The notes beneath the pieces are model-generated. The model searched no databases. It worked only from the letters and a program-made list of their open reading frames with translations, and had not been told where the DNA came from. A stretch of DNA of 64,000 nt from Saprospiraceae bacterium (GTDB lineage: Bacteria; Bacteroidota; Bacteroidia; Chitinophagales; Saprospiraceae): positions 43,906 through 107,905 of the forward strand of contig JAHDBI010000002.1 of the NCBI GenBank assembly GCA_020630475.1, given 5' to 3'. Below, in pieces: positions 1 through 64,000 of the stretch (the first letter of the stretch is position 1; the number at the start of each line of letters is the position of its first letter). A program made the position numbers and the translations under genes.

Positions 1-26
1 TCTTCTTTTTCAAAGTAGTCATTCAT
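1..26 (-). CDS. Possible start of a gene running off the left edge
   Basis: On the minus strand an ATG at 26 opens a frame that stays open to the window edge (begins MNDYFEKE). It lies about 70 bases downstream of the three-gene minus-strand run that follows and could be its next member. Eight codons are too few to assign any family, so this is only a possible gene start. Confidence 0.3.
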
Positions 27-95
27 AGTTTTTGTTTTGAAAATGATTTAGTAATATTTGAAAATAGAAAAAAATGTGGAAATATACTATTCGCA

Positions 96-422
96 TTACG
101 TGCTGAAGTCAAAGTCAAAATTGAGGTCTATTGATCCTATCGACATGGACGAAATTGCAACTAGTAGAGCTCCTGCTAAAATAACTACAACGGATACTAA
201 CCCTACAAATCCACCCTTGTTGGTCATCCCTTTATCAAGCAATTTATCTGAATATGGTCTGTTATCTGTTAATTGACGATTGAGTTCGGAATAATAGTCG
301 TGATTGAATTTGACAAGCTCAGATTGGTTTGTTTTTTCTTTGATTGGATATAATTCCTTGTTTTCTATTTGACCAAAGGCATTAACAGAAATTAAACAAA
401 AGAGAAAGAATAAATATTTCAT
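96..422 (-). CDS. Small secreted/membrane protein, member 1 of a three-paralogue cluster
   Basis: This 108-aa protein matches no family I recognise. It opens with a signal-peptide-like segment (residues 1-17, ending NAFG) and then QIENKEL. A polar middle carries YYSELNR and DNRPYSDK. One hydrophobic helix follows at about residues 72-92, then a short acidic tail. The next two upstream genes share the same leader style, the QIE junction and the YYSxLNR/DNRPYSDK motifs, so the three look like tandem duplicates. The gap to the upstream paralogue is 45 bases on the same strand, consistent with one transcript. If the leader is cleaved, the product is exported and anchored by the C-terminal helix. 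Function is unknown. Confidence 0.7.
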   Translation of the reverse strand: MKYLFFLFCLISVNAFGQIENKELYPIKEKTNQSELVKFNHDYYSELNRQLTDNRPYSDKLLDKGMTNKGGFVGLVSVVVILAGALLVAISSMSIGSIDLNFDFDFST

Positions 423-467
423 GGTTGCGAATTTTAAAATGTTTTAAATGAAGAATAATCGGATGAT

Positions 468-800
468 TTAATTAAAGGCCTCTGCTAACCCTTTAGAAAT
501 TGCCCTGCCTAAGTTTTTTTCAAAATCTCTTACAGCTTTATATAGCAGAATAGCGGCCCCAGCAATAACCAATAATGTGATTATCCCTAATGTTGGACTA
601 GAATCATCCATTATTTTATCCGAATATGGTCTATTGTCGATAGGTGGAATAGCCCTATTCAAATTGGAATAATATTCCAATTGAACATTTTCGGATGAGA
701 ACGCCGCTGAGGTTTTAGATTCTGTTCTTAGATCAGAAATTTCAATCTGACCCTGCGCAGAAATGGACATGAAGCAAAAAATCAAAATTAAATAACGCAT
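468..800 (-). CDS. Small secreted/membrane protein, member 2 of the paralogue cluster
   Basis: This is a 110-aa protein of unknown function. Residues 1-17 form a signal peptide ending SAQG, followed by QIEISDL. The middle contains EYYSNLNR and DNRPYSDK, nearly the same as in the downstream neighbour. One transmembrane helix lies at about residues 71-87, and the C-terminal 22 residues look amphipathic (KAVRDFEKNLGRAISKG). Only 11 bases separate it from the upstream paralogue, indicating co-transcription. The conserved YYSxLNR and DNRPYSDK motifs in an otherwise variable protein suggest a binding or processing site, which is inference. Confidence 0.7.
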   Translation of the reverse strand: MRYLILIFCFMSISAQGQIEISDLRTESKTSAAFSSENVQLEYYSNLNRAIPPIDNRPYSDKIMDDSSPTLGIITLLVIAGAAILLYKAVRDFEKNLGRAISKGLAEAFN

Positions 801-811
801 GCTAATAATTT

Positions 812-1234
812 TTAAAAAGTGGAAGAATAAGTGATGCTCATAAAAAAGATTGCTCCGCCAATCATATATTTTTTCGCTTGGCCATCATAGCTTTCTAAGC
901 CTAATGCCTTGATTAATTTAACGGTGTAATAAACTCCATAACCCATGATGGCTCCAGTCAAACCAGATAGAAAAAAAAGCGTTTTATCTTTTCGTCTATT
1001 TAATTTACTGTAATCGTGGCGGTTGTTTTTTGGTGAATAGTTATATGAAATGTGATGGTGAAAAGAGGATACTTCTCTTTGTTTTATCTCGTAGCTTGTT
1101 TTAAAAGATTTTTTTTCGTGTACGTTTTTTCGAGCATTTTTGAACGTGATCGAATTAAAAGATAGATCCTTGATTTCAATTTGCCCCTGTGCAGAAACAG
1201 TCGTCAAACAAAAAGCAATAATTAAAATGCGCAT
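812..1234 (-). CDS. Small secreted/membrane protein, member 3 of the paralogue cluster
   Basis: This 140-aa protein is the first gene of the minus-strand trio. It has the same leader (MRILIIAFCL...SAQG) and the same junction QIEIKDL as its neighbours. The central part is longer and His/Lys rich, with a degenerate motif HDYSKLNR in place of YYSxLNR, and DNRPYSDK is absent. Two hydrophobic segments lie near residues 86-108 and 124-138. It has diverged further than the other two copies. The divergent phenylacetate-type operon begins 162 bases away. Function is unknown. Confidence 0.65.
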   Translation of the reverse strand: MRILIIAFCLTTVSAQGQIEIKDLSFNSITFKNARKNVHEKKSFKTSYEIKQREVSSFHHHISYNYSPKNNRHDYSKLNRRKDKTLFFLSGLTGAIMGYGVYYTVKLIKALGLESYDGQAKKYMIGGAIFFMSITYSSTF

Positions 1235-1303
1235 AACATTAGATTTGAATAATGAATTAATCTAATCCAAAATTAAGTGTGCAGTTTTATCTATTTGAAG
1301 CTA

Positions 1304-1334
1304 TTTGTGAAATCGAAAATGTCGATTTCACAAA
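1304..1334. promoter_or_regulatory. Perfect 13-bp inverted repeat upstream of paaG, candidate operator
   Basis: TTTGTGAAATCGA is followed by five bases (AAATG) and its exact reverse complement TCGATTTCACAAA. It sits 63 bases before the paaG start, between two divergent transcription units. There is no T-run directly after it, so it is not a typical terminator. A dimeric regulator site (TetR or Crp/Fnr-like) is plausible but unproven. Confidence 0.5.
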
Positions 1335-1396
1335 AGGTAAACACCTTCATTTTTTTAGAGCATTGAATAAATCTTATCTTCGTTGCAAACACAATC

Positions 1397-2173
1397 ATGG
1401 AATTAATAGCTTTAAACATATCAGAAGGTATCGGGACAATCACCTTGAATCGACCGGATAAATACAACGCCTTTATACGAGAGATGGCGCTGGGATTTCA
1501 AGACGCATTAGACCAATGTGAAAGGGATGAATCAGTTAGAGTCATATGCATTACTGGTCAAGGAAAGGCTTTTTCTGCAGGTCAAGATTTGCAAGAAGCC
1601 ATTGCTGAAAACGATCTTGGATTGAATCGAATCATCAGCGAACATTATAATCCTTTGATCACGCGAATTCGAAATATCGGTAAGCCGATTGTAGCCGCAG
1701 TTAATGGAATAGCAGCCGGCGCTTCTGCAAATATTGCCTTAGCCTGTGATGTGGTGATTGCATCTAAATCTGCCGCTTTTTTACAAGCCTTTACGCACAT
1801 TGGATTGATCCCGGATAGCGGTGGCACCTATTTTTTGCCGAGAATTGTTGGTCATCAAAAAGCCTCATCAATGATTATTCTCGGTGATAAAATATCTGCT
1901 GATGAAGCGGAAAGACATGGTATGGTGTATAAAGTGTTTGAAGATGAGGAATTTGAAGAGGCGACTAAAAAATTATGTTCGAAATTAGCCGAAATGCCCA
2001 CTTATGGTATCGCTTTGGCAAAACAGGCATTGAATAAAACTTGGTCCAATAACTTAGAGGAGCAATTGGCCCTTGAGCACGAACTTCAAACCAAAGCTGG
2101 ACAGTCAGAAGACTATATTGAAGGTGTCACAGCTTTTGTGGAAAAAAGAAAGGCAAATTTTAAAGGAAGGTGA
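1397..2173 (+). CDS. paaG: Enoyl-CoA hydratase/isomerase family protein, PaaG type
   Basis: This is a crotonase-fold acyl-CoA enzyme of 258 aa, the usual family length. The oxyanion-hole loop FSAGQDL is at about residues 59-65, and GIAAGASANIALACD (104-118) forms the second CoA-site loop. Asp140 in GLIPDSGGTYFLPR sits where PaaG-type isomerases keep their catalytic acid. PaaG converts ring-1,2-epoxyphenylacetyl-CoA to the oxepin and also isomerises unsaturated acyl-CoAs in phenylacetate breakdown. The assignment is supported by paaH- and paaI-type genes just downstream. The stop overlaps the next start (GTGA), so translation is coupled. A general enoyl-CoA hydratase remains possible because the ring-opening genes (paaABCDE, paaZ) are not in the window. 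Confidence 0.85.
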   Translation: MELIALNISEGIGTITLNRPDKYNAFIREMALGFQDALDQCERDESVRVICITGQGKAFSAGQDLQEAIAENDLGLNRIISEHYNPLITRIRNIGKPIVAAVNGIAAGASANIALACDVVIASKSAAFLQAFTHIGLIPDSGGTYFLPRIVGHQKASSMIILGDKISADEAERHGMVYKVFEDEEFEEATKKLCSKLAEMPTYGIALAKQALNKTWSNNLEEQLALEHELQTKAGQSEDYIEGVTAFVEKRKANFKGR

Positions 2174-2637
2174 GAAGGTCTTTACACACCATATTGAACA
2201 CATTAGAAGATGGTCCAGAATTGCTCGCGGATTTGCTCTCCAACATCAGTGATCAAAGACGAACTCATCGATTTGAAGGATCATGGACGATACAAGAATG
2301 GGCGAGTCATTTAATTGTTGCTCAAGATGTCATCAAAGAACGATTTGAACTTTTTAGAGATGAAGATAATCCGATGATATCTGCTTACGATCCAAAGGTC
2401 AATCAACCTAATGATGATTTGATGAAACTAGATTTGGAACAAGGGTTGAATCACTTCAGCAGAAAACGTGAGTGGTTACTTCGGTTTTGTTCGGATAAGA
2501 AATCAGCCTTTTGGAATAAAGAAGGACAACACGAGGACTATAGCCCATACAATCCGCACATTTTGTTGCGACATGCAATGTTGGCTGATCATTATCATAT
2601 GTTTCAAATTGAACAACTTTGGCTAAAAAAAATCTAA
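2170..2637 (+). CDS. DinB-like four-helix protein
   Basis: This 155-aa protein fits the DinB/YfiT fold: a long helical protein with His47 (WASHLIVAQD) and a C-terminal cluster of histidines at about 135-143 (RHAMLADHYH), the usual positions of the metal triad. Some DinB-fold enzymes are thiol-dependent transferases, but the substrate cannot be read from sequence. It starts with GTG and overlaps paaG by four bases, so it is translationally coupled to it. Its stop lies only two bases before paaH. Its place inside a CoA-ester operon hints at a role in handling reactive thiol or epoxide intermediates, which is inference. Confidence 0.7.
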   Translation: MRRSLHTILNTLEDGPELLADLLSNISDQRRTHRFEGSWTIQEWASHLIVAQDVIKERFELFRDEDNPMISAYDPKVNQPNDDLMKLDLEQGLNHFSRKREWLLRFCSDKKSAFWNKEGQHEDYSPYNPHILLRHAMLADHYHMFQIEQLWLKKI

Positions 2638-2638
2638 T

Positions 2639-3799
2639 ATGTCCGTAGTAGGAGTTATAGGAGCAGGCGCCATGGGAAGAGGAATTGCCCAAGTAGCTGC
2701 CACCGCTGGATGGGAAGTCCAGCTTTTTGACATCGATGACAAGGTCACTGAAGAAGCGATGGCGTTTATTCAGAAAATGCTCAATCGATCTGTCGAAAAA
2801 GGGAGAATCACGGATCAGGACTATCGTGCGATTACATCGCGAATCTACACGACAAACAGTTATGAGGCTTTCGCCGAATGTGATATGGTGATTGAGGCCA
2901 TAGTAGAAAACTTAGAGATTAAACAACAAGTTTTCAAGGCTGTCGAAAAAGTGGTTACAGGGGAGTGTATATTGGCAACAAATACCTCTTCATTATCTGT
3001 GGCATCTATTGGATCCGCTTGTGAAGATCCGACTAGGGTTTGTGGTATTCACTTTTTTAACCCCCCAGTTTTAATGAAATTGGTTGAAATTATACCGGCT
3101 GTACAAAGTTCGAATGAGGTAGTCAATCAAGCCAATGATTGGATTAGATCGTGGGGCAAATTAACAGTGCTTGCTAAAGATACACCAGGATTTATAGTGA
3201 ATAGAGTCGCCCGACCTTTTTACGGTGAAGCACTACGGATTTATGAAGAAGGTATCGCTAATCCAGAAACCATAGACTGGGTCATGACCGAGAAAGCTGG
3301 TTTTCGAATGGGACCTTTTACCCTGATGGATTATATAGGTCATGATGTGAATTACAAGGTAACCAGCACAGTTTATGAAGCTTTTTACTATGATCAAAGA
3401 TACAAGCCATCCTTTGCTCAAAAGAGTTTGGTTGATGCTGGATACTTAGGGCGGAAATCAGGCCAAGGTTTTTATAACTATGGTGAAAACGAACAAGCCA
3501 AAAACATAAATAAAAATGAGGCACTTGCCAAAGAGATATTGGAAAGAATCGTTGTCATGTTAATCAATGAAGCTGCAGATGCGCTGTTTTGGAATGTGGC
3601 TTCCGCCAATGATATTGAATTGGCGATGACCAAAGGAGTGAACTATCCTAAGGGCTTGTTGGCTTGGGCCAATGAAATAGGGATTCAAAACTGTGTAGAT
3701 CGACTGGATGCTTTATATGATTTGTATCGAGAGGATCGATATAGATGCAGTCCAATGTTAAGGAGGATGGGGGTTGAAAAAAGTAGTTTTAGATTGTAA
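2639..3799 (+). CDS. paaH: 3-hydroxyacyl-CoA dehydrogenase, PaaH type
   Basis: The 386-aa product oxidises a 3-hydroxyacyl-CoA with NAD+, the step that makes 3-oxoadipyl-CoA in phenylacetate degradation. The N-terminal Rossmann fold shows GxGxxG at residues 8-13. The typical dehydrogenase signatures ATNTSSLS and GIHFFNPP follow, then the C-terminal 3HCDH domains with a DTPGFIVNR stretch. It lies immediately after the DinB-like gene. Length and domain order match PaaH/PaaC rather than the longer fused FadB. A general beta-oxidation role cannot be excluded. Confidence 0.87.
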   Translation: MSVVGVIGAGAMGRGIAQVAATAGWEVQLFDIDDKVTEEAMAFIQKMLNRSVEKGRITDQDYRAITSRIYTTNSYEAFAECDMVIEAIVENLEIKQQVFKAVEKVVTGECILATNTSSLSVASIGSACEDPTRVCGIHFFNPPVLMKLVEIIPAVQSSNEVVNQANDWIRSWGKLTVLAKDTPGFIVNRVARPFYGEALRIYEEGIANPETIDWVMTEKAGFRMGPFTLMDYIGHDVNYKVTSTVYEAFYYDQRYKPSFAQKSLVDAGYLGRKSGQGFYNYGENEQAKNINKNEALAKEILERIVVMLINEAADALFWNVASANDIELAMTKGVNYPKGLLAWANEIGIQNCVDRLDALYDLYREDRYRCSPMLRRMGVEKSSFRL

Positions 3800-3808
3800 A
3801 TCAAGGTG

Positions 3809-4333
3809 ATGACCTTATCAGAGATTAATAAATTATTAAAAGAACATCATTATAATGTTTACTCAAGGCAAGAGTTGAGAATAACATATGAGTTGCCGAA
3901 AAAAACTGGGTTTATAGGTTGCTTTGTAATGGTAATTACACCTGTATTGGCATTAGTAAGAGGTCGGATTTTTGCCGCTGGTTTTTTTGTTCTTTTAGGT
4001 ATTTTATATTTAATGTGGGAGTCTATTCAAGAAAGCCCTTTATTTAGAGTTAGAAATGAATCCGTAATTCTAACTAACGACGAGATAATTGTTGAAGGTG
4101 TAGGGTTTAAGAATAGATTTAAAAAAGAAGAAATAGTGAAGATCTCCTTAACTCCAATTACCAATTCAAATGGAATTAAGATTTTCCAACTAATAGCTTT
4201 AGCGAAATCTTTCGAGCAAATTTCTTTACTTGAAGTTGCCTGTAAGGAAAATATGTTTGAGAATATTTCAAACACCTTAGTAGAAGAGATTAATAAAATA
4301 TGGAACGCTGATTTTATATTGCAAAAATTATAA
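3809..4333 (+). CDS. Small membrane protein of unknown function
   Basis: This is about 174 aa, with a short polar N-terminus, two transmembrane segments (about residues 32-50 and 54-70), and a soluble C-terminal half that alternates short strands and a helix (RVRNESVILTNDEIIVEG...), resembling bacterial PH-type membrane proteins. I cannot name a family. ATG at 3809 is chosen over the in-frame GTG three bases earlier because AAGG lies directly upstream. It lies between paaH and the paaI-type gene, has a more AT-rich sequence than either, and has no obvious metabolic role, so it may be a late insertion into the operon. Confidence 0.65.
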   Translation: MTLSEINKLLKEHHYNVYSRQELRITYELPKKTGFIGCFVMVITPVLALVRGRIFAAGFFVLLGILYLMWESIQESPLFRVRNESVILTNDEIIVEGVGFKNRFKKEEIVKISLTPITNSNGIKIFQLIALAKSFEQISLLEVACKENMFENISNTLVEEINKIWNADFILQKL

Positions 4334-4337
4334 TGTT

Positions 4338-4742
4338 TTGTCGAACATTCCAGAACATATGCTAAATAACGATGCCTTTTCTCAATGGTTAGGAATTGAA
4401 ATTATCGATCAGGGTCTGGGTTTTAGCGTCTTGACGATGACCGTGAGAGAAGAAATGACCAATGGTTTTAAAATAGCTCATGGTGGAATCAGTTACTCCT
4501 TAGCGGATAGTGCTTTGGCTTTTGCAAGTAATAGTTATGGTGTTCAAGCTGTATCTATCGAAACTTCTATTTCACACACCAAAGCCATTAAAGTAGGTGA
4601 TCAACTATTGGCGAAAGCCAAAGAAGAAAGCAAAACAAGAAAAATAGGCATCTATTCCATACGCATTGAAAATCAAGACAAAGAAATCGTCGCATTATTT
4701 AAAGGAACCGTTTACTTTACACCGAAAGAATGGGAGATATGA
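4338..4742 (+). CDS. paaI: PaaI-type hotdog thioesterase
   Basis: The 134-aa hotdog-fold acyl-CoA thioesterase would release CoA from stalled phenylacetate-pathway intermediates. The N-terminal signature NDAFSQWLGIE, the HGG at 48-50 followed by Asp57 (HGGISYSLADSAL), and the closing strands match PaaI closely. The start appears to be TTG at 4338: the family needs the residues before NDAF, and the first ATG (4359) would trim them. The gene follows the small membrane protein by four bases and overlaps the downstream FKBP gene by ATGA. Confidence 0.85.
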   Translation: MSNIPEHMLNNDAFSQWLGIEIIDQGLGFSVLTMTVREEMTNGFKIAHGGISYSLADSALAFASNSYGVQAVSIETSISHTKAIKVGDQLLAKAKEESKTRKIGIYSIRIENQDKEIVALFKGTVYFTPKEWEI

Positions 4743-5293
4743 AGAGCATTATAATGTTTGTTTTAATAGGAGGATTTTTGTTCTCTTGTAAACCTAAAGA
4801 AACGTCCACTACAACTACTTTAAAGGGTACTTCCTTTGATATTCCTGATGTAGATCTATCGGCATTAGAGACTAGGTTGTATCAATATTTTCACGCTGCG
4901 CCTAAGAATCGGCAGGAGTTGGAAGAAAATATGATCATAGATTACTGCATCGAAAATAAATTGGATGTAAAAAGAGATTCTACTGGATTGTATTATTGGA
5001 TATTAGAACAAGGAGCAGGTGGTATAATGGGTGAAAACCATTCTGGTAGTTGTTTCTATAGAGGATATACCCTCGAGGGTAGAGAGTTTGATGGAAACAT
5101 GGGTTCAGATAAGCCGTTAAATTTCCGCCAAGGTCAATTGATTTATGGGTGGAACATAGGTATGACCAAGCTAAGATATGGGGGTAAAGCGATTTTTGTT
5201 ATACCTTCAAGTATGGCCTATTGGGAAAGAGGCATTCCTGGTAAAGTAGGTAAATATGAAATCCTAGTTTTTGATGTGCAGTTATTATTGTAA
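4739..5293 (+). CDS. FKBP-type peptidyl-prolyl isomerase lipoprotein
   Basis: The 184-aa product starts at the ATG that overlaps the paaI stop (ATGA). A lipoprotein signal ends in LFSC with the lipidated Cys at residue 17, so it should sit in the periplasm, membrane-anchored. A Thr-rich linker and a helical stretch precede an FKBP domain at about residues 95-184 (REFDGN, GQLIYGWNIGMTKLRYGGKA, IPSSMAYW, LVFDVQLL). It would catalyse proline isomerisation during folding of exported proteins. The AYW replaces the more usual AYG of the active-site loop. It seems functionally unrelated to the upstream CoA genes. Confidence 0.8.
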   Translation: MKSIIMFVLIGGFLFSCKPKETSTTTTLKGTSFDIPDVDLSALETRLYQYFHAAPKNRQELEENMIIDYCIENKLDVKRDSTGLYYWILEQGAGGIMGENHSGSCFYRGYTLEGREFDGNMGSDKPLNFRQGQLIYGWNIGMTKLRYGGKAIFVIPSSMAYWERGIPGKVGKYEILVFDVQLLL

Positions 5294-5301
5294 ATTAACG
5301 A

Positions 5302-8007
5302 ATGCGCATAGTTCTTTTACTTCTTGTTTGGGCTTTGATGTTGCCCTCAAGTTATTCTCAAACTCAGATTTCTGATTTTAAAGGAGAGGGTACTAGTCAT
5401 ATCAATTACTTACGAGTTGTTGATGGTGAACCTTATTTGATTAATATAAATCAGAGCAATTTAATCAGCGTATATCAAATAGTTTCTAAAGATTCTAAGG
5501 TTTTGTTGCACCAACAAAAAGCTGAGTTTTCGTTTTTTGAAAGGGATATTGAATTTACAGATCAGGCTCTTCATTACTGTTTTCGTGATACGATATACTC
5601 CTATGATTTTAAGGAGAATGATATGATTAAAACAGCTTTTCCTGAATATCAAAGACAAAGCTATATTAGTTATCAATACGGTTCCACATTTCTTGTTAAT
5701 GCATCGAGCGAATCTCCGACTGTTCATACTTATGCTGTTTATACTCCTGGTAATGCATTGAAGTTTTTAGATGAAAGTGTACAAAGTATTAGTGGAAATT
5801 TTCTTTTTGACCCGATTGTAGATGGAGGTACGAATAGAGATTACAAGGCCATAAATTTAAATACGGATGAATCGACTATCTTCATCGAAGATTTTCTCTT
5901 TTATCAATATCCAGAAGCATCTGGTGATTTGATTTATTATCTTAATAATAATCATGATTTAATGAGTTATGATGTTATTTCGGGATCTCATGAAGTCATA
6001 GTGAATATTGAGATGGGACTTTCTTCATTCAATAGGGTAATCTTACAGGATGGACTAATTCATGTATTAAGTACAGGTTTAAATAATTTTAAAGCCACAA
6101 GTTTTTCCTTAGAGCAAAATATGATCATTAACCAACAATATTTTGAAACTACCGATGTTGTTAGGTTTTATGATATTCAAATAGAAGGTTCTATCATTTT
6201 TGCTCAAAACGACGAAGAACTGTTTTTGATTAATTTCCAAAACGATACGTCTATAAAAAGATCAAGGGCGAATACGATACGGAACTTGGATATTATTGAT
6301 CATAAATTTGTTCTTAATATTTATTACGATGCTAATAATGATTACAAATCAGAGATTATCTATTTAGACGATTTTGACATAAAATCTATTTCTGGTAATC
6401 AAAAGATGGGAGCGTATATTGATGCTGCTGGCTTCGAAATAAATGAAGATTATGTTGTCGTTTTAGCTAGGCATTATAATGCAGCCAAATCTATTTTTAA
6501 TGTACATTTAGACAGTCATACTTTTGAGTCCTTAGATGTTTTAGATGACGGAAATAATGGTTTTCATGAGTTTTCATTGTTGAAAGATATGGGCGATACT
6601 AAGCTCCTTATCGCTGATAATTATTATTCCATAGTTGATGAAGAATTAATACAGATCAATCAATTCCCTTTAGATGATGTAACCGGTATAAGTAACTTTT
6701 TAGTAGGGCAAGAAGAGTTTTACTTTATTGAAAGTGAGACCGGAGATTTGATGAGCTACGACGGTGTTGATTTAACAGTGGTTTACGATAGTCTTACTGA
6801 AATAATATATCCTAGAGTTTATTCCTATTTACCCACTCGTGATGAAATTTACATGCCTGAGGCTGGAGTAGATCTCATTAGGATAAATCGATTGACTCAG
6901 AATATTGATACCTTGGAAAGTGATTTTGATTACCAGAATTTTCTTTCCTTCAATAATAGAATTTACTTCCGAGATTATGAACAAATCTATTCTATTGAAG
7001 CTACTCAGCAAATCCAAATTTTTGATTCTAATGAATTTATCTATTTTGATCTTTTTGTAGTTGATGATTATTTGTTTTATTATCTAGATGAAGGTCTTTA
7101 CAGGGTCAATGATTTGCATGAAAAATTATTATTTAAAGCCTTAGATCCTTTCAGTTTGAGCCAAGGAGAAATGATCATATCTCCAGATGAAAAGCAATTC
7201 ATGATCAATAAAGAAGACAGCAATTTCTTATTATATCATCATGGTGAAATGATTACAGTTCCCGGCAATTTTGATCAATATCATGTACATTTTTATAAGG
7301 ATGAATTCATCATTTATTTAAATGATGAAGGTGAAAGTGTACTTTATAAAATGAGTGATGATACATTCGAAATGATTGATGATCAAGTCGATGGCGATAT
7401 CATTGATCTATATGGATATGATGATAACGCAGTATTAGTTACCAGTGAAAGATTTCAAAATGTGATCACTGTCCGAGAATATAGCCTGAATGAAGACTAC
7501 GAAATTAGCGCCTTGTTAAGGGTAAGTGATTTTAATTTCAAGTATTTCGGTAATGCAAATTTTGAATACGGTCCCATTGCCTCTATTGATCAAGAAGTCT
7601 ATGTTCTCAAAAATAATGAGTACGATGATTCAGCGGAACTAGCAAATTTCAACTATTCGGAATATGGAATCAGCTCAGAAGAGGGAGTGTATATATTGTT
7701 AAATGATAAAACCCAAGGAAGACAATTGTTTTTTCAGTCTTATGGCCAGATAAATGGAATAGACGAACATTTTGTCGAGAATGAATTTAATGTCTTCCCA
7801 AATCCATCTATTGACAAAATAGTCTTGCCAACAAACTTTAAAGAAAAGGACATGCAATCTTATTCCATATTTTCTTCTGACGGCCGTAGGGTTCTTCATG
7901 GACTTTTGAAAAAGGAAATTGATGTACAAGCGTTACCCTCTGGAAACTATTTTTTGAGTATCCTGGCAAAAGATGAAAGCTTCAATGTTCAGTTTGTAAA
8001 AATCTAA
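5302..8007 (+). CDS. Large secreted T9SS cargo protein, function unknown
   Basis: This 901-aa protein has an N-terminal signal peptide (cleavage near SYSQ, residues 17-20). A long beta-rich, Tyr- and Asp-rich body contains repeating short strands (for example EIYMPEAGVDLIRINRLT), suggestive of a beta-propeller but without a recognised motif. The last 75 or so residues are a type A T9SS sorting domain: NVFPNPSIDKIVLP, SIFSSDGRRV, LPSGNYFLSI and a short basic end. It would cross the outer membrane through the T9SS encoded at 19-25 kb. The gap to the FKBP lipoprotein is 8 bases, so both may share a transcript. Its stop overlaps the convergent serA-type gene by four bases. Confidence 0.8.
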   Translation: MRIVLLLLVWALMLPSSYSQTQISDFKGEGTSHINYLRVVDGEPYLININQSNLISVYQIVSKDSKVLLHQQKAEFSFFERDIEFTDQALHYCFRDTIYSYDFKENDMIKTAFPEYQRQSYISYQYGSTFLVNASSESPTVHTYAVYTPGNALKFLDESVQSISGNFLFDPIVDGGTNRDYKAINLNTDESTIFIEDFLFYQYPEASGDLIYYLNNNHDLMSYDVISGSHEVIVNIEMGLSSFNRVILQDGLIHVLSTGLNNFKATSFSLEQNMIINQQYFETTDVVRFYDIQIEGSIIFAQNDEELFLINFQNDTSIKRSRANTIRNLDIIDHKFVLNIYYDANNDYKSEIIYLDDFDIKSISGNQKMGAYIDAAGFEINEDYVVVLARHYNAAKSIFNVHLDSHTFESLDVLDDGNNGFHEFSLLKDMGDTKLLIADNYYSIVDEELIQINQFPLDDVTGISNFLVGQEEFYFIESETGDLMSYDGVDLTVVYDSLTEIIYPRVYSYLPTRDEIYMPEAGVDLIRINRLTQNIDTLESDFDYQNFLSFNNRIYFRDYEQIYSIEATQQIQIFDSNEFIYFDLFVVDDYLFYYLDEGLYRVNDLHEKLLFKALDPFSLSQGEMIISPDEKQFMINKEDSNFLLYHHGEMITVPGNFDQYHVHFYKDEFIIYLNDEGESVLYKMSDDTFEMIDDQVDGDIIDLYGYDDNAVLVTSERFQNVITVREYSLNEDYEISALLRVSDFNFKYFGNANFEYGPIASIDQEVYVLKNNEYDDSAELANFNYSEYGISSEEGVYILLNDKTQGRQLFFQSYGQINGIDEHFVENEFNVFPNPSIDKIVLPTNFKEKDMQSYSIFSSDGRRVLHGLLKKEIDVQALPSGNYFLSILAKDESFNVQFVKI

Positions 8008-8960
8008 GCTTCTTCAGTGTTGAAATGAGCAATAATTTGATCTGCTAATTCAATTCCGATCTTTTCTTGAGCTTCATTTGTCGAAGCACCAATATGTGGT
8101 GTTAATGAAATCTTAGGATGAGTTAAAATTTCTTTACGCGGAGTGGGCTCGTTTTCAAAAACATCCAAACCTGCGGCTTCTACTTTATGAGATTCTAATG
8201 CGGCCAATAATGCTTCTTCATCTATAGTGCCCCCTCTTGCAGCGTTGACGATCACCACTCCATCTTTCATCTGTGCAAATTCGGCGGAAGCCAAAACAGC
8301 TTCACCAGTAAATGGGATATGCAAAGTAATGACATCTGCTTCTTTCAACATGTCTTCCATCTTTTGCGTAACGACTTTGACGACAACATCTTGATTGCCC
8401 ACTGAAACGCGTAGTGATGCTTCTGAAATAAAGGGATCAACAGCAATGACATTCATTCCTAATCCCATGGCGATTTTTGCAGCTTCTTGTCCAATTCTTC
8501 CGAAACCAATAATTCCAATCGTTTTTCCTTGCAATTCAAAACCTTTAGAGAAAGATTTTTTTAATCCTTTAAATTCCGAATCACCATCTTCTGGCATGTT
8601 TCTGTTGGCTTTATATAAAAATCGAGCTACGGATAATAAATGGGCAAAGGCCAATTCAGCTACTGATCTCGAACTTGCAGCTGGAGTGTTGACAACAGCG
8701 ATTCCATTTGTCTTTGCATGATCAACATCAATGTTATCCAATCCGACACCACCTCGACCGATCAAGCTTAAATTTGGACAAGCGTCTATCAACTCGGTTC
8801 GCACTTTAGTGGCACTTCTTACACAAATAGCATTGTATTCAGGTAATCTATTCATCAATTCTTCCTGTGGGATTTTATCCGTATGCACTTCAAATCCTGC
8901 AGCAATTAATTTATCTAAACCTTTCTGATGAATTCCGTCGTTGATTAATATTTTGGTCAT
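8004..8960 (-). CDS. serA: D-3-phosphoglycerate dehydrogenase-like D-2-hydroxyacid dehydrogenase
   Basis: The 318-aa product is a D-isomer-specific 2-hydroxyacid dehydrogenase. The NAD-binding GFGRIG is at residues 152-157, and the catalytic trio is Arg242 (NAARGGTIDE), Glu271 (FENEP) and His289 (TPHIGAS). The N-terminal RSATKVR and GRGGVGLDNID are typical of phosphoglycerate dehydrogenase, the first step of serine synthesis. There is no ACT or other regulatory domain, as in the short serA form, so serine feedback through ACT is not expected. serC is not adjacent, so another 2-hydroxyacid substrate remains possible. It converges on the 901-aa cargo gene with a four-base stop overlap. Confidence 0.8.
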   Translation of the reverse strand: MTKILINDGIHQKGLDKLIAAGFEVHTDKIPQEELMNRLPEYNAICVRSATKVRTELIDACPNLSLIGRGGVGLDNIDVDHAKTNGIAVVNTPAASSRSVAELAFAHLLSVARFLYKANRNMPEDGDSEFKGLKKSFSKGFELQGKTIGIIGFGRIGQEAAKIAMGLGMNVIAVDPFISEASLRVSVGNQDVVVKVVTQKMEDMLKEADVITLHIPFTGEAVLASAEFAQMKDGVVIVNAARGGTIDEEALLAALESHKVEAAGLDVFENEPTPRKEILTHPKISLTPHIGASTNEAQEKIGIELADQIIAHFNTEEA

Positions 8961-9072
8961 GGTAAGCTTGATTTATTGTGCAAAGAAAAACAATTTAGAA
9001 TACTATGAGCTTGCTTTTCGATTAAATATCTGTTATTTCTATTTTCTTTATCCAAGGCCTTATCTTTATGGT

Positions 9073-10086
9073 ATGAAGAAAATCTTTTGGGCGCTTATTG
9101 TATTGATATTGTCATTAGGTCTATTGTATATTCTTGGACCCAAAGCAGAATTTGTAATGGTCAATCCAGATCCTGTTTCCGTCAATGTTCCCTTGAATGA
9201 TTTAGACGATTATATTGCTCAACAAGAAAGTAAAGTGAGTGATATCAAACCAGATAATGAAGCCAGGATTGTATGGTTAGATTCTACAAAGCAAAAAACG
9301 GAATATGCACTGGTTTATCTTCATGGCTTCTCCGCAAGTCAAGAAGAAGGAGATCCTATACACACAAATTTTGCTCAGCGATATGGAATGAATTTGTATT
9401 TACCTAGAATCGCGGGACATGGTAGACTGGACTCGAATAGTTTTATCAATCTTACACCTGAGGCTATGTTGGCTTCCGCCAAAGAAGCCATTAGTATTGG
9501 AAAGAAAATAGGAGAGAAGGTAGTGCTGATGTCATGTTCGACTGGAAGTACCTATTCGGTATATCTGACAGCACATGACCCATCGATTCACAGTCAAATC
9601 ATGTATTCCCCCAATATCGACCTTCATGACCCTATGTCTGATTTAACGACTGGTCCTTGGGGTTCATGGATGCTAGAAAAGGTTCTTGGTGATGAAAGAA
9701 ATCATATTAGTTATACCCCAGAAGCTCAAAAATATTGGAATCCAACATACCATAAAAATGGGATAATAGCGGTAAAGGCGTTAATCGAACAAACTATGAA
9801 TACGGAGGTCTTTGAAAAAATTAATCAACCTATGTTCATAGGATACTTCTACAAAGATGAAAACGCTTTTGATGATGTAGTTTCTATACCTGAAATGAAA
9901 AGATTAATCAAAGAAATCAGTACCGAAGAAGACAAGAAAAGAATAGAAGCTTTTCCAGATGTACATAGTCATGTGATCGCCTCACGAGTGATGTCTAAGG
10001 ATGTTGCATCGGTTCAAAATTCTACCTTCAAATTTGCCGAAGAAGTTTTGGGTTTTAAGCCAATTAGTGCTGATGTGCCTGAATAA
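9073..10086 (+). CDS. Membrane-anchored alpha/beta hydrolase
   Basis: The 337-aa product has one N-terminal membrane helix (residues 4-21) and then an alpha/beta hydrolase domain facing the periplasm. The oxyanion segment is YLHGFSASQEEGD (82-94). The nucleophile elbow reads S-C-S-T-G at 154-158, so Ser156 is the likely nucleophile and the first Gly of GxSxG is replaced by Ser. The acid is not clear, and the histidine is probably in DVHSHV near residue 296. ATG at 9073 is chosen over an ORF extension to 8941 because the extra 44 residues have no coding character. TATCTTTA lies just before it. Substrate unknown; esterase or lipase-like. Confidence 0.75.
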   Translation: MKKIFWALIVLILSLGLLYILGPKAEFVMVNPDPVSVNVPLNDLDDYIAQQESKVSDIKPDNEARIVWLDSTKQKTEYALVYLHGFSASQEEGDPIHTNFAQRYGMNLYLPRIAGHGRLDSNSFINLTPEAMLASAKEAISIGKKIGEKVVLMSCSTGSTYSVYLTAHDPSIHSQIMYSPNIDLHDPMSDLTTGPWGSWMLEKVLGDERNHISYTPEAQKYWNPTYHKNGIIAVKALIEQTMNTEVFEKINQPMFIGYFYKDENAFDDVVSIPEMKRLIKEISTEEDKKRIEAFPDVHSHVIASRVMSKDVASVQNSTFKFAEEVLGFKPISADVPE

Positions 10087-10414
10087 ATTTCTCTTTTTGT
10101 TTTAATTCTCGTTCTAAACGCTCAACTCTTTCTTTTAACATTTTGATTTCTAAGTCTTTCAATTTGATTTCATCTTGAAGCATGCTTTGATCTTCATCGG
10201 ACATAGATCCTGAATCAGAAAGTTGAATGTCATTTTTAGTCGAATTCTCTGTTTCGTTTTTGATGTTCTCTTCCTTTTGAAATAACTCTTTGATTTTTCC
10301 AATGCCATCCTCACCGTTGTAGTACGACGCTGCTATGTATGCGATTGGAGCAAAGAATATCATGAAAATGAGAAATCTAGCAAACGCGGTTATTTTATAT
10401 TTACTTCTTGCCAT
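10064..10414 (-). CDS. Small membrane-anchored coiled-coil protein
   Basis: The product is about 116 aa, starting at ATG 10414 (a TTG at 10429 would add five residues). One transmembrane helix lies at about residues 10-29, followed by an acidic, Asn/Ser-rich linker. The C-terminal coiled coil (about residues 75-112) has heptads such as DLEIKMLKERVERLERELKQK. The topology resembles small structural or division-associated membrane proteins, but no family is recognised. It converges on the hydrolase gene with a 23-base overlap of coding ends. Confidence 0.65.
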   Translation of the reverse strand: MARSKYKITAFARFLIFMIFFAPIAYIAASYYNGEDGIGKIKELFQKEENIKNETENSTKNDIQLSDSGSMSDEDQSMLQDEIKLKDLEIKMLKERVERLERELKQKEKFIQAHQH

Positions 10415-10561
10415 GTTGTTTTTTTTCAAATGTATGGAAACAATACAGTGTCCCTTCGGTTTTATCTACTAAAATAGCACTATTCTATACGAAGTAAATA
10501 GAATCTTGGCACGCGCAGCTTTTAGTAGTCAAATTGTGTAACTTGATGTAAAATCGTTTTC

Positions 10562-11974
10562 ATGAAGAAAGTATTCACTTATATTATTCTTGGATGTTGT
10601 TTTCTGCTTATCGCGAATGCTTGCAGTAAGGATGATCCTAAAGTGGTCAATCCCTTACCAGATAATTTAGCTGACTTTCTTTATTATTTAGCCCCGTCTG
10701 ACCAAAGAGAAGGGGATGCCGAATTGGGACGTGATTATTTACTCAATGGAGACTACGTAGAAAGTGGTGTACCAAGAGCCATTTTTGATGCTAGCATCGG
10801 ATCCATGTTGGAAAGAAATAACCTTTTGGGTCGTTCTGGAATAAATGAAGATATACCTTATGATTACACTTCAAGTGTTCACTCCAACGGAACGATTTTA
10901 GTTTCTCCAAACTGCTTCCAATGCCATGCGGGCTTTGTTGAAGATGAATTCATTCTTGGTCTGGCCAATACGACATATGATTTTACCATTGATCAAGGGG
11001 CAAGTAAAAACTTATTGGATTTATTTGTCACCCAAACGTATGGAATGGATTCTCCTGAGTGGGAAGCCTATGAACCGTTTTCGAGATCATTGGGTGTGAC
11101 GGCTGGTCAATTGGTTACGGAGGTAAGAGGTGCTAATCCTGCGGATAAGTTAGCACTTGTACTTGCCGCTCATAGAGATAAGGAAGATCTGTCGTGGCAG
11201 GATGAAGCCGGTATCATAATACCCAACGAGGTGATCCCAGCAGATCCACCTGCATGGTGGCTTTTAAAGGATAAAAATGCGATGTTTACTACCGCGGTGG
11301 GTCAGGGTGATTTTGCGAGATTAATGATGGCTTCTAGTATCCTGACTTTACAAGATAGTAGTAGGGCCCGTGAAATAGACAGTTATTTTGCGGATGTTCT
11401 GGCCTTTATCAATACGCTTGATGCACCGGCATATTCTGGCCCTATAAATCAATCATTGGCCAATGAAGGGGAAGCCATATATCTTGAAAGCTGTGCGGTT
11501 TGTCACGGGTCTAAAGGGAATTATCCTAATTATCTAGTCGACTTTGAAGTGATTAAGACGGACTCTATGTTGGCCCTTACTAATTATGCCTATGATGACT
11601 TTTTAAATTGGTACAATGAATCGTGGTTTAATCAAGGACCTTATGCGGCTCGTTTGGTATCTGGAAGGGGATATGTAGCTCCTCCCTTGGACGGAGTTTG
11701 GGCAACAGCTCCATACTTGCATAATGGTTCTGTTCCGACTATTTATGACTTGTTGAAAAGTGATCAGCGACCAGAATTTTGGAGAAGGTCATATGGAGAT
11801 GTAGAGTATGATCACCAAAAATTAGGTTGGATTTATACCAGTCCTTCTAGTAAGACGGATAAACAGACCTACGATGCTAATCTATTAGGTTATGGCAATC
11901 ATGGTCATACTTTTGGAGATCATTTGTCAGAATCCGATCGTATGGCGGTGATTGAGTATTTAAAAACTTTTTAA
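10562..11974 (+). CDS. Diheme c-type cytochrome lipoprotein (RoxA/peroxidase-like)
   Basis: This 470-aa lipoprotein has Cys21 at the end of LLIANAC. There are two heme-binding CxxCH motifs: CFQCH at 118-122 and CAVCH at 311-315. The stretch APPLDGVWATAPYLHNGSVPTIYDLL after the second heme is the signature of the di-heme cytochrome family that includes RoxA-type oxygenases and bacterial cytochrome c peroxidase relatives. It would act at the periplasmic face or outer membrane as an electron-transfer or oxidase/peroxidase protein. It stands alone between convergent genes, and no cytochrome biogenesis genes are near. The exact reaction cannot be read from sequence. Confidence 0.75.
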   Translation: MKKVFTYIILGCCFLLIANACSKDDPKVVNPLPDNLADFLYYLAPSDQREGDAELGRDYLLNGDYVESGVPRAIFDASIGSMLERNNLLGRSGINEDIPYDYTSSVHSNGTILVSPNCFQCHAGFVEDEFILGLANTTYDFTIDQGASKNLLDLFVTQTYGMDSPEWEAYEPFSRSLGVTAGQLVTEVRGANPADKLALVLAAHRDKEDLSWQDEAGIIIPNEVIPADPPAWWLLKDKNAMFTTAVGQGDFARLMMASSILTLQDSSRAREIDSYFADVLAFINTLDAPAYSGPINQSLANEGEAIYLESCAVCHGSKGNYPNYLVDFEVIKTDSMLALTNYAYDDFLNWYNESWFNQGPYAARLVSGRGYVAPPLDGVWATAPYLHNGSVPTIYDLLKSDQRPEFWRRSYGDVEYDHQKLGWIYTSPSSKTDKQTYDANLLGYGNHGHTFGDHLSESDRMAVIEYLKTF

Positions 11975-14118
11975 CTAATTCGTCCCCAGTCTTTAATCTT
12001 ATGTTTCATTCGTTCGAGATAACGCTTTAGGCGAATGTTAGATGGGTGTTCTAAATTAGGATCAGTATCGATGATTTTTTGAGCTAGATTTCTGGCTGTT
12101 TCAATGATTCCTGTATCCTGTACAAGGTTGATTAATTTAAAGTCTAATACGCCACTTTGTTGGGTGCCTTGCATGTTTCCAGGTCCACGTAAGTTCATGT
12201 CGGCTTCGGCAATTTCAAAACCATTGGTTGTTCTGACCATAGTTTGAATTCTTTCTTTGGCATCCTTACTCAATTTATCACTCGACATAAGTAAACAAAA
12301 TGATTGTTCGCCCCCACGCCCAACTCTACCTCTTAACTGATGTAATTGCGAAAGTCCAAAGCGCTCTGTATTCTCGATAATCATAACGGAGGCATTAGGC
12401 ACATTAACACCTACTTCGATCACTGTCGTAGCGACCATAATTTGAGTTTTGCCCTCTACAAATCGTTGCATCTCTAGATCCTTATCTTTGGATTTCATTC
12501 TTCCATGCACAATGCTCATTTGGAAATCAGGACGTGGAAAATAATGTAAGAGTCTTTCGTAGCCGTCGTTGAGATTTTTCAAATCTAGTTTTGCAGATTC
12601 TTCTATCAATGGGAAGACCACATAGATTTGCCTTCCTCTTGCGATTTGCTTGTGCATAAATTCGATGACTCGAGATCGATCCTTTTCACGCTTATGTAGC
12701 GTTTGAATTTCTTTTCTTCCGGGTGGTAATTCGTCAATAACGGAAACATCTAAGTCACCATAAACGGTCATAGCTAGTGTTCTGGGGATAGGGGTCGCTG
12801 TCATGACAAGGATGTGTGGAACGACATTTTTATTTTTTTGCCAAAGTTTAGAGCGTTGAGCAACACCAAATCGATGCTGCTCATCTGTAATGGCTAATCC
12901 AAGATTTTTAAATACAACAGGATCTTCAATAAGTGCATGCGTGCCTATGAGAATGTCAATTTTTCCATCCTTTAAGTCGTCAAGTAAACTTTGTCTTTTT
13001 TTTCCTTTTACAGTACCGCTTAGGAAAGCCACCTTTATATTCATTCCCTCAAGGGAATCAGTAATAGACCTAAAATGTTGTTGTGCCAAAATTTCCGTTG
13101 GAGCCATAAGGCAGGCCTGAAATCCGTTATCTAAAGCAATCAACATACTCATCAGTCCTACGATGGTTTTGCCACTCCCAACGTCACCTTGTAACAGTCG
13201 ATTCATTTGGATACCCGATCCTGTATTATGTCTAATTTCTTTCAGTACTCTTTTTTGTGCCCCGGTTAATTCGAAATTCAATTTGTTATGATAAAACTCA
13301 TTGAATTTTTGGCCAATATGTTGGAATACAGCACCTTTTAACTTGCTCTTTCTAACGATTTTAGTGGTGAGAAGTTTAAGCTGTAAAAAGAAAAATTCTT
13401 CAAATTTTAGGCGTTGCGTAGCCCATTGCTTTTGCTCAATATTTTCTGGAAAATGAATCCATTTGTACGCATCATGACGAGAGGCTAACCTCATTTTTTT
13501 GGTGATGTATTCTGGGAGGTTTTCTGGAAAATCTTGTTTCCCTAATTTTTCGAAAAGGCGTTGAATCAACTTGCGTCGATTTTTACTGTCCAGTCCTCTT
13601 GCATTCAATTTGTCTGTAGAATGGTAGACGGGTTGAAAGGCATTTCCTTTTTTGTCGAGTCTTTCACTGGTTAATTCCATCTCTGGATGAACCATACTTT
13701 TCTTTCCATCATAAATACTGATTCGACCATAAATCGTGTATTCGTGATGTGGTTTGAGCGATTTTTCGAGGAATTTAACTGATTGAAACCATACTAATTC
13801 CATAAATCCAGAACTATCCTTAAAAAGCCCGACCAGTCGATGTCGATTGTTCTTTCCTTTTATTTTTTCGAAAGAAACAAGCGTTCCTTTAAGTTGGATC
13901 GTGATGCCGTCTTGGGTGATATCCTTGATTAAGTAGAAATTGGTTTTGTCAACGTATCTGAAAGGAAAGTCCTCTATTAAGTCTTTAAATTTGAAAATTT
14001 TAGCTTCTTCCTTGAGTATTTCGGCTTTAATAGGACCGACTCCCTTAAGGTATTCAATAGGACTATCTAATGTGCTAGAATTGAAAAAAGCCAAGCTCAA
14101 TTTTTTACTCCAAAGCAA
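11971..14118 (-). CDS. recG: ATP-dependent DNA helicase RecG
   Basis: RecG remodels stalled replication forks and Holliday junctions. The 715-aa protein shows the N-terminal wedge/OB region (IEYLKGVGP, then GRISIYDGKK near 131-140), Walker A GDVGSGKT at 311-318, and the DExH box as DEQH at 412-415. The C-terminal helicase signatures are IVHGRMKSKDKD, ATTVIEVGVNVPNA and QLRGRVGRGGEQ. No ATG exists near the expected N-terminus. The listed TTG start overlaps a possible -7 element (TATCTTGC on this strand), so a TTG 18 or 24 bases further in may be the true start. The 3' end shares TTAA with the convergent cytochrome gene, so both stop there. Confidence 0.9.
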   Translation of the reverse strand: MLWSKKLSLAFFNSSTLDSPIEYLKGVGPIKAEILKEEAKIFKFKDLIEDFPFRYVDKTNFYLIKDITQDGITIQLKGTLVSFEKIKGKNNRHRLVGLFKDSSGFMELVWFQSVKFLEKSLKPHHEYTIYGRISIYDGKKSMVHPEMELTSERLDKKGNAFQPVYHSTDKLNARGLDSKNRRKLIQRLFEKLGKQDFPENLPEYITKKMRLASRHDAYKWIHFPENIEQKQWATQRLKFEEFFFLQLKLLTTKIVRKSKLKGAVFQHIGQKFNEFYHNKLNFELTGAQKRVLKEIRHNTGSGIQMNRLLQGDVGSGKTIVGLMSMLIALDNGFQACLMAPTEILAQQHFRSITDSLEGMNIKVAFLSGTVKGKKRQSLLDDLKDGKIDILIGTHALIEDPVVFKNLGLAITDEQHRFGVAQRSKLWQKNKNVVPHILVMTATPIPRTLAMTVYGDLDVSVIDELPPGRKEIQTLHKREKDRSRVIEFMHKQIARGRQIYVVFPLIEESAKLDLKNLNDGYERLLHYFPRPDFQMSIVHGRMKSKDKDLEMQRFVEGKTQIMVATTVIEVGVNVPNASVMIIENTERFGLSQLHQLRGRVGRGGEQSFCLLMSSDKLSKDAKERIQTMVRTTNGFEIAEADMNLRGPGNMQGTQQSGVLDFKLINLVQDTGIIETARNLAQKIIDTDPNLEHPSNIRLKRYLERMKHKIKDWGRIS

Positions 14119-14180
14119 GATAAGGAATGCAATATTAAAAAAATGATTTTCCGCTATTCGCTAATTCGGCTTTCGCTGAA

Positions 14181-14188
14181 TATCTTTA
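14181..14188 (+). promoter_or_regulatory. Putative -7 element for rbfA
   Basis: TATCTTTA matches the Bacteroidota -7 consensus TAnnTTTG at seven of eight positions and lies 18 bases before the rbfA ATG. A weak TTCG lies 20 bases upstream in the -33 position. It gives a very short leader. Confidence 0.4.
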
Positions 14189-14206
14189 CATTATAAAGAA
14201 TGGATT

Positions 14207-14581
14207 ATGGGTACAAAAAGGCAGTTACAAGTTGGTGAATTGATCAAGAGAAATTTTGGTACAGTACTGCAGCAGCAAGGAGGCTATATCTATGGTGATG
14301 CTTTTGTTACTTGTACCAATGTCAAGATGACCCCTGATTTTGGTTTGGCTAAAATTTATGTATCTGTGTACAATGTAGAAGATAAACAAACGGTGGTTCA
14401 ATTACTGAATCAACATCTACATCCACTTAAATCTTCTTTGGTGCATCGGATTAGAAAGCATGTTCGTCGCATTCCTAATATTGCGATTTACCTTGACGAT
14501 ACTTTAGATGAAATGTACGGTTTAAACGCTCTGTTTGATAGACTACACCGAGAGAATAAAATGGGTTCTGAAGAAGAGTAG
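14207..14581 (+). CDS. rbfA: Ribosome-binding factor A
   Basis: The 124-aa product matches RbfA, which binds the 30S subunit during 16S rRNA 5'-end maturation. The N-terminal helix RQLQVGELIKRNFGTVLQQ, the central strand KMTPDFGLAKIYVSV and the C-terminal RIPNIAIYLDDTLDEM with the family's final helix (LNALFDRLHREN) are all present in the usual order. It stands alone rather than with nusA-infB. Its stop codon is directly adjacent to the end of the convergent permease-repressor gene with no spacer. Confidence 0.87.
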   Translation: MGTKRQLQVGELIKRNFGTVLQQQGGYIYGDAFVTCTNVKMTPDFGLAKIYVSVYNVEDKQTVVQLLNQHLHPLKSSLVHRIRKHVRRIPNIAIYLDDTLDEMYGLNALFDRLHRENKMGSEEE

Positions 14582-16072
14582 CTAAGACGTTTTTACATTA
14601 ATCTTACGTGCAAGTGCTGCTGGGATTTTTATTGATTTGTTATTGATTTTTATCAATACAAAGTCCTTGTCAATTTTGTCTAATAAGAATCTTGAATTCG
14701 GGAGAATTCCTAATTCCCAAAGTTCACTTTCTATCTTATCGTTCACTTGTTTGTCCGAAATTTTGGCGCGCGATTTAGGCTTTAATTTAAGTATTGAATG
14801 TAATGGAATTCTCTCCTTCTTGGGTATAGGTGAACCGTGCGGATCTTCTGTTGGAAAACCGAGTTGCTCATCCACTTCATCTAAAATTTCTTTGGTTAAG
14901 TGGTGTTCTAGTCTATCGGCTTCGTCGTGAATTTGACCTTCTTTTAAGCCCATCGTATTGACTTGATAGGATTCCCATAATCTATGGGCTCGCACTAGTT
15001 TTTGTGCTTCTTCTTCGCCTTTTAAAGTTAAATCTACACCTGTGTCTTTTAAGATGACAAAACCCTCATTCACGAGGTGATTCATGTGAGCATTGAGTTT
15101 ATTGGTGCTAAAACCTAGGTACTCTTTGAATTGATGGAGAAGAGGAAGTTGTTGATCATTGAATTTGTTGGCAAATCGAATGATATCTTCTCTTTCTATT
15201 TTTATGCGTTGTTGTCTCTGTCTAATTCCCTTAGCAATAAGTCCTTTTTTAGGTGCAAAGAATACTGCAATAAAATAAAATAGGGTAGCAGTAACTGCCA
15301 TAGCAGGACCTGGTGTAGTGTCAAAAACCACTGAGCCTACAAATCCCAAAACGGCAGCACATAAGCCAAGGAACGCAGAAATAATGACGACACGTTTTAA
15401 TTTATCAGATAGCAACAAGGCTGTTGCAGCGGGAGTAATCAGCATCGCTACCACCAGAATAACACCCACAGTACTCAAGGCGGAAACCACGGCGAATGAA
15501 AGCAAGAGCATAAGGAAATAATGAACAGTTTTTACTGAAATCCCCATGGTTTGTGCTATCGTTGGCTGGAATGTGGTAATGAATAAATAACGATAGAATA
15601 GGATGATGGAAATAATAGAATAAGCAGTAAATAAGGCCGTAAGTGCGAGATCCTGATTACTAATACTTAAGACATTGCCAAATAAAAAGTCTTGCAAGTC
15701 TAAATGTACTCCTTCCTCTTTATTAAGCCACGAAATCCCCATAACGCCAACAGAAAACATTGCTGTAAACACTATACCAATGGCAGCATCATTCTTTGTT
15801 TTTACTTTATGTTGGATCCACGTAATGATTATGGCGGCAATGATACCAGCAATCACTGATCCTAGAAAAAATCCTATGGTACTATATCCTAAGATTAGAA
15901 AAGCGATGAATACACCTGGAAGAATAGCATGGGCTAATGCATCTCCGATGAGCGACATGTTTCTTAGCACAATAAAGCATCCTATAGTGCCGCACATGAT
16001 GCCCACAAGAGAGGATGCAATCAGGGCCCTAATGGCCCAAGGCTCTGTAAAATATATTAAAAAATCACTCAT
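14582..16072 (-). CDS. Metal ABC transporter permease fused to a DtxR/MntR-type repressor
   Basis: This 496-aa single ORF joins two functions. Residues 1-275 are an ABC-3 type permease with about eight membrane segments and GDALAHAILPGV at 43-54, as in Mn/Zn/Fe uptake systems. Residues 295-355 form a winged helix (LLHQFKEYLGFSTNKLNAHMNHL). Residues 360-418 are the DtxR metal-binding dimerisation domain with RAHRLWESY, His382/Glu384, EHH at 389-391 and DPHGSPIP at 410-417. Residues 420-496 look like a FeoA/SH3 domain. A repressor tied to the membrane could sense cytoplasmic metal next to the transport channel. No ATPase or binding-protein gene is adjacent, so the rest of the transporter must be elsewhere. 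Similar fusions are known in Bacteroidota. Confidence 0.85.
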   Translation of the reverse strand: MSDFLIYFTEPWAIRALIASSLVGIMCGTIGCFIVLRNMSLIGDALAHAILPGVFIAFLILGYSTIGFFLGSVIAGIIAAIIITWIQHKVKTKNDAAIGIVFTAMFSVGVMGISWLNKEEGVHLDLQDFLFGNVLSISNQDLALTALFTAYSIISIILFYRYLFITTFQPTIAQTMGISVKTVHYFLMLLLSFAVVSALSTVGVILVVAMLITPAATALLLSDKLKRVVIISAFLGLCAAVLGFVGSVVFDTTPGPAMAVTATLFYFIAVFFAPKKGLIAKGIRQRQQRIKIEREDIIRFANKFNDQQLPLLHQFKEYLGFSTNKLNAHMNHLVNEGFVILKDTGVDLTLKGEEEAQKLVRAHRLWESYQVNTMGLKEGQIHDEADRLEHHLTKEILDEVDEQLGFPTEDPHGSPIPKKERIPLHSILKLKPKSRAKISDKQVNDKIESELWELGILPNSRFLLDKIDKDFVLIKINNKSIKIPAALARKINVKTS

Positions 16073-16122
16073 GTTAATACAAAAATAAGCAAATATTAAT
16101 ACTGCCGAAAAAATATTTTAGA

Positions 16123-17043
16123 TTAGTCTAAAATGTACTCACTGATAACGCCTTCTTTTAAAGCATAAGGAGAAATAATCACATTTTTAATGGTGAGTTT
16201 TTGAATGACGAAATCCATTAAAATAAAGGCCACTACGATTAAATGTATTCTGTTTTTTGGTAAGGTCTCGTGGTTTTGTCTATCGCTTAAACTACTATTG
16301 ATAATTGGAGTTGTAATGCTTTTAAAGGATTCTAAATTCACTTGACTTAGAAGTTGACCTGACGTTTTTTTATTTGAATTATTTAAAGTTTCTAACACTT
16401 CAAATGAACCGGATGCTCCGATAAGATTAGTTATTTTATTCTTTGATGAAACCTCAAATAATTCGGATAAGGTTTCTTCTAAGAAAACATAGAGTTCATT
16501 TTTTTCATGTTGACTTATTGGATCCGATCGGTGAAAATCTTTTAAAATTGATATTCCCGTCTTGAAACTTTTATACCAATAGATTTCCTTGTTTTTTAAG
16601 AGGATAAATTCTACACTTCCACCTCCTATATCCATGACTAAGGTATTGTCATGTTTCATGTCCTTGGTGGCTAATAAGGTTCCTTTTGCAATCAATGAAG
16701 CTTCTTCATCTCCTGAAATTATCTCAATATTTAAACCATACTTTTTCTGAATGTTTTGAACGAACTCTGCACCATTTTGAGCTCTTCTGAGGGCTGCTGT
16801 CCCTAATGCTCGATAACGCTTAACACGGTACTCTTTCAGTTTGATAGAAAAATCAGATAAGGCCGATTCAGCCCTTTTTAAAGCTCCGACACTAATTTTT
16901 GAAATGCTTTGATCTGCAAGAAATATATACTGTCGATCTCGGTATATTTCGCGAAAACCTTGATCATCTATTTCGACAATTAATAAATGAAAAGTATTCG
17001 TCCCAAGGTCTATGACCGCAACGCGTTGATTACTGGATGCCAT
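16123..17043 (-). CDS. Ppx/GppA family phosphatase
   Basis: The 306-aa protein has the ASKHA-fold signatures of exopolyphosphatase/guanosine pentaphosphatase: DLGTNTFHLLI near residues 12-22, ALGTAALRRAQNG near 79-91, and DIGGGSVEFIL near 137-147. It lacks the C-terminal HD-like extension of E. coli Ppx, as is normal for the short form. It likely degrades polyphosphate or pppGpp in the cytoplasm; sequence alone cannot separate the two. The start overlaps the upstream lipoprotein gene by 14 bases, and the permease-repressor gene follows 50 bases downstream on the same strand. Confidence 0.85.
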   Translation of the reverse strand: MASSNQRVAVIDLGTNTFHLLIVEIDDQGFREIYRDRQYIFLADQSISKISVGALKRAESALSDFSIKLKEYRVKRYRALGTAALRRAQNGAEFVQNIQKKYGLNIEIISGDEEASLIAKGTLLATKDMKHDNTLVMDIGGGSVEFILLKNKEIYWYKSFKTGISILKDFHRSDPISQHEKNELYVFLEETLSELFEVSSKNKITNLIGASGSFEVLETLNNSNKKTSGQLLSQVNLESFKSITTPIINSSLSDRQNHETLPKNRIHLIVVAFILMDFVIQKLTIKNVIISPYALKEGVISEYILD

Positions 17044-17557
17044 TCTTACGCATTTCTAGCGCTTGAGTGATCATTTGATTGTAGAATTTTTCACCATCAG
17101 GTGACATTTTGTTGGAATACTTAGGTTTGCCATCTTCAAAGAATATATAGAAGCGGCATTCTTGAGAAAAATAAACTTCCGCTTCCATTACGATTTCTCC
17201 ATTAATTTGAAAAAATTCACGTCCGATAGCCTTGCAAGTCGATGGTACACCAGGAATAGATCCAGTTCCTACATAATTTAAGTTGGCTCGAATACTTGGT
17301 TGTTCGGTTTGGCTCATGCTAAAAGGTAACTCGTAGAAGATATAGTCTACAAATTCACATTGGTCCCATAGTTTTTGCATCATTTCCTTCGGAATAGAGG
17401 GCAAATTTGCTGTTCCTTTTTTAAAGTCACTAGTGTTTTGGGTTGTTTGCTCAGTTACTTCATTAGAAGTACTTGAAGTGTCCTTCTTTTTACCTTGATC
17501 ACATGAAGCGAAAACAAATAGTAAAAGTAAGAGTGATAAAAATGATATCTGTTTCAT
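17030..17557 (-). CDS. Lipoprotein of unknown function
   Basis: This 175-aa lipoprotein has a Leu-rich signal ending FASC with Cys19. A Ser/Thr-rich linker (about 25-45) precedes a compact domain with four cysteines (CEF, TCKA, ECRF and the lipid Cys) and an aromatic-rich segment CEFVDYIFYELPFSMSQ. The family is not recognised. It is translationally coupled to the downstream Ppx gene by a 14-base overlap and follows the barrel protein by 11 bases, so all three are probably co-transcribed. Confidence 0.75.
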   Translation of the reverse strand: MKQISFLSLLLLLFVFASCDQGKKKDTSSTSNEVTEQTTQNTSDFKKGTANLPSIPKEMMQKLWDQCEFVDYIFYELPFSMSQTEQPSIRANLNYVGTGSIPGVPSTCKAIGREFFQINGEIVMEAEVYFSQECRFYIFFEDGKPKYSNKMSPDGEKFYNQMITQALEMRKNGIQ

Positions 17558-17568
17558 GTAATCTTTGT

Positions 17569-18174
17569 TTATAAGTTAAATTCCATTCTAAATGTCCAAA
17601 AATACGACTTCAATCCAGTTTCTAGAAGATTCGTAAAATCCCTGGTATATCTTGCCGTTGCAGACCATCTTTTATTAATGGTATAACCAGCACCAAGAGA
17701 GTAACTCAATATCCAAGGTCTGAAGTCTTCGATTTGCTCAATGAATTGGATGTTGGTCGAACTCGAATTGAATAAATAGCCATATGAAATGCCTAATTCG
17801 GCTTTGACTTTATAAAAATCACCCGTTTCCGAAAGCCAATCATTGATTCCAAATAAAAAGGGGATTTCTATATAATCTAAATGAGTACGGGATTGATCGC
17901 TCGGAGTACCCAATGTAATTTGTGACTGACTTCCTCTTTGACTTGCGATTAATTCGAGTCCAGCAAAGTATCTCGTATTGATATCTCTGGTGATTCTTAC
18001 TCCACCAGTTAAACCAAGTTTGTCAAATCCCGCAAGGTTATCGCCATCAATTTGCGAGGCAGTAAATCCTAAAAGAGCACTTGCTTTAAAACCTTGACCT
18101 TGCATTCGGCTTAAGCCAAAAAATAGACAAACAAACAAGAGTACTAAGGTCTTTAGATTGGAGCGGTTCATCAT
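17569..18174 (-). CDS. Outer-membrane beta-barrel protein, PorT-like
   Basis: The 201-aa product has a signal peptide ending SRMQGQ (about residue 27) and a chain of alternating amphipathic strands. Examples are GFKASALLGFTASQIDGDN, GLTGGVRITRDINTRYFAGLELIA, IEIPFLFGIND, KAELGISYGYLF and LSYSLGAGYTINKRWSATARYT, with a final strand ending in aromatic WTFRMEFNL. This is the pattern of the small outer-membrane barrel family (PorT/OMP_b-brl_2). Role unknown. It is the first gene of the minus-strand run leading to the lipoprotein and Ppx. Confidence 0.75.
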   Translation of the reverse strand: MMNRSNLKTLVLLFVCLFFGLSRMQGQGFKASALLGFTASQIDGDNLAGFDKLGLTGGVRITRDINTRYFAGLELIASQRGSQSQITLGTPSDQSRTHLDYIEIPFLFGINDWLSETGDFYKVKAELGISYGYLFNSSSTNIQFIEQIEDFRPWILSYSLGAGYTINKRWSATARYTRDFTNLLETGLKSYFWTFRMEFNL

Positions 18175-18221
18175 AGGAAATAGATATAAAAATTAAACGT
18201 ATGTAAAAAAAATAGATATTA

Positions 18222-18254
18222 TTTGACGTATTATAACAAATGTATATATCTTTC
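18222..18254 (+). promoter_or_regulatory. Bacteroidota-type promoter for the small protein/MBL hydrolase pair
   Basis: TTTG at 18222-18225 is separated by 21 bases from TATCTTTC at 18247-18254, close to the TTTG-N17-23-TAnnTTTG consensus. It overlaps an upstream in-frame ATG at 18240, which supports ATG 18294 as the real start of the next gene. Confidence 0.6.
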
Positions 18255-18293
18255 GGCCAAATTGTATGTCTAAGAAACGAATATAGCGCAGAG

Positions 18294-18578
18294 ATGAAGT
18301 ATACAAAAGGAGTTTTAGATAAATTAATTGGAATTATGACTTCCATAGGATATAAAGTCCGATTTGAAAAAGGAAATTTTCAGTCTGGTTATTGTGTGGT
18401 GAGAAGTCAAAAGATAGCCATCATCAATCGATTTTACGATACTAAGTCAAGAATCAATTGTTTGCTTGATATCTTATCTAAAATACACCTAGATCAAGAG
18501 ACGCTGTCGAATGATCAGTTACTTTTATTACAAGAATCCGGTTTTCAACTCACGAATAGTTCTAAATTAGTAGCATAA
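18294..18578 (+). CDS. Small conserved Bacteroidota protein
   Basis: The 94-aa product starts at ATG 18294, because the earlier in-frame ATG at 18240 lies inside the promoter. The core KYTKGVLDKLIGIMTSIGYKVRFEKGNFQSGYC...RSQKIAIINRFYD resembles a small conserved Bacteroidota protein of unknown function. The alternating strand/helix pattern suggests a small alpha-beta fold. It ends nine bases before the metallohydrolase gene, so the two likely form an operon and may act together. Confidence 0.7.
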   Translation: MKYTKGVLDKLIGIMTSIGYKVRFEKGNFQSGYCVVRSQKIAIINRFYDTKSRINCLLDILSKIHLDQETLSNDQLLLLQESGFQLTNSSKLVA

Positions 18579-18587
18579 TTAAATGCT

Positions 18588-19355
18588 GTGAAGTTTACTT
18601 TTCTAGGTACTGGAACATCACAAGGAGTTCCGGTCATTGCTTGTAATTGTAATATCTGCTTATCCGAGGAGTCGTATAATAAGCGACTTAGATCTTCAGG
18701 GTTAATTTCCAGCGGTTCTACAAATATTTTAATTGATTCCGGTCCAGACCTGCGCGAGCAAATGTTGAATTGTGGGGTCAAGAAAATCAATGCCGTATTA
18801 ATTACGCACGAACACAATGATCACATCATCGGTTTAGATGATTTAAGGCCTTTTATTTTTTTATCAAAAGACCGAGAGTTGCCCTTGTATGGTATGCCAA
18901 GAGTATTGAATGAAATTAAGTCGAGATTCTCTTATGCATTTTACGAAAACCCTTATCCTGGTGCTCCCAGATTTTCTACTCATCCTTTAGAATTTAATTT
19001 ACCCATGTCAATTGGTGAAATTGAATTTTCAATGATTCCTGTGATGCATGGTGAATTGCTGATTGCGGGCTATAGATTTAAAAATTTTGCTTACATCACT
19101 GATTGTAAAAGCTTAAGTAGAGAAACTATCGAGAGCTTAGAATCCATAGAGACTTTGGTGATTAGCGCTTTACGTTTGAAAGATCACCACTCTCATATGA
19201 CCTTAGATGAGTCACTTGAGATCATCGAAAAAATCAAACCCCAAAAAGCATTTATAACCCACATAAGTCACTTGATGGGTGATATAAACAAATTAAAGCA
19301 TAAACTACCTGAAGGGGTGGAATTTGCCTATGATGGTTTGGCACTGGACCTTTAG
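18588..19355 (+). CDS. MBL-fold metallohydrolase, PhnP-like
   Basis: The 255-aa product shows the metallo-beta-lactamase fold: GTGTSQGVPVIACNCNICLS at the N-terminus and the metal motif HEHNDH at 74-79 (HxHxDH). Downstream come PVMHGEL (third metal His), an ITDCKSL strand with Asp, and a final THISHLMGD. The early CxCxxC and the overall order match PhnP/RomA-like phosphodiesterases acting on cyclic phosphate or nucleotide substrates. It begins with GTG. The substrate is not determined by sequence. Confidence 0.8.
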   Translation: MKFTFLGTGTSQGVPVIACNCNICLSEESYNKRLRSSGLISSGSTNILIDSGPDLREQMLNCGVKKINAVLITHEHNDHIIGLDDLRPFIFLSKDRELPLYGMPRVLNEIKSRFSYAFYENPYPGAPRFSTHPLEFNLPMSIGEIEFSMIPVMHGELLIAGYRFKNFAYITDCKSLSRETIESLESIETLVISALRLKDHHSHMTLDESLEIIEKIKPQKAFITHISHLMGDINKLKHKLPEGVEFAYDGLALDL

Positions 19356-19409
19356 TGGCCTTACCGAAGACAATACTCGTTAAATAGGTCCATACATGTC
19401 CTTATCCTT

Positions 19410-20408
19410 ATGTTTTTTTTCTATTTTACCTACGTGAATGATATAATAAAAAAGCTTCAATTATTCTTTCTGCTATTAATGGTTTGTCATGGTGCTTTTG
19501 GCCAACAACAAGCCCAGTACACGCAGTCTTCTTTGAACAAATATCACTTCAACCCAGCCTATGCAGGCATGGACAATTCTTTGAGTCTTTATGCGGCTTA
19601 TAGGACGCAATGGAGTGGTTTACTTTCCAATCCCAAATCACAGAATATTAATGGTCACCTTCCTTTGTATTTTCTCAAAGGTGCCGCTGGGTTGGATTTG
19701 AGTAATACACAGTTAGGCTCCTTCCGCCAAACATCCATTAACGCTTCCTACAATTATATCGTGGATCGATCTTATGGATTGTTTTCAATTGGTACGAAAC
19801 TAGGATTTGCTCAAGGTAGATTAAGTGGTGAGACCTTGATCACTCCAGATGGCTTATATGAGGGAAGTGTAATCAATCACAATGATCCATTGCTGCCGAA
19901 TAATGTTCTTTCGAGTAGTAGTGTTTTATTTGGAGCAGGTGTTTATATGCTTACGCGAAAGTTTGAGATTGGATTATCCTTTGAGCATTTTCCAGAAGTG
20001 AATGCACAAAATTCCTCTAAAGGTCTATTGTTAGATGCGCATTATAGCCTTTATTTAGAATATAAATTTGCCTTGAATAATCGCCTGAAATTCTTTCCCA
20101 ATATCCTAGTAAAAACAGATGGAATAGAAACTCAGACAGATTTGATGTTTTTGGCAAAATATAATGGCAGCATTTTTGGAGGTATAGGAATACGAGGTTT
20201 CAACGAAAAGTCGGTGGATGCTTTAAATATACTCGCAGGTATGCAGTTGAGTGAACGGGTAAGAATAAGTTATTCTTTTGGAACTGGATTATCAAATATT
20301 CGTAGAGTTAATGAAGGTTCTCATGAAATTTTAATAAATTACAATTTCAATAAAGTAATTGGACAGGGACAATCTCCAAGAATTATTCACAACCCAAGAC
20401 ATTTGTAA
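19410..20408 (+). CDS. porP: T9SS membrane protein, PorP/SprF family
   Basis: The 332-aa protein has a signal peptide ending HGAFGQ and then the family signature QAQYTQSSLNKYHFNPAYAGMDNSLSLYAAYRTQWSGL. It is followed by about a dozen beta strands ending near NYNFNKVIGQ. PorP/SprF proteins are outer-membrane barrels that tether T9SS substrates or gliding adhesins at the surface. It lies directly upstream of gldKLMN, the same order as porP-porKLMN in Porphyromonas gingivalis. The true start may be GTG at 19434, because TATCCTTA at 19403-19410 looks like a -7 element overlapping the ATG. Confidence 0.85.
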   Translation: MFFFYFTYVNDIIKKLQLFFLLLMVCHGAFGQQQAQYTQSSLNKYHFNPAYAGMDNSLSLYAAYRTQWSGLLSNPKSQNINGHLPLYFLKGAAGLDLSNTQLGSFRQTSINASYNYIVDRSYGLFSIGTKLGFAQGRLSGETLITPDGLYEGSVINHNDPLLPNNVLSSSSVLFGAGVYMLTRKFEIGLSFEHFPEVNAQNSSKGLLLDAHYSLYLEYKFALNNRLKFFPNILVKTDGIETQTDLMFLAKYNGSIFGGIGIRGFNEKSVDALNILAGMQLSERVRISYSFGTGLSNIRRVNEGSHEILINYNFNKVIGQGQSPRIIHNPRHL

Positions 20409-20544
20409 ACAATCGTATTTTTAGAAAGCCATTTTTTTAACGTGAAATGTAAGTGATTTGCATAATAAGCTCTCATTTTGATCGTTAATCTATGGCTGAA
20501 GAATAGATTATATTTAAAAGAAAGACAAATTTCAAAATTAAATT

Positions 20545-20574
20545 TTTGATAATTCGCAAACGAAATTATCTTTA
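20545..20574 (+). promoter_or_regulatory. Bacteroidota-type promoter upstream of gldK
   Basis: TTTG at 20545-20548, an 18-base spacer, and TATCTTTA at 20567-20574 fit the consensus. The leader before the gldK ATG is about 50 bases. It implies that gldK can be transcribed separately from porP. Confidence 0.6.
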
Positions 20575-20630
20575 CGCATCATTTTGAAAAGTTTCTTTCC
20601 TGATAATGATGGTAAAACCGTAGTTGTAAC

Positions 20631-21866
20631 ATGAAAAACACATCAATTTCTCTTTTTGGTTTATTCCTAGTTGTACTGCTTGTCAGTTCTTGTAGCCGTT
20701 CGGAAGACGGTCAATTAATCGGTGCTTTAGACCGACCAGCTTGGAATGGAATTAATCCTTACGGAATGGTTTATATTCCTTCTGGAACATTACACATTGG
20801 TCAAAGTGATCAAGATGTATTTATGACCCATGTACAAAAAACCAAGTCAATCTCGATTCAAGGTTTCTTTTTAGATGATACGGAGATTACGAACAATGAG
20901 TATCGTCAATTTGTAAACTGGGTGAGAGATTCAATCGCTCATACAGTAATGGGTGATTATATTGTGGATGATTTCGGTAATGAAATTCTCGATTGGGAGT
21001 ATGATATCGATTACAACGACGAAACACTTGACGAAATGTATTACGAAGGCGATATGGCCTTTGATGGAAAAAGAGAATTAGATACTCGTCAGTACAAGTA
21101 TAAATATCAATGGATTGATTGGCAAAGAGCTGCACATGGAAAAGATGTAGTAAGAACTCAATTAATCGAAGATGAAGAAGTAGGGATTTATCCAGATACG
21201 CTTTGTTGGATTAGAGATTTCTCATATTCATACAATGAACCATATGCTAGAAATTATTTTTGGCATCCAGCTTTTGATGACTATCCTGTAGTAGGTGTTA
21301 ATTGGAAGCAAACGAAGGCTTTTTGTCATTGGAGATCTAAATTATGGAATTCATTTAAAGGTGATGAGCCGAATACAGAAGAGTTTAGATTACCAACTGA
21401 ATCTGAATGGGAATATGCCGCAAGAGGTGGTCATGATTTAGCACCTTACCCATGGGGTGGATACTATGTGAGAAACGCAAAAGGTTGTTTATTGGCAAAC
21501 TTTAAGCCAGGTCGAGGAAACTACCCAGAAGACGGTGGTCTATATACAGTAAAAGCAGATGCTTATTTCCCTAATGATTATGGGTTATACTGTATGTCTG
21601 GAAATGTTGCAGAATGGACGGAGACAGCTTACGTTGAAAACGCGTACCAATCACAACATGATTTAAACCCAGATATCAAATATGATGCGAAGGATGATGA
21701 TCCAGACGTATATAAAAGAAAAGTAATTAGAGGTGGATCATGGAAGGATATATCATATTTCCTTCAAACTGGAACTAGACATTGGGAATTTCAAGATACG
21801 ACCAAATCGTATATCGGTTTTAGATGTGCTCTTACATTCCTAGGTAGATCAATCAACGATTTCTAA
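20631..21866 (+). CDS. gldK: Gliding motility / T9SS lipoprotein GldK
   Basis: GldK (PorK) forms, with GldN, the periplasmic ring attached to the outer membrane in the T9SS. The 411-aa product has a lipoprotein signal ending LLVSSC (Cys21). A formylglycine-generating-enzyme-like domain covers most of the rest: MVYIPSGTLHIGQ, IQGFFLDDTEITNNEYRQFVNW, FRLPTESEWEYAARGG, GLYCMSGNVAEWTE, RGGSWKD and YIGFRCA. This is the standard GldK architecture. A strong terminator-like hairpin follows before gldL, unlike the closely spaced L-M-N part. Confidence 0.93.
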   Translation: MKNTSISLFGLFLVVLLVSSCSRSEDGQLIGALDRPAWNGINPYGMVYIPSGTLHIGQSDQDVFMTHVQKTKSISIQGFFLDDTEITNNEYRQFVNWVRDSIAHTVMGDYIVDDFGNEILDWEYDIDYNDETLDEMYYEGDMAFDGKRELDTRQYKYKYQWIDWQRAAHGKDVVRTQLIEDEEVGIYPDTLCWIRDFSYSYNEPYARNYFWHPAFDDYPVVGVNWKQTKAFCHWRSKLWNSFKGDEPNTEEFRLPTESEWEYAARGGHDLAPYPWGGYYVRNAKGCLLANFKPGRGNYPEDGGLYTVKADAYFPNDYGLYCMSGNVAEWTETAYVENAYQSQHDLNPDIKYDAKDDDPDVYKRKVIRGGSWKDISYFLQTGTRHWEFQDTTKSYIGFRCALTFLGRSINDF

Positions 21867-21887
21867 GAAATAATATTAAACACATAT

Positions 21888-21921
21888 AAAAAGGATAAAT
21901 ATTCAGTATTTATCCTTTTTT
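21888..21921 (+). terminator. Hairpin terminator between gldK and gldL
   Basis: A 14-bp stem (AAAAAGGATAAATA / TATTTATCCTTTTT) with a 5-base loop TTCAG is followed by a T-run, 21 bases after the gldK stop. It should end or attenuate gldK transcription before gldL. Confidence 0.75.
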
Positions 21922-22024
21922 ACGCTCAAAAAGAAACCTCGTGTGCATATCTATATAATATTAACATGAGTTTTCCGTTTTTCAATTAGCAATTTATTAA
22001 CTAACCATTTTCAATTTGTAAATA

Positions 22025-22603
22025 ATGAGTTTTATTAAGTCAAAAGGATTTAAATATTTTAAGAATTTTATCATTGGTGTAGGTGCGGCTGTTGTAATGG
22101 TCGGAGCATTGATGAAAATTACGAGTCACCCACTTGGTAACACGTTTATCACGGTTGGACTATTAACTGAGGCATTCCTTTTCTTAATGTTAGGAATCCT
22201 TCCACCAGAAAAAGATTACTACTGGGAGAAATTGTACCCAGGATTAGATTCGTATAATTCTAATATCGCTCCAATCACTTCAAGCGGAGCGGCAAGTAGA
22301 GCGCTTAATGCAGACCAAGTAGAAGGTAAACTAGGTGGAATGTTAGATGAGTTACAAACTATGTCAAAGAGCCTTGGATCACTTAAAGCACTACAAGAGG
22401 TTGATTTCTCTGAAACTGGAGAACAAATGAAGAGTATGCACAACTTTTACACGAAGTTGAATGATGCTATGAGTTCATTAAACGAGACAGTAGAAGATAC
22501 TAAATTATATAAGGAGCAAATGACTTCATTGAATAAGAATCTTTCTTCTTTAAATGGAGTGTACGGAAACGTATTATCAGCATTCCAAAAAGGCGTAAGC
22601 TAA
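22025..22603 (+). CDS. gldL: Gliding motility / T9SS inner-membrane motor protein GldL
   Basis: GldL and GldM form the proton-driven inner-membrane motor of the T9SS. The 192-aa product has two adjacent transmembrane helices (about 13-31 and 39-60). Lys31 closes the first and Glu49 lies in the second (LLTEAFLFL), the kind of charged residue implicated in proton coupling. The helical cytoplasmic tail has coiled-coil character (KSLGSLKALQ, MHNFYTKLNDAMSSLNE). Length and topology match GldL/PorL. gldM follows 40 bases downstream. Confidence 0.92.
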   Translation: MSFIKSKGFKYFKNFIIGVGAAVVMVGALMKITSHPLGNTFITVGLLTEAFLFLMLGILPPEKDYYWEKLYPGLDSYNSNIAPITSSGAASRALNADQVEGKLGGMLDELQTMSKSLGSLKALQEVDFSETGEQMKSMHNFYTKLNDAMSSLNETVEDTKLYKEQMTSLNKNLSSLNGVYGNVLSAFQKGVS

Positions 22604-22643
22604 TTTTAAGTTAATTCATTTACTAACAAAAAAAACTTAAAAT

Positions 22644-24233
22644 ATGTCTATACCTAAGGAACCCAGGCAGTTGATGATCAACATCATGTACCTGGTATTA
22701 ACGGCACTTTTGGCTTTGAACGTATCCGCTGAGATATTCAATGCTTTTGAGATGGTTGATGGAGGTTTAAAAAGATCAAGTGCATCTATAGATGCTGCCA
22801 ATGCTTCTTTACCTGAATCAATCCGAGAGAGTGCGAAGAAAAAAGGTTCTCTTCAAGAATATGCAGATAGAATAGATCCAGTTCAAGCTCTTTCCAAAGA
22901 AGGAACGGACTATATAGCTGACATCTGGAATACTTTGATTGATAGATCAGGGGATAACAGTGGACAGGTGGATGATGGAGACTATGTCATTGTGAAGGAT
23001 AAAAGAGTCCTAAAAGGAAAGAAAAATTACGATGGTACAACTAAGTACATGGTTGATGAAGGGAAAGGAGAAGAGCTAATCGCGAAGTTAAAAGAAATTA
23101 AGCAAGGCTTTTTATCCTTCATTGATACAGCTGATAGAGCGGAGTACGCGAGTAAGATTCCAATCGAAATTGATGAAGAATCTTGGAAAACTTCAGTGAA
23201 CAAAAAAGCGTCATGGTCTGATTTTACATTTGGTCATATGCCTCTTGGTGCAACACAGCCTATCTTTTCTAAATTTGAAAATGATATCAAGGCTTCAGAA
23301 TCAACGGTTTTAAATTACCTTGCCGGTAAAGTAGGACTTACTGATGATGTCGTTTTAGATAAGTTTAGAGTAGTTTCTGCTCCAAAAAAATCATATGTGA
23401 TTAAAGGAGAGAAGTACGAAGCAGATATTTTCTTAAGTGCATCTTCAGGTGCTGATTCTAAAACAGGAATTTCCATTTCTGTTGAAGGAGCTAGACTGCC
23501 AGTAGATAAAGATGGAAACGCTAAGTATACGGCAACAACATCCTCTTCAGGAACTAAAAAATATAATGCAAAAGTAAGTGTAACCAACCCGGTAACCGGT
23601 GAAACTAAATCTTATACTCAGACTTTTGAATATGAGGTAGGTGAACGTTCTGTGGCTATATCTCCAACTAAAATGAATGTATTTTATGTTGGTGTTGATA
23701 ACCCAATCGAAATTTCTGCGGCCGGTGTATCTTCAAATAACATGAAGGTGAGCATGGGTGGCCAAGGTGGTGGAACCATCAAGAAAAATGGAGATGGAAC
23801 ATATACTGTCAACGTAAAGCAACCTACGAAAAAAGGAGATTTTGCTACCGTTAATGTTTCAGCGGATGGAATGAATGCGAAAAAAGAATTCCGTGTGAAA
23901 AGAATACCAAATCCAACACCTAAGTTAGGTCAAAACAAAGGTGGTTCTATTAAGAGTGGTCTTTTAAAGGCAAGTGCTGGAATCTACCCTGTATTAGAGG
24001 GATTTGATTTCGACGCTAAGTGTAAGTTGGAATCTTTCGTTTTAGAAAGAGCTGCAAAGAGACAAGATATCGAAGTAGCTAAAAACACTGGTGGTAAATT
24101 TAATGGTAAAGCGGCTGACTTAATTAGAAAAGCTAAGCCATCTGATAGATACTATATGACAAACATCAAGTGTAAGTGTCCTGGTGACCGTGCACCTAGA
24201 GATCTTGGTCAAATGGTATTTAGGGTAATTTAA
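22644..24233 (+). CDS. gldM: Gliding motility / T9SS motor protein GldM
   Basis: GldM partners GldL: one N-terminal transmembrane helix (about residues 11-29, INIMYLVLTALLALNVSAE) extends into a long periplasmic stalk. The 529-aa product starts MSIPKEPRQLMINIMYLVLTAL, a strong family signature. The helical D1 region (about 35-225) and beta-rich D2-D4 domains (about 225-529) are visible as the change from helical to strand-rich sequence. The end includes LKASAGIYPVLEGFDFDAKC. Length fits the family. Confidence 0.93.
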   Translation: MSIPKEPRQLMINIMYLVLTALLALNVSAEIFNAFEMVDGGLKRSSASIDAANASLPESIRESAKKKGSLQEYADRIDPVQALSKEGTDYIADIWNTLIDRSGDNSGQVDDGDYVIVKDKRVLKGKKNYDGTTKYMVDEGKGEELIAKLKEIKQGFLSFIDTADRAEYASKIPIEIDEESWKTSVNKKASWSDFTFGHMPLGATQPIFSKFENDIKASESTVLNYLAGKVGLTDDVVLDKFRVVSAPKKSYVIKGEKYEADIFLSASSGADSKTGISISVEGARLPVDKDGNAKYTATTSSSGTKKYNAKVSVTNPVTGETKSYTQTFEYEVGERSVAISPTKMNVFYVGVDNPIEISAAGVSSNNMKVSMGGQGGGTIKKNGDGTYTVNVKQPTKKGDFATVNVSADGMNAKKEFRVKRIPNPTPKLGQNKGGSIKSGLLKASAGIYPVLEGFDFDAKCKLESFVLERAAKRQDIEVAKNTGGKFNGKAADLIRKAKPSDRYYMTNIKCKCPGDRAPRDLGQMVFRVI

Positions 24234-24265
24234 ACCGATTTAAAAGAATATTAAATTTTATAGTA

Positions 24266-25135
24266 ATGAAACTATTAAAAGCTATTCCTTTATTCATGAT
24301 CTGTTGTATGATGGCCTTTGGTCTTCAAGCACAGGATGATGATATGATCACTGAATCAAGTGATCCAGAAGAAAATATGTTCATTGACGACATCGTGAAA
24401 AAGCGATTAATCACTGAAAATAAAGTTTTGGAATATGAACCGATTCGTGAAGCAGATATTGCTTGGGAAAAAAGAATGTGGCGATTAATTGACGTTCGTG
24501 AAAAAATGAATTTGCCTTTCATGAACCCAGAAAAGCCTTTCTTTTCTATTCTTAAAGAATTAGCTGAAAATGGTGACATTACCTTATTTGAAGATGAGAA
24601 ATTTACTGAACCTTTAGATGACGAAGGTTTGAAAGAGAAGCTATATTCTATCGACACTTTAACGGATTTCAATTACGATACGTATGAGGAAGAAATTAAA
24701 GTGATTGAATCAGAGATTTTCTGGGAAGATATCAAGCAATATAGAGTAAAAGAAGTATGGTTCTTTGATGAAGAAGCATCTATGATGAAATCAAGAATTC
24801 TATCGATTGCCCCTGTAATTGATAGAGTTGATGAAGAGACTGGAGAGTATAAAGGTAAATTGGTTTTATTCTATGTTTATTATCCTCAAGCAAGAGAACA
24901 CTTGGCGAAACACAGAGTGGTTAGCGATTTCAATGATATCGCTCCAATGACATGGTATGACTTATTTGAATCTAGATTCTTTGCAAGTTATATTTATAAA
25001 AAGTCTAATGTACTTGACTTACGTCTTCAAGATCAAATTTATGGTTACGAAAATGAAGGAAGAGATAGATTGTTAGAATCTGAGAAAATCAAAATGGAAT
25101 TGTTCAATTTTGAACATGACCTTTGGGAATATTAA
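24266..25135 (+). CDS. gldN: Gliding motility / T9SS ring protein GldN
   Basis: GldN (PorN) is the periplasmic partner of GldK in the T9SS ring. The 289-aa product has a signal peptide ending FGLQAQ. The conserved segments EADIAWEKRMWRLIDVREKMNLPF, YRVKEVWFFDEEASMMKSRI and MTWYDLFESRFFASYI are hallmarks of GldN. It is the last gene of the run; a bidirectional hairpin terminator follows. Confidence 0.92.
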   Translation: MKLLKAIPLFMICCMMAFGLQAQDDDMITESSDPEENMFIDDIVKKRLITENKVLEYEPIREADIAWEKRMWRLIDVREKMNLPFMNPEKPFFSILKELAENGDITLFEDEKFTEPLDDEGLKEKLYSIDTLTDFNYDTYEEEIKVIESEIFWEDIKQYRVKEVWFFDEEASMMKSRILSIAPVIDRVDEETGEYKGKLVLFYVYYPQAREHLAKHRVVSDFNDIAPMTWYDLFESRFFASYIYKKSNVLDLRLQDQIYGYENEGRDRLLESEKIKMELFNFEHDLWEY

Positions 25136-25156
25136 TATTCTGAAAAATATATTTTC

Positions 25157-25189
25157 AAAAAGCGAATCCAGTTTGGATTCGCTTTTTTT
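25157..25189. terminator. Bidirectional terminator between gldN and the glycosyltransferase operon
   Basis: The stem AAAAAGCGAATCC / GGATTCGCTTTTT has a loop of five bases and T-runs on both strands. It lies 21 bases after gldN and immediately before the end of the convergent glycosyltransferase gene, so it can serve both directions. Confidence 0.8.
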
Positions 25190-26474
25190 ATGCTTCTAGT
25201 TTACTTGTTGAATGTTCATAGATCAAAATGGATAGAACTATTAAGTATTCAATAGCAACAATCCATAAGTGCTCTTTATATTCTGGTTTTGAATAATTCA
25301 TATAGGTAAGGAAAATTAAGCAGGACCAGGCTATTGGAAAAACCCTTCCTTTAAAAATATTCCAAAATAAAAGTAAACTCAGATACCATGGATGTATGGT
25401 TGTTGCTAAAAGTAAGTAGGTAGTAAATGCAATAAACGAGCTCTTGGCTAATGATTGAAAATCACGTTCCTTTTGTTTAATAAACAGATAAATGCATGTC
25501 GAAAGGGTTATAAGCCCTAATCCAGGACCTAAGTATCTGATAAGATTATAACCACTAAGCTCCATACCTATGTATCGAGCCAGGTAATATATGCTTCCGT
25601 TAAATTCAAATTTACCAAAGTAGAGATCTATACTCTCTAAAAAGTGTAAGGTGTTACTTTGCCATAACACAATAGAGAAAAAAGCTAAGGAGCTTAGTGT
25701 AAATGAAATTAAAAACTTCTTGTTGAGTTTAGTATAGCGCCAAATGAATGGAAGGAATATAAGTGGTAATAGTTTAGTGGCCACAGAAATTGCTAGGAAT
25801 GCACCGGCAATAATCATACGGTTGCACAGAATAAAGTATAAGGCCCAAATAAGAAAGCAAATCATTAAACCTTCGAAATGAACATTACCCATTTGCTCAA
25901 TGATAATTAAGGGATTTAGAAGATAAACAAAAGCCAATCTTTTATCCAGCTTTAAAAGTCCTAATAACTTGTGCAATCCAATCAACGAAAATATATCTCC
26001 AATCAGTAATATAAACTTAATTATGAAGCTGGAATAGTACATTGCAATTCCTTCAAAAAAGGTAGATATCCAAAAAACCAATTGCGCAATTGGTGGATAA
26101 ACTGAATAATAATCTGGTGAATTCAATAGGGTATAAAGTTGCGACAACTCATATTGCCCGCTTTGAAGGATTGCTGTTGGCAATGCATGGTATGGACTAA
26201 TTCCTTGATGAAGTAAGTATCCATCCCAAATGAATCTATAGATATCATTGGATAGATTAGGAAAGCTGAAAAGCAAGAAAATTCGTGGAAGAATGGCGAG
26301 TAAGACTAAGTATTTGATCTTTATTTTAAAATGAAAAACAAGGACAAAAAAGGATAAAAATGCAATACTGTAAGAAGCAAAAATTGGGGTAAAATGACTC
26401 TGCTCTGGTATAAAGCCCAAAAATATTAGAGAAGCAACAAATACAAGGCCTACCAGAAGCTGCTTAAAATCCAT
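25188..26474 (-). CDS. Multi-pass GT-C type glycosyltransferase (polyprenyl-phosphate-sugar dependent)
   Basis: The 428-aa integral membrane protein has about eleven hydrophobic segments. A conserved extracytoplasmic loop near residues 75-100 (LSNDIYRFIWDGYLLHQGISPYH) contains the acidic residue cluster typical of GT-C mannosyl- or arabinosyltransferases, and YSVYPPIAQL follows. Such enzymes move a sugar from a polyprenyl phosphate carrier to an acceptor on the outer face of the inner membrane. It is three bases downstream of a GT2 gene and in the same run as a dolichol-phosphate-mannose-synthase-like gene that could make its donor. Donor sugar and acceptor are unknown. Confidence 0.75.
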   Translation of the reverse strand: MDFKQLLVGLVFVASLIFLGFIPEQSHFTPIFASYSIAFLSFFVLVFHFKIKIKYLVLLAILPRIFLLFSFPNLSNDIYRFIWDGYLLHQGISPYHALPTAILQSGQYELSQLYTLLNSPDYYSVYPPIAQLVFWISTFFEGIAMYYSSFIIKFILLIGDIFSLIGLHKLLGLLKLDKRLAFVYLLNPLIIIEQMGNVHFEGLMICFLIWALYFILCNRMIIAGAFLAISVATKLLPLIFLPFIWRYTKLNKKFLISFTLSSLAFFSIVLWQSNTLHFLESIDLYFGKFEFNGSIYYLARYIGMELSGYNLIRYLGPGLGLITLSTCIYLFIKQKERDFQSLAKSSFIAFTTYLLLATTIHPWYLSLLLFWNIFKGRVFPIAWSCLIFLTYMNYSKPEYKEHLWIVAIEYLIVLSILIYEHSTSKLEA

Positions 26475-26477
26475 TCG

Positions 26478-27956
26478 TTATTTTCTGATATGTTTAACAG
26501 AATAATAGAAAATTGTCCCGTACCCAACAACAAGTAAAAGGTGAAATATAAAAAAGACATTATTGTTTAGGCTATACCCAAAGTAAAGTCCAAAAATGAA
26601 ATAGATCACCATGATACCTTCCAAAATAGTTGTCATACTTATCTTACGAGCTAAATAATTTTTGTTCGACATCGAGTCAGATATTCCCTTTATATTGAAT
26701 TTGGGCGTACGAATAAAAGCCGATTTCCGACCTAAGTATCCTTGCAGTACTGCGATACTATTATGAAGACTCAATCCCATGGATATAGCTAAGAAAATAG
26801 GGAAGATGAGTAAGAACTTTAGAATAAAGGACATTCGGCCTTTTGGGTTCCATGAAGTGTTCAAATTAGCGTTATAATAAACGATAATGATACTCAGTAG
26901 CCCAACCATAAAAATGGTCATTAAGCTGCTCGTTTGTCCCATTGGTTTAAGGAAGAACAATGCTGGAACACTGAAAACGCCAATAAGAAAAACAAAGAGA
27001 AAGACAGAACTGGATAATAAATGTAATGTTCCGTGCATCTTCTTAGGAAAAGAAACATCCGATTTCCATAAGGACGGTAACATTTTTTTAGCCGTTTCAG
27101 CACCCCCTTTCATCCACCTAAATTGCTGAGACTTAAGGCCATTCATCTCACTTGGTAATTCCGCAGGAGCGGTAACATCCTCGAGAAAAGATATTTTCCA
27201 ACCTTTTAATTGAGCTCGATAACTCAAATCTAAATCTTCAGTTAAAGTGTCCGCTTCCCATCCTCCCGCATCTTCTATTGTTTGCTTTCGCCAAACTCCA
27301 GCTGTACCATTGAATTGAAGCATTAAATCTGCATGGTCTCTACCTTTTTGTTCAATAGTGAAATGAACATTTAATTGAAAAGCTTGTAATCGTGTTAATA
27401 GTGAGTAGTCTTGATTAATATGGTCCCATCTCGTTTGTACAACCCCTACCTTAGGGTCGTTGAAATGAGGAATGGTCTTTTTTAGAAAATCAGGATTAGG
27501 CAAAAAATCAGCATCGAAAATAGCAATAAAATCGCCTTTCACAGATTTCATTCCTTCTTTAAGGGCTCCAGCTTTATAACCTGTCCTGTCCGTTCTAGTC
27601 ACTAGGCTAATGTCATAGCCTTTAGACTTATATTCATCCACTTTCTTCTGACTGATTTGAGTGGTTTCATCCGTTGAGTCATCCAATACTTGTATTTCAA
27701 AACGATCCTTCGGGTAATCGATTTTGACAATATTATCAATCAATCGATCAACCACATACATTTCGTTGAAAATAGGTAATTGAATACTTACAAATGGTAA
27801 ATCATCCGGTAGGGATGTGGCCTGATTATCAGAGTTATCTGATTTATGAAAGCGTAAATAATAGATGAGAAGATGAAATTGCATTAAGCAATAAAAAGTC
27901 ACATAAGCTAAAGCAGCTATGTAAATGCCAATTACGATATATCCGACTATCTCCAT
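26478..27956 (-). CDS. Processive GT2 glycosyltransferase, cellulose synthase/CslA-like
   Basis: The 492-aa product has a membrane anchor (residues 5-30). The GT2 domain has the D,D,D,QxxRW set: DDSTDE, DADFLPN, LTEDLDLSYRA and QQFRWMKGGAE. About five C-terminal membrane segments follow. This arrangement resembles cellulose synthase and glucomannan (CslA) synthases, which polymerise and export a beta-glycan. No PilZ domain or c-di-GMP partner is visible nearby. The gene sits between a GT-C gene and a polyprenyl-sugar synthase-like gene with gaps of three and four bases, so all three are probably co-transcribed. Confidence 0.8.
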   Translation of the reverse strand: MEIVGYIVIGIYIAALAYVTFYCLMQFHLLIYYLRFHKSDNSDNQATSLPDDLPFVSIQLPIFNEMYVVDRLIDNIVKIDYPKDRFEIQVLDDSTDETTQISQKKVDEYKSKGYDISLVTRTDRTGYKAGALKEGMKSVKGDFIAIFDADFLPNPDFLKKTIPHFNDPKVGVVQTRWDHINQDYSLLTRLQAFQLNVHFTIEQKGRDHADLMLQFNGTAGVWRKQTIEDAGGWEADTLTEDLDLSYRAQLKGWKISFLEDVTAPAELPSEMNGLKSQQFRWMKGGAETAKKMLPSLWKSDVSFPKKMHGTLHLLSSSVFLFVFLIGVFSVPALFFLKPMGQTSSLMTIFMVGLLSIIIVYYNANLNTSWNPKGRMSFILKFLLIFPIFLAISMGLSLHNSIAVLQGYLGRKSAFIRTPKFNIKGISDSMSNKNYLARKISMTTILEGIMVIYFIFGLYFGYSLNNNVFFIFHLLLVVGYGTIFYYSVKHIRK

Positions 27957-27960
27957 ACTA

Positions 27961-28656
27961 TTATAGGAATTTAAATATAGTCCATAAAATTTTATGCCCT
28001 GCTAAGATGGTGCCCTTGATCGTTCCTGAAACTTTTGAAACTCCTATACGCTTTTTATAGTTGACAGGAACCTCTACACATTTCATTTTTAATTTGGCGG
28101 CTTTGACCTGCATTTCGACGGTCCAACCAAAATCTCTATCCTGCATATTGATTTCCATCAACTTATCATATTTGATTGCTCGAAAAGGACCGAGATCCGT
28201 GAATTCGTATTTATAGAAAAGTTTAATCAATGAAGTCGCTAACCAATTACCAAAAATCTGCTGTGGTTGCATGGATCCTTTTTCTAGTTTCCCTAAAACC
28301 CTCGATCCAATAACTAAATCTTGAGATTGATGTATGATTGGATCTACAACTTCGGGTAATTGTTCAGGATAATCTGAATAATCGCCATCTAGGAATACGA
28401 CGATGTCAGGTTTTTCCTTGAGTTGAGCTATATATTCCATACCTTTCAAGCAAGCATTGCCATATCCTGATATAGGTTCGTCTAAAACAATAGCTCCCGC
28501 AGTTTGTGCTACCTCTTTCGTTTTATCTGTGCTTCCATTGTTTGAAACCAATATATGGCGGACCCAGGTTTTTGGAATATCATCGACCACACTTTTTATA
28601 GACCTTTCTTCGTTAAAAGCAGGTATAATGACGTCTATTATTGGTGGATTATGCAT
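27961..28656 (-). CDS. GT2 glycosyltransferase, dolichol/polyprenyl-phosphate mannose synthase-like
   Basis: The 231-aa soluble GT2 enzyme has DVIIPAFNEERSI, SNNGSTDKT, FLDGDYSDYPE (donor metal site), and DFGWTVEMQVKAAK, the pattern of Dpm1-like polyprenyl-phosphate sugar synthases. VNYKKRIGVSKVSGT near the end is also typical of the group. It lacks membrane helices. It likely makes a lipid-linked sugar used by the GT-C protein two genes downstream. The beta-helix lipoprotein gene is divergent from it. Confidence 0.8.
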   Translation of the reverse strand: MHNPPIIDVIIPAFNEERSIKSVVDDIPKTWVRHILVSNNGSTDKTKEVAQTAGAIVLDEPISGYGNACLKGMEYIAQLKEKPDIVVFLDGDYSDYPEQLPEVVDPIIHQSQDLVIGSRVLGKLEKGSMQPQQIFGNWLATSLIKLFYKYEFTDLGPFRAIKYDKLMEINMQDRDFGWTVEMQVKAAKLKMKCVEVPVNYKKRIGVSKVSGTIKGTILAGHKILWTIFKFL

Positions 28657-28687
28657 TTTATTAGGCCTCTTAGGCGGTCAAAAGTAG

Positions 28688-28695
28688 TACATTTG
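28688..28695 (+). promoter_or_regulatory. Putative -7 element before the beta-helix lipoprotein
   Basis: TACATTTG matches TAnnTTTG exactly, 51 bases before the chosen ATG. No convincing -33 TTTG lies at the right distance, so the support is partial. Confidence 0.35.
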
Positions 28696-28745
28696 AGCCG
28701 AATAATAATGTTCGAGACAAGACATTGAAGAGCACAATCAAATTA

Positions 28746-30239
28746 ATGGGTAATAAGCAGTTTTTCAAACTATTGATGATGACGAGTATAGTCGTCGTCT
28801 TATGTATAAGTGCATGTAGAGAAAGGAGCTTTAATATGAGCCCAGATGCGCAATTAGCATTCTCTGTAGATACGCTTCGATTTGACACCGTTTTCACGGA
28901 ATTAGGAAGCGCCACACGATCCTTTAAAATATTTAATGAGGACGAACAGTCCATTTTAATTGAGAATATCTATTTAGCGAATGAACCTGGAGGAGAGCAG
29001 TTTTTTAGAATGAATGTTGATGGAATTGCCTCCAACTCCTTACAAGATGTTGAAATTCTTCCCAATGATAGTCTATGGGTTTTTGTCGAGGTAACCATAG
29101 ATCCCGATAATCCTTTATCGATAAGTCCTTTTATCATTGAAGATCAGGTTTTAATCGAAGTTAATGGTAACGAACAGGTTGTGTATTTAGAGGCTTGGGG
29201 CCAAAATGCCAATTACTTTCCAAGCCGTTTTAATGCAGGAGTTGATTCGATTCTATTATGTGATTTAGGTTCCATAACATTCGATGATCCCAAACCTTAT
29301 GTTATTTATGGGAGGATATTGATCGAAAATTGTGAACTGATTTTGCCACCGGGTACAGATGTATATGTTCATGGTGGAGTAGTCAGTAATGATTCTATGA
29401 TCTATAATGATGGGCTCTTACTTTTTGGTGAAAACGGTAAATTAAGCGCTCTTGGTGAATTAAGTAATCCAGTTGTCATTCAAGGTGATAGGTTAGAAAG
29501 TGGGTTTCAAGATGTAAAAGGTCAATGGACAGGTTTGTGGTTTTTGAGTAATAGTGATGGAGGAGTTTTGGAACATACCACGATCAAGAATTCCTTGGTT
29601 GGATTTAGGGTGGATTCTATGGCGAATATAACGATGAATAGTTGCGTCATTCAAAATACTTCAGGTGCTGGAATTATTAGTTTAGCTGGAAATATTCAAG
29701 CAAGCAACTCTCTTATTCATTCAAATAATGGTAACGCACTACAATTGACTTACGGTGGTAATTATCTCTTCGATTATTGTACTATCGCTAGTTATGGAAA
29801 TCAGAGCGAGTCATTGAGATTGAATAATTATTTATGTATCGATCCTTTGTGTTTACAACCCGTTCGAATTAATCCTTTAAGTGCAGTTTTCAGAAATTGC
29901 ATTTTCTCCGGTTCCAGTTCGGACGAATTATTCTTGGAAGATGCATCTGACAATGATCCGACATCATTTAACTATATAATGGAAAACTGCATTGTAAAGG
30001 TTGATGAACTCTTGACTCCTGAACAGTTTCCTGACTTTTTTGAAAACTGTGAAGACTGTTACAATCTACAAACAGGTGATGCGCTATTCTTAAATCTTGA
30101 CGAAAAGGATTTTCATTTAGATACACTTTCTGTAGCAGAGACAAATGCTAAAGTATTGGTAGCTATCCCGGATGATTTGGATGGGAACTCAAGAGATTCA
30201 AATACGCCTGATATAGGTTGTTTCGAATACCAATACTAA
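28746..30239 (+). CDS. Right-handed beta-helix surface lipoprotein
   Basis: The 497-aa product starts at ATG 28746 (a TTG 21 bases earlier is possible). The lipoprotein signal ends LCISAC (Cys24). Residues about 35-160 form an Ig-like domain with DTLRFDTVFTELGSATRSFKIFN, a style seen in Bacteroidota surface proteins. The remainder has parallel beta-helix coils (GVLEHTTIKNSLVGFRV, ITMNSCVIQNTSGAGII, IQASNSLIHSNNGNALQL) and ends in DLDGNSRDSNTPDIGCFEYQY, the common closing motif of such proteins. Beta-helices of this type often bind or cleave polysaccharide; no catalytic residues can be assigned. Confidence 0.78.
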   Translation: MGNKQFFKLLMMTSIVVVLCISACRERSFNMSPDAQLAFSVDTLRFDTVFTELGSATRSFKIFNEDEQSILIENIYLANEPGGEQFFRMNVDGIASNSLQDVEILPNDSLWVFVEVTIDPDNPLSISPFIIEDQVLIEVNGNEQVVYLEAWGQNANYFPSRFNAGVDSILLCDLGSITFDDPKPYVIYGRILIENCELILPPGTDVYVHGGVVSNDSMIYNDGLLLFGENGKLSALGELSNPVVIQGDRLESGFQDVKGQWTGLWFLSNSDGGVLEHTTIKNSLVGFRVDSMANITMNSCVIQNTSGAGIISLAGNIQASNSLIHSNNGNALQLTYGGNYLFDYCTIASYGNQSESLRLNNYLCIDPLCLQPVRINPLSAVFRNCIFSGSSSDELFLEDASDNDPTSFNYIMENCIVKVDELLTPEQFPDFFENCEDCYNLQTGDALFLNLDEKDFHLDTLSVAETNAKVLVAIPDDLDGNSRDSNTPDIGCFEYQY

Positions 30240-31525
30240 ATCCTTATTCCATCTTTATCGGTCATCTTGACGAAGGCTAAAAGAATCATACTGACTACAA
30301 ATAGAACTATCAGTACCAATATAGAATTTCGAATACTTCCAGTCATCTGTTCGACATATCCAAAACAGAATGTTCCAAGGACTACTGAACATTTCATAAC
30401 GACGTCATAAAAGCTATAGTAGGAGGCTAGGTTAGATTCCTTTTCTTCAATTAATTTAGAATAGATCGCTCTTGATTGTGATTGAATTCCACCCATCACC
30501 AAACCAACTAGACCAGCAATGACAAAAAATTGCGTCTTATGATCAACGAAATAAGCCATTAAACATACTCCAACCCATATAGCTAACATGGAATACAAAG
30601 AAGTTCTATTGCCTCTTATTTTAGCAACGTATGCAAATAAATATGCTCCAGCTATACCAACCAATTGAATAATGATTACGGTAATGATCAATTCTTCAGA
30701 TTTCATACCTATAACTTTTTTAGCAAAAGGGGTTGCTAAATAAATAACCGTATTGACCCCCGCTGTATAGAAGAAATAGGCCAATAAGAATAAGCTCAAA
30801 TTTTTCTTTGAAAATACCTTTTTAGCCGCGGTACTAAACTCCTTAATACCTTTGGAGATTATGTTGTTTCTCGGGCCGTTTATTTGATCTTTAGGGAACC
30901 TCCTAAAAGCATAAAAGGCAAAAATCATCCACCATAATCCCACCATAACGAAAGAAACTCTTGTGGCGTGTTGGGTGTTTTCTAATCCCAATATATCTGG
31001 AAAAAATATAAGCAATAGGTTGGTGACTAAAAGAATAACGCTCCCAATGTAGCCATAAGCAAAACCTCGAGCACTCACCTGGTCAAATCTATCCTCCGAA
31101 GCAATTTGAGGTAAATAGGAGTTATAAAATATAACACCTCCGGAAAAGCCAACACTCGCAAGTATAAAAAAGACTAATCCAATCCATAGATTTTCAATTC
31201 CTGTAAACCAGTATAAGGCAATACAACTAACAGCACCGAAAACCGTAAAAAATTTAAGGAAATTCATTCGACGTCCGCTGTAATCCGCAATTCCACTGAG
31301 AATAGGAGATAATAAAGCAATGATTAGAAAAGAAATAGACACTGAATACGAGAAGACGCTCGTATTAGGGAATTCTAAACCAAAGATGTTAATGATCTTT
31401 GGTGTATTTGCCTCAAAATAAATAGGAAATATTGCTGTAGAAATGACCAAGGCATAAGCAGAATTTGCCCAATCGTACATAGCCCAAGAATGAATAATCT
31501 TTTTATCATTTAATTTAGCCTCCAT
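30236..31525 (-). CDS. MFS transporter, UMF1 family
   Basis: The product is about 429 aa from ATG 31525 (an upstream in-frame ATG at 31576 adds 17 unlikely residues). Twelve hydrophobic segments are visible. The N-terminal signature HSWAMYDWANSAYALVISTAIFPIYF and the inter-helix GIADYSGRRMNFLKFF match the UMF1 (Atg22-like) branch of the major facilitator superfamily. The substrate is unknown. Its stop overlaps the beta-helix gene stop by four bases in convergent orientation, and rimK lies divergently upstream. Confidence 0.82.
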   Translation of the reverse strand: MEAKLNDKKIIHSWAMYDWANSAYALVISTAIFPIYFEANTPKIINIFGLEFPNTSVFSYSVSISFLIIALLSPILSGIADYSGRRMNFLKFFTVFGAVSCIALYWFTGIENLWIGLVFFILASVGFSGGVIFYNSYLPQIASEDRFDQVSARGFAYGYIGSVILLVTNLLLIFFPDILGLENTQHATRVSFVMVGLWWMIFAFYAFRRFPKDQINGPRNNIISKGIKEFSTAAKKVFSKKNLSLFLLAYFFYTAGVNTVIYLATPFAKKVIGMKSEELIITVIIIQLVGIAGAYLFAYVAKIRGNRTSLYSMLAIWVGVCLMAYFVDHKTQFFVIAGLVGLVMGGIQSQSRAIYSKLIEEKESNLASYYSFYDVVMKCSVVLGTFCFGYVEQMTGSIRNSILVLIVLFVVSMILLAFVKMTDKDGIRI

Positions 31526-31661
31526 ATCAAAAATTTCCTGGTTCACTGTAAGATAGTTAATTCTGATTGATTCCAATTTTAACTAAATTATATAATCAAA
31601 TCAAATATGTAAATACAGCTTATTTTCAGATATTTAGGTTCTCTCAACGTTAAAATATAGT

Positions 31662-32543
31662 ATGAATATTGTTGTTCTTTCGCGAAATGCAGGCTTGTAT
31701 AGTACGAGAAGTCTCGTTAATGCAGCTTATCGAAGGAATCATCATGTAAGAGTTATTGATCACATGAGTTGTGACTTAGTGATTGATGTCAACGATCATG
31801 CGATATATCATAATGGAGAACGCCTAGAAGGCATAGATGCCATCATACCTAGGATAGGGGCAACGGCAACAGGTCATGGTTCAGCTGTGATTAGACATTT
31901 TGTAAATATGGGCGTTTATTCAAGTTTACAATCTGAGGCATTGTTGTTGTCCAGAGATAAGTTGAGTTGTCTTCAAGCCTTAACTGCTGCTGGCGTCCCA
32001 GTACCACGGTCTATTATTGCAAAAAACTATTATTCGATGCCCGAAATGATCGATAAGGTAGGGGAAATGCCGATTGTGATTAAAATGATCCGAGGAACAC
32101 ATGGATTAGGTGTGATTCTTTCAGAGAGTAAAAAGAATGCTGAATCAGTATTAGAGGCCTTTTATAAATCTAAGGAAAAGGTGATGCTTCAAGAATTCAT
32201 TCACGAAGCAAAGGGTGCAGATGTTCGTGTATTCATTGTAGATGGTCAGATCGTAGGAGTGATGAAACGACAAGCAAAAGAAGGCGAATTTAGATCGAAT
32301 TTACATCGAGGTGCTTCCTCAAAGATTATAAAATTAACTGCTCAGGAAGAGGAAATTGCATTGAAAGCAGCTAAAGTAATGGGCCTGGATATCGCTGGAG
32401 TAGATATGCTTCAAACGAGTAATGGACCTTTAATTTTAGAAGTAAACGCTTCTCCAGGTTTAGAAGGTATTGAAACAACAACTAAAGTGGATATTGCGGG
32501 TAAAATAATTGATATGGTTCAGAGAAATGCGAGAAAAAGATGA
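31662..32543 (+). CDS. rimK: RimK-type ATP-grasp ligase
   Basis: The 293-aa ATP-grasp enzyme resembles RimK, which adds glutamate residues to the C-terminus of ribosomal protein S6. It has MNIVVLSRNAGLYSTRSLVNAA at the N-terminus, PRIGATAT, SRDKLSCLQAL, then the ATP-grasp core (PIVIKMIRGTHGLGVIL, FIHEAKGADVRVFIVDGQIVG, FRSNLHRGA, IAGVDMLQTSNGPLILEVNASPGLEGIE). The next gene overlaps by four bases (ATGA). Related ligases make other amino-acid amides, so S6 is not the only possible acceptor. Confidence 0.87.
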   Translation: MNIVVLSRNAGLYSTRSLVNAAYRRNHHVRVIDHMSCDLVIDVNDHAIYHNGERLEGIDAIIPRIGATATGHGSAVIRHFVNMGVYSSLQSEALLLSRDKLSCLQALTAAGVPVPRSIIAKNYYSMPEMIDKVGEMPIVIKMIRGTHGLGVILSESKKNAESVLEAFYKSKEKVMLQEFIHEAKGADVRVFIVDGQIVGVMKRQAKEGEFRSNLHRGASSKIIKLTAQEEEIALKAAKVMGLDIAGVDMLQTSNGPLILEVNASPGLEGIETTTKVDIAGKIIDMVQRNARKR

Positions 32544-33535
32544 GTGGATTAGACGAAAAACCAAAACATCCATATAATGATCCCATTATTATTGATGGAC
32601 ATTCTATTTTTCCAGGAGAGTCGGAAACGGTAAGAATTAACGTTGGTCGACTTCCTTCGGATAATAGAATAAGTATATTAACTCATGTCTTCAGAGCAAA
32701 GCAAGAAGGACCTTGTGTGTTGCTTTTAGGTGGAGTTCATGGAGATGAGATCAATGGGATGGAGATTGTAAGACAGTCTATTGAAAGTGGATTATTGGAT
32801 GATCTTCAATGTGGGACGGTCATCGCTATACCCTTATTGAATGTATTTGGTTTTATAAACTTTAGTAGAGAAGTGCCTGATGGAAAGGATGTCAATAGAA
32901 GTTTTCCAGGTTCCACTAGTGGGTCATTGGCATCAAGAGTAGCCAGAACATTATCCAAGAAGATATTACCGTTTGTGGATTATGCCTTAGATTTTCATAC
33001 CGGTGGTGCGAGTAGGTATAATTTTCCTCAAGTCAGATATACAAAGACAGACAAAAAGGCTGAGCAGATGGCACGCATCTTTGCTGCGACATTTACTATC
33101 CAAAAGCCCTTAATTTCAAAATCATTTCGAAAAACGGCTAAATTAATGGATATACCGGCAATAGTTTATGAAGGAGGTGAATCAGTGAGATTGGACGGAT
33201 TTGCCATAACCAAGGGAGTGGAAGGTTTGAAACGCATTCTCGCTTCCTTTAAAATGATTTCGCCGGTACTACAAGTATCGAAGAAGGGACTTCTATTTAA
33301 GAAATCCGCTTGGATTAGAGCCCCTTATTCTGGACTGTTCATTTGGACTCAAAAATCTGGTGGCCATATAAAAAAGGATGAACCTTTAGGTGTGATTAAA
33401 GACTTATACGGAACTAAATCCGTTATGGTTATATCAAAACTTGAAGGCTATGTCATTGGTCATAACAATGCTTCTGTGGTCAATCAAGGAGATGCATTGT
33501 TTCACATAGGATTAGAATATCAAGAATTTTCATGA
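32540..33535 (+). CDS. Succinylglutamate desuccinylase/aspartoacylase family hydrolase
   Basis: The 331-aa zinc hydrolase of the AstE/AspA (M14-like) family has the metal pair His67 and Glu70 in GGVHGDEINGMEIV, the third ligand in LDFHTGGASRYNFPQVR, and the likely catalytic Glu in VYEGGESVRLDG. Members cleave N-acyl amino-acid amide bonds. It is coupled to rimK and to the downstream PBP4 gene by four-base overlaps on both sides. A ligase beside an amide hydrolase suggests opposing or successive steps on one substrate, which is inference. Confidence 0.83.
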   Translation: MSGLDEKPKHPYNDPIIIDGHSIFPGESETVRINVGRLPSDNRISILTHVFRAKQEGPCVLLLGGVHGDEINGMEIVRQSIESGLLDDLQCGTVIAIPLLNVFGFINFSREVPDGKDVNRSFPGSTSGSLASRVARTLSKKILPFVDYALDFHTGGASRYNFPQVRYTKTDKKAEQMARIFAATFTIQKPLISKSFRKTAKLMDIPAIVYEGGESVRLDGFAITKGVEGLKRILASFKMISPVLQVSKKGLLFKKSAWIRAPYSGLFIWTQKSGGHIKKDEPLGVIKDLYGTKSVMVISKLEGYVIGHNNASVVNQGDALFHIGLEYQEFS

Positions 33536-34983
33536 GTCGTATTTACTTATTAATTGTTTGTATTTTTTTTAGCGCTTTCGCGAATGGTCAAGGGAGTCTA
33601 GAAGCAAGAATTAAAAAGCATCTCGGAAGCAAGGATTTCAAATACGCTGGAATCAGTATTACTGTTCTAGATATAGAATCTGGAGATAAATTAGCAGGGA
33701 TTAACGAGCATAAAGTGATGATTCCGGCATCAACTCAAAAATTGCTCACTACATTCACCGCTTTAGAAATATTAGGCGAAGACTTTATCTACACCACTAA
33801 GATTAGTCATTCTGGAAAGATTACGGAGGATGGTGTTTTAAAAGGAAATATTTATATAGTTGGCAGTGGCGATCCTACATTGGGCAGCAGAAAATTTGAT
33901 GAGGTTTTGCCTTTTGAGGATTTGATAAGACAAATCTCGCGAGAGATTAAGAGATTTGGTATTAGTTCGATTGAAGGAAAAATTATCGCTGATGAGTCTA
34001 TTTATAATTCTTTTCCAATAAGTCCATCATGGCAATGGAATGATTTAGGAAACTATTATGCCGCGGGAGCTTGGGGGATCAATATCAATGAAAATCAATA
34101 TTTGATTTCGTTCAGTAAGCGAGCTAAAGTCGGTAATCGCCCTAATTTAACTGGATTCGGACCGAAAATTCCTGGATTGAAATTGTCCAATGAATTAGTG
34201 GTAGATAGTGCCGGAACTGGAGATAATGCCTACATATTTGGAGGTCCATACAATTACCAAAAAAGGATCGTAGGTTCTATTCCAGCAGGTAAGGGCACTT
34301 TTTCCATTAAGGGATCTATTCCTGATCCACCGCTTTTTATGGCCTATCATGTCTACAAAAGACTCGAAAAGGATGGTATACAATCTCAAGGTTATGAAAC
34401 TCAATATGAACCGAAGCGACAAAAGAGGAAGCTCATTTATTCTATAGATTCACCACCTTTATACAAGATTGCCAGAAGAGCGAATCTAGAAAGTAACAAT
34501 TTATATTGTGAAGCATTATTGAAATCTATAGCTACTAAACAGGCTAAAGGAGGAAGTGGTGGTGTTGGCATTTATTTGCTTAAAAAATTTTTAGGGAAAC
34601 TAAAAATCAATACGGAATCACTACATATGGAAGATGGTAGTGGGTTAAGCGCACGAAATAATATCAACAGTATGCTCTTGGCTTCTTTTCTACAGAAGTA
34701 TGCTGTTAAAGAAGGAAACGATATCAATGATATTATTAAATATTTACCCAGTGCAGGAGTATCTGGAACCTTAAGTAAGATGTTTAGAAATTCTTCTGCA
34801 CGAGGTAAAGTGTGGGCGAAAACAGGGACTATGGATAGAGTTCAATCTTACGCAGGATACATTAAAACTAAAACTGGCAAGTGGGTAAGTTTCTCTATCA
34901 TCGTTAACGGTTTCTCTGTCAAACAAAAGAAAATGCGATCCAAACTAGAGCGCATAATGACCGACATTTACAAGTATGGCTAG
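33532..34983 (+). CDS. dacB: D-alanyl-D-alanine carboxypeptidase/endopeptidase, PBP4 (S13) family
   Basis: The 483-aa periplasmic penicillin-binding protein has a signal peptide ending SAFANGQ (residue 20). The active-site SxxK is STQK at 67-70. The second motif region is DGSGLSARN, and the KTG motif is in WAKTGTMDRVQSYAGYI near the C-terminus. It would trim or cross-link-cleave peptidoglycan peptides. The start overlaps the preceding hydrolase by ATGA, an unusual partner for a cell-wall enzyme. Confidence 0.87.
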   Translation: MSRIYLLIVCIFFSAFANGQGSLEARIKKHLGSKDFKYAGISITVLDIESGDKLAGINEHKVMIPASTQKLLTTFTALEILGEDFIYTTKISHSGKITEDGVLKGNIYIVGSGDPTLGSRKFDEVLPFEDLIRQISREIKRFGISSIEGKIIADESIYNSFPISPSWQWNDLGNYYAAGAWGININENQYLISFSKRAKVGNRPNLTGFGPKIPGLKLSNELVVDSAGTGDNAYIFGGPYNYQKRIVGSIPAGKGTFSIKGSIPDPPLFMAYHVYKRLEKDGIQSQGYETQYEPKRQKRKLIYSIDSPPLYKIARRANLESNNLYCEALLKSIATKQAKGGSGGVGIYLLKKFLGKLKINTESLHMEDGSGLSARNNINSMLLASFLQKYAVKEGNDINDIIKYLPSAGVSGTLSKMFRNSSARGKVWAKTGTMDRVQSYAGYIKTKTGKWVSFSIIVNGFSVKQKKMRSKLERIMTDIYKYG

Positions 34984-34995
34984 TATTTAATATAT

Positions 34996-35700
34996 TTGTT
35001 CAAAGCCATCATTTTGAATCAAAAACTATTTTACTTTCTCATTCTTCTATTATTTGCGATTCACGCATGTAATAATGATACATCCAAAGTAGCGGATACT
35101 GCCCAAACAAAATCCTCGTCAGTTCAGAGTAATCCTAAAAATGAACCTGCGATAGAAATTAATAAGGATAGGGGAGAATGGCAGAAACCTTCATTGGTGG
35201 TTAGTAAGCTAGGTGATCTAACTGGAAAGACTGTAGCGGATATTGGAGCGGGTCTTGGTTATTTTTCTTTTAGATTAGTGTTTGGTGCCGAAAAGGTCAT
35301 TGCGGTTGACATTGATCCAGATATGATAGAATTTATGGAAGATTTTAAATCTAATCTTCCCGATTCGTTGGAAAGAAAATTTGAAACTAGATTAGCCACT
35401 TCAGACAATGCTAACTTGGATAATGTAGAAGTAGATGTGATTATAATAGTGAATACATTTGCTTACATCGAGGATAAAGTATCTTATTTGAATAGATTGA
35501 AACCTTCCTTAAAGTTTGGCGGTCGTATAATGATCATGGATTATAAAATGAAGCGTTTATCGATTGACGCCCCTCCAAAATCTGAAAGAATACACTTATC
35601 TGATGTAGAGGATATTTTGGCGCAAGCCGGGTATAAAAATATCCAGTCAGATGATACAAGCTTGGATTTCCAGTATATTGTATTTGCACATGTTAATTGA
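34996..35700 (+). CDS. Lipoprotein with a class I SAM-dependent methyltransferase domain
   Basis: This 234-aa protein joins a lipoprotein signal (LLLFAIHAC, Cys25) and a Ser/Asn-rich linker to a Rossmann methyltransferase domain. Motif I is VADIGAGLGYFSFRL (80-94), motif II is VIAVDIDPDMIEFM, and LKPSLKFGGRIMIMDYKM and SDVEDILAQAGYKNI follow. The start is TTG, with no usable ATG. A second TTG at 35014 also gives a good signal, and TATATTTG at 34991-34998 could be a promoter overlapping the first. A periplasmic methyltransferase would lack a known SAM supply, so either it faces the cytoplasm or it has another ligand. It follows dacB by 12 bases. Confidence 0.75.
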   Translation: MFKAIILNQKLFYFLILLLFAIHACNNDTSKVADTAQTKSSSVQSNPKNEPAIEINKDRGEWQKPSLVVSKLGDLTGKTVADIGAGLGYFSFRLVFGAEKVIAVDIDPDMIEFMEDFKSNLPDSLERKFETRLATSDNANLDNVEVDVIIIVNTFAYIEDKVSYLNRLKPSLKFGGRIMIMDYKMKRLSIDAPPKSERIHLSDVEDILAQAGYKNIQSDDTSLDFQYIVFAHVN

Positions 35701-36958
35701 TAATAAGTTTCTCTCTTTCAGGGCCTGTAGAAACCATACTAATCTTCACCTTTAACAAGGATTCTAGTTCTGAAATATAGTCTTTAGCAGCTGTTGGTAA
35801 AGAATCCATTTGATTAGAATCATCAATTTCTTGATTCCAACCAGCATATGAATCATAATGTGGATCTACATTCGTATCACACAAATCATAAGGCAATTGT
35901 TCAGAAACAGTTCCATCAATGTTATATTTCGTAGCTACTTTAATACTTTCGAATTCGTTTAAAACGTCCAGTTTAGTCAAGGCTATTTGCGTAACACCGT
36001 TAATCATTATGGTATAAAGTAGTTGCGGAATGTCAATCCACCCACATCTCCTTGGTCTTCCGGTTGTAGCGCCAAATTCTTGTCCAATTCTTCTTAGTAT
36101 TTCACCGTCTTCGTTAAATAGTTCAGTAGGAAATGGGCCTCCACCGACTCGTGTGCAATAGGCCTTAGTGATCCCAATCACTTCTCCAATTTTGGACGGT
36201 GCGATTCCAAGGCCATTACAAACTCCAGAGGTAACTGTATTTGAAGAGGTCACGTATGGATAGGTTCCAAAGTCTATGTCTAACATCGATCCTTGAGCTC
36301 CCTCCGCAAGAATTCTCTTATTATTATTGATGGCCTCGTTTACAAAATATTCACCATTTACACAATTGAGTTTTCTGAGTCGATCTATAGACTCGAACCA
36401 CTTTTTCTCCTCTACTTCCAGATCGAAATCAACCTCAGGATATAACTTGACAAGCCCGAGGTGTTTTTCTTTTAATTGGTGGTATCTGTTTTTAAATTCA
36501 TCAGAATGTATGTCGCCAAATCTTAGACCATTTCTACCTGTTTTATCCATATAGGTAGGCCCTATTCCTTTTAGGGTAGAACCTATTTTTTCTTTACCTT
36601 TTGAAGCTTCAGATGCCGCGTCGATATAGCGATGCGTCGGTAATATAAGGTGAGCTTTCTTTGCGATAAATAGATTACTAAGATCTACTCCAGCGTTTTT
36701 CAATCCATCTAATTCTCGAACTAGAGTAATCGGATCAATCACCACTCCATTACCGATAACATTTACAATGTTTGGTCGAAATATACCAGATGGTATGGTA
36801 TGAAGAACATGTTTTTTACCGTCGATCACTAAAGTATGACCTGCGTTTGGGCCTCCTTGAAAACGACATACCATGTCATATTTATCTGCTAAATAATCTA
36901 CTATTTTCCCTTTTCCTTCATCTCCCCATTGCAAGCCTAAAATTACATCTACAGCCAT
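35693..36958 (-). CDS. purA: Adenylosuccinate synthetase
   Basis: The 421-aa enzyme joins IMP and aspartate with GTP in AMP synthesis. GLQWGDEGKGKIVD at 8-21 holds the P-loop-like GDEGKGK (12-18). RFQGGPNAGHTLV, SSNTVTSGVCNGLGIAP, TRVGGGPFPTEL, GATTGRPRRCGWIDI and the C-terminal GPEREKLI complete the family signature. Its stop overlaps the convergent methyltransferase gene by eight bases. Confidence 0.95.
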   Translation of the reverse strand: MAVDVILGLQWGDEGKGKIVDYLADKYDMVCRFQGGPNAGHTLVIDGKKHVLHTIPSGIFRPNIVNVIGNGVVIDPITLVRELDGLKNAGVDLSNLFIAKKAHLILPTHRYIDAASEASKGKEKIGSTLKGIGPTYMDKTGRNGLRFGDIHSDEFKNRYHQLKEKHLGLVKLYPEVDFDLEVEEKKWFESIDRLRKLNCVNGEYFVNEAINNNKRILAEGAQGSMLDIDFGTYPYVTSSNTVTSGVCNGLGIAPSKIGEVIGITKAYCTRVGGGPFPTELFNEDGEILRRIGQEFGATTGRPRRCGWIDIPQLLYTIMINGVTQIALTKLDVLNEFESIKVATKYNIDGTVSEQLPYDLCDTNVDPHYDSYAGWNQEIDDSNQMDSLPTAAKDYISELESLLKVKISMVSTGPEREKLIIN

Positions 36959-37002
36959 AATTGTATCGTTGGTTTATTGATTTTCGCCATCAGGCTAAAT
37001 GG

Positions 37003-37010
37003 CAAATATA
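37003..37010 (-). promoter_or_regulatory. Putative -7 element for purA
   Basis: On the minus strand TATATTTG matches TAnnTTTG exactly, about 45 bases upstream of the purA ATG. No clear -33 TTTG at the correct spacing was seen. Confidence 0.4.
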
Positions 37011-37069
37011 TGAATCTTATTTATATTAATTATCTATATATGAGATAGATATTCAGAGAAAAAATAGGG

Positions 37070-37105
37070 TAAAAAAAAGAGAGAGGCTCGTGTGAACCTC
37101 TCTCT
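37070..37105 (-). terminator. Terminator after the first giant gene
   Basis: Read on the minus strand, AGAGAGAGG, a 10-base loop and CCTCTCTCT form a 9-bp stem followed by eight T. It lies 37 bases beyond the stop of the 3733-codon gene and separates it from purA. Confidence 0.75.
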
Positions 37106-37141
37106 ATAAAACCTAATTAAGGTCTTTTATTTAATTGAAAC

Positions 37142-40100
37142 TTATTTCAAAATTTCAAGTTTCTTGATGAATGTTGCTTTACCAACTTTCACTCTTACGA
37201 TATAGATACCTTTATCCATATTGCTAACATCTGCAGAAACAGTTGTAGTGTTACTAGTTGTAGTTGTAAAGAACAATTGATCACTTACTAATCTTCCTCT
37301 AACATCATAAACAGAAGCACTAACTGTTTCTCCAATTCCAGCTTCAACGGTCAAGTTAACTTGATCAATCGCTGGGTTAGGATAGATATTGATATCAATA
37401 TCAGTAGCACGTTCTACTCTGATTGCGATTTCATTAGATAGGGTAGCCGTACCATCGAAGTCTAATTGCTTCAATCTGTAGTAGTAGATACCATTCTTCT
37501 GAATGTCAGCATCATCAAAGTTGTAAGTAGAGGTAGTGTTTGTTGTACCATTACCTTCTTGAGTACCGATTTCAACAAAGTTATCATTATCACCGTAAGA
37601 TCTTTCAATAACGAACATGTCGTTATTTAATTCACTTTCTGTGATCCATGTTAATTCGTTAACATCTCTTACTTCATTCCAAACTCCGTAGAAGTCAGTT
37701 AAAGTAACAGGAACTACAGAAGAACGAAGTCCTAAATCCACTGAATCATTAGTTTGACCTGAAGTCAGTGTATATGTACCTGTAGTAGCTAAAGTTCCTA
37801 ATGCATTTGGAACACCGTCACTATCTGTAAGATCAGAACCGAAGTTAGGAGTTACAGGAGTGAAACCACCTGGAAGTACAAACTCCACTTGGTAATCACC
37901 AGGAGCGAGATTTGTAAATCTGTATTCACCAGTAGGATCTGTAGTAGTCGTCACTGGTAGACCAGTAGTCATATCAATAACAGGGTTTCCATTTCCATCT
38001 AATAGATTCACTGTAATTCCGTCAGCTGGTACATCAGTTCCATCTTGAGAATCAGGATTCGTTCCATCATCAAACCATACAAAGTTTCCTAATTGAGCAG
38101 GCTCAAAGAAACCAGCATCAATACGTGGCTCGTCTTGACCAGCAGTTAGCGTGAACAAGGCAGTTGTATTAGGACCGTTTGATCCGTCTAAATCACTTTC
38201 ATCCGCTTCGTTACCAACAGCATTTGGAGTTGTAGGCATTAAGCTTGATCCAGCAGGAGTAGTAAATTCTACATAATAACTACCTGGCGCTAGATCAGTA
38301 AATTCGTACCATCCATCGTTACCAGGATTGTTAGGATCAGTCATTGTTACAACTGGAGTTCCTACTTGGTTTCCAGCAGCATCATATAATGTTACTGTAA
38401 TTCCATTAATACCAGGCTCACCAGGATCTTGAACACCGTCACCATCTTGATCTTCCCATACAAAGTTTCCTAAGCTAGCTGTTGGGTAAACACCGAAGTC
38501 TACAGATAAGTTAGAATTGTCACTTGCATCTCCGTCATTAGTTGGCTCACTACCTGAAGCTAATGTAACAGCTTGAGATAAGATACCAGATGCACCAGCA
38601 TCATAACCATTATCATCACCATTCACATCGTCATCAGAGTCAGGAGCAGTTCCTAATACATCATTTCCGTCAGATGTTACCCAATCTTCAAGAGGAGCAC
38701 CAGGACCGAAGTTTGATGCGTCAATTTGAACTACATAGTCGCCAGGAGCTAATCCTGTAAATGAGTAGTTACCATTTCCATCAGTTGAAGTAGTCATTCC
38801 TGTAGGAGTATCTGGTAGTCCATCACCAGTTGTATCTTCCCAAAGTGTCAATGTAACATTTGCTACACCAGATTCAGTAGGATCTTTAATACCGTCGTTG
38901 TTAGAATCTTCCCAAACAAGGTCACCTAATGATAACTCTTCGAAGAAACCAGCATCAATCTCATCGTCAAATTCTCCAGGAGAAAGTACAACAGTGTGAG
39001 ATAATCCAGTAGTAGGATCAGCATCACTGTCATCTCCAGGATCAGTTCCATCAGTATTACCACCTGTAGCATCTTGTACTGTAGGTTGGTGATTTGCAGG
39101 AGTAACAAACTCAACAATATAGTTTCCAGGAATCAATCCAGTAAACTCATAGTATCCGTCATTACCACCATTTGTCATTGTTGTTGTCGTTGCATCTGGA
39201 GTTCCAGGAGTATCAGGAATTCCATCGTTGTTTGCATCTTCATATAGATTAACAGTTACACCGTTAATACCATCCTCATTTGGATCTTGAATACCGTCAT
39301 TGTCTTCGTCCATCCATACAAAGTCACCAAGACCAGCAGGAACAACCTCAACAAAATCGTTATCATCGTCATTCTCAAATGGGTTCACTGTAACAAGAAT
39401 CTCATCATCTACAACGCCATCATTATCATTAGGATCGTCCGGTGTAGTATCATCATCTGATACAGACGTCAAACCAGTTGGTTGTTGCTCACTTAGGATA
39501 TAGTTACCTGGAGGAACATTTGTAAACTGATAGAATCCATTCATATCCGTTGTAGCAGTTAATCCGGTAGGAGTGCCATCTGGGTATAGTAATTCGATTA
39601 CAACTCCTGGGATTGGTGTATCACCAGTTCCGTTACCATCAGTATCTTCATCTACGTGACCTGAGATGTTACCCCAGTTTGCAGGGAAACCACCTACAAA
39701 TACTTCTTCATCATCACCATCATCCTCATCATCAGGATCCTGAGAACCATCATTATCTATCGGTCCTATATCACCATCACCATCAGTGTCAGCACCATTT
39801 CCTGGTGTAGAATCTACGTCAGTTTGATCATGATCGGTCACTTCTGCAACATTATTAAGGTTTGGATCCAATGGCCAAGCCACAGCAATATCAAATGTCA
39901 ATGTAATCGTCTGTCCATTATTGATAGACAATCCTATCCAGTCAATAGTGTTACCAGTTAAGACACCACCGTTAGAAATGTTAGCTACAGTTGATAAATC
40001 ATAACCAGAAGGAATTACATCCTGAATATCTACACCTGTAGCATTAGCAGGTCCTCTGTTTGTTACGTCGATAGAGAATTGGAATGGTATACCAACAGTC

Positions 40101-43100
40101 ACAAGTGACGCATTAGTAGATTTCACTAGTTCAAGATCGATCATTTCAGGCTGGATACCAAAGTCAACACAACAAGTACCAGTTGGAGTACAGTCTGTCA
40201 TACCATTTGGATTAGCATCTGAATCATCAGCATCACTACATCCAGCAGCATCCTTTCCACTTAAGAACTCATCAGCAGCTAGACCTGAGATTCCGATTAC
40301 ATACTCTTTAGAAGGATCTAAACAGAATTCATAGGCACCATCATCACCAGTTACAGTTGTAGCAGGTTGACCAGTATTAACGTCAGTAGCAACAGTTGTA
40401 GTTGGAACACCATTCACACATTCAAATGCAGTGATGGTATATCCAGCTAATGGCTGCTCATTGTTATCTTGACAATCTGACATATTCGAATCTTCGAAAA
40501 CAACACCATCGATCGTCTCACAAGGAGGTACGATACCAAAGTCAACACAACAAGTACCTGTAGGAGTACAGTCCGTTTGACCGTTCGGGTTAGCGTCAGA
40601 ATCATCCGTTTCAGAACATCCAGCAACATCTTTATCAGATAAAGATTCTCCAGCAGCAAGTCCAGTTATTCCGATTACATACTCTTTAGAAGGATCTAAA
40701 CAGAATTCGTAAGCACCATCGTCACCAGTAGTTTCAACAGCAGGTTGACCTGTGTTCACATCTGTAGCAACAGTATTCGTAGGAACACCATTTACACATT
40801 CAAAAGCGGTAATAGTATAACCAGCAGCAGGGGATTCGCCGTTATCTTGACATCCACTATCATTTGTATCCATGAAGACAACACCATCGATCGTCTCACA
40901 AGGAGGTACGATACCGAAGTCAACACAACAAGTGTTCGTAGGAGTACAGTCCGTTTGACCATTTGGATTAGCATCAGAATCATCAGATTCGTTACATCCA
41001 GCAACATCTTTATCAGATAGAGATTCTCCAGCAGCTAAACCAGTTATAGCCAATACATATTCTTTAGTTGGGTCTAAACAGAATTCATAAGCACCATCGT
41101 CACTAGTTGTCTCAACCGCAGGTTGACCTGTGTTAACATCAGTAGCAACAGTTCCAGTAGGAACACCATTTATACATTCAAATGCAGTAATAGTATATCC
41201 TGATAATGGAGATTCACCATTATCTTGACATCCACTGTCATTTGTATCAGCGAAAACAACACCATCAATCGTCTCACAAGGAGGCACGATACCGAAGTCA
41301 ACACAACAAGTACCTGTAGGAGTACAATCAGTTTGTCCGTTTGGATTAGCGTCAGAATCATCAGATTCTCCACAACCAGCAGCATCTTTATCAGCTAAAG
41401 ACTCACCAGCAGCTAATCCAGTGATACCCATAACATATTCTTTAGAAGGATCTAAACAGAATTCGTAAGCACCATCGTTACCTACCGTTTCGGTAGCAGG
41501 CTGTCCAGTGTTAGCATCTGTTGCGATAGTTCCAGTAGGAACACCATTTACACATTCAAAAGCTGTTACAGTATATCCAGCAGCAGGAGTTTCATTGTTA
41601 TCCTGACATCCATTATCATTTGTGTCATAGAATACGACACCATCGATTGTTTCACATGTTGGCACGAAACCAAAATCAACAGTCATGTTACCGTTATTCT
41701 CATTGGCGTCGTCAAGGTTCGCACCAGGACCAGTTTCAACATTGTTTCCAACTTCTTGACCAGGTTGAAGATCAATAGGAGGAGAAATAGTTGAACCACC
41801 TGGTGTGTTCTGAACACCATTATCATCGTTATCCTGGTTGTTATCCATATTGTCAGTAGGCGTACTACTGTTAGGGTATGCAGGGTCAGGATTAGGAATT
41901 CTAACTTGGTAGATACCAGGCATTAACATATCAAAGAAGTAATTACCGTTAGCATCCGTATTCATGAAGTCAACTACGTTACCATTCGCGTCAAGCAACT
42001 CAACTAATACCCCTGGGATACCAGCATCAGCTCCATTAAGCATACCGTCATCATTATTATCAACGAAAACAGTAGAACCAATACTTACTAATTCAGGCAC
42101 GATACCGAAGTCAACACAACACGTACCTGTAGGAGTACAATCAGTTTGTCCGTTTGGATTAGCGTCAGAATCATCAGATTCTCCACAACCAGCGGCATCT
42201 TTATCAGATAATGATTGGTCAGCGGTTAATCCACTGATACCCATAACATATTCTTTAGAAGGATCTAAGCAAAATTCATAAGCACCATCATTACCAACAG
42301 TTTCAATAGCAGGCTGTCCAGTGTTTGCATCTGTAGCAATTGTACCCGTAGGGATACCATTTACACATTCAAAAGCAGTAATGGTTACACCAGAAACAGG
42401 AGTCTCATTATTATCTTGACAACCATTGTCATTAGTATCCATAAATACAACACCATCGATCGTTTCACATGTTGGTACGAAACCAAAATCAACCGTCATG
42501 TTACCGTTATTCTCATTGGCGTCGTCAAGGTTTGCACCAGGACCAGTTTCAACGTTGTTTCCAACTTCTTGACCAGGTTGAAGATCAATAGGAGGAGAAA
42601 TTGTTGAACCACCAGGGGTATTCTGAACACCATTATCATCGTTATCCTGGTTATTATCCATATTATCAGTAGGCGTACTACTGTTAGGGTATGCAGGGTC
42701 AGGATTAGGAATTCTAACTTGGTAGATACCAGGCATTAACATATCAAAGAAGTAATTACCGTTAGCATCCGTATTCATGAAGTCAACAACATTACCATTC
42801 GCGTCAAGCAACTCAACCAATACCCCTGGGATACCAGCGTCAGCTCCATTCAACATACCGTCATCATTATTATCAACGAAAACAGTAGAACCAATACTTA
42901 CTAACTCAGGTACGATACCAAAGTCAACATCAGTAGTATTTGTAGGAGTACAATCAGTCTGACCGTTTGGATTAGAATCTGAATCATCAGCCTCTCCACA
43001 AGCAGCAACATCTTTGTCAGATAAAGTTTCGTTTGCAGTTAATCCAGAGATAGATAATACGTATTCTTTAGACGGATCTAAACAGAAATCGTAAGCACCA

Positions 43101-46100
43101 TCATTTCCTACTGTTTCAATAGCAGGAGTTCCATCGTCTTGTATAGCCACTGTACCTGTTGGTACGCCGTTGATACATTCAAAAGCTGTAATTGTTTTTC
43201 CAGCAATAGGAGCTTCACCTGCATCTTGACAACCATTATCATCAGCATCCATAAATACGATACCTGAAATAGTTTCACATGGAGGGATAATACCAAAGTC
43301 AACACAACAAGTACCTGTTGGAGTACAGTCCGTTTGACCGTTAGGATTAGCATCAGAATCATCAGATTCACTACATCCTGCAACATCTTTATCAGATAAA
43401 GACTCATCTACACCTAATCCAGAGATTCCAATAACGTATTCTTTAGTCGGATCTAAACAGAATTCATAAGCACCGTCATTTCCAGTAACTGTTGTTGCGG
43501 GCTGACCAGTATTTACATCTGTCGCGATAGTACCAGTCGGAACACCATTTACACATTCAAATGCAGTAATAGTATAACCTGGTAAAGTGATTTCATTATT
43601 GTCTTGACATCCAGAGTCATTTAAGTCTCCAAATACAACACCATCAATCGTTTCACAATTTGGAATAATACCAAAGTCAATATCGTCTGGTCCAGTAGGA
43701 GTACATGAAGTCATACCATTTGGATCAGCATCACTATCCGTTGTGTTTCCACAAGTGTTAGAATCTTGTATCGTTAAAATTTCATCTGCAGCTAAACCAG
43801 AAATCTGAATAGCATACTCTTTAGAAGGATCTAAACAGAATTCGTAAGCACCTGCATTGTTTGTAGTTTCAATCGCAGGAGTTCCGTCAGATTGAGTAGC
43901 TACAGTTCCAGTTGGCGCTCCGTTACCATCACATTCAAAAGCAGTAATCGTATATCCTTGTAGATTTACTTCACCTGCTTCCTGACATCCATCAGCATCA
44001 GTGTCAAACCAAACTACACCTGAGATTGTCTCACATGGAGGAACAATACCAAAATCGATATCGTCTGGTCCTGTTGGCGTACAATCTGTTTTACCGTTTG
44101 GATTAGAATCACTATCCTCAGTGTCACCACAATTGTTTGAATCTTTTCCAGTTAAACTTTCATCAGCAGCTAAACCAGAGATACCGATTGAATAAGTTTC
44201 AGAAGGGTTCAAACAGAATTCGTAAGCACCATCATTTCCAGTTACTTCCGTTGCAGGAGTACCGTCAGACTGTGTTGCTATGTTATTTGTTGGATTACCA
44301 TTTGCATCACATAAGAATGCGGTAATCGTATAATTTGCTAAAGTAACTTCATTCAAATCCTGGCATCCATCACTATTATTGTCTTGCCAAACAATACCTG
44401 AAATTGTTTCACAAGCTGGAATAAATCCAAAGTCAATAGTCATGTCTCCATTTGGATCGTTACCATCATCTTGTTGACCACCTGTGTCATTATTTTCATT
44501 TCCAGCAGCCAATGTAGGCTCATTGTTAGGAGTTAAAGTAATTACAGGAGAATGTACTTTACCACCCGAAGTGGCTTGATCACCATTATCATCTCCATCT
44601 TGCTGGTTATCAGCAAAGTCAGTTGGAGTAGAACTGTCTGGGAAATTAGCATCTGGCGTAGGGATAACTACTTGGTATTGACCTGGGTCAAGACCACTTA
44701 CTATCCAATCACCGTTTCCATCAGTAGTATCACTACCTTCTAATACGTCATCACCACCGCCCATTTCGAAAATTCCGTTAGGGCCAGCGCTATAAACTTG
44801 TACTAATACACCAGAGATTCCACCTTCACCCGGATCCTGAGTACCACTATCGTCCGGATCTTCAAAAACTGTAGAACCAATAGATAATAAGCATTCATCA
44901 ATAGTAACCACTACTTCGTCAGTTGTAGTACAACCGTTATTGGTTACTGTTAATGTATATGTAATTGAAGTTCCCATTGCAGCATTTGCCGGAATGCAAA
45001 CTTCAGGGTTAGGAATATCAGTTGCAGATAAGTTTGTTGCAGGAGACCAAGAAATTACTCCACCATCTGGTGCAACAAAATCCATTGTACCACCTATCTC
45101 AGCACAAGTTGCTGGACAAATCGTTTTGTTAGGACCAGCTTCAGCCGATACAGGGCCACCGATTTGAACTTCAAATTCTGCAGAAGCAGGACATCCTAAT
45201 TCATTTGAAGTAGCATTTAAGGTAACGGTAATCGTTTGACCTTGGAATGCAGGACCCCAAGAAACTGTTTCCGTAGGATCATTAGAATCGCCATCAGCAG
45301 TTGTACCACCGTTGAAATTCCATACATAATTATATGTTGGGTCAGGGTTAGTTACAGAGAATACACCTGCTTCATCAGCACACAATAAATTTGGAATTAT
45401 AGTTTGTAAAACCGGTGGGTTTTCAACAACTACACATATTTCATCTTCTCCTTCGCAGCCTAATTGGTCTGTAGCTTTTACAGTATAACAAGTAGTTACA
45501 TTAGGAGTAACATTCTTTGTAGGTCCAGAAGAAGGCAGTCCGCCTTGGTCATCTGTCCATAAAAATACAATATCACCTGTTGCATTTTGAACATTTGCAG
45601 TTAGTGTTAATTGAGGATCACCATTACAAAATGGTACATCGTTTCCAGTTGAAACTACCAAAGAACAACCAAAGAATCCAAAGTCCAAAGAATGATTATG
45701 TTGCCCTGGTGCACCAGTACTAAACGCAATCATTGGTTGAGTTGGGATCGGATTCGTTACACTACTAGTAGCGTCATTATCTCTTTCGTCATCCGCAAAA
45801 GAGTTACCGCCTACATCAGTCATAGTAACAACAAAATCACTACCATTATATGTTAGACCATTTGGGCCATACGGATCAACAACAGCCAAGTAATAGCTTG
45901 TCACTGGTGTTAGAACAGTTGCACCATTTTGATCTAAATAGTCGTCACTATTAAAATAGTAATATCCATCTGCGTCCGTTACCGCCACAGCATCTATATT
46001 AGTCATCGTCATCGGGTCCCAAACTTGAACAGGGTTTCCAGCAGCGTCATAAAGACCGATAGTAATACCCGCCATCGGAGTTTCACCTGGATCTTGAACA

Positions 46101-48343
46101 CCATTATTATCCGCATCAATCCAAACATAGTTACCTACCTCTAGAGGAGCAGGATCACAGAATACTTCAATATCGCCAAGACCATTGGCCTTACCAAATC
46201 CATCAACAGAGTTTGAATTGTATTGTATTAATTCTAAGGCATTTTCCGTTACAGCAGAACCGTCAATAATACTTAGTCTTGCAATACCTTGAGACCATGC
46301 TCTCAATGGGTCAATTACAGCACTAGAAACTTCACCAGAACCAGCGAACTTAGCTAATCCACCTGTAACTGTCTCGTTGTGACCTAAAAATAAATCACCA
46401 CAGAAGAATTCTCCACCATTAGGTCCGTGCATATTTCCAGATCCACAACCTGTAATACCAGTTGAAGTAATACCGTTACTTTCTAAAGTATATGTTCCTA
46501 AGGCATCCCCGTTTGGATCTGCTCTTAATACATCACCAGGAGAAATAATTCTTGAAGGAGAGGCTGGAGTTCCGTCAGGAGCATAGTTTAAACTTCCCCA
46601 TTGGTCACCAGTACGATCTCTTAAGCCTATAATCATTGCTCCATCTACTTCAAATTCTATATCTACAAGCATTGGTTGAGATAAACCAGTGTTTACTGGA
46701 TAAGTATCATCCCATGGTCCAAAATTCTTATCCCCAGTACGCGTATATGTTAACGGGAAATTTAGTACTTCAGTAATGATACCCGTACCTGGAATTTCCT
46801 TATAAATGTAGGCTTGCAATCCGTTACTACATACACCACCAAAGTATAAAGCTCCACCGTAATATTTTAACGCAAATGGTTGCCATTCACCAGCACATCC
46901 ATGAGATAGTCCAGCAGTTGGTGTTGAACTCACTAAGTTTCCAGTTACCGTATTAATACCTAGGATTGTTTTTGTATTTAAATTGGTCACATATAAAGTC
47001 TGTCCATCATCTGAAACGTCAACATCACCTATTCCGACTTTTCCAATCTTTCCAAAAGCGTCAGGGTCAGCTGCAGGAACTGCCACTCCGTCTCCTAATT
47101 CATTTCCAGGACTAGTTCTATCAATAGTTCCAGGATCACCTAATGGTCCGAAAGTACTAATATCTACCCATGGAGTAATCGCTCCACCAACACCGCTTGA
47201 ATAGTCAATTGAATAGATTTGACCTAGACCTCCAGGACCTAAATCAACATGTCTTTTTAAGAATGCACCAAAATACGCTTCCTTAGAAAGTCTATCGTAT
47301 GCAACACCCCACACAGAACCCATGTCTGCTACAGTGGCGTCGTGATTTACGGTTACACCTCCTTGACCTACAATACCTGTATTAAGGTAGTTCGTACTTA
47401 CAATTACATCCATGGAAGCAACATCAGCATTTGTACGCTTACCGTTAACATAACAAGGCACTACATACGTAGGATCATCGGTATGACAATAATCAGTAGG
47501 TACCGCAATACCTAAATTAGCATTACAATTAGGGCCATCTATAAACCTTACCTGAAGATTGTCTGTGCCTGATTCATTTGTAACATAATAAGGAGCATAA
47601 ATTCCATTGTCAACATTAAATTCTAAACGATAAATTTGACCCTGAGTAAAATCTACATTCGGAAAGTTGTACGTTCCGTCAGGACCAGTAGTTGTTGAAG
47701 CAACTAAACCATTATCGTCAAAAATACTTACAGGAACATTGGCATATGGCTGTAATAATTGATTGTGAATTCCATTATAGTCGAAATCACCATAAACGAA
47801 ACCTGAAATATCAGTTGCTCCGTTATTACCAATTACTTGAATGCCAGTACCAGTACATCCATTGTTGTCTGTTGCTGTTACTGTATAGGTTCCAGATCTC
47901 ATATCCGTACGAACACCAGTAACATCGGCATGGCCGTCGCTCCATATATACGATGCACCATTAGGAACGGAAGCCGTAGCTGTTCCATCTAATTGGCCAC
48001 AAGTCGCATCTGAAACATTCGAGAATGTAACAACTGGATTCGGGTTAACCGTAACCGCATGTGTAAAAAATGCAGGAGCACATCCTGGTATTTGTACAAA
48101 GACGTTATAGTTATAATTACCTGGTGTTAAATCAGGAATTACAACATCTGGTCCTTGACTACCATTACTCCATGTAATTAACGATCCCGATGGAAAAAAT
48201 CCTGATCCATCAGAAACTGTCATTGTTAATGGTGTGCCTTCGCAGATTTCATCTGGCCCAAAAATTTGGGTAGGACACTGTCCATTAAGGTTAAGGGATA
48301 ATGCACTAAACACAATAGCGCATACGAAAGTAAAAATTCTCAT
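37142..48343 (-). CDS. Giant T9SS-exported surface protein with SdrD-like domains and cysteine-rich repeats
   Basis: The 3733-aa secreted protein starts with a signal peptide ending NLNGQ. Approximate order: Ig/PKD-like domains (25-170), an SdrD-like domain (175-280), a beta-propeller-like region (300-725), an SdrD domain (735-890), Ig-like/SprB-like domains (895-1148), an SdrD domain (1150-1306). Then come nine 125-aa repeats (CETIxGxVFxDxNDxGCQD...FCLDPSKEY...DSDANPNGQTDCTP) with two SdrD modules inserted (1308-2731), one DUF11 domain (2733-2885), five SdrD domains (to about 3545), a linker and a type A sorting domain (from about 3650, IYPNPAIDQV). SdrD repeats form Ca-stabilised rods, so this is probably an extended surface adhesin or matrix fibre. 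It is divergent from a similar giant gene. Confidence 0.85.
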   Translation of the reverse strand: MRIFTFVCAIVFSALSLNLNGQCPTQIFGPDEICEGTPLTMTVSDGSGFFPSGSLITWSNGSQGPDVVIPDLTPGNYNYNVFVQIPGCAPAFFTHAVTVNPNPVVTFSNVSDATCGQLDGTATASVPNGASYIWSDGHADVTGVRTDMRSGTYTVTATDNNGCTGTGIQVIGNNGATDISGFVYGDFDYNGIHNQLLQPYANVPVSIFDDNGLVASTTTGPDGTYNFPNVDFTQGQIYRLEFNVDNGIYAPYYVTNESGTDNLQVRFIDGPNCNANLGIAVPTDYCHTDDPTYVVPCYVNGKRTNADVASMDVIVSTNYLNTGIVGQGGVTVNHDATVADMGSVWGVAYDRLSKEAYFGAFLKRHVDLGPGGLGQIYSIDYSSGVGGAITPWVDISTFGPLGDPGTIDRTSPGNELGDGVAVPAADPDAFGKIGKVGIGDVDVSDDGQTLYVTNLNTKTILGINTVTGNLVSSTPTAGLSHGCAGEWQPFALKYYGGALYFGGVCSNGLQAYIYKEIPGTGIITEVLNFPLTYTRTGDKNFGPWDDTYPVNTGLSQPMLVDIEFEVDGAMIIGLRDRTGDQWGSLNYAPDGTPASPSRIISPGDVLRADPNGDALGTYTLESNGITSTGITGCGSGNMHGPNGGEFFCGDLFLGHNETVTGGLAKFAGSGEVSSAVIDPLRAWSQGIARLSIIDGSAVTENALELIQYNSNSVDGFGKANGLGDIEVFCDPAPLEVGNYVWIDADNNGVQDPGETPMAGITIGLYDAAGNPVQVWDPMTMTNIDAVAVTDADGYYYFNSDDYLDQNGATVLTPVTSYYLAVVDPYGPNGLTYNGSDFVVTMTDVGGNSFADDERDNDATSSVTNPIPTQPMIAFSTGAPGQHNHSLDFGFFGCSLVVSTGNDVPFCNGDPQLTLTANVQNATGDIVFLWTDDQGGLPSSGPTKNVTPNVTTCYTVKATDQLGCEGEDEICVVVENPPVLQTIIPNLLCADEAGVFSVTNPDPTYNYVWNFNGGTTADGDSNDPTETVSWGPAFQGQTITVTLNATSNELGCPASAEFEVQIGGPVSAEAGPNKTICPATCAEIGGTMDFVAPDGGVISWSPATNLSATDIPNPEVCIPANAAMGTSITYTLTVTNNGCTTTDEVVVTIDECLLSIGSTVFEDPDDSGTQDPGEGGISGVLVQVYSAGPNGIFEMGGGDDVLEGSDTTDGNGDWIVSGLDPGQYQVVIPTPDANFPDSSTPTDFADNQQDGDDNGDQATSGGKVHSPVITLTPNNEPTLAAGNENNDTGGQQDDGNDPNGDMTIDFGFIPACETISGIVWQDNNSDGCQDLNEVTLANYTITAFLCDANGNPTNNIATQSDGTPATEVTGNDGAYEFCLNPSETYSIGISGLAADESLTGKDSNNCGDTEDSDSNPNGKTDCTPTGPDDIDFGIVPPCETISGVVWFDTDADGCQEAGEVNLQGYTITAFECDGNGAPTGTVATQSDGTPAIETTNNAGAYEFCLDPSKEYAIQISGLAADEILTIQDSNTCGNTTDSDADPNGMTSCTPTGPDDIDFGIIPNCETIDGVVFGDLNDSGCQDNNEITLPGYTITAFECVNGVPTGTIATDVNTGQPATTVTGNDGAYEFCLDPTKEYVIGISGLGVDESLSDKDVAGCSESDDSDANPNGQTDCTPTGTCCVDFGIIPPCETISGIVFMDADDNGCQDAGEAPIAGKTITAFECINGVPTGTVAIQDDGTPAIETVGNDGAYDFCLDPSKEYVLSISGLTANETLSDKDVAACGEADDSDSNPNGQTDCTPTNTTDVDFGIVPELVSIGSTVFVDNNDDGMLNGADAGIPGVLVELLDANGNVVDFMNTDANGNYFFDMLMPGIYQVRIPNPDPAYPNSSTPTDNMDNNQDNDDNGVQNTPGGSTISPPIDLQPGQEVGNNVETGPGANLDDANENNGNMTVDFGFVPTCETIDGVVFMDTNDNGCQDNNETPVSGVTITAFECVNGIPTGTIATDANTGQPAIETVGNDGAYEFCLDPSKEYVMGISGLTADQSLSDKDAAGCGESDDSDANPNGQTDCTPTGTCCVDFGIVPELVSIGSTVFVDNNDDGMLNGADAGIPGVLVELLDANGNVVDFMNTDANGNYFFDMLMPGIYQVRIPNPDPAYPNSSTPTDNMDNNQDNDDNGVQNTPGGSTISPPIDLQPGQEVGNNVETGPGANLDDANENNGNMTVDFGFVPTCETIDGVVFYDTNDNGCQDNNETPAAGYTVTAFECVNGVPTGTIATDANTGQPATETVGNDGAYEFCLDPSKEYVMGITGLAAGESLADKDAAGCGESDDSDANPNGQTDCTPTGTCCVDFGIVPPCETIDGVVFADTNDSGCQDNGESPLSGYTITAFECINGVPTGTVATDVNTGQPAVETTSDDGAYEFCLDPTKEYVLAITGLAAGESLSDKDVAGCNESDDSDANPNGQTDCTPTNTCCVDFGIVPPCETIDGVVFMDTNDSGCQDNGESPAAGYTITAFECVNGVPTNTVATDVNTGQPAVETTGDDGAYEFCLDPSKEYVIGITGLAAGESLSDKDVAGCSETDDSDANPNGQTDCTPTGTCCVDFGIVPPCETIDGVVFEDSNMSDCQDNNEQPLAGYTITAFECVNGVPTTTVATDVNTGQPATTVTGDDGAYEFCLDPSKEYVIGISGLAADEFLSGKDAAGCSDADDSDANPNGMTDCTPTGTCCVDFGIQPEMIDLELVKSTNASLVTVGIPFQFSIDVTNRGPANATGVDIQDVIPSGYDLSTVANISNGGVLTGNTIDWIGLSINNGQTITLTFDIAVAWPLDPNLNNVAEVTDHDQTDVDSTPGNGADTDGDGDIGPIDNDGSQDPDDEDDGDDEEVFVGGFPANWGNISGHVDEDTDGNGTGDTPIPGVVIELLYPDGTPTGLTATTDMNGFYQFTNVPPGNYILSEQQPTGLTSVSDDDTTPDDPNDNDGVVDDEILVTVNPFENDDDNDFVEVVPAGLGDFVWMDEDNDGIQDPNEDGINGVTVNLYEDANNDGIPDTPGTPDATTTTMTNGGNDGYYEFTGLIPGNYIVEFVTPANHQPTVQDATGGNTDGTDPGDDSDADPTTGLSHTVVLSPGEFDDEIDAGFFEELSLGDLVWEDSNNDGIKDPTESGVANVTLTLWEDTTGDGLPDTPTGMTTSTDGNGNYSFTGLAPGDYVVQIDASNFGPGAPLEDWVTSDGNDVLGTAPDSDDDVNGDDNGYDAGASGILSQAVTLASGSEPTNDGDASDNSNLSVDFGVYPTASLGNFVWEDQDGDGVQDPGEPGINGITVTLYDAAGNQVGTPVVTMTDPNNPGNDGWYEFTDLAPGSYYVEFTTPAGSSLMPTTPNAVGNEADESDLDGSNGPNTTALFTLTAGQDEPRIDAGFFEPAQLGNFVWFDDGTNPDSQDGTDVPADGITVNLLDGNGNPVIDMTTGLPVTTTTDPTGEYRFTNLAPGDYQVEFVLPGGFTPVTPNFGSDLTDSDGVPNALGTLATTGTYTLTSGQTNDSVDLGLRSSVVPVTLTDFYGVWNEVRDVNELTWITESELNNDMFVIERSYGDNDNFVEIGTQEGNGTTNTTSTYNFDDADIQKNGIYYYRLKQLDFDGTATLSNEIAIRVERATDIDINIYPNPAIDQVNLTVEAGIGETVSASVYDVRGRLVSDQLFFTTTTSNTTTVSADVSNMDKGIYIVRVKVGKATFIKKLEILK
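40145..44420 (-). repeat. Nine cysteine-rich ~125-aa repeats with two SdrD inserts
   Basis: Nine units share CETI at the start and DFGI(V/I)P at the end. Six (3, 5-9) end TCCVDFG and carry eight cysteines each; three (1, 2, 4) have TGPDDIDFG or TTDVDFG and six cysteines. All counts are even, fitting internal disulfides. SdrD modules separate units 4/5 and 5/6. Confidence 0.8.
41284..42909 (-). repeat. Tandem 813-bp duplication inside the giant gene
   Basis: Two 813-bp units, each an SdrD module (145 aa) plus one cysteine-rich repeat (126 aa), lie head to tail. The SdrD halves (41661-42096 and 42474-42909) encode identical protein but differ at about 18 bases by eye, all synonymous. Confidence 0.75.
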
Positions 48344-48375
48344 TATTTAAAGTTCTGTTAAACAAAAAATACAAT

Positions 48376-48392
48376 GTATTGATTATCAATAC
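48376..48392. promoter_or_regulatory. 17-bp perfect palindrome, candidate operator
   Basis: GTATTGAT-T-ATCAATAC has eight-base arms around one central base. It lies 33-49 bases upstream of the minus-strand giant gene start, where a dimeric regulator could act. The arms are AT-rich and there is no T-run, so it is unlikely to be a terminator. Confidence 0.45.
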
Positions 48393-48613
48393 GTTTTGGG
48401 GTTATTTTTTTTGCTTCAATCCGTTATTTCAGTCATCGACGAGGGGTTAAAACGCCGAATTTGATATAAATGACCGTATACTGGACACTTGAACGAACCT
48501 ATCCCCCCTATGCCAACCTGATTTTTAATGACTTTTTGGCCAAAATTTTATATTCAGGGCATGTATTTTTATTTTTTATATAACAAAAAATTATAATATG
48601 TAAGAATAATCCA

Positions 48614-48621
48614 TATCTTTG
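48614..48621 (+). promoter_or_regulatory. -7 element for the second giant gene
   Basis: TATCTTTG is an exact TAnnTTTG match. It overlaps an upstream in-frame TTG (48619), which argues for ATG 48688 as the real start. No clear -33 TTTG was found. Confidence 0.5.
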
Positions 48622-48687
48622 CTCTATCTCATACCGATTTGGTCTAGCAATAGGCCGCTTTACGATTTAATAAGAAAACTACACACA

Positions 48688-51600
48688 ATGTTCTCACTAA
48701 GTATGAGTGGGGCGAAACGATTTATGTTTTGTCTCTTTATCAGTATGGTTTCCGTTACGACTTTAGAAGCTCAACCAACCGCTATTGGTGACTTCTTTTG
48801 GTACGATACAAACAATGACGGAATACAGGACCCCGGCGAACCTCAGTTAAATGGTGTTGTTGTTCAATTATGGACTCAAGATGCATTTGGTAATTTCGTT
48901 CAAGTGGGTATTACGACAACCGCCGCAGATGGAACGTATTGTTTCAATGACGCGAATTCGGTTTTTCCATTAATTCCTGGTCAAACTTATTGGATTTCAA
49001 CACCCAATGTAATTAATGAACCCGGTACTGCAAATCCAACAGCTCCCACACTTCTCGATACAGGTGGTGGTTTGCTTCAGGACTTTTTAGATAATGACGC
49101 TTCTCTTTCCACCGTGGCAGGTGCTCCATTTAATGGACTTCCAGCTATAGAATTTGTGCCTACTGCTGGTACGGGAGAGGATAAAACCCTAGATTTCGGG
49201 TTTTATACATTATGTGATAATCTAGAGGTAGATATATTGCCTACGGGTAATATACAAGCCTGTGAGGGAGAGACAGTTACATTGGTGGCACAAACAGAAG
49301 GAACTAATCCTATCGCGGGTTATGACTGGAGTAATGGTGCCAGTACTGTAACCAATACTTTAGATGTCGTTGTTTCAACATCTGGTTTCTTTTCTGTCAC
49401 TGTAACAGATGATATTGGTTGTACGAATACATCTCAAATATTTGTGGAAGTCGAACGATGTCCGGGCGATTTATCGCTCGTTAAAACCACTAGACAGGAT
49501 ACTGCCTATGTACCTGGTGATTTAATATTATTTGAAATTGTCGTTTGTAACGAAGGATTAAGTCCTTACGACAGATTTGAAATATTTGATTATTTGCCAG
49601 TAGGTTATATTCCAGCAGCATCGCCTAATCCAGGTGATCCAACTTGGATGGTTTTTGCTTCGAATGCCGTTCAAAATTCACTTAGTCTTGAAATTAGTAG
49701 AACTAATGGATTAATACCAGCTGAAGGTTTTCTGCCTGGTGATTGCATGACTCTTCCGCTATACGCGACTTTAGATCCTTGTGCGACTACTGATAATTTG
49801 ACGAACTGCGCCGTTATCAACGAACAAACAGATCTTTATGGATTTATTGATGATGCCGATAGTAATCCAGGTCCGGATGTAGATGCAGAAGATGACTCTG
49901 ATTGTATAGCCGCTCCTGTTTTCGATTTGGCCTTAGCCAAAAAGACTACTGATACTGCACCATTTTTATGCGGAGATGAAGTGACTTTCGAAATATGTGT
50001 GACCAACCAAGGTAGTGTACCAGCAAGTGATGTAACAATCATTGACTACTTACCGGCTGGAATGGAATTTTTAGCAGGTCAAAATTCAAACTGGACATTC
50101 AATTCTGGAAATAGTACTGCTTTATACACTATACCTGGACTAATTCAGCCCGGTGAAACGAAAACCTTTCCTTTGAACATCGGATTAACTCCTGGAAATG
50201 GAGGTGGTTCGGATTGGACTAATATTGCTGAGATTTTTGCTGCAGAGGATACCTTCGGAATAGATAGATCTTTATTTGATATAGATAGTCCTTACGATGA
50301 TGATCCTACGAATGACGTAGGTGGTACACCAGGTTCTGATGAAGATGATCATATAGATGACAATCGATATGATAAAGATGGAGATGAAATTTTTGATGAA
50401 GATGATCATGATCCTGAAATGATTCCTTATTTCGATCTAGCCCTTAGAAAGGAGGTGATTACACCTCCACCATATACTTATCAGTCAGATGTAACTTTCG
50501 AAATAACTATTTGCAACCAAGGTAACGTTACCGCAAATAATATTGCAGTGAATGATTATATCCCAGCTGGTTTTTCTTTTGATCCAGGTTCAAATAGTGG
50601 GATTTGGGGAGGAGGAAATCCTTTAACTTCAGTGACTATTGGTCAGTTACTTCCAGAGGAATGTGTTCCAATTCAAATCACATTGGATATTATGAAAACC
50701 GATGGTGGTTTAAAGGATTGGACCAATTACGCAGAGATAGTTTCCGCGACGGATGCAATGGGTGTGTCAATGACGGATGCTGATAGTGACTTGGGTAGTA
50801 ATACTCCGGAAGAAAATGAAGTTTGTCAGGGTGATCCAGACGATGATAATATGTTAGGTGGGGGAGCTGCAAAAGGAGAAGATGAAGATGATCATGATCC
50901 TGCAGGTATTGCAGTTAACGATTTAGCTCTAAGAAAAACAATATTGACTGCTGGTCCGTATTCATTAGGTCAAACAGTTAAATATCAAATCGAAGTGTGT
51001 AATCAAGGGAACACACACGTATCAACCGTTGGAATTGTAGATTACATTCCTGACGGATTAGAATATAAAATTTCGAATTTCCCAACATGGTTTACTGATC
51101 CATCAGGTGAATTGGCTGCACATTCTATGAAAGATGTTGCTCCAGGTGATTGTAAGTTCGTCACCATCGATTTGGAAATCACAAAATCATTAGCTGGTGC
51201 AGGTGCTTGGGACAATGAGGCAGAGATCTACTACATGGAAGATGCTGAATGGAATAATTTGGACGATATTGATAGTAATCCAGATACCGATCCGTTAAAC
51301 GATTTTGGTGGCGAACCATGGACAGCGGATGATGACAATATCGATGGCTGTGGTCCTACTGTGATGGAGGATGAAGACGATCATGATCCCGCAAGAATAG
51401 AATTATTTGATTTAGCGCTAACCAAGGAGCTGGTAACTCCAGCCCCATATTTCTATGGAAAGGTAGTAGAGTTCAAAATCACAGTGTTTAATCAAGGTAG
51501 TGAGGATGCAACATTAGTGAATGTGGCAGATTATATTCCTACGGGTTATGCTTATGTACCTGGAAATAATACGGCTTGGACTGGTGCTGCACCTACTGTG

Positions 51601-54600
51601 AATCACGAGTTTCCAGGTACAATTCTAGCTGGTGAGTCTGCTGAAGTATCTATATTTTTAGAAATTATAAAAGACCCATGTGGAACTAAGAGTTGGACTA
51701 ATTATGCAGAAATAATCTCCGCTGCTAACGGAGCAGGTGAGGATAGAACAAATCTTGATATCGATAGTACACCTGGAAGTAATGCTTCTCATGAAACCGA
51801 TGTAGATTATGGTGATGAAGATGACAATAATATAGCCGGTTGTGGCTTGCTAGCAGGAGAAGATGAAGATGATCACGATCCAGCTGGTTTAGATGTTACG
51901 GATTTAGCCTTATCTAAAACAACTGTTGAATCTGGTCCTTTTGCCATAGGCGATTTGGTGACTTTTCAAATAAATGTTACAAATCAAGGTAATGTTCCAG
52001 TAGCAAAAACTGGAATCGTAGACTATATCCCAGTAGGATTTTCAAATGTAATTGGCAATTCACCAACTTGGTCATTTGATCCCACGGCAGGGGTGGCGAC
52101 AACGTCCCTTAAGGATTTATTGCCTTGCGAAACAAGGACTATTGATTTAGTTTTAAAAGTCGAAAAATCTGACGTTGGAGGCTATGAGCTTTGGTGTAAT
52201 AATGCAGAAATTTATTACATGGAAGATAGCGATTGGGTTGATTTATTAGATTTTGATAGTGCACCAGATTTAATTCTTGGTAATGATTTATTTACCAATG
52301 ATGAAATAGATGATTGTGACATAGATGAGGATGATCATGATGAAGAATGTATTGAAATTTTTGATCTTGCTCTCGTTAAAGAAGTAGTCACACCTGGCCC
52401 ATATTTTTATGGACAGAACGTTCAATTTAGAATCAGAGTTTACAACCAAGGTAACACTGATGCGACATTAGTGAATATTGCAGATTATATTCCTTCTGGT
52501 TTCGCCTTTGATTCGGCTGTAAATGCAGGTTGGACAGGTGCTGCTCCAACTGTCAACTTTGAAATTCCTGTTACGATTGCTCCAGGAACATTCTTTGATG
52601 CATCTATCTTTTTAGAAGTTGTACAAAGTTGTGGTGAGGATAGTTGGACAAACTATGCTGAAATAGTGAGTGCGGCAAATGGACTTGGAGAGGATAGAAC
52701 AGCCAACGATGTTGACAGTACTCCTGCTTCAAATGCAGGTCATGAAAGGGCTGTAACATGCGGAGCAGATTATGATAATGTTTATACAGGTTGTGGCCTT
52801 TCGGCGAATGAAGATGAGGACGATCATGATCCAGCTTGTATCGAAATAAATGATTTAGCATTAAGAAAAACGACTACAGATGTAGGACCTTTCGTTCCGG
52901 GTGATATTGTAACATACCAGATTGAGGTAATTAATCAAGGGAACACCACAATTCATAGTGTTGGAGTAATAGATTACATTCCTACTGGTTTAACAAACGT
53001 TCTTGGGAACGCTCCGTTATGGAACTATGACGCTGCTGCAAATCTCTCAACTGCGACTATTTCAAATATCGCTCCATGCGAGATAAGAACATTAGAAATT
53101 CAACTTTTAGTTGAAAAATCTAACGTTGGTGGGGCTACTTTCTGGTGTAATAATGCTGAGATATATTACATGCAAGACTCGAATTGGAATGATGTAGATG
53201 ATATTGATAGTACACCTGATTTTGTCAATGGAAATGATATTACCATGGATAATGAAGTTGACGATAATGATATCGATCAAGACGATTTTGATGTAGAATG
53301 TATTGAGGTATTTGATCTCGCTTTAACAAAAGAAGTGATTACACCTGGACCTTATTTCTATGGACAAATGGTTCAGTTTGGAATTAGAATTTATAACCAA
53401 GGAAACGAACCGGCTACTTTAGTAAACATAACTGATTATATACCAGCTGGTTACGCATTTGATGCAGGCAGTAATCCAGCATGGTCTGGAAGTGCTCCTA
53501 TGGTGACGTATGAAGTACCTGTTCCTATCGCTCCTGGAGGATTTTTCGATGCTTCGATTTTCCTTGAAGTAGTTCAGGGTTGCGGTGAGAAAAATTGGAC
53601 GAATTACGCTGAAATCATCTCAGCAGCAAATGCAGCTGGAGTCGATCGTACTAATAACGACACAGATAGCACACCTGGAAGTAATGCAGGTCACGAAACT
53701 GCAGTAGACTATGGTGATCCATTTGATAATGTAATTGATGGATGTGGCCCGGGAGAAGGAGAAGATGAAGATGATCACGATCCTGCAGGAATTGATGTCA
53801 ATGATTTAGCGTTGAGAAAAACAACGACAGATGTTGGACCGTTCGCTATTGGTGATATTGTAACTTATCAAATTGAAGTAATTAATCAAGGTAATACCAC
53901 AATTCATAGTGTTGGGGTTATCGATTATATTCCAACTGGATTTACTAATGTATTGGGTAATGCACCATTATGGAATTACGATCCAGCATCCAATGTATCG
54001 ACAACAACATTGTCAAACATTGCTCCATGTGAAACTAGAACACTAGAAATTCAACTTTTACTTGAAAAATCAAGCACTGGTGGATCAGAATTCTGGTGTA
54101 ATGAAGCGGAGATATACTTCATGCAAGACTCAGATTGGAATGATGTAGATGATATTGATAGCACTCCTGATTTTGTAAATGGTAACGATGTATTTACAGA
54201 TAACGAAGTGATTGATAATACCATTGATCAGGATGATCATGACGAGGAATGTGTGGAAATCGTGGATTTAGCATTGGTGAAAACCGTTGTAACATCTGCT
54301 CCATATTTCTACGGTCAAAATGTTCAATTTAATATAAGAGTTTATAATCAAGGAAATGGAGATGCGACATTAGTAAATATTGCAGATTATGTCCCTGCAG
54401 GATATGGATTTGCTCCATCATTCAACCCAGGTTGGACTGGTGCTCCACCTTTATTGAATTATGAAGTACCGATTGCTATTGCGCCGGGCGGATTCTTTGA
54501 TGTCACATTATTCTTGACATTACAAAAGAGTGATGGTTGCAATAAAGACTGGATCAACTATGCAGAAATTGTTTCGCATGCAAATGCCGCCGGTGAGGAT

Positions 54601-57600
54601 CGAACAGGATGGGATATAGATAGTACTCCTGGAAGCAACTCCACTTACGAAAACGAAGTAGATGAATATCATATATTCAATGATGTGTTTGATGGATGTG
54701 GAGAAGCGGAAGGAGAAGATGAAGATGATCATGATCCAGCAGGTGTTGAAGTCATTGACGTCGCACTTAGAAAGACTACTGATGAAATTGGTCCATTTAA
54801 GTTAGGTGATATTGTTACCTATAAAATAGATGTAATTAACCAAGGTGCGGTAACAGTAGCACAAATTGGAATTGCGGATTACATTCCAAATGGATTGGAA
54901 TATGTTGCTACCAATGGTCCAGTTTGGACTTCAGGAGCATTAGGGGATATTGCAACGACCACAGTAACGAATCTGGAGGTTTGTGAGACCAGAACTGTAG
55001 AAATTGATTTAAGAGTTACTAAATCACTTCTCGCTGATAATACAACTGCTTGGGATAATCATGCTGAGGTATATTTCATGTCAGATGCAAGTTTTGTCCC
55101 AGTTCTTGATATTGATAGTTATCCGGATGACATATTTGGAAATGACTCCGGTGGAGTAGTAGAGACTGCAGATGATGATAATGTAGACGGTTGTGGGCCA
55201 AATGCTCCTCCAGGAGAAGATGATGATGAAGATGATCATGATCCTGAAAGAATACCAATTTTTGATTTGGCCTTGACCAAGGAAGTGGTAACACCAGGTC
55301 CTTATGAATATTGTCAGGTTGTAGAATTTGAAATTACAGTTTATAATCAAGGAAATGAACCAGCAACCCTTGTTCATGTAGCTGATTATATCGCTCCAGG
55401 ATATTATTTCGATCCTGCACTTAATCCAGGATGGACAGGTCCAGGTACTTCTCAGTTGTATGAAATACCAGGAACTATTATGCCTGGAACATCGGTTTCT
55501 ATTCCGATCTTCTTAGAGCTTATACCAGGATGTGGTGCTGATGATTGGGTGAATTATGCGGAGATTTTCTTAGCAGCTGATTCTAACTCGCTTATTGCTT
55601 GTGATATTGATTCTTCTCCAGGAAGTAATACTGGATTTGAAACAAGTGTTAAACCGGGAGATCCGGATGACAATAATATCAGCGGATGTGGACCATTAGC
55701 TCTTGAAGATGAAGATGATCACGATCCAGCAGGAATAACTGTTTACGATGTTGCATTGTTGAAAACGGTGGATACCTTCGGACCTTATGACTGGGGTGAT
55801 ACGGTTACCTACTCAATTACTGTCTGTAATCAAGGTAGTTTCCCTGTTCGAAATATCGATATCATTGATTATATCCCAGTTGGATTAGAATTTGTTTCAG
55901 GTAACTTCCCAACTTGGGATTACAACGAATTTGACGAAGAAGCGGTAACACGTGTTATGGGGCCATTAGCGCCATGTGATTGTGAAACTGTAAAAATAGA
56001 TCTTGAAGTTCTTAAGTTGAAAAATGATGAAGATGCATGGGATAACAGAGCTGAAATCTTTGGATTCAAAGATGAAAACTTCATCGTTGTTGATGATATC
56101 GATAGTACTCCAGATGCTATTGTCGGAAACGATGTTGGTGGAACTCCTTGGACTCCTGAAGATGATCATATTGATGACGACGGGACAGATTGTAATGACG
56201 ATGGTATCCTTGATGAGGACGATGAAGATGTCGCACGTATCGAAATTGTTGACTTAGCATTACGTAAAGTATTAGAAACGCCTCCGGTACATTTCTATGG
56301 ACAAGTGGTGGATTTCAGTGTTTGGTTATTTAATCAAGGAAATGAGGAAGCCAATAACATTGTCGTTACGGACTACTTACCACCAGGTTACGCATTTGAT
56401 CCAGCAATCAACCCAGGTTGGTCTGTGATTGGTGCAGGACCAAACTTAGAGTACACGCATACAGGACCACTACCTGCCGTTGATAGTGTTCAGATTCCAT
56501 TGAAATTGGAAATAATCTGTACAAATGGTGGACGTAAGCATTGGACTAATTATGCTGAGATTACTTCTCATCAGGGTAGAGCGAGTGTAGGATATCCTTT
56601 CCGAATGACTTGGGAAATGGATAGTACTCCAGGATCTGATAGTTCATGGGAAAGAAACGTTTGTTTACCTCCATACAATACACCTACGCAAGAAGCATTC
56701 CCATGGGATGATGAGATTTGTGGATGTGGACCATTATATAATGAGGATGAAGATGATCACGATCCGGCGGGAATCGAAATATTCGATCTTGCATTGAGAA
56801 AGACTACATTAGATACACCACCATTTAGGTACTGTGAAAACATGACTTATGATATGACAGTATTTAATCAAGGTAGTTTAAGTGCATTCGATGTTGAAGT
56901 GACAGATTATATCCCTTGTGGTTTTGAATTTGATCAGGCAGATAATCCAGATTGGACTTATGATCCGGTATTTAGAAAAGCGAAGAGAACTATCCCTGGA
57001 GAATTAGAACCAGGTGATAATACTCAAGTAAGCCTTGTGCTTAAAATTGTACCGTGTATTGACGAAAGTCTAATTGCTTGGACAAACTGCGCAGAAGTAA
57101 GTGATGCAGATACTGAACCACTATATATCGCAGATGACTTTGATAGTCATTTAGACGAGGTGAATAATGAAACCACTTGGGTTGACAATGCTATTAAAGA
57201 TCCTAATGATGAAGATGATCACGATTGTGAAAAGATCGACATTCTAGATTTAGCCTTGAGAAAAACAACTCCAGATTGTGGACCTTTTGCAATAGGGGAT
57301 ACGGTTGAGTTTGAAGTAACAATATTCAATCAAGGTAATGTGCCTACTGGTAATATCTTCGTTATTGATTCGATCAATACAGGATTTATCTGGTTACCTG
57401 CACTTAATCCAGATTGGGTAGGATTTGGTAGCTATGCGAGTTGGGTAATTAACACTCCACTGGCTCCAATGGATAGTATCAAGACAAGTATTTTCTTTGA
57501 AATTACTATTGACGACGATCCATATAATACGGATTGGTGGAATAGAGCAGAAATAGGATTTGCTAATGATAGTTCATTTGGAATTACCATTGACGCCGAT

Positions 57601-59769
57601 AGTAATCCGGATGCCATCTTTACAAACGACAACTATGTTGAGCCGAGTAGCCCAACCCTTGGATTTATTGATCCAAATGATGATGTCATTGATGAAAGTT
57701 GGCCAACATGCGAACCAGGAGATGATGAAGATGATAGTGATCCAGCTAAAGTACTTGTAGTCGGAGGTCTTGGAGATTATGTCTGGAAAGATTTAGATGG
57801 TGACGGTATCCAAGAAGTGGGCGAACCAGGAATTCCAAATGTAGTAGTTTACTTACTCGATTGTGATGGAAACGTGGTAGACGTCCAAGTAACTGACGAT
57901 GACGGATTCTACTTCTTTGATAATATTATTCAAGGATTCTATCAATTACAGTTTGATATTTCTGATCAGCCAGCTGGATGTGCATTCACGCTACAAGATC
58001 AAGGAAATGATGACACTATCGATAGTGATGTGGACCTTTCTGGTAACATTCCTTGTATGGAAGTCCTTGCTGGGGTATACGACAGTACATTCGATGCTGG
58101 TGTATTAATCCTTGCTGAAAAAGGAGATTTTGTATGGGAAGATATGGATGGTGACGGAATTCAAGATCCTGACGAACCAGGATTAGAGAATGTTATCGTT
58201 CACCTTTACGCAGCGGATGGAACGCTTGTGAAGAGTACATTTACAGATGCCAATGGTTATTACTTGTTTGACTTAATATATCCAGGTGATTATTACGTAG
58301 AATTTGAAATACCTACGGACTACTTCGTTACTTGGCCTAACTCAGGATCTAATGATAATGTGGATAGTGATATCATAGATCTTGAAAATGGACGAGCAAG
58401 AATTCCATTATTTACATTGAATTCTGGAGATGTTAAATTGAATTGTGATGCTGGTTTCTACAGATGTGTTCCGATTGGAGAGTTAGTATGGTATGATACG
58501 AATCAAAATGATGTTTGGGATTCTGAAGAAAACGGTATCAATGGACTATGGGTATTCTTATACAAATTTGAAAATGGCACTTGGACTAAGTATGATTCTA
58601 CGGAAACAGGACATAAGCCAGGTACACCCTCTGATGATGGATACTTCAAGTTCTGTGCTAAACCAGGTTCTTATTACGTAGAGATTAAGTCTCCACCATA
58701 TGGACTTGTTCCGGCAAGACCGCACGTTGGTTCTAATGAAAATGCGGACAGTGATTTGGACAATACCTTTGGTATGGGTACGACAACCTTCTTCACGGTA
58801 AGAAGTGGTGATGTGAAATGCGACATAGGTGCTGGTTATTATCCTCAAGCTCAGATTGGAGATAGAGTTTGGAGTGATATCAATGCCAACGGTATGCAAG
58901 AAAATAACGAACCTCCATTTGCTGGAATAGTCATTAAAGCATACAACATGTCTGGTGATATGGTGGTACAGGATACCACTGATGCAAATGGTAGATTCAT
59001 GATTACTGGATTACAGAAAGAAGATTATTACTTGAGAATAATGACTCCACCTAACTATGGATTGACCTATGCAAATACGGTGAATGATCTTATCGACAGT
59101 GATTTTGATCATAGCAACGGATATAACACGTCACCTACGTATAGCATGTCTCCAGGAGACTCTATAACAAATGTAGATGCTGGTTTAATGTTCGGAGTAT
59201 TACCAATCGAATTGTTGAGTTTCGAAGGAACAAACAGATCTTCTCATAACTACTTAGTATGGGAGACAACTAACGAAGTGAATAACAGTCACTTTGAATT
59301 AGAACGTTCTTTCGATAATCAAGATAATTTCGAAATGATTGCCAAGCATGAAGCAGTAGCGGTTTCAGCTGAAGTAAATGTTTACGATCAAGAAGATCAT
59401 GACATTTCTGAAAATGGCATTTACTACTACAGATTGAAGCAAGTTGATCTGGATGGTGCATTTACCTATAGCCACATTGTAGCCATACGAGTGAATAAGG
59501 CTAATGTGACCAATGTGAACACTTATCCAAACCCTGCTATTGACGATGTAGTCATAGAATTCACAATTGAAAAAGATGCTCCTGTAACCATGGATATTTG
59601 GGATGCAGCTGGACAATTAGTGATGACAAAAGCGATTTCTGAAAACATGGAAAGCGGAAATCACGAACGAATGATTAACATTAGCCACTTAACAAGTGGT
59701 GTGTACACCATGAAATTTAATATTGATGGTGACATTTTCGAAAAGCAATTAATTGTAGTTCGAAGATGA
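48688..59769 (+). CDS. Giant T9SS-exported surface protein with seventeen DUF11 repeats
   Basis: The product is about 3693 aa from ATG 48688 (ATG 48703 also possible). A signal peptide ends near LEAQP. One SdrD-like domain (about 31-176) and one Ig-like domain (178-258) precede seventeen DUF11 domains (about 260-3021), each starting D(L/V)ALxK, with xNQGN and ADYIPxG in the middle and an acidic EDEDDHDPA linker at the end. Four SdrD domains (3024-3500), a fibronectin-like linker with LERSFDNQDNF and YYYRLKQVDLDG, and a T9SS type A tail (from about 3611, TYPNPAIDDV) complete it. The layout predicts a long Ca-binding fibre on the cell surface. The C-terminal 200 residues are homologous to those of the divergent giant. 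Confidence 0.85.
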   Translation: MFSLSMSGAKRFMFCLFISMVSVTTLEAQPTAIGDFFWYDTNNDGIQDPGEPQLNGVVVQLWTQDAFGNFVQVGITTTAADGTYCFNDANSVFPLIPGQTYWISTPNVINEPGTANPTAPTLLDTGGGLLQDFLDNDASLSTVAGAPFNGLPAIEFVPTAGTGEDKTLDFGFYTLCDNLEVDILPTGNIQACEGETVTLVAQTEGTNPIAGYDWSNGASTVTNTLDVVVSTSGFFSVTVTDDIGCTNTSQIFVEVERCPGDLSLVKTTRQDTAYVPGDLILFEIVVCNEGLSPYDRFEIFDYLPVGYIPAASPNPGDPTWMVFASNAVQNSLSLEISRTNGLIPAEGFLPGDCMTLPLYATLDPCATTDNLTNCAVINEQTDLYGFIDDADSNPGPDVDAEDDSDCIAAPVFDLALAKKTTDTAPFLCGDEVTFEICVTNQGSVPASDVTIIDYLPAGMEFLAGQNSNWTFNSGNSTALYTIPGLIQPGETKTFPLNIGLTPGNGGGSDWTNIAEIFAAEDTFGIDRSLFDIDSPYDDDPTNDVGGTPGSDEDDHIDDNRYDKDGDEIFDEDDHDPEMIPYFDLALRKEVITPPPYTYQSDVTFEITICNQGNVTANNIAVNDYIPAGFSFDPGSNSGIWGGGNPLTSVTIGQLLPEECVPIQITLDIMKTDGGLKDWTNYAEIVSATDAMGVSMTDADSDLGSNTPEENEVCQGDPDDDNMLGGGAAKGEDEDDHDPAGIAVNDLALRKTILTAGPYSLGQTVKYQIEVCNQGNTHVSTVGIVDYIPDGLEYKISNFPTWFTDPSGELAAHSMKDVAPGDCKFVTIDLEITKSLAGAGAWDNEAEIYYMEDAEWNNLDDIDSNPDTDPLNDFGGEPWTADDDNIDGCGPTVMEDEDDHDPARIELFDLALTKELVTPAPYFYGKVVEFKITVFNQGSEDATLVNVADYIPTGYAYVPGNNTAWTGAAPTVNHEFPGTILAGESAEVSIFLEIIKDPCGTKSWTNYAEIISAANGAGEDRTNLDIDSTPGSNASHETDVDYGDEDDNNIAGCGLLAGEDEDDHDPAGLDVTDLALSKTTVESGPFAIGDLVTFQINVTNQGNVPVAKTGIVDYIPVGFSNVIGNSPTWSFDPTAGVATTSLKDLLPCETRTIDLVLKVEKSDVGGYELWCNNAEIYYMEDSDWVDLLDFDSAPDLILGNDLFTNDEIDDCDIDEDDHDEECIEIFDLALVKEVVTPGPYFYGQNVQFRIRVYNQGNTDATLVNIADYIPSGFAFDSAVNAGWTGAAPTVNFEIPVTIAPGTFFDASIFLEVVQSCGEDSWTNYAEIVSAANGLGEDRTANDVDSTPASNAGHERAVTCGADYDNVYTGCGLSANEDEDDHDPACIEINDLALRKTTTDVGPFVPGDIVTYQIEVINQGNTTIHSVGVIDYIPTGLTNVLGNAPLWNYDAAANLSTATISNIAPCEIRTLEIQLLVEKSNVGGATFWCNNAEIYYMQDSNWNDVDDIDSTPDFVNGNDITMDNEVDDNDIDQDDFDVECIEVFDLALTKEVITPGPYFYGQMVQFGIRIYNQGNEPATLVNITDYIPAGYAFDAGSNPAWSGSAPMVTYEVPVPIAPGGFFDASIFLEVVQGCGEKNWTNYAEIISAANAAGVDRTNNDTDSTPGSNAGHETAVDYGDPFDNVIDGCGPGEGEDEDDHDPAGIDVNDLALRKTTTDVGPFAIGDIVTYQIEVINQGNTTIHSVGVIDYIPTGFTNVLGNAPLWNYDPASNVSTTTLSNIAPCETRTLEIQLLLEKSSTGGSEFWCNEAEIYFMQDSDWNDVDDIDSTPDFVNGNDVFTDNEVIDNTIDQDDHDEECVEIVDLALVKTVVTSAPYFYGQNVQFNIRVYNQGNGDATLVNIADYVPAGYGFAPSFNPGWTGAPPLLNYEVPIAIAPGGFFDVTLFLTLQKSDGCNKDWINYAEIVSHANAAGEDRTGWDIDSTPGSNSTYENEVDEYHIFNDVFDGCGEAEGEDEDDHDPAGVEVIDVALRKTTDEIGPFKLGDIVTYKIDVINQGAVTVAQIGIADYIPNGLEYVATNGPVWTSGALGDIATTTVTNLEVCETRTVEIDLRVTKSLLADNTTAWDNHAEVYFMSDASFVPVLDIDSYPDDIFGNDSGGVVETADDDNVDGCGPNAPPGEDDDEDDHDPERIPIFDLALTKEVVTPGPYEYCQVVEFEITVYNQGNEPATLVHVADYIAPGYYFDPALNPGWTGPGTSQLYEIPGTIMPGTSVSIPIFLELIPGCGADDWVNYAEIFLAADSNSLIACDIDSSPGSNTGFETSVKPGDPDDNNISGCGPLALEDEDDHDPAGITVYDVALLKTVDTFGPYDWGDTVTYSITVCNQGSFPVRNIDIIDYIPVGLEFVSGNFPTWDYNEFDEEAVTRVMGPLAPCDCETVKIDLEVLKLKNDEDAWDNRAEIFGFKDENFIVVDDIDSTPDAIVGNDVGGTPWTPEDDHIDDDGTDCNDDGILDEDDEDVARIEIVDLALRKVLETPPVHFYGQVVDFSVWLFNQGNEEANNIVVTDYLPPGYAFDPAINPGWSVIGAGPNLEYTHTGPLPAVDSVQIPLKLEIICTNGGRKHWTNYAEITSHQGRASVGYPFRMTWEMDSTPGSDSSWERNVCLPPYNTPTQEAFPWDDEICGCGPLYNEDEDDHDPAGIEIFDLALRKTTLDTPPFRYCENMTYDMTVFNQGSLSAFDVEVTDYIPCGFEFDQADNPDWTYDPVFRKAKRTIPGELEPGDNTQVSLVLKIVPCIDESLIAWTNCAEVSDADTEPLYIADDFDSHLDEVNNETTWVDNAIKDPNDEDDHDCEKIDILDLALRKTTPDCGPFAIGDTVEFEVTIFNQGNVPTGNIFVIDSINTGFIWLPALNPDWVGFGSYASWVINTPLAPMDSIKTSIFFEITIDDDPYNTDWWNRAEIGFANDSSFGITIDADSNPDAIFTNDNYVEPSSPTLGFIDPNDDVIDESWPTCEPGDDEDDSDPAKVLVVGGLGDYVWKDLDGDGIQEVGEPGIPNVVVYLLDCDGNVVDVQVTDDDGFYFFDNIIQGFYQLQFDISDQPAGCAFTLQDQGNDDTIDSDVDLSGNIPCMEVLAGVYDSTFDAGVLILAEKGDFVWEDMDGDGIQDPDEPGLENVIVHLYAADGTLVKSTFTDANGYYLFDLIYPGDYYVEFEIPTDYFVTWPNSGSNDNVDSDIIDLENGRARIPLFTLNSGDVKLNCDAGFYRCVPIGELVWYDTNQNDVWDSEENGINGLWVFLYKFENGTWTKYDSTETGHKPGTPSDDGYFKFCAKPGSYYVEIKSPPYGLVPARPHVGSNENADSDLDNTFGMGTTTFFTVRSGDVKCDIGAGYYPQAQIGDRVWSDINANGMQENNEPPFAGIVIKAYNMSGDMVVQDTTDANGRFMITGLQKEDYYLRIMTPPNYGLTYANTVNDLIDSDFDHSNGYNTSPTYSMSPGDSITNVDAGLMFGVLPIELLSFEGTNRSSHNYLVWETTNEVNNSHFELERSFDNQDNFEMIAKHEAVAVSAEVNVYDQEDHDISENGIYYYRLKQVDLDGAFTYSHIVAIRVNKANVTNVNTYPNPAIDDVVIEFTIEKDAPVTMDIWDAAGQLVMTKAISENMESGNHERMINISHLTSGVYTMKFNIDGDIFEKQLIVVRR
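51901..54756 (+). repeat. A/B two-domain DUF11 super-repeat, period about 951 bp
   Basis: DUF11 domains 6-11 alternate between a 462-bp A form (TTTDVGPFxxGDIVTYQIEV) and a B form of about 489 bp (PGPYFYGQxVQFxIRVYNQGN). Units begin at 51901, 52852 and 53803, so the repeat unit is the pair. A-to-B joints read DxDDHDEEC; B-to-A joints read DEDDHDPA. Confidence 0.75.
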
Positions 59770-59812
59770 TAAGAAGTATCGTATAACAATTATTAAATCA
59801 TTTTAGCGACTT

Positions 59813-59844
59813 AGGCTGCCTGTTGATTCAGGCAGCCTTTTTTT
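59813..59844 (+). terminator. Terminator after the second giant gene
   Basis: AGGCTGCCTG and CAGGCAGCCT form a 10-bp stem with loop TTGATT, followed by six T. It lies 44 bases past the stop. Confidence 0.85.
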
Positions 59845-59926
59845 GTCGTCTATGAGGATTTTAAACATAACTTTACAGTCAAGACTTAGACATTTAGTAC
59901 CTTATAGTCAAATCAAACATGAAACG

Positions 59927-62005
59927 ATGAAAAGATATCTACTTAGCGCTTGTTTACTTTGTATTTTCGCTTTCGCGAATGGACAAAATTTATTAACTAC
60001 AGAACCAGAAAACCGAAATGCCGTTCTCGAGGAATACACGGGCATGAAATGTACGTTCTGTCCAGACGGTCACAGAATTGCACAGTCTATATACGAGAAA
60101 GATCCTAATAATGTGATCTTATTAAATATTCACACAGATGCCTACGGAACACCAACTCCAGGTACCAATCAGCCTGATTTCAGAACACCTTACGGAAATG
60201 AATTTGCTTCTGAAATGGGAGTTTCTGGTTACCCAAGTGGTACGCTGAATAGGATGAATTTACTAGGTCAAACATCTCCTGCATTAAATAGAGGTTCTTG
60301 GGAATCAGCATCTATTGAAGTGCGGAGCTTAGCTTCAAGAGTCAATATGGGTTTAGCTTCAAGTTTTGAGGAAGCAACAAGAGAATTGACTGTTCAAGTG
60401 GAATTGTATTATACAACAAGTAGTCTTTTACCTACAAATTTCATTAACGTGGCTTTCGCCGAAAATGGATATTTAGGATATCAGATAGACGGAGGAGTCG
60501 TAGTCAACGATTACGAACACAATCATATACTTAGAGAGATGTTGACGGGCCAATGGGGTGATGAAGTAACAACGACAACAGCAGGAACTTCGGTTTCCAG
60601 AACGTATACTTATATCGTCCCAGAGCAATATGATATTGATAAGTGTGAAGTAGTGGCGAGTGTTGCTGAATCAAGAAGAAACATTCATACTGGTCACAAG
60701 GTAAAGGCTAATGGCGGTTCAACAACCATAGTAGGACAATTGACTTCAACTGGGGGAGAGTATTTTTCAGGGGCACCTGGAGAAATGACAGAAGTAAGTT
60801 TTTCACTGAAAAATGAGTTGCCTACTGAAGAGTCTTATGTGATCAATTTAGATGGCACTGCTCCCAATTCATGGTCTTCGAATTTAATTGTGAATGGTTC
60901 AGCCATGCCTATCGGTAGTGCAATCACTGTCGGAGCAGGGGAAACACAAGATTTTACCATTGCGGTTACCCCTGACGATGCAGTGGGCATTGCTAGCTTA
61001 GAGGTAGAAGTGGTTTCAGAAACTTATGGAAATAATGCACCAACCTTGACTTACGGAATCAACTTAATGAGCGGTGTAAAAGACTTGGTAGTCTCTAATG
61101 ATCAAGAATTAGGAAATGCCCCATACTACGAAACAGGATTGGCTTTAGCCGGAAATGACAAATTTGCTGGGACGACAAAAGATGCTTTTAATGGATTTGG
61201 AGAAGCAGGTGCACTGGACAATGTTTACAATGTCTATTATAATGTTGGTTGGACTTTTCCTGGTTTAAATAATACAACCATCGCGACCTTATCCAACTTT
61301 ATGGATAATGGAGGAAATGTGATGTTTGCAGGTCAAGATATTGTTTGGGATGCTTTTAACAATAACAATACTGCAGAAGTACAGAATTTTGTCAATCAAT
61401 ATATGCATTCCAATTATGTAGATGACGGTGACGGTGGAAATACTCCCGTTACAGCGATTACAAGTGACCCTGTTTTTGGTGCTTGCGGATCTTCTGCAAT
61501 ATTTGATTTTTATGGTGGAGGTGCAGTTTATCCTGAGGAGGTATCACCCAATAATGGAGGAATCCCAATATTCACGTACAACAATGACTCCAATGCTATT
61601 GGTGGTATGAGAGCAGAAACAGATAATTATAAAATGGTTTATATCGGTTTTAGTGTAGCACAATTAAGCAATGTTTCTGTTGGAAATCAGATCATACAAA
61701 TCACACACGATTGGTTTTATGAAGGAATTACTTCTGCCAAAGACTTGACGCTTGATTTGACGAATGCCGTTTGGCCAAATCCTTCAAGAGACATCCTTAA
61801 TGTTGATCTAGGTAAAGAGCTGATATCGAATCCAAATGTAAGATTGTTAGATTTAAAAGGATCAGCTGTTCTTCAGCAAAGGCTTCCCAATGATACTCAA
61901 CAGGCACAATTAAATGTTGCTGATTTAATTCCTGGTATGTATATCCTAGAGGTCAATGATGGTTTACAAATCATGGGTCGAACTAAAGTCGTAGTCCAAA
62001 GATAG
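59927..62005 (+). CDS. Omp28-type secreted protein with thioredoxin-like domain and T9SS tail
   Basis: The 692-aa product starts at ATG 59927. An earlier in-frame ATG (59843) overlaps the preceding terminator. A signal peptide ends FAFANGQ (residue 20). The Omp28-like domain shows LEEYTGMKCTFCPDG with a CxxC (Cys42-Cys45), then ILLNIHTDAYGTP and GVSGYPSGTLNR, a thioredoxin-fold pattern. A beta-sandwich (about 265-380) and a further domain precede the sorting tail VWPNPSRDILNVDL...LIPGMYILEV. CxxC proteins of this kind may act on disulfides at the surface, a possible partner for the cysteine-rich giant (inference). Confidence 0.82.
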   Translation: MKRYLLSACLLCIFAFANGQNLLTTEPENRNAVLEEYTGMKCTFCPDGHRIAQSIYEKDPNNVILLNIHTDAYGTPTPGTNQPDFRTPYGNEFASEMGVSGYPSGTLNRMNLLGQTSPALNRGSWESASIEVRSLASRVNMGLASSFEEATRELTVQVELYYTTSSLLPTNFINVAFAENGYLGYQIDGGVVVNDYEHNHILREMLTGQWGDEVTTTTAGTSVSRTYTYIVPEQYDIDKCEVVASVAESRRNIHTGHKVKANGGSTTIVGQLTSTGGEYFSGAPGEMTEVSFSLKNELPTEESYVINLDGTAPNSWSSNLIVNGSAMPIGSAITVGAGETQDFTIAVTPDDAVGIASLEVEVVSETYGNNAPTLTYGINLMSGVKDLVVSNDQELGNAPYYETGLALAGNDKFAGTTKDAFNGFGEAGALDNVYNVYYNVGWTFPGLNNTTIATLSNFMDNGGNVMFAGQDIVWDAFNNNNTAEVQNFVNQYMHSNYVDDGDGGNTPVTAITSDPVFGACGSSAIFDFYGGGAVYPEEVSPNNGGIPIFTYNNDSNAIGGMRAETDNYKMVYIGFSVAQLSNVSVGNQIIQITHDWFYEGITSAKDLTLDLTNAVWPNPSRDILNVDLGKELISNPNVRLLDLKGSAVLQQRLPNDTQQAQLNVADLIPGMYILEVNDGLQIMGRTKVVVQR

Positions 62006-62027
62006 TTTAGACTCTATAAAATATTCG

Positions 62028-62053
62028 AAGGCGGCATTAATGTCGCCTTTTTT
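62028..62053 (+). terminator. Terminator after the Omp28-type gene
   Basis: AAGGCGGCAT pairs with ATGTCGCCTT (one G-T pair) around a short loop, followed by a T-run, 23 bases after the stop. Confidence 0.75.
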
Positions 62054-62150
62054 GTTTTCAGCCCTAAACAATATATACGGTTTTGTCGTTGCTAAAACCA
62101 TATCCAAGTTCTTATGTTATAATAGGATTCTGAATATTATGAATAGATAC

Positions 62151-62158
62151 TATCTTTG
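62151..62158 (+). promoter_or_regulatory. -7 element for the DUF2911 gene
   Basis: TATCTTTG matches the Bacteroidota -7 consensus exactly, 32 bases before the ATG. The -33 element is not clear. Confidence 0.5.
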
Positions 62159-62189
62159 CACTTAAATAATTAATCGAAAAAATTAAAAC

Positions 62190-63041
62190 ATGAAAAAATT
62201 AATGACGCTTTGTTTTGTCCTAATGATCTCATTGGTCGCTATAGACATGACAGCACAAATAAAAACTCCTGCGCCAAGTCCATCTAGTACATTAATGCAG
62301 ACTGTTGGATTGACGGATTTTACTCTTGAGTACTCAAGACCAAGTGTAAAAGGACGTACAATCTTTGGTGATATGTTAGCTTATGGAGAAGTTTGGAGAG
62401 CTGGTGCAAATCAAGCTACTAAATTGACTGTTAGTGATGATATCATGGTGAATGGTCAAGCTTTAAAAGCTGGTACGTACGCGATCCTTATGGTGCCAGG
62501 TATGGAATCATTCGAAGTAATGTTCTTTACACATGAATCTACAAGCTGGTCTTCATACACAGATAAAGTACCGGCTCTAAAGGTGATGGCTAAGGTGACC
62601 AAATTACCGATGTCTATCGAAACACTGCTTTATAACTTCGAATCTCTTAGAGATGAAAGTGCTATTCTTGAAATGGTATGGGAAAAAACAGCTATTTCTT
62701 TAGACTTAAAAGTGGAAGCGGATAGTAAAGTAATGGCTGCAATCGAAAAGACCTTAGCTGGACCTACTGGCGGAGATTATTACACTGCTGGTCAATATTA
62801 CCACACTTCTGGAAAAGACTTGAACAAGGCTCTAGAAATGGTGAGAAAAGCGACAAATGTAGAAAAGCCAAAATTCTGGCAAGTAAGAAGAGAAGCATTA
62901 ATTCTTGCTGACTTAGGTCGTTATAAAGAAGCGATTGAAGTAGCAACAAAATCTAAAGAATTGGCACAAGCTGCTAATTATGCAGAGTATGTTAAAAATA
63001 ACGAAGCATCTATTAAAGAATGGATGATGAAAATGAAATAA
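62190..63041 (+). CDS. DUF2911 family secreted protein
   Basis: The 283-aa product has a signal peptide ending MTAQ (residue 23). The DUF2911 core covers about 25-165: PAPSPSSTLMQTVGLTDFTLEYSRPSVKGRTIFGDM, YGEVWRAGANQATKLT, LKAGTYAILMVPG and MVWEKTAISLDL. A C-terminal helical repeat (about 195-283, SGKDLNKALEMVRKAT, RREALILADLGRYKEAIEVATKSKELA) resembles TPR units. The biochemical role of the family is not known. It stands alone between terminators with its own -7 element. Confidence 0.85.
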   Translation: MKKLMTLCFVLMISLVAIDMTAQIKTPAPSPSSTLMQTVGLTDFTLEYSRPSVKGRTIFGDMLAYGEVWRAGANQATKLTVSDDIMVNGQALKAGTYAILMVPGMESFEVMFFTHESTSWSSYTDKVPALKVMAKVTKLPMSIETLLYNFESLRDESAILEMVWEKTAISLDLKVEADSKVMAAIEKTLAGPTGGDYYTAGQYYHTSGKDLNKALEMVRKATNVEKPKFWQVRREALILADLGRYKEAIEVATKSKELAQAANYAEYVKNNEASIKEWMMKMK

Positions 63042-63061
63042 TCTATTCAATAGATTAATTT

Positions 63062-63092
63062 AAAAGGGGGGCATTTTGCCCCCCTTTTTTTT
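63062..63092 (+). terminator. Terminator after the DUF2911 gene
   Basis: AAAAGGGGGGC and GCCCCCCTTTT form an 11-bp stem around ATTTT, followed by more T. It lies 20 bases beyond the stop. Confidence 0.9.
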
Positions 63093-63193
63093 GGTAATAT
63101 GTTAAAGTCCAAGTTTATTTTAATTTTTATAGTGCCATTTCATTTTAAATGTGTCTTAAGGATATTGAAATAGTATAACCAAACCTTAATGAT

Positions 63194-64000
63194 ATGAGAA
63201 AATGGATGTTTTTTATCCTCTGTACCCTTGTTATGGCATGTTCAGAGCCAAGAATTGTACAAGATATTTCTGTTAATACTCACCAAGAAGCAGAGTTGAT
63301 CGCCGAACATATCATTTCGACCAAGGCCGGTTTACAAATTGTACTTGCAGAGATATTTAAATATCCTAATTTACATTCAGGAATCAAGTCTAATCAACAA
63401 GAAATAGATTTTCGAAATGATTGCCCTTGTATTACTCCTGACCCAACCCAACCAATTAGCTCTTATCCAATTACTTATACCTTAGATTTTGGAGGAAATG
63501 GATGTATGCCTGATGGAATCACTGAGGTGAAAGGTAAAGTGGATGTTACATTAGATGGATTATTGTGCGTGTCAGAAGGTACAGTAGCAAAAATAGACTA
63601 TGCTAATAATTTTACAATTGATGGGGTAGATATGGACGGTTGTATCGAACTTACTTTTATAAAGGAAAATGCTGACGGCAATTTATGTTTCGACAGTGAT
63701 CTTGCCGGATTGACAGTGACCGGTTCTAATGGCTCAGATATCGTTTTGAAATCTACGTCAGAGGGGAAACTAACCTTGGTTGACGCACTTGGTAACAATG
63801 ATCCTAATGATTTTACAACTTTTTTGGATGACTATACTTGTCAGACCTATTCAAGTATGGATGTATGTATAGAGGATGAAGACTTTACGCTATCAACAGA
63901 TTCAGAATTGAAGACAAATCCTCTATGTGCCTGTCCTGTTGGTGGCTCTTTATCCGGAATGGACTCTAATGGAAATCCAATAATTATTGATTTTAGTCCT
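63194..64000 (+). CDS. Lipoprotein, cut by the right edge of the window
   Basis: An ATG at 63194 opens a frame with no stop to the end (269 codons). The lipoprotein signal MRKWMFFILCTLVMAC places lipidated Cys16 at the membrane. The rest is a beta-rich, cysteine-containing domain (FRNDCPCITPDP, FGGNGCMPDGITEVKGKVDVTLDG, MDGCIELTFIKEN, TCQTYSSMDVC, LCACPVGGSLSGMDSNGNPI). No family is recognised; its C-terminus is not seen. Start and reading frame were worked out directly from the bases. Confidence 0.75.
   Translation, partial: MRKWMFFILCTLVMACSEPRIVQDISVNTHQEAELIAEHIISTKAGLQIVLAEIFKYPNLHSGIKSNQQEIDFRNDCPCITPDPTQPISSYPITYTLDFGGNGCMPDGITEVKGKVDVTLDGLLCVSEGTVAKIDYANNFTIDGVDMDGCIELTFIKENADGNLCFDSDLAGLTVTGSNGSDIVLKSTSEGKLTLVDALGNNDPNDFTTFLDDYTCQTYSSMDVCIEDEDFTLSTDSELKTNPLCACPVGGSLSGMDSNGNPIIIDFSP

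Follow-up and report, generated by a model that had tools for sequence, protein, structure and literature searches.

Two divergent giant genes in a Saprospiraceae genome probably encode separate type IX-exported fibrillar adhesins with different stalks

The analysed stretch of DNA of Saprospiraceae bacterium (64,000 nucleotides, hereafter the window) harbours two giant genes, A and B, placed head to head, which raises the question whether they act as a pair or are neighbours by chance. A sequence-only reading had described two such genes of about 3,700 codons each, filling about 35% of the window, and had proposed a co-regulated pair of surface fibres on the grounds of equal size, a shared control region and a shared export tail. 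The dimensions were confirmed: A and B occupy 22,353 of the 64,000 bases (34.9%), and both ORFs are open throughout, A on the reverse strand (37142..48343, 3733 aa) and B on the forward strand (48619..59769, 3716 aa counted from TTG). The start of B was corrected. TTG 48619 sits within a match to TAnnTTTG, the consensus of the Bacteroidota -7 box (TATCTTTG, 48614..48621, forward strand), and the signal peptide begins at the first in-frame ATG, 48688; therefore the start was re-set to this ATG, which gives a gene of about 3693 aa (48688..59769, forward strand) and a spacer of 344 bp (48344..48687) rather than 275 bp.

A recognisable promoter box is present on B's side of the spacer only, and the sigma-70 scan of the spacer revealed nothing exceeding chance. 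About 35 bp upstream of the start of A lies the perfect palindrome ATTGATTATCAAT (48378..48390), found as a single exact copy within the window, which is a possible operator and the lone hint of one in the spacer. For the idea of a shared control region, the palindrome is a hint in favour, and the one-sided box speaks against it. A strong intrinsic terminator with a 12-bp stem and a T tract lies after A and before purA (37078..37105, reverse strand), so that A is probably transcribed separately from purA. The search of the window against Rfam gave no match.

Gene A is predicted to encode a fibrillar adhesin (from ORF and Pfam analysis), in which Pfam detected 19 SdrD_B stretches, two DUF11 domains and a Por_Secre_tail. 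Its features, all on the reverse strand, begin with a Sec signal peptide (residues 1-22, 48278..48343, judged by eye), followed by one SdrD_B domain, a head of 456 aa, more SdrD_B and Ig-like parts, and then by repeats. These include, by repeat analysis and Pfam, four cysteine-rich 126-aa SdrD_B repeats (residues 1311-1813, 42905..44413), the first copy of a 145-aa SdrD_B spacer (1814-1958, 42470..42904), one cysteine-rich repeat (1959-2084, 42092..42469), the second copy of the spacer (2085-2229, 41657..42091) and four further cysteine-rich repeats with eight cysteines apiece (2230-2733, 40145..41656). The protein ends with one DUF11 domain (2736-2850, 39794..40138), a C-terminal SdrD_B run (about 2890-3540, 37724..39676), both assigned with Pfam, and a T9SS type A sorting tail (Por_Secre_tail, 3653-3730, 37154..37387). 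The two 145-aa spacers are identical in protein and differ at 16 bases, all of them synonymous, which argues for strong constraint on the protein.

The majority of the 92 cysteines of A lie within the 126-aa repeats, that is, in nine of its SdrD_B domains, which possess six to eight each, at positions 1, 17, 35, 67, 95 and 111 and, in six of the nine, also at 117 and 118. In the SdrD_B type of isopeptide bond the lysine lies near the domain start (PMC12617251). The cysteine repeats of A have no lysine in the first strand, most of them having lysine only at about 72 and 90, so that they are not predicted to form a bond of this type; disulfides probably take its place. The repeat profile matched SdrD structures (10ps, E 2e-10, and also 4jdz), and AF2, run on two repeats with an alignment of the copies from the window, gave an all-beta two-domain model with a pLDDT of 80.5. 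Strict D-x-[DN]-x-[DN]-G-x-x-[DN] motifs, predicted to bind calcium, are present 24 times in A and three times in B. SdrD_B domains with many calcium-site motifs and cysteines make up the stalk of A, which is predicted to be stiffened by disulfides and calcium and would carry the propeller-like head near its tip.

This head (about 456 aa, residues 280-735, 46139..47506, reverse strand) corresponds to no Pfam family, nor was a known adhesive Pfam domain found in it. Relatives of the head were detected in 43 out of 120 genomes from this family and order, and the alignment of 20 head regions showed 19 invariant columns. Among 19 proteins examined, the head starts at residue 132-474 in fifteen and at 646-1059 in four. 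In fibrillar adhesins the binding part sits N-terminally, and annotation gaps in this region are a source of new adhesive domains (PMC9210967); the head is the probable binding part of A. Its alignment profile matched the archaeal surface-layer beta-propeller 1L0Q over about one blade (E 1.4e-5), the match covering only about 60 of 472 positions and the likeness being limited to that stretch. AF2 on the single head sequence, run without an alignment, gave a pLDDT of 33. From the profile match we infer a propeller fold. The relative G111 (C78) possesses a frame of 14254 codons bearing the A-type head.

Gene B, likewise a predicted fibrillar adhesin, starts with a Sec signal peptide (48688..48774, judged by eye; all features of B are on the forward strand). 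Its tip has just one SdrD_B domain and one Ig/PKD-like region, ahead of an array of 17 DUF11/DUF7507 (CLIPPER) domains with a Lys-Asp-Asn triad (49468..57738), a C-terminal SdrD_B run (57766..59148) and a T9SS type A sorting tail (59524..59757), the latter two assigned with Pfam. The Pfam search detected 17 DUF11 domains (E 7e-174), five SdrD_B domains and a Por_Secre_tail. The DUF11 domains of the middle of the array alternate between two subtypes with a spacing of 163 and 154 aa, and frequent alternation of DUF11 and DUF7507 has been described (PMC12617251). The earlier statements that both proteins carry SdrD-like and DUF11 modules and that their central repeats differ agree with these results, as both domains were found in A and in B, the 126-aa cysteine-rich repeats of A contrasting with the DUF11 core of B.

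The Lys, Asp and Asn of the triad are invariant in all 17 DUF11 repeats of B, with a distance from Lys to Asp that is always 35 and from Lys to Asn that is 91-95 in sixteen repeats and 107 in the first. In the crystal structure of DUF11 an Asp-assisted Lys-Asn isopeptide bond shows spacings of 33 and 91, and those of the related DUF7933 are 35 and 95 (PMC12617251). The spacing in B falls in the CnaA-type offset range of the same study. The phmmer comparison of one B repeat with 9IFR gave a weak match (E 0.025) with the lysine register off by one residue, so the triad was assigned from its position within the family and from the spacing. An intramolecular Lys-Asn isopeptide bond is predicted for each DUF11/CLIPPER domain, and B would thus be a rod locked by such bonds.

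Both A and B possess a signal peptide (by eye) and a type A C-terminal domain, and the Por_Secre_tail and TIGR04183 models exceed the cut-off in both. The genome also encodes components of the type IX machinery, including SprA_N, split over two contigs, and a PorU-like Peptidase_C25, in line with the earlier description of the two proteins as giant T9SS surface fibres. Proteins of type A are attached covalently to A-LPS (PMC9143113), and A and B are probably fixed to the cell surface via this tail. Each would leave the cytoplasm by Sec, after which the type A tail would direct it to the type IX system for passage across the outer membrane; as tail and machinery suggest, the PorU sortase probably attaches them to the surface. 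The long repeats would form the stalk, which may exceed 100 nm judging from the number of domains. The downstream neighbour of B (59843-62005) codes for a member of the Omp28 family that itself bears a type IX sorting tail; this gene probably starts not at the TTG but at a more internal ATG.

The C-terminal stretches of A and B, comprising the SdrD_B runs and the tails, align at 33% over 770 residues, which supports the homology claimed for the C-termini. The shared tail of about 200 residues has 40 matches genome-wide, and the best non-self match of the A tail is C122 at 40%, B reaching 36%. The tree built from 19 tails places B together with C122 and a giant of 8892 codons (98/95) and A together with its orthologue in the congener G001; the A group and the B group join at weaker support (82/84). 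The genome has about ten frames that contain these domains and measure 2000-8900 codons, a count that includes two frames with sub-threshold DUF11 matches only. Neither the tail nor the equal size, both advanced as signs of a pair, therefore sets A and B apart: the former is spread over the genome and joins B to giants elsewhere, and the latter is unremarkable among so many giants. The 8892-codon giant is a single frame (G000:C98) of the same genome and contains many DUF11 domains.

Two congeners, G001 (87% complete) and G002 (79% complete), were compared; both are fragmented, so that B or the A-B pair may have escaped detection in them. G001 has an orthologue of A with 71% identity; its frame is truncated by the contig end and stops immediately ahead of purA, which is also the arrangement in the window. 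A DUF11 run of the B type was searched for in G001 and not found (best E 8.6e-4), nor do the right-hand neighbours of B, the Omp28 gene and a DUF2911-like gene, have close counterparts there; B is likely absent from G001. In G002, the contig with the Omp28, transporter, mazG-like and pnp genes, located to the right of B in the window, begins with a gene end; its final 42 residues correspond to the terminal part of the type B sorting domain (E 0.011, for a short piece), so that B does not lie directly before Omp28 there. Both G002 contigs break off at the expected site of A and B, as is usual when repeats defeat the assembly. The upstream neighbour was visible in 18 of the 19 fetched regions with an A-type head, and none of these 18 relatives has a giant divergent partner; divergent upstream neighbours were found in two of them, with 521 aa and 202 aa. 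As far as these incomplete congeners tell, A thus occurs independently of B in relatives, and conservation of the pair, by which the earlier proposal was to be checked, was not found.

The tails, the synteny in G001 and G002 and the lack of a giant partner in 18 relatives lead us to regard A and B, with good though not full confidence, as two separate fibrillar adhesins that are divergent neighbours by chance. A functional divergent pair with a shared control region, in which, for example, one protein binds and the other supports, is unlikely. Such a pair would fit the head-to-head order, the 344-bp spacer, the near-equal length, the common tail type and the palindrome 35 bp upstream of A, and the break of both G002 contigs falls at its expected site. 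Nevertheless, the tail is found genome-wide and that of B is not sister to that of A, no B-like run was found in G001, a protein with a type B tail takes the slot of B in G002, the relatives show no giant partner, and the promoter box is on B's side only; hence the proposed co-regulation finds no support. An old local duplication followed by divergence of the middle would account for the 770 aligned residues, but the two tails resemble those of giants elsewhere at least as closely as each other, and A and B differ in family in both their cores and their N-terminal regions. This origin was rejected, since the tail tree shows no sister grouping of A and B, and we consider it very improbable.

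Compatible with two separate adhesins is the view, possible but rather doubtful, that A, B or both belong to the length-variable "periscope" proteins, in which the number of repeats determines how far the fibre reaches. After the last spacer, the orthologue of A in G001 has three cysteine repeats as against four in A, and the spacer of A is duplicated exactly at the protein level. However, a single orthologue was compared, fragmented assemblies can collapse repeats, and the 16 synonymous differences indicate that the spacer duplication is not very recent.

Similar to the fibrillar adhesins and related proteins described previously (PMC9210967), A and B are very long, with an N-terminal candidate binding region, an annotation gap near the tip, repeated domains of kinds listed there as stalk domains (DUF11 and SdrD_B) and a C-terminal surface anchor. 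They differ in that the anchor is a type IX sorting tail instead of a Gram-positive sortase motif, and in that the head of A is absent from the catalogued adhesive domains. The repeats of B resemble CLIPPER (DUF11) domains (PMC12617251, 9IFR) in their DUF7507-like copies and in the matching spacing of Lys, Asp and Asn, but B has seventeen of them on a Bacteroidota type IX substrate, and its bond is predicted. Similarly, the repeats of A match SdrD_B and align with the B domains of Staphylococcus SdrD (4JDZ, 10PS), whereas the copies in A hold six to eight conserved cysteines and SdrD anchors to a Gram-positive wall. The literature on Saprospiraceae and on giant type IX adhesins yielded no paper on A or B.

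What looks like a striking pair would be two unexceptional adhesins out of a large repertoire. The stalks of A and B, of predicted disulfide type and isopeptide type in neighbouring genes, offer a natural comparison of two ways of fibre hardening. A and B are otherwise of known type, and the head family is the only part beyond what is described. Tentatively, and with slightly less than even confidence, we propose that the region of about 456 aa is an uncharacterised propeller-type adhesive head, Saprospirales-wide on giant type IX fibres, with exchangeable stalks locked by disulfides (cysteine-rich SdrD_B) or isopeptide bonds (CLIPPER). This family without a Pfam model can be tested for binding and is the part worth following.

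The same genome contains a contig of 5.8 kb (G000:C73) that repeats the Omp28, transporter and 837-aa genes found to the right of B. It shows 90% DNA identity with G002 over 3.1 kb, and probably entered the genome bin as contamination from a sibling population. Giant surface-protein genes in tandem on one strand are present at G000:C68 and in the congener at G002:C200, the C-terminal tail being identical (PARGIYYIELSNSETTVRNKMILIN) and a giant common to both (MLFHNVRVV...) following downstream; relative to G002, an extra giant of 4830 codons lies between them in G000:C68. As a candidate for a conserved cluster, these tandem giants are preferable to the A-B pair.
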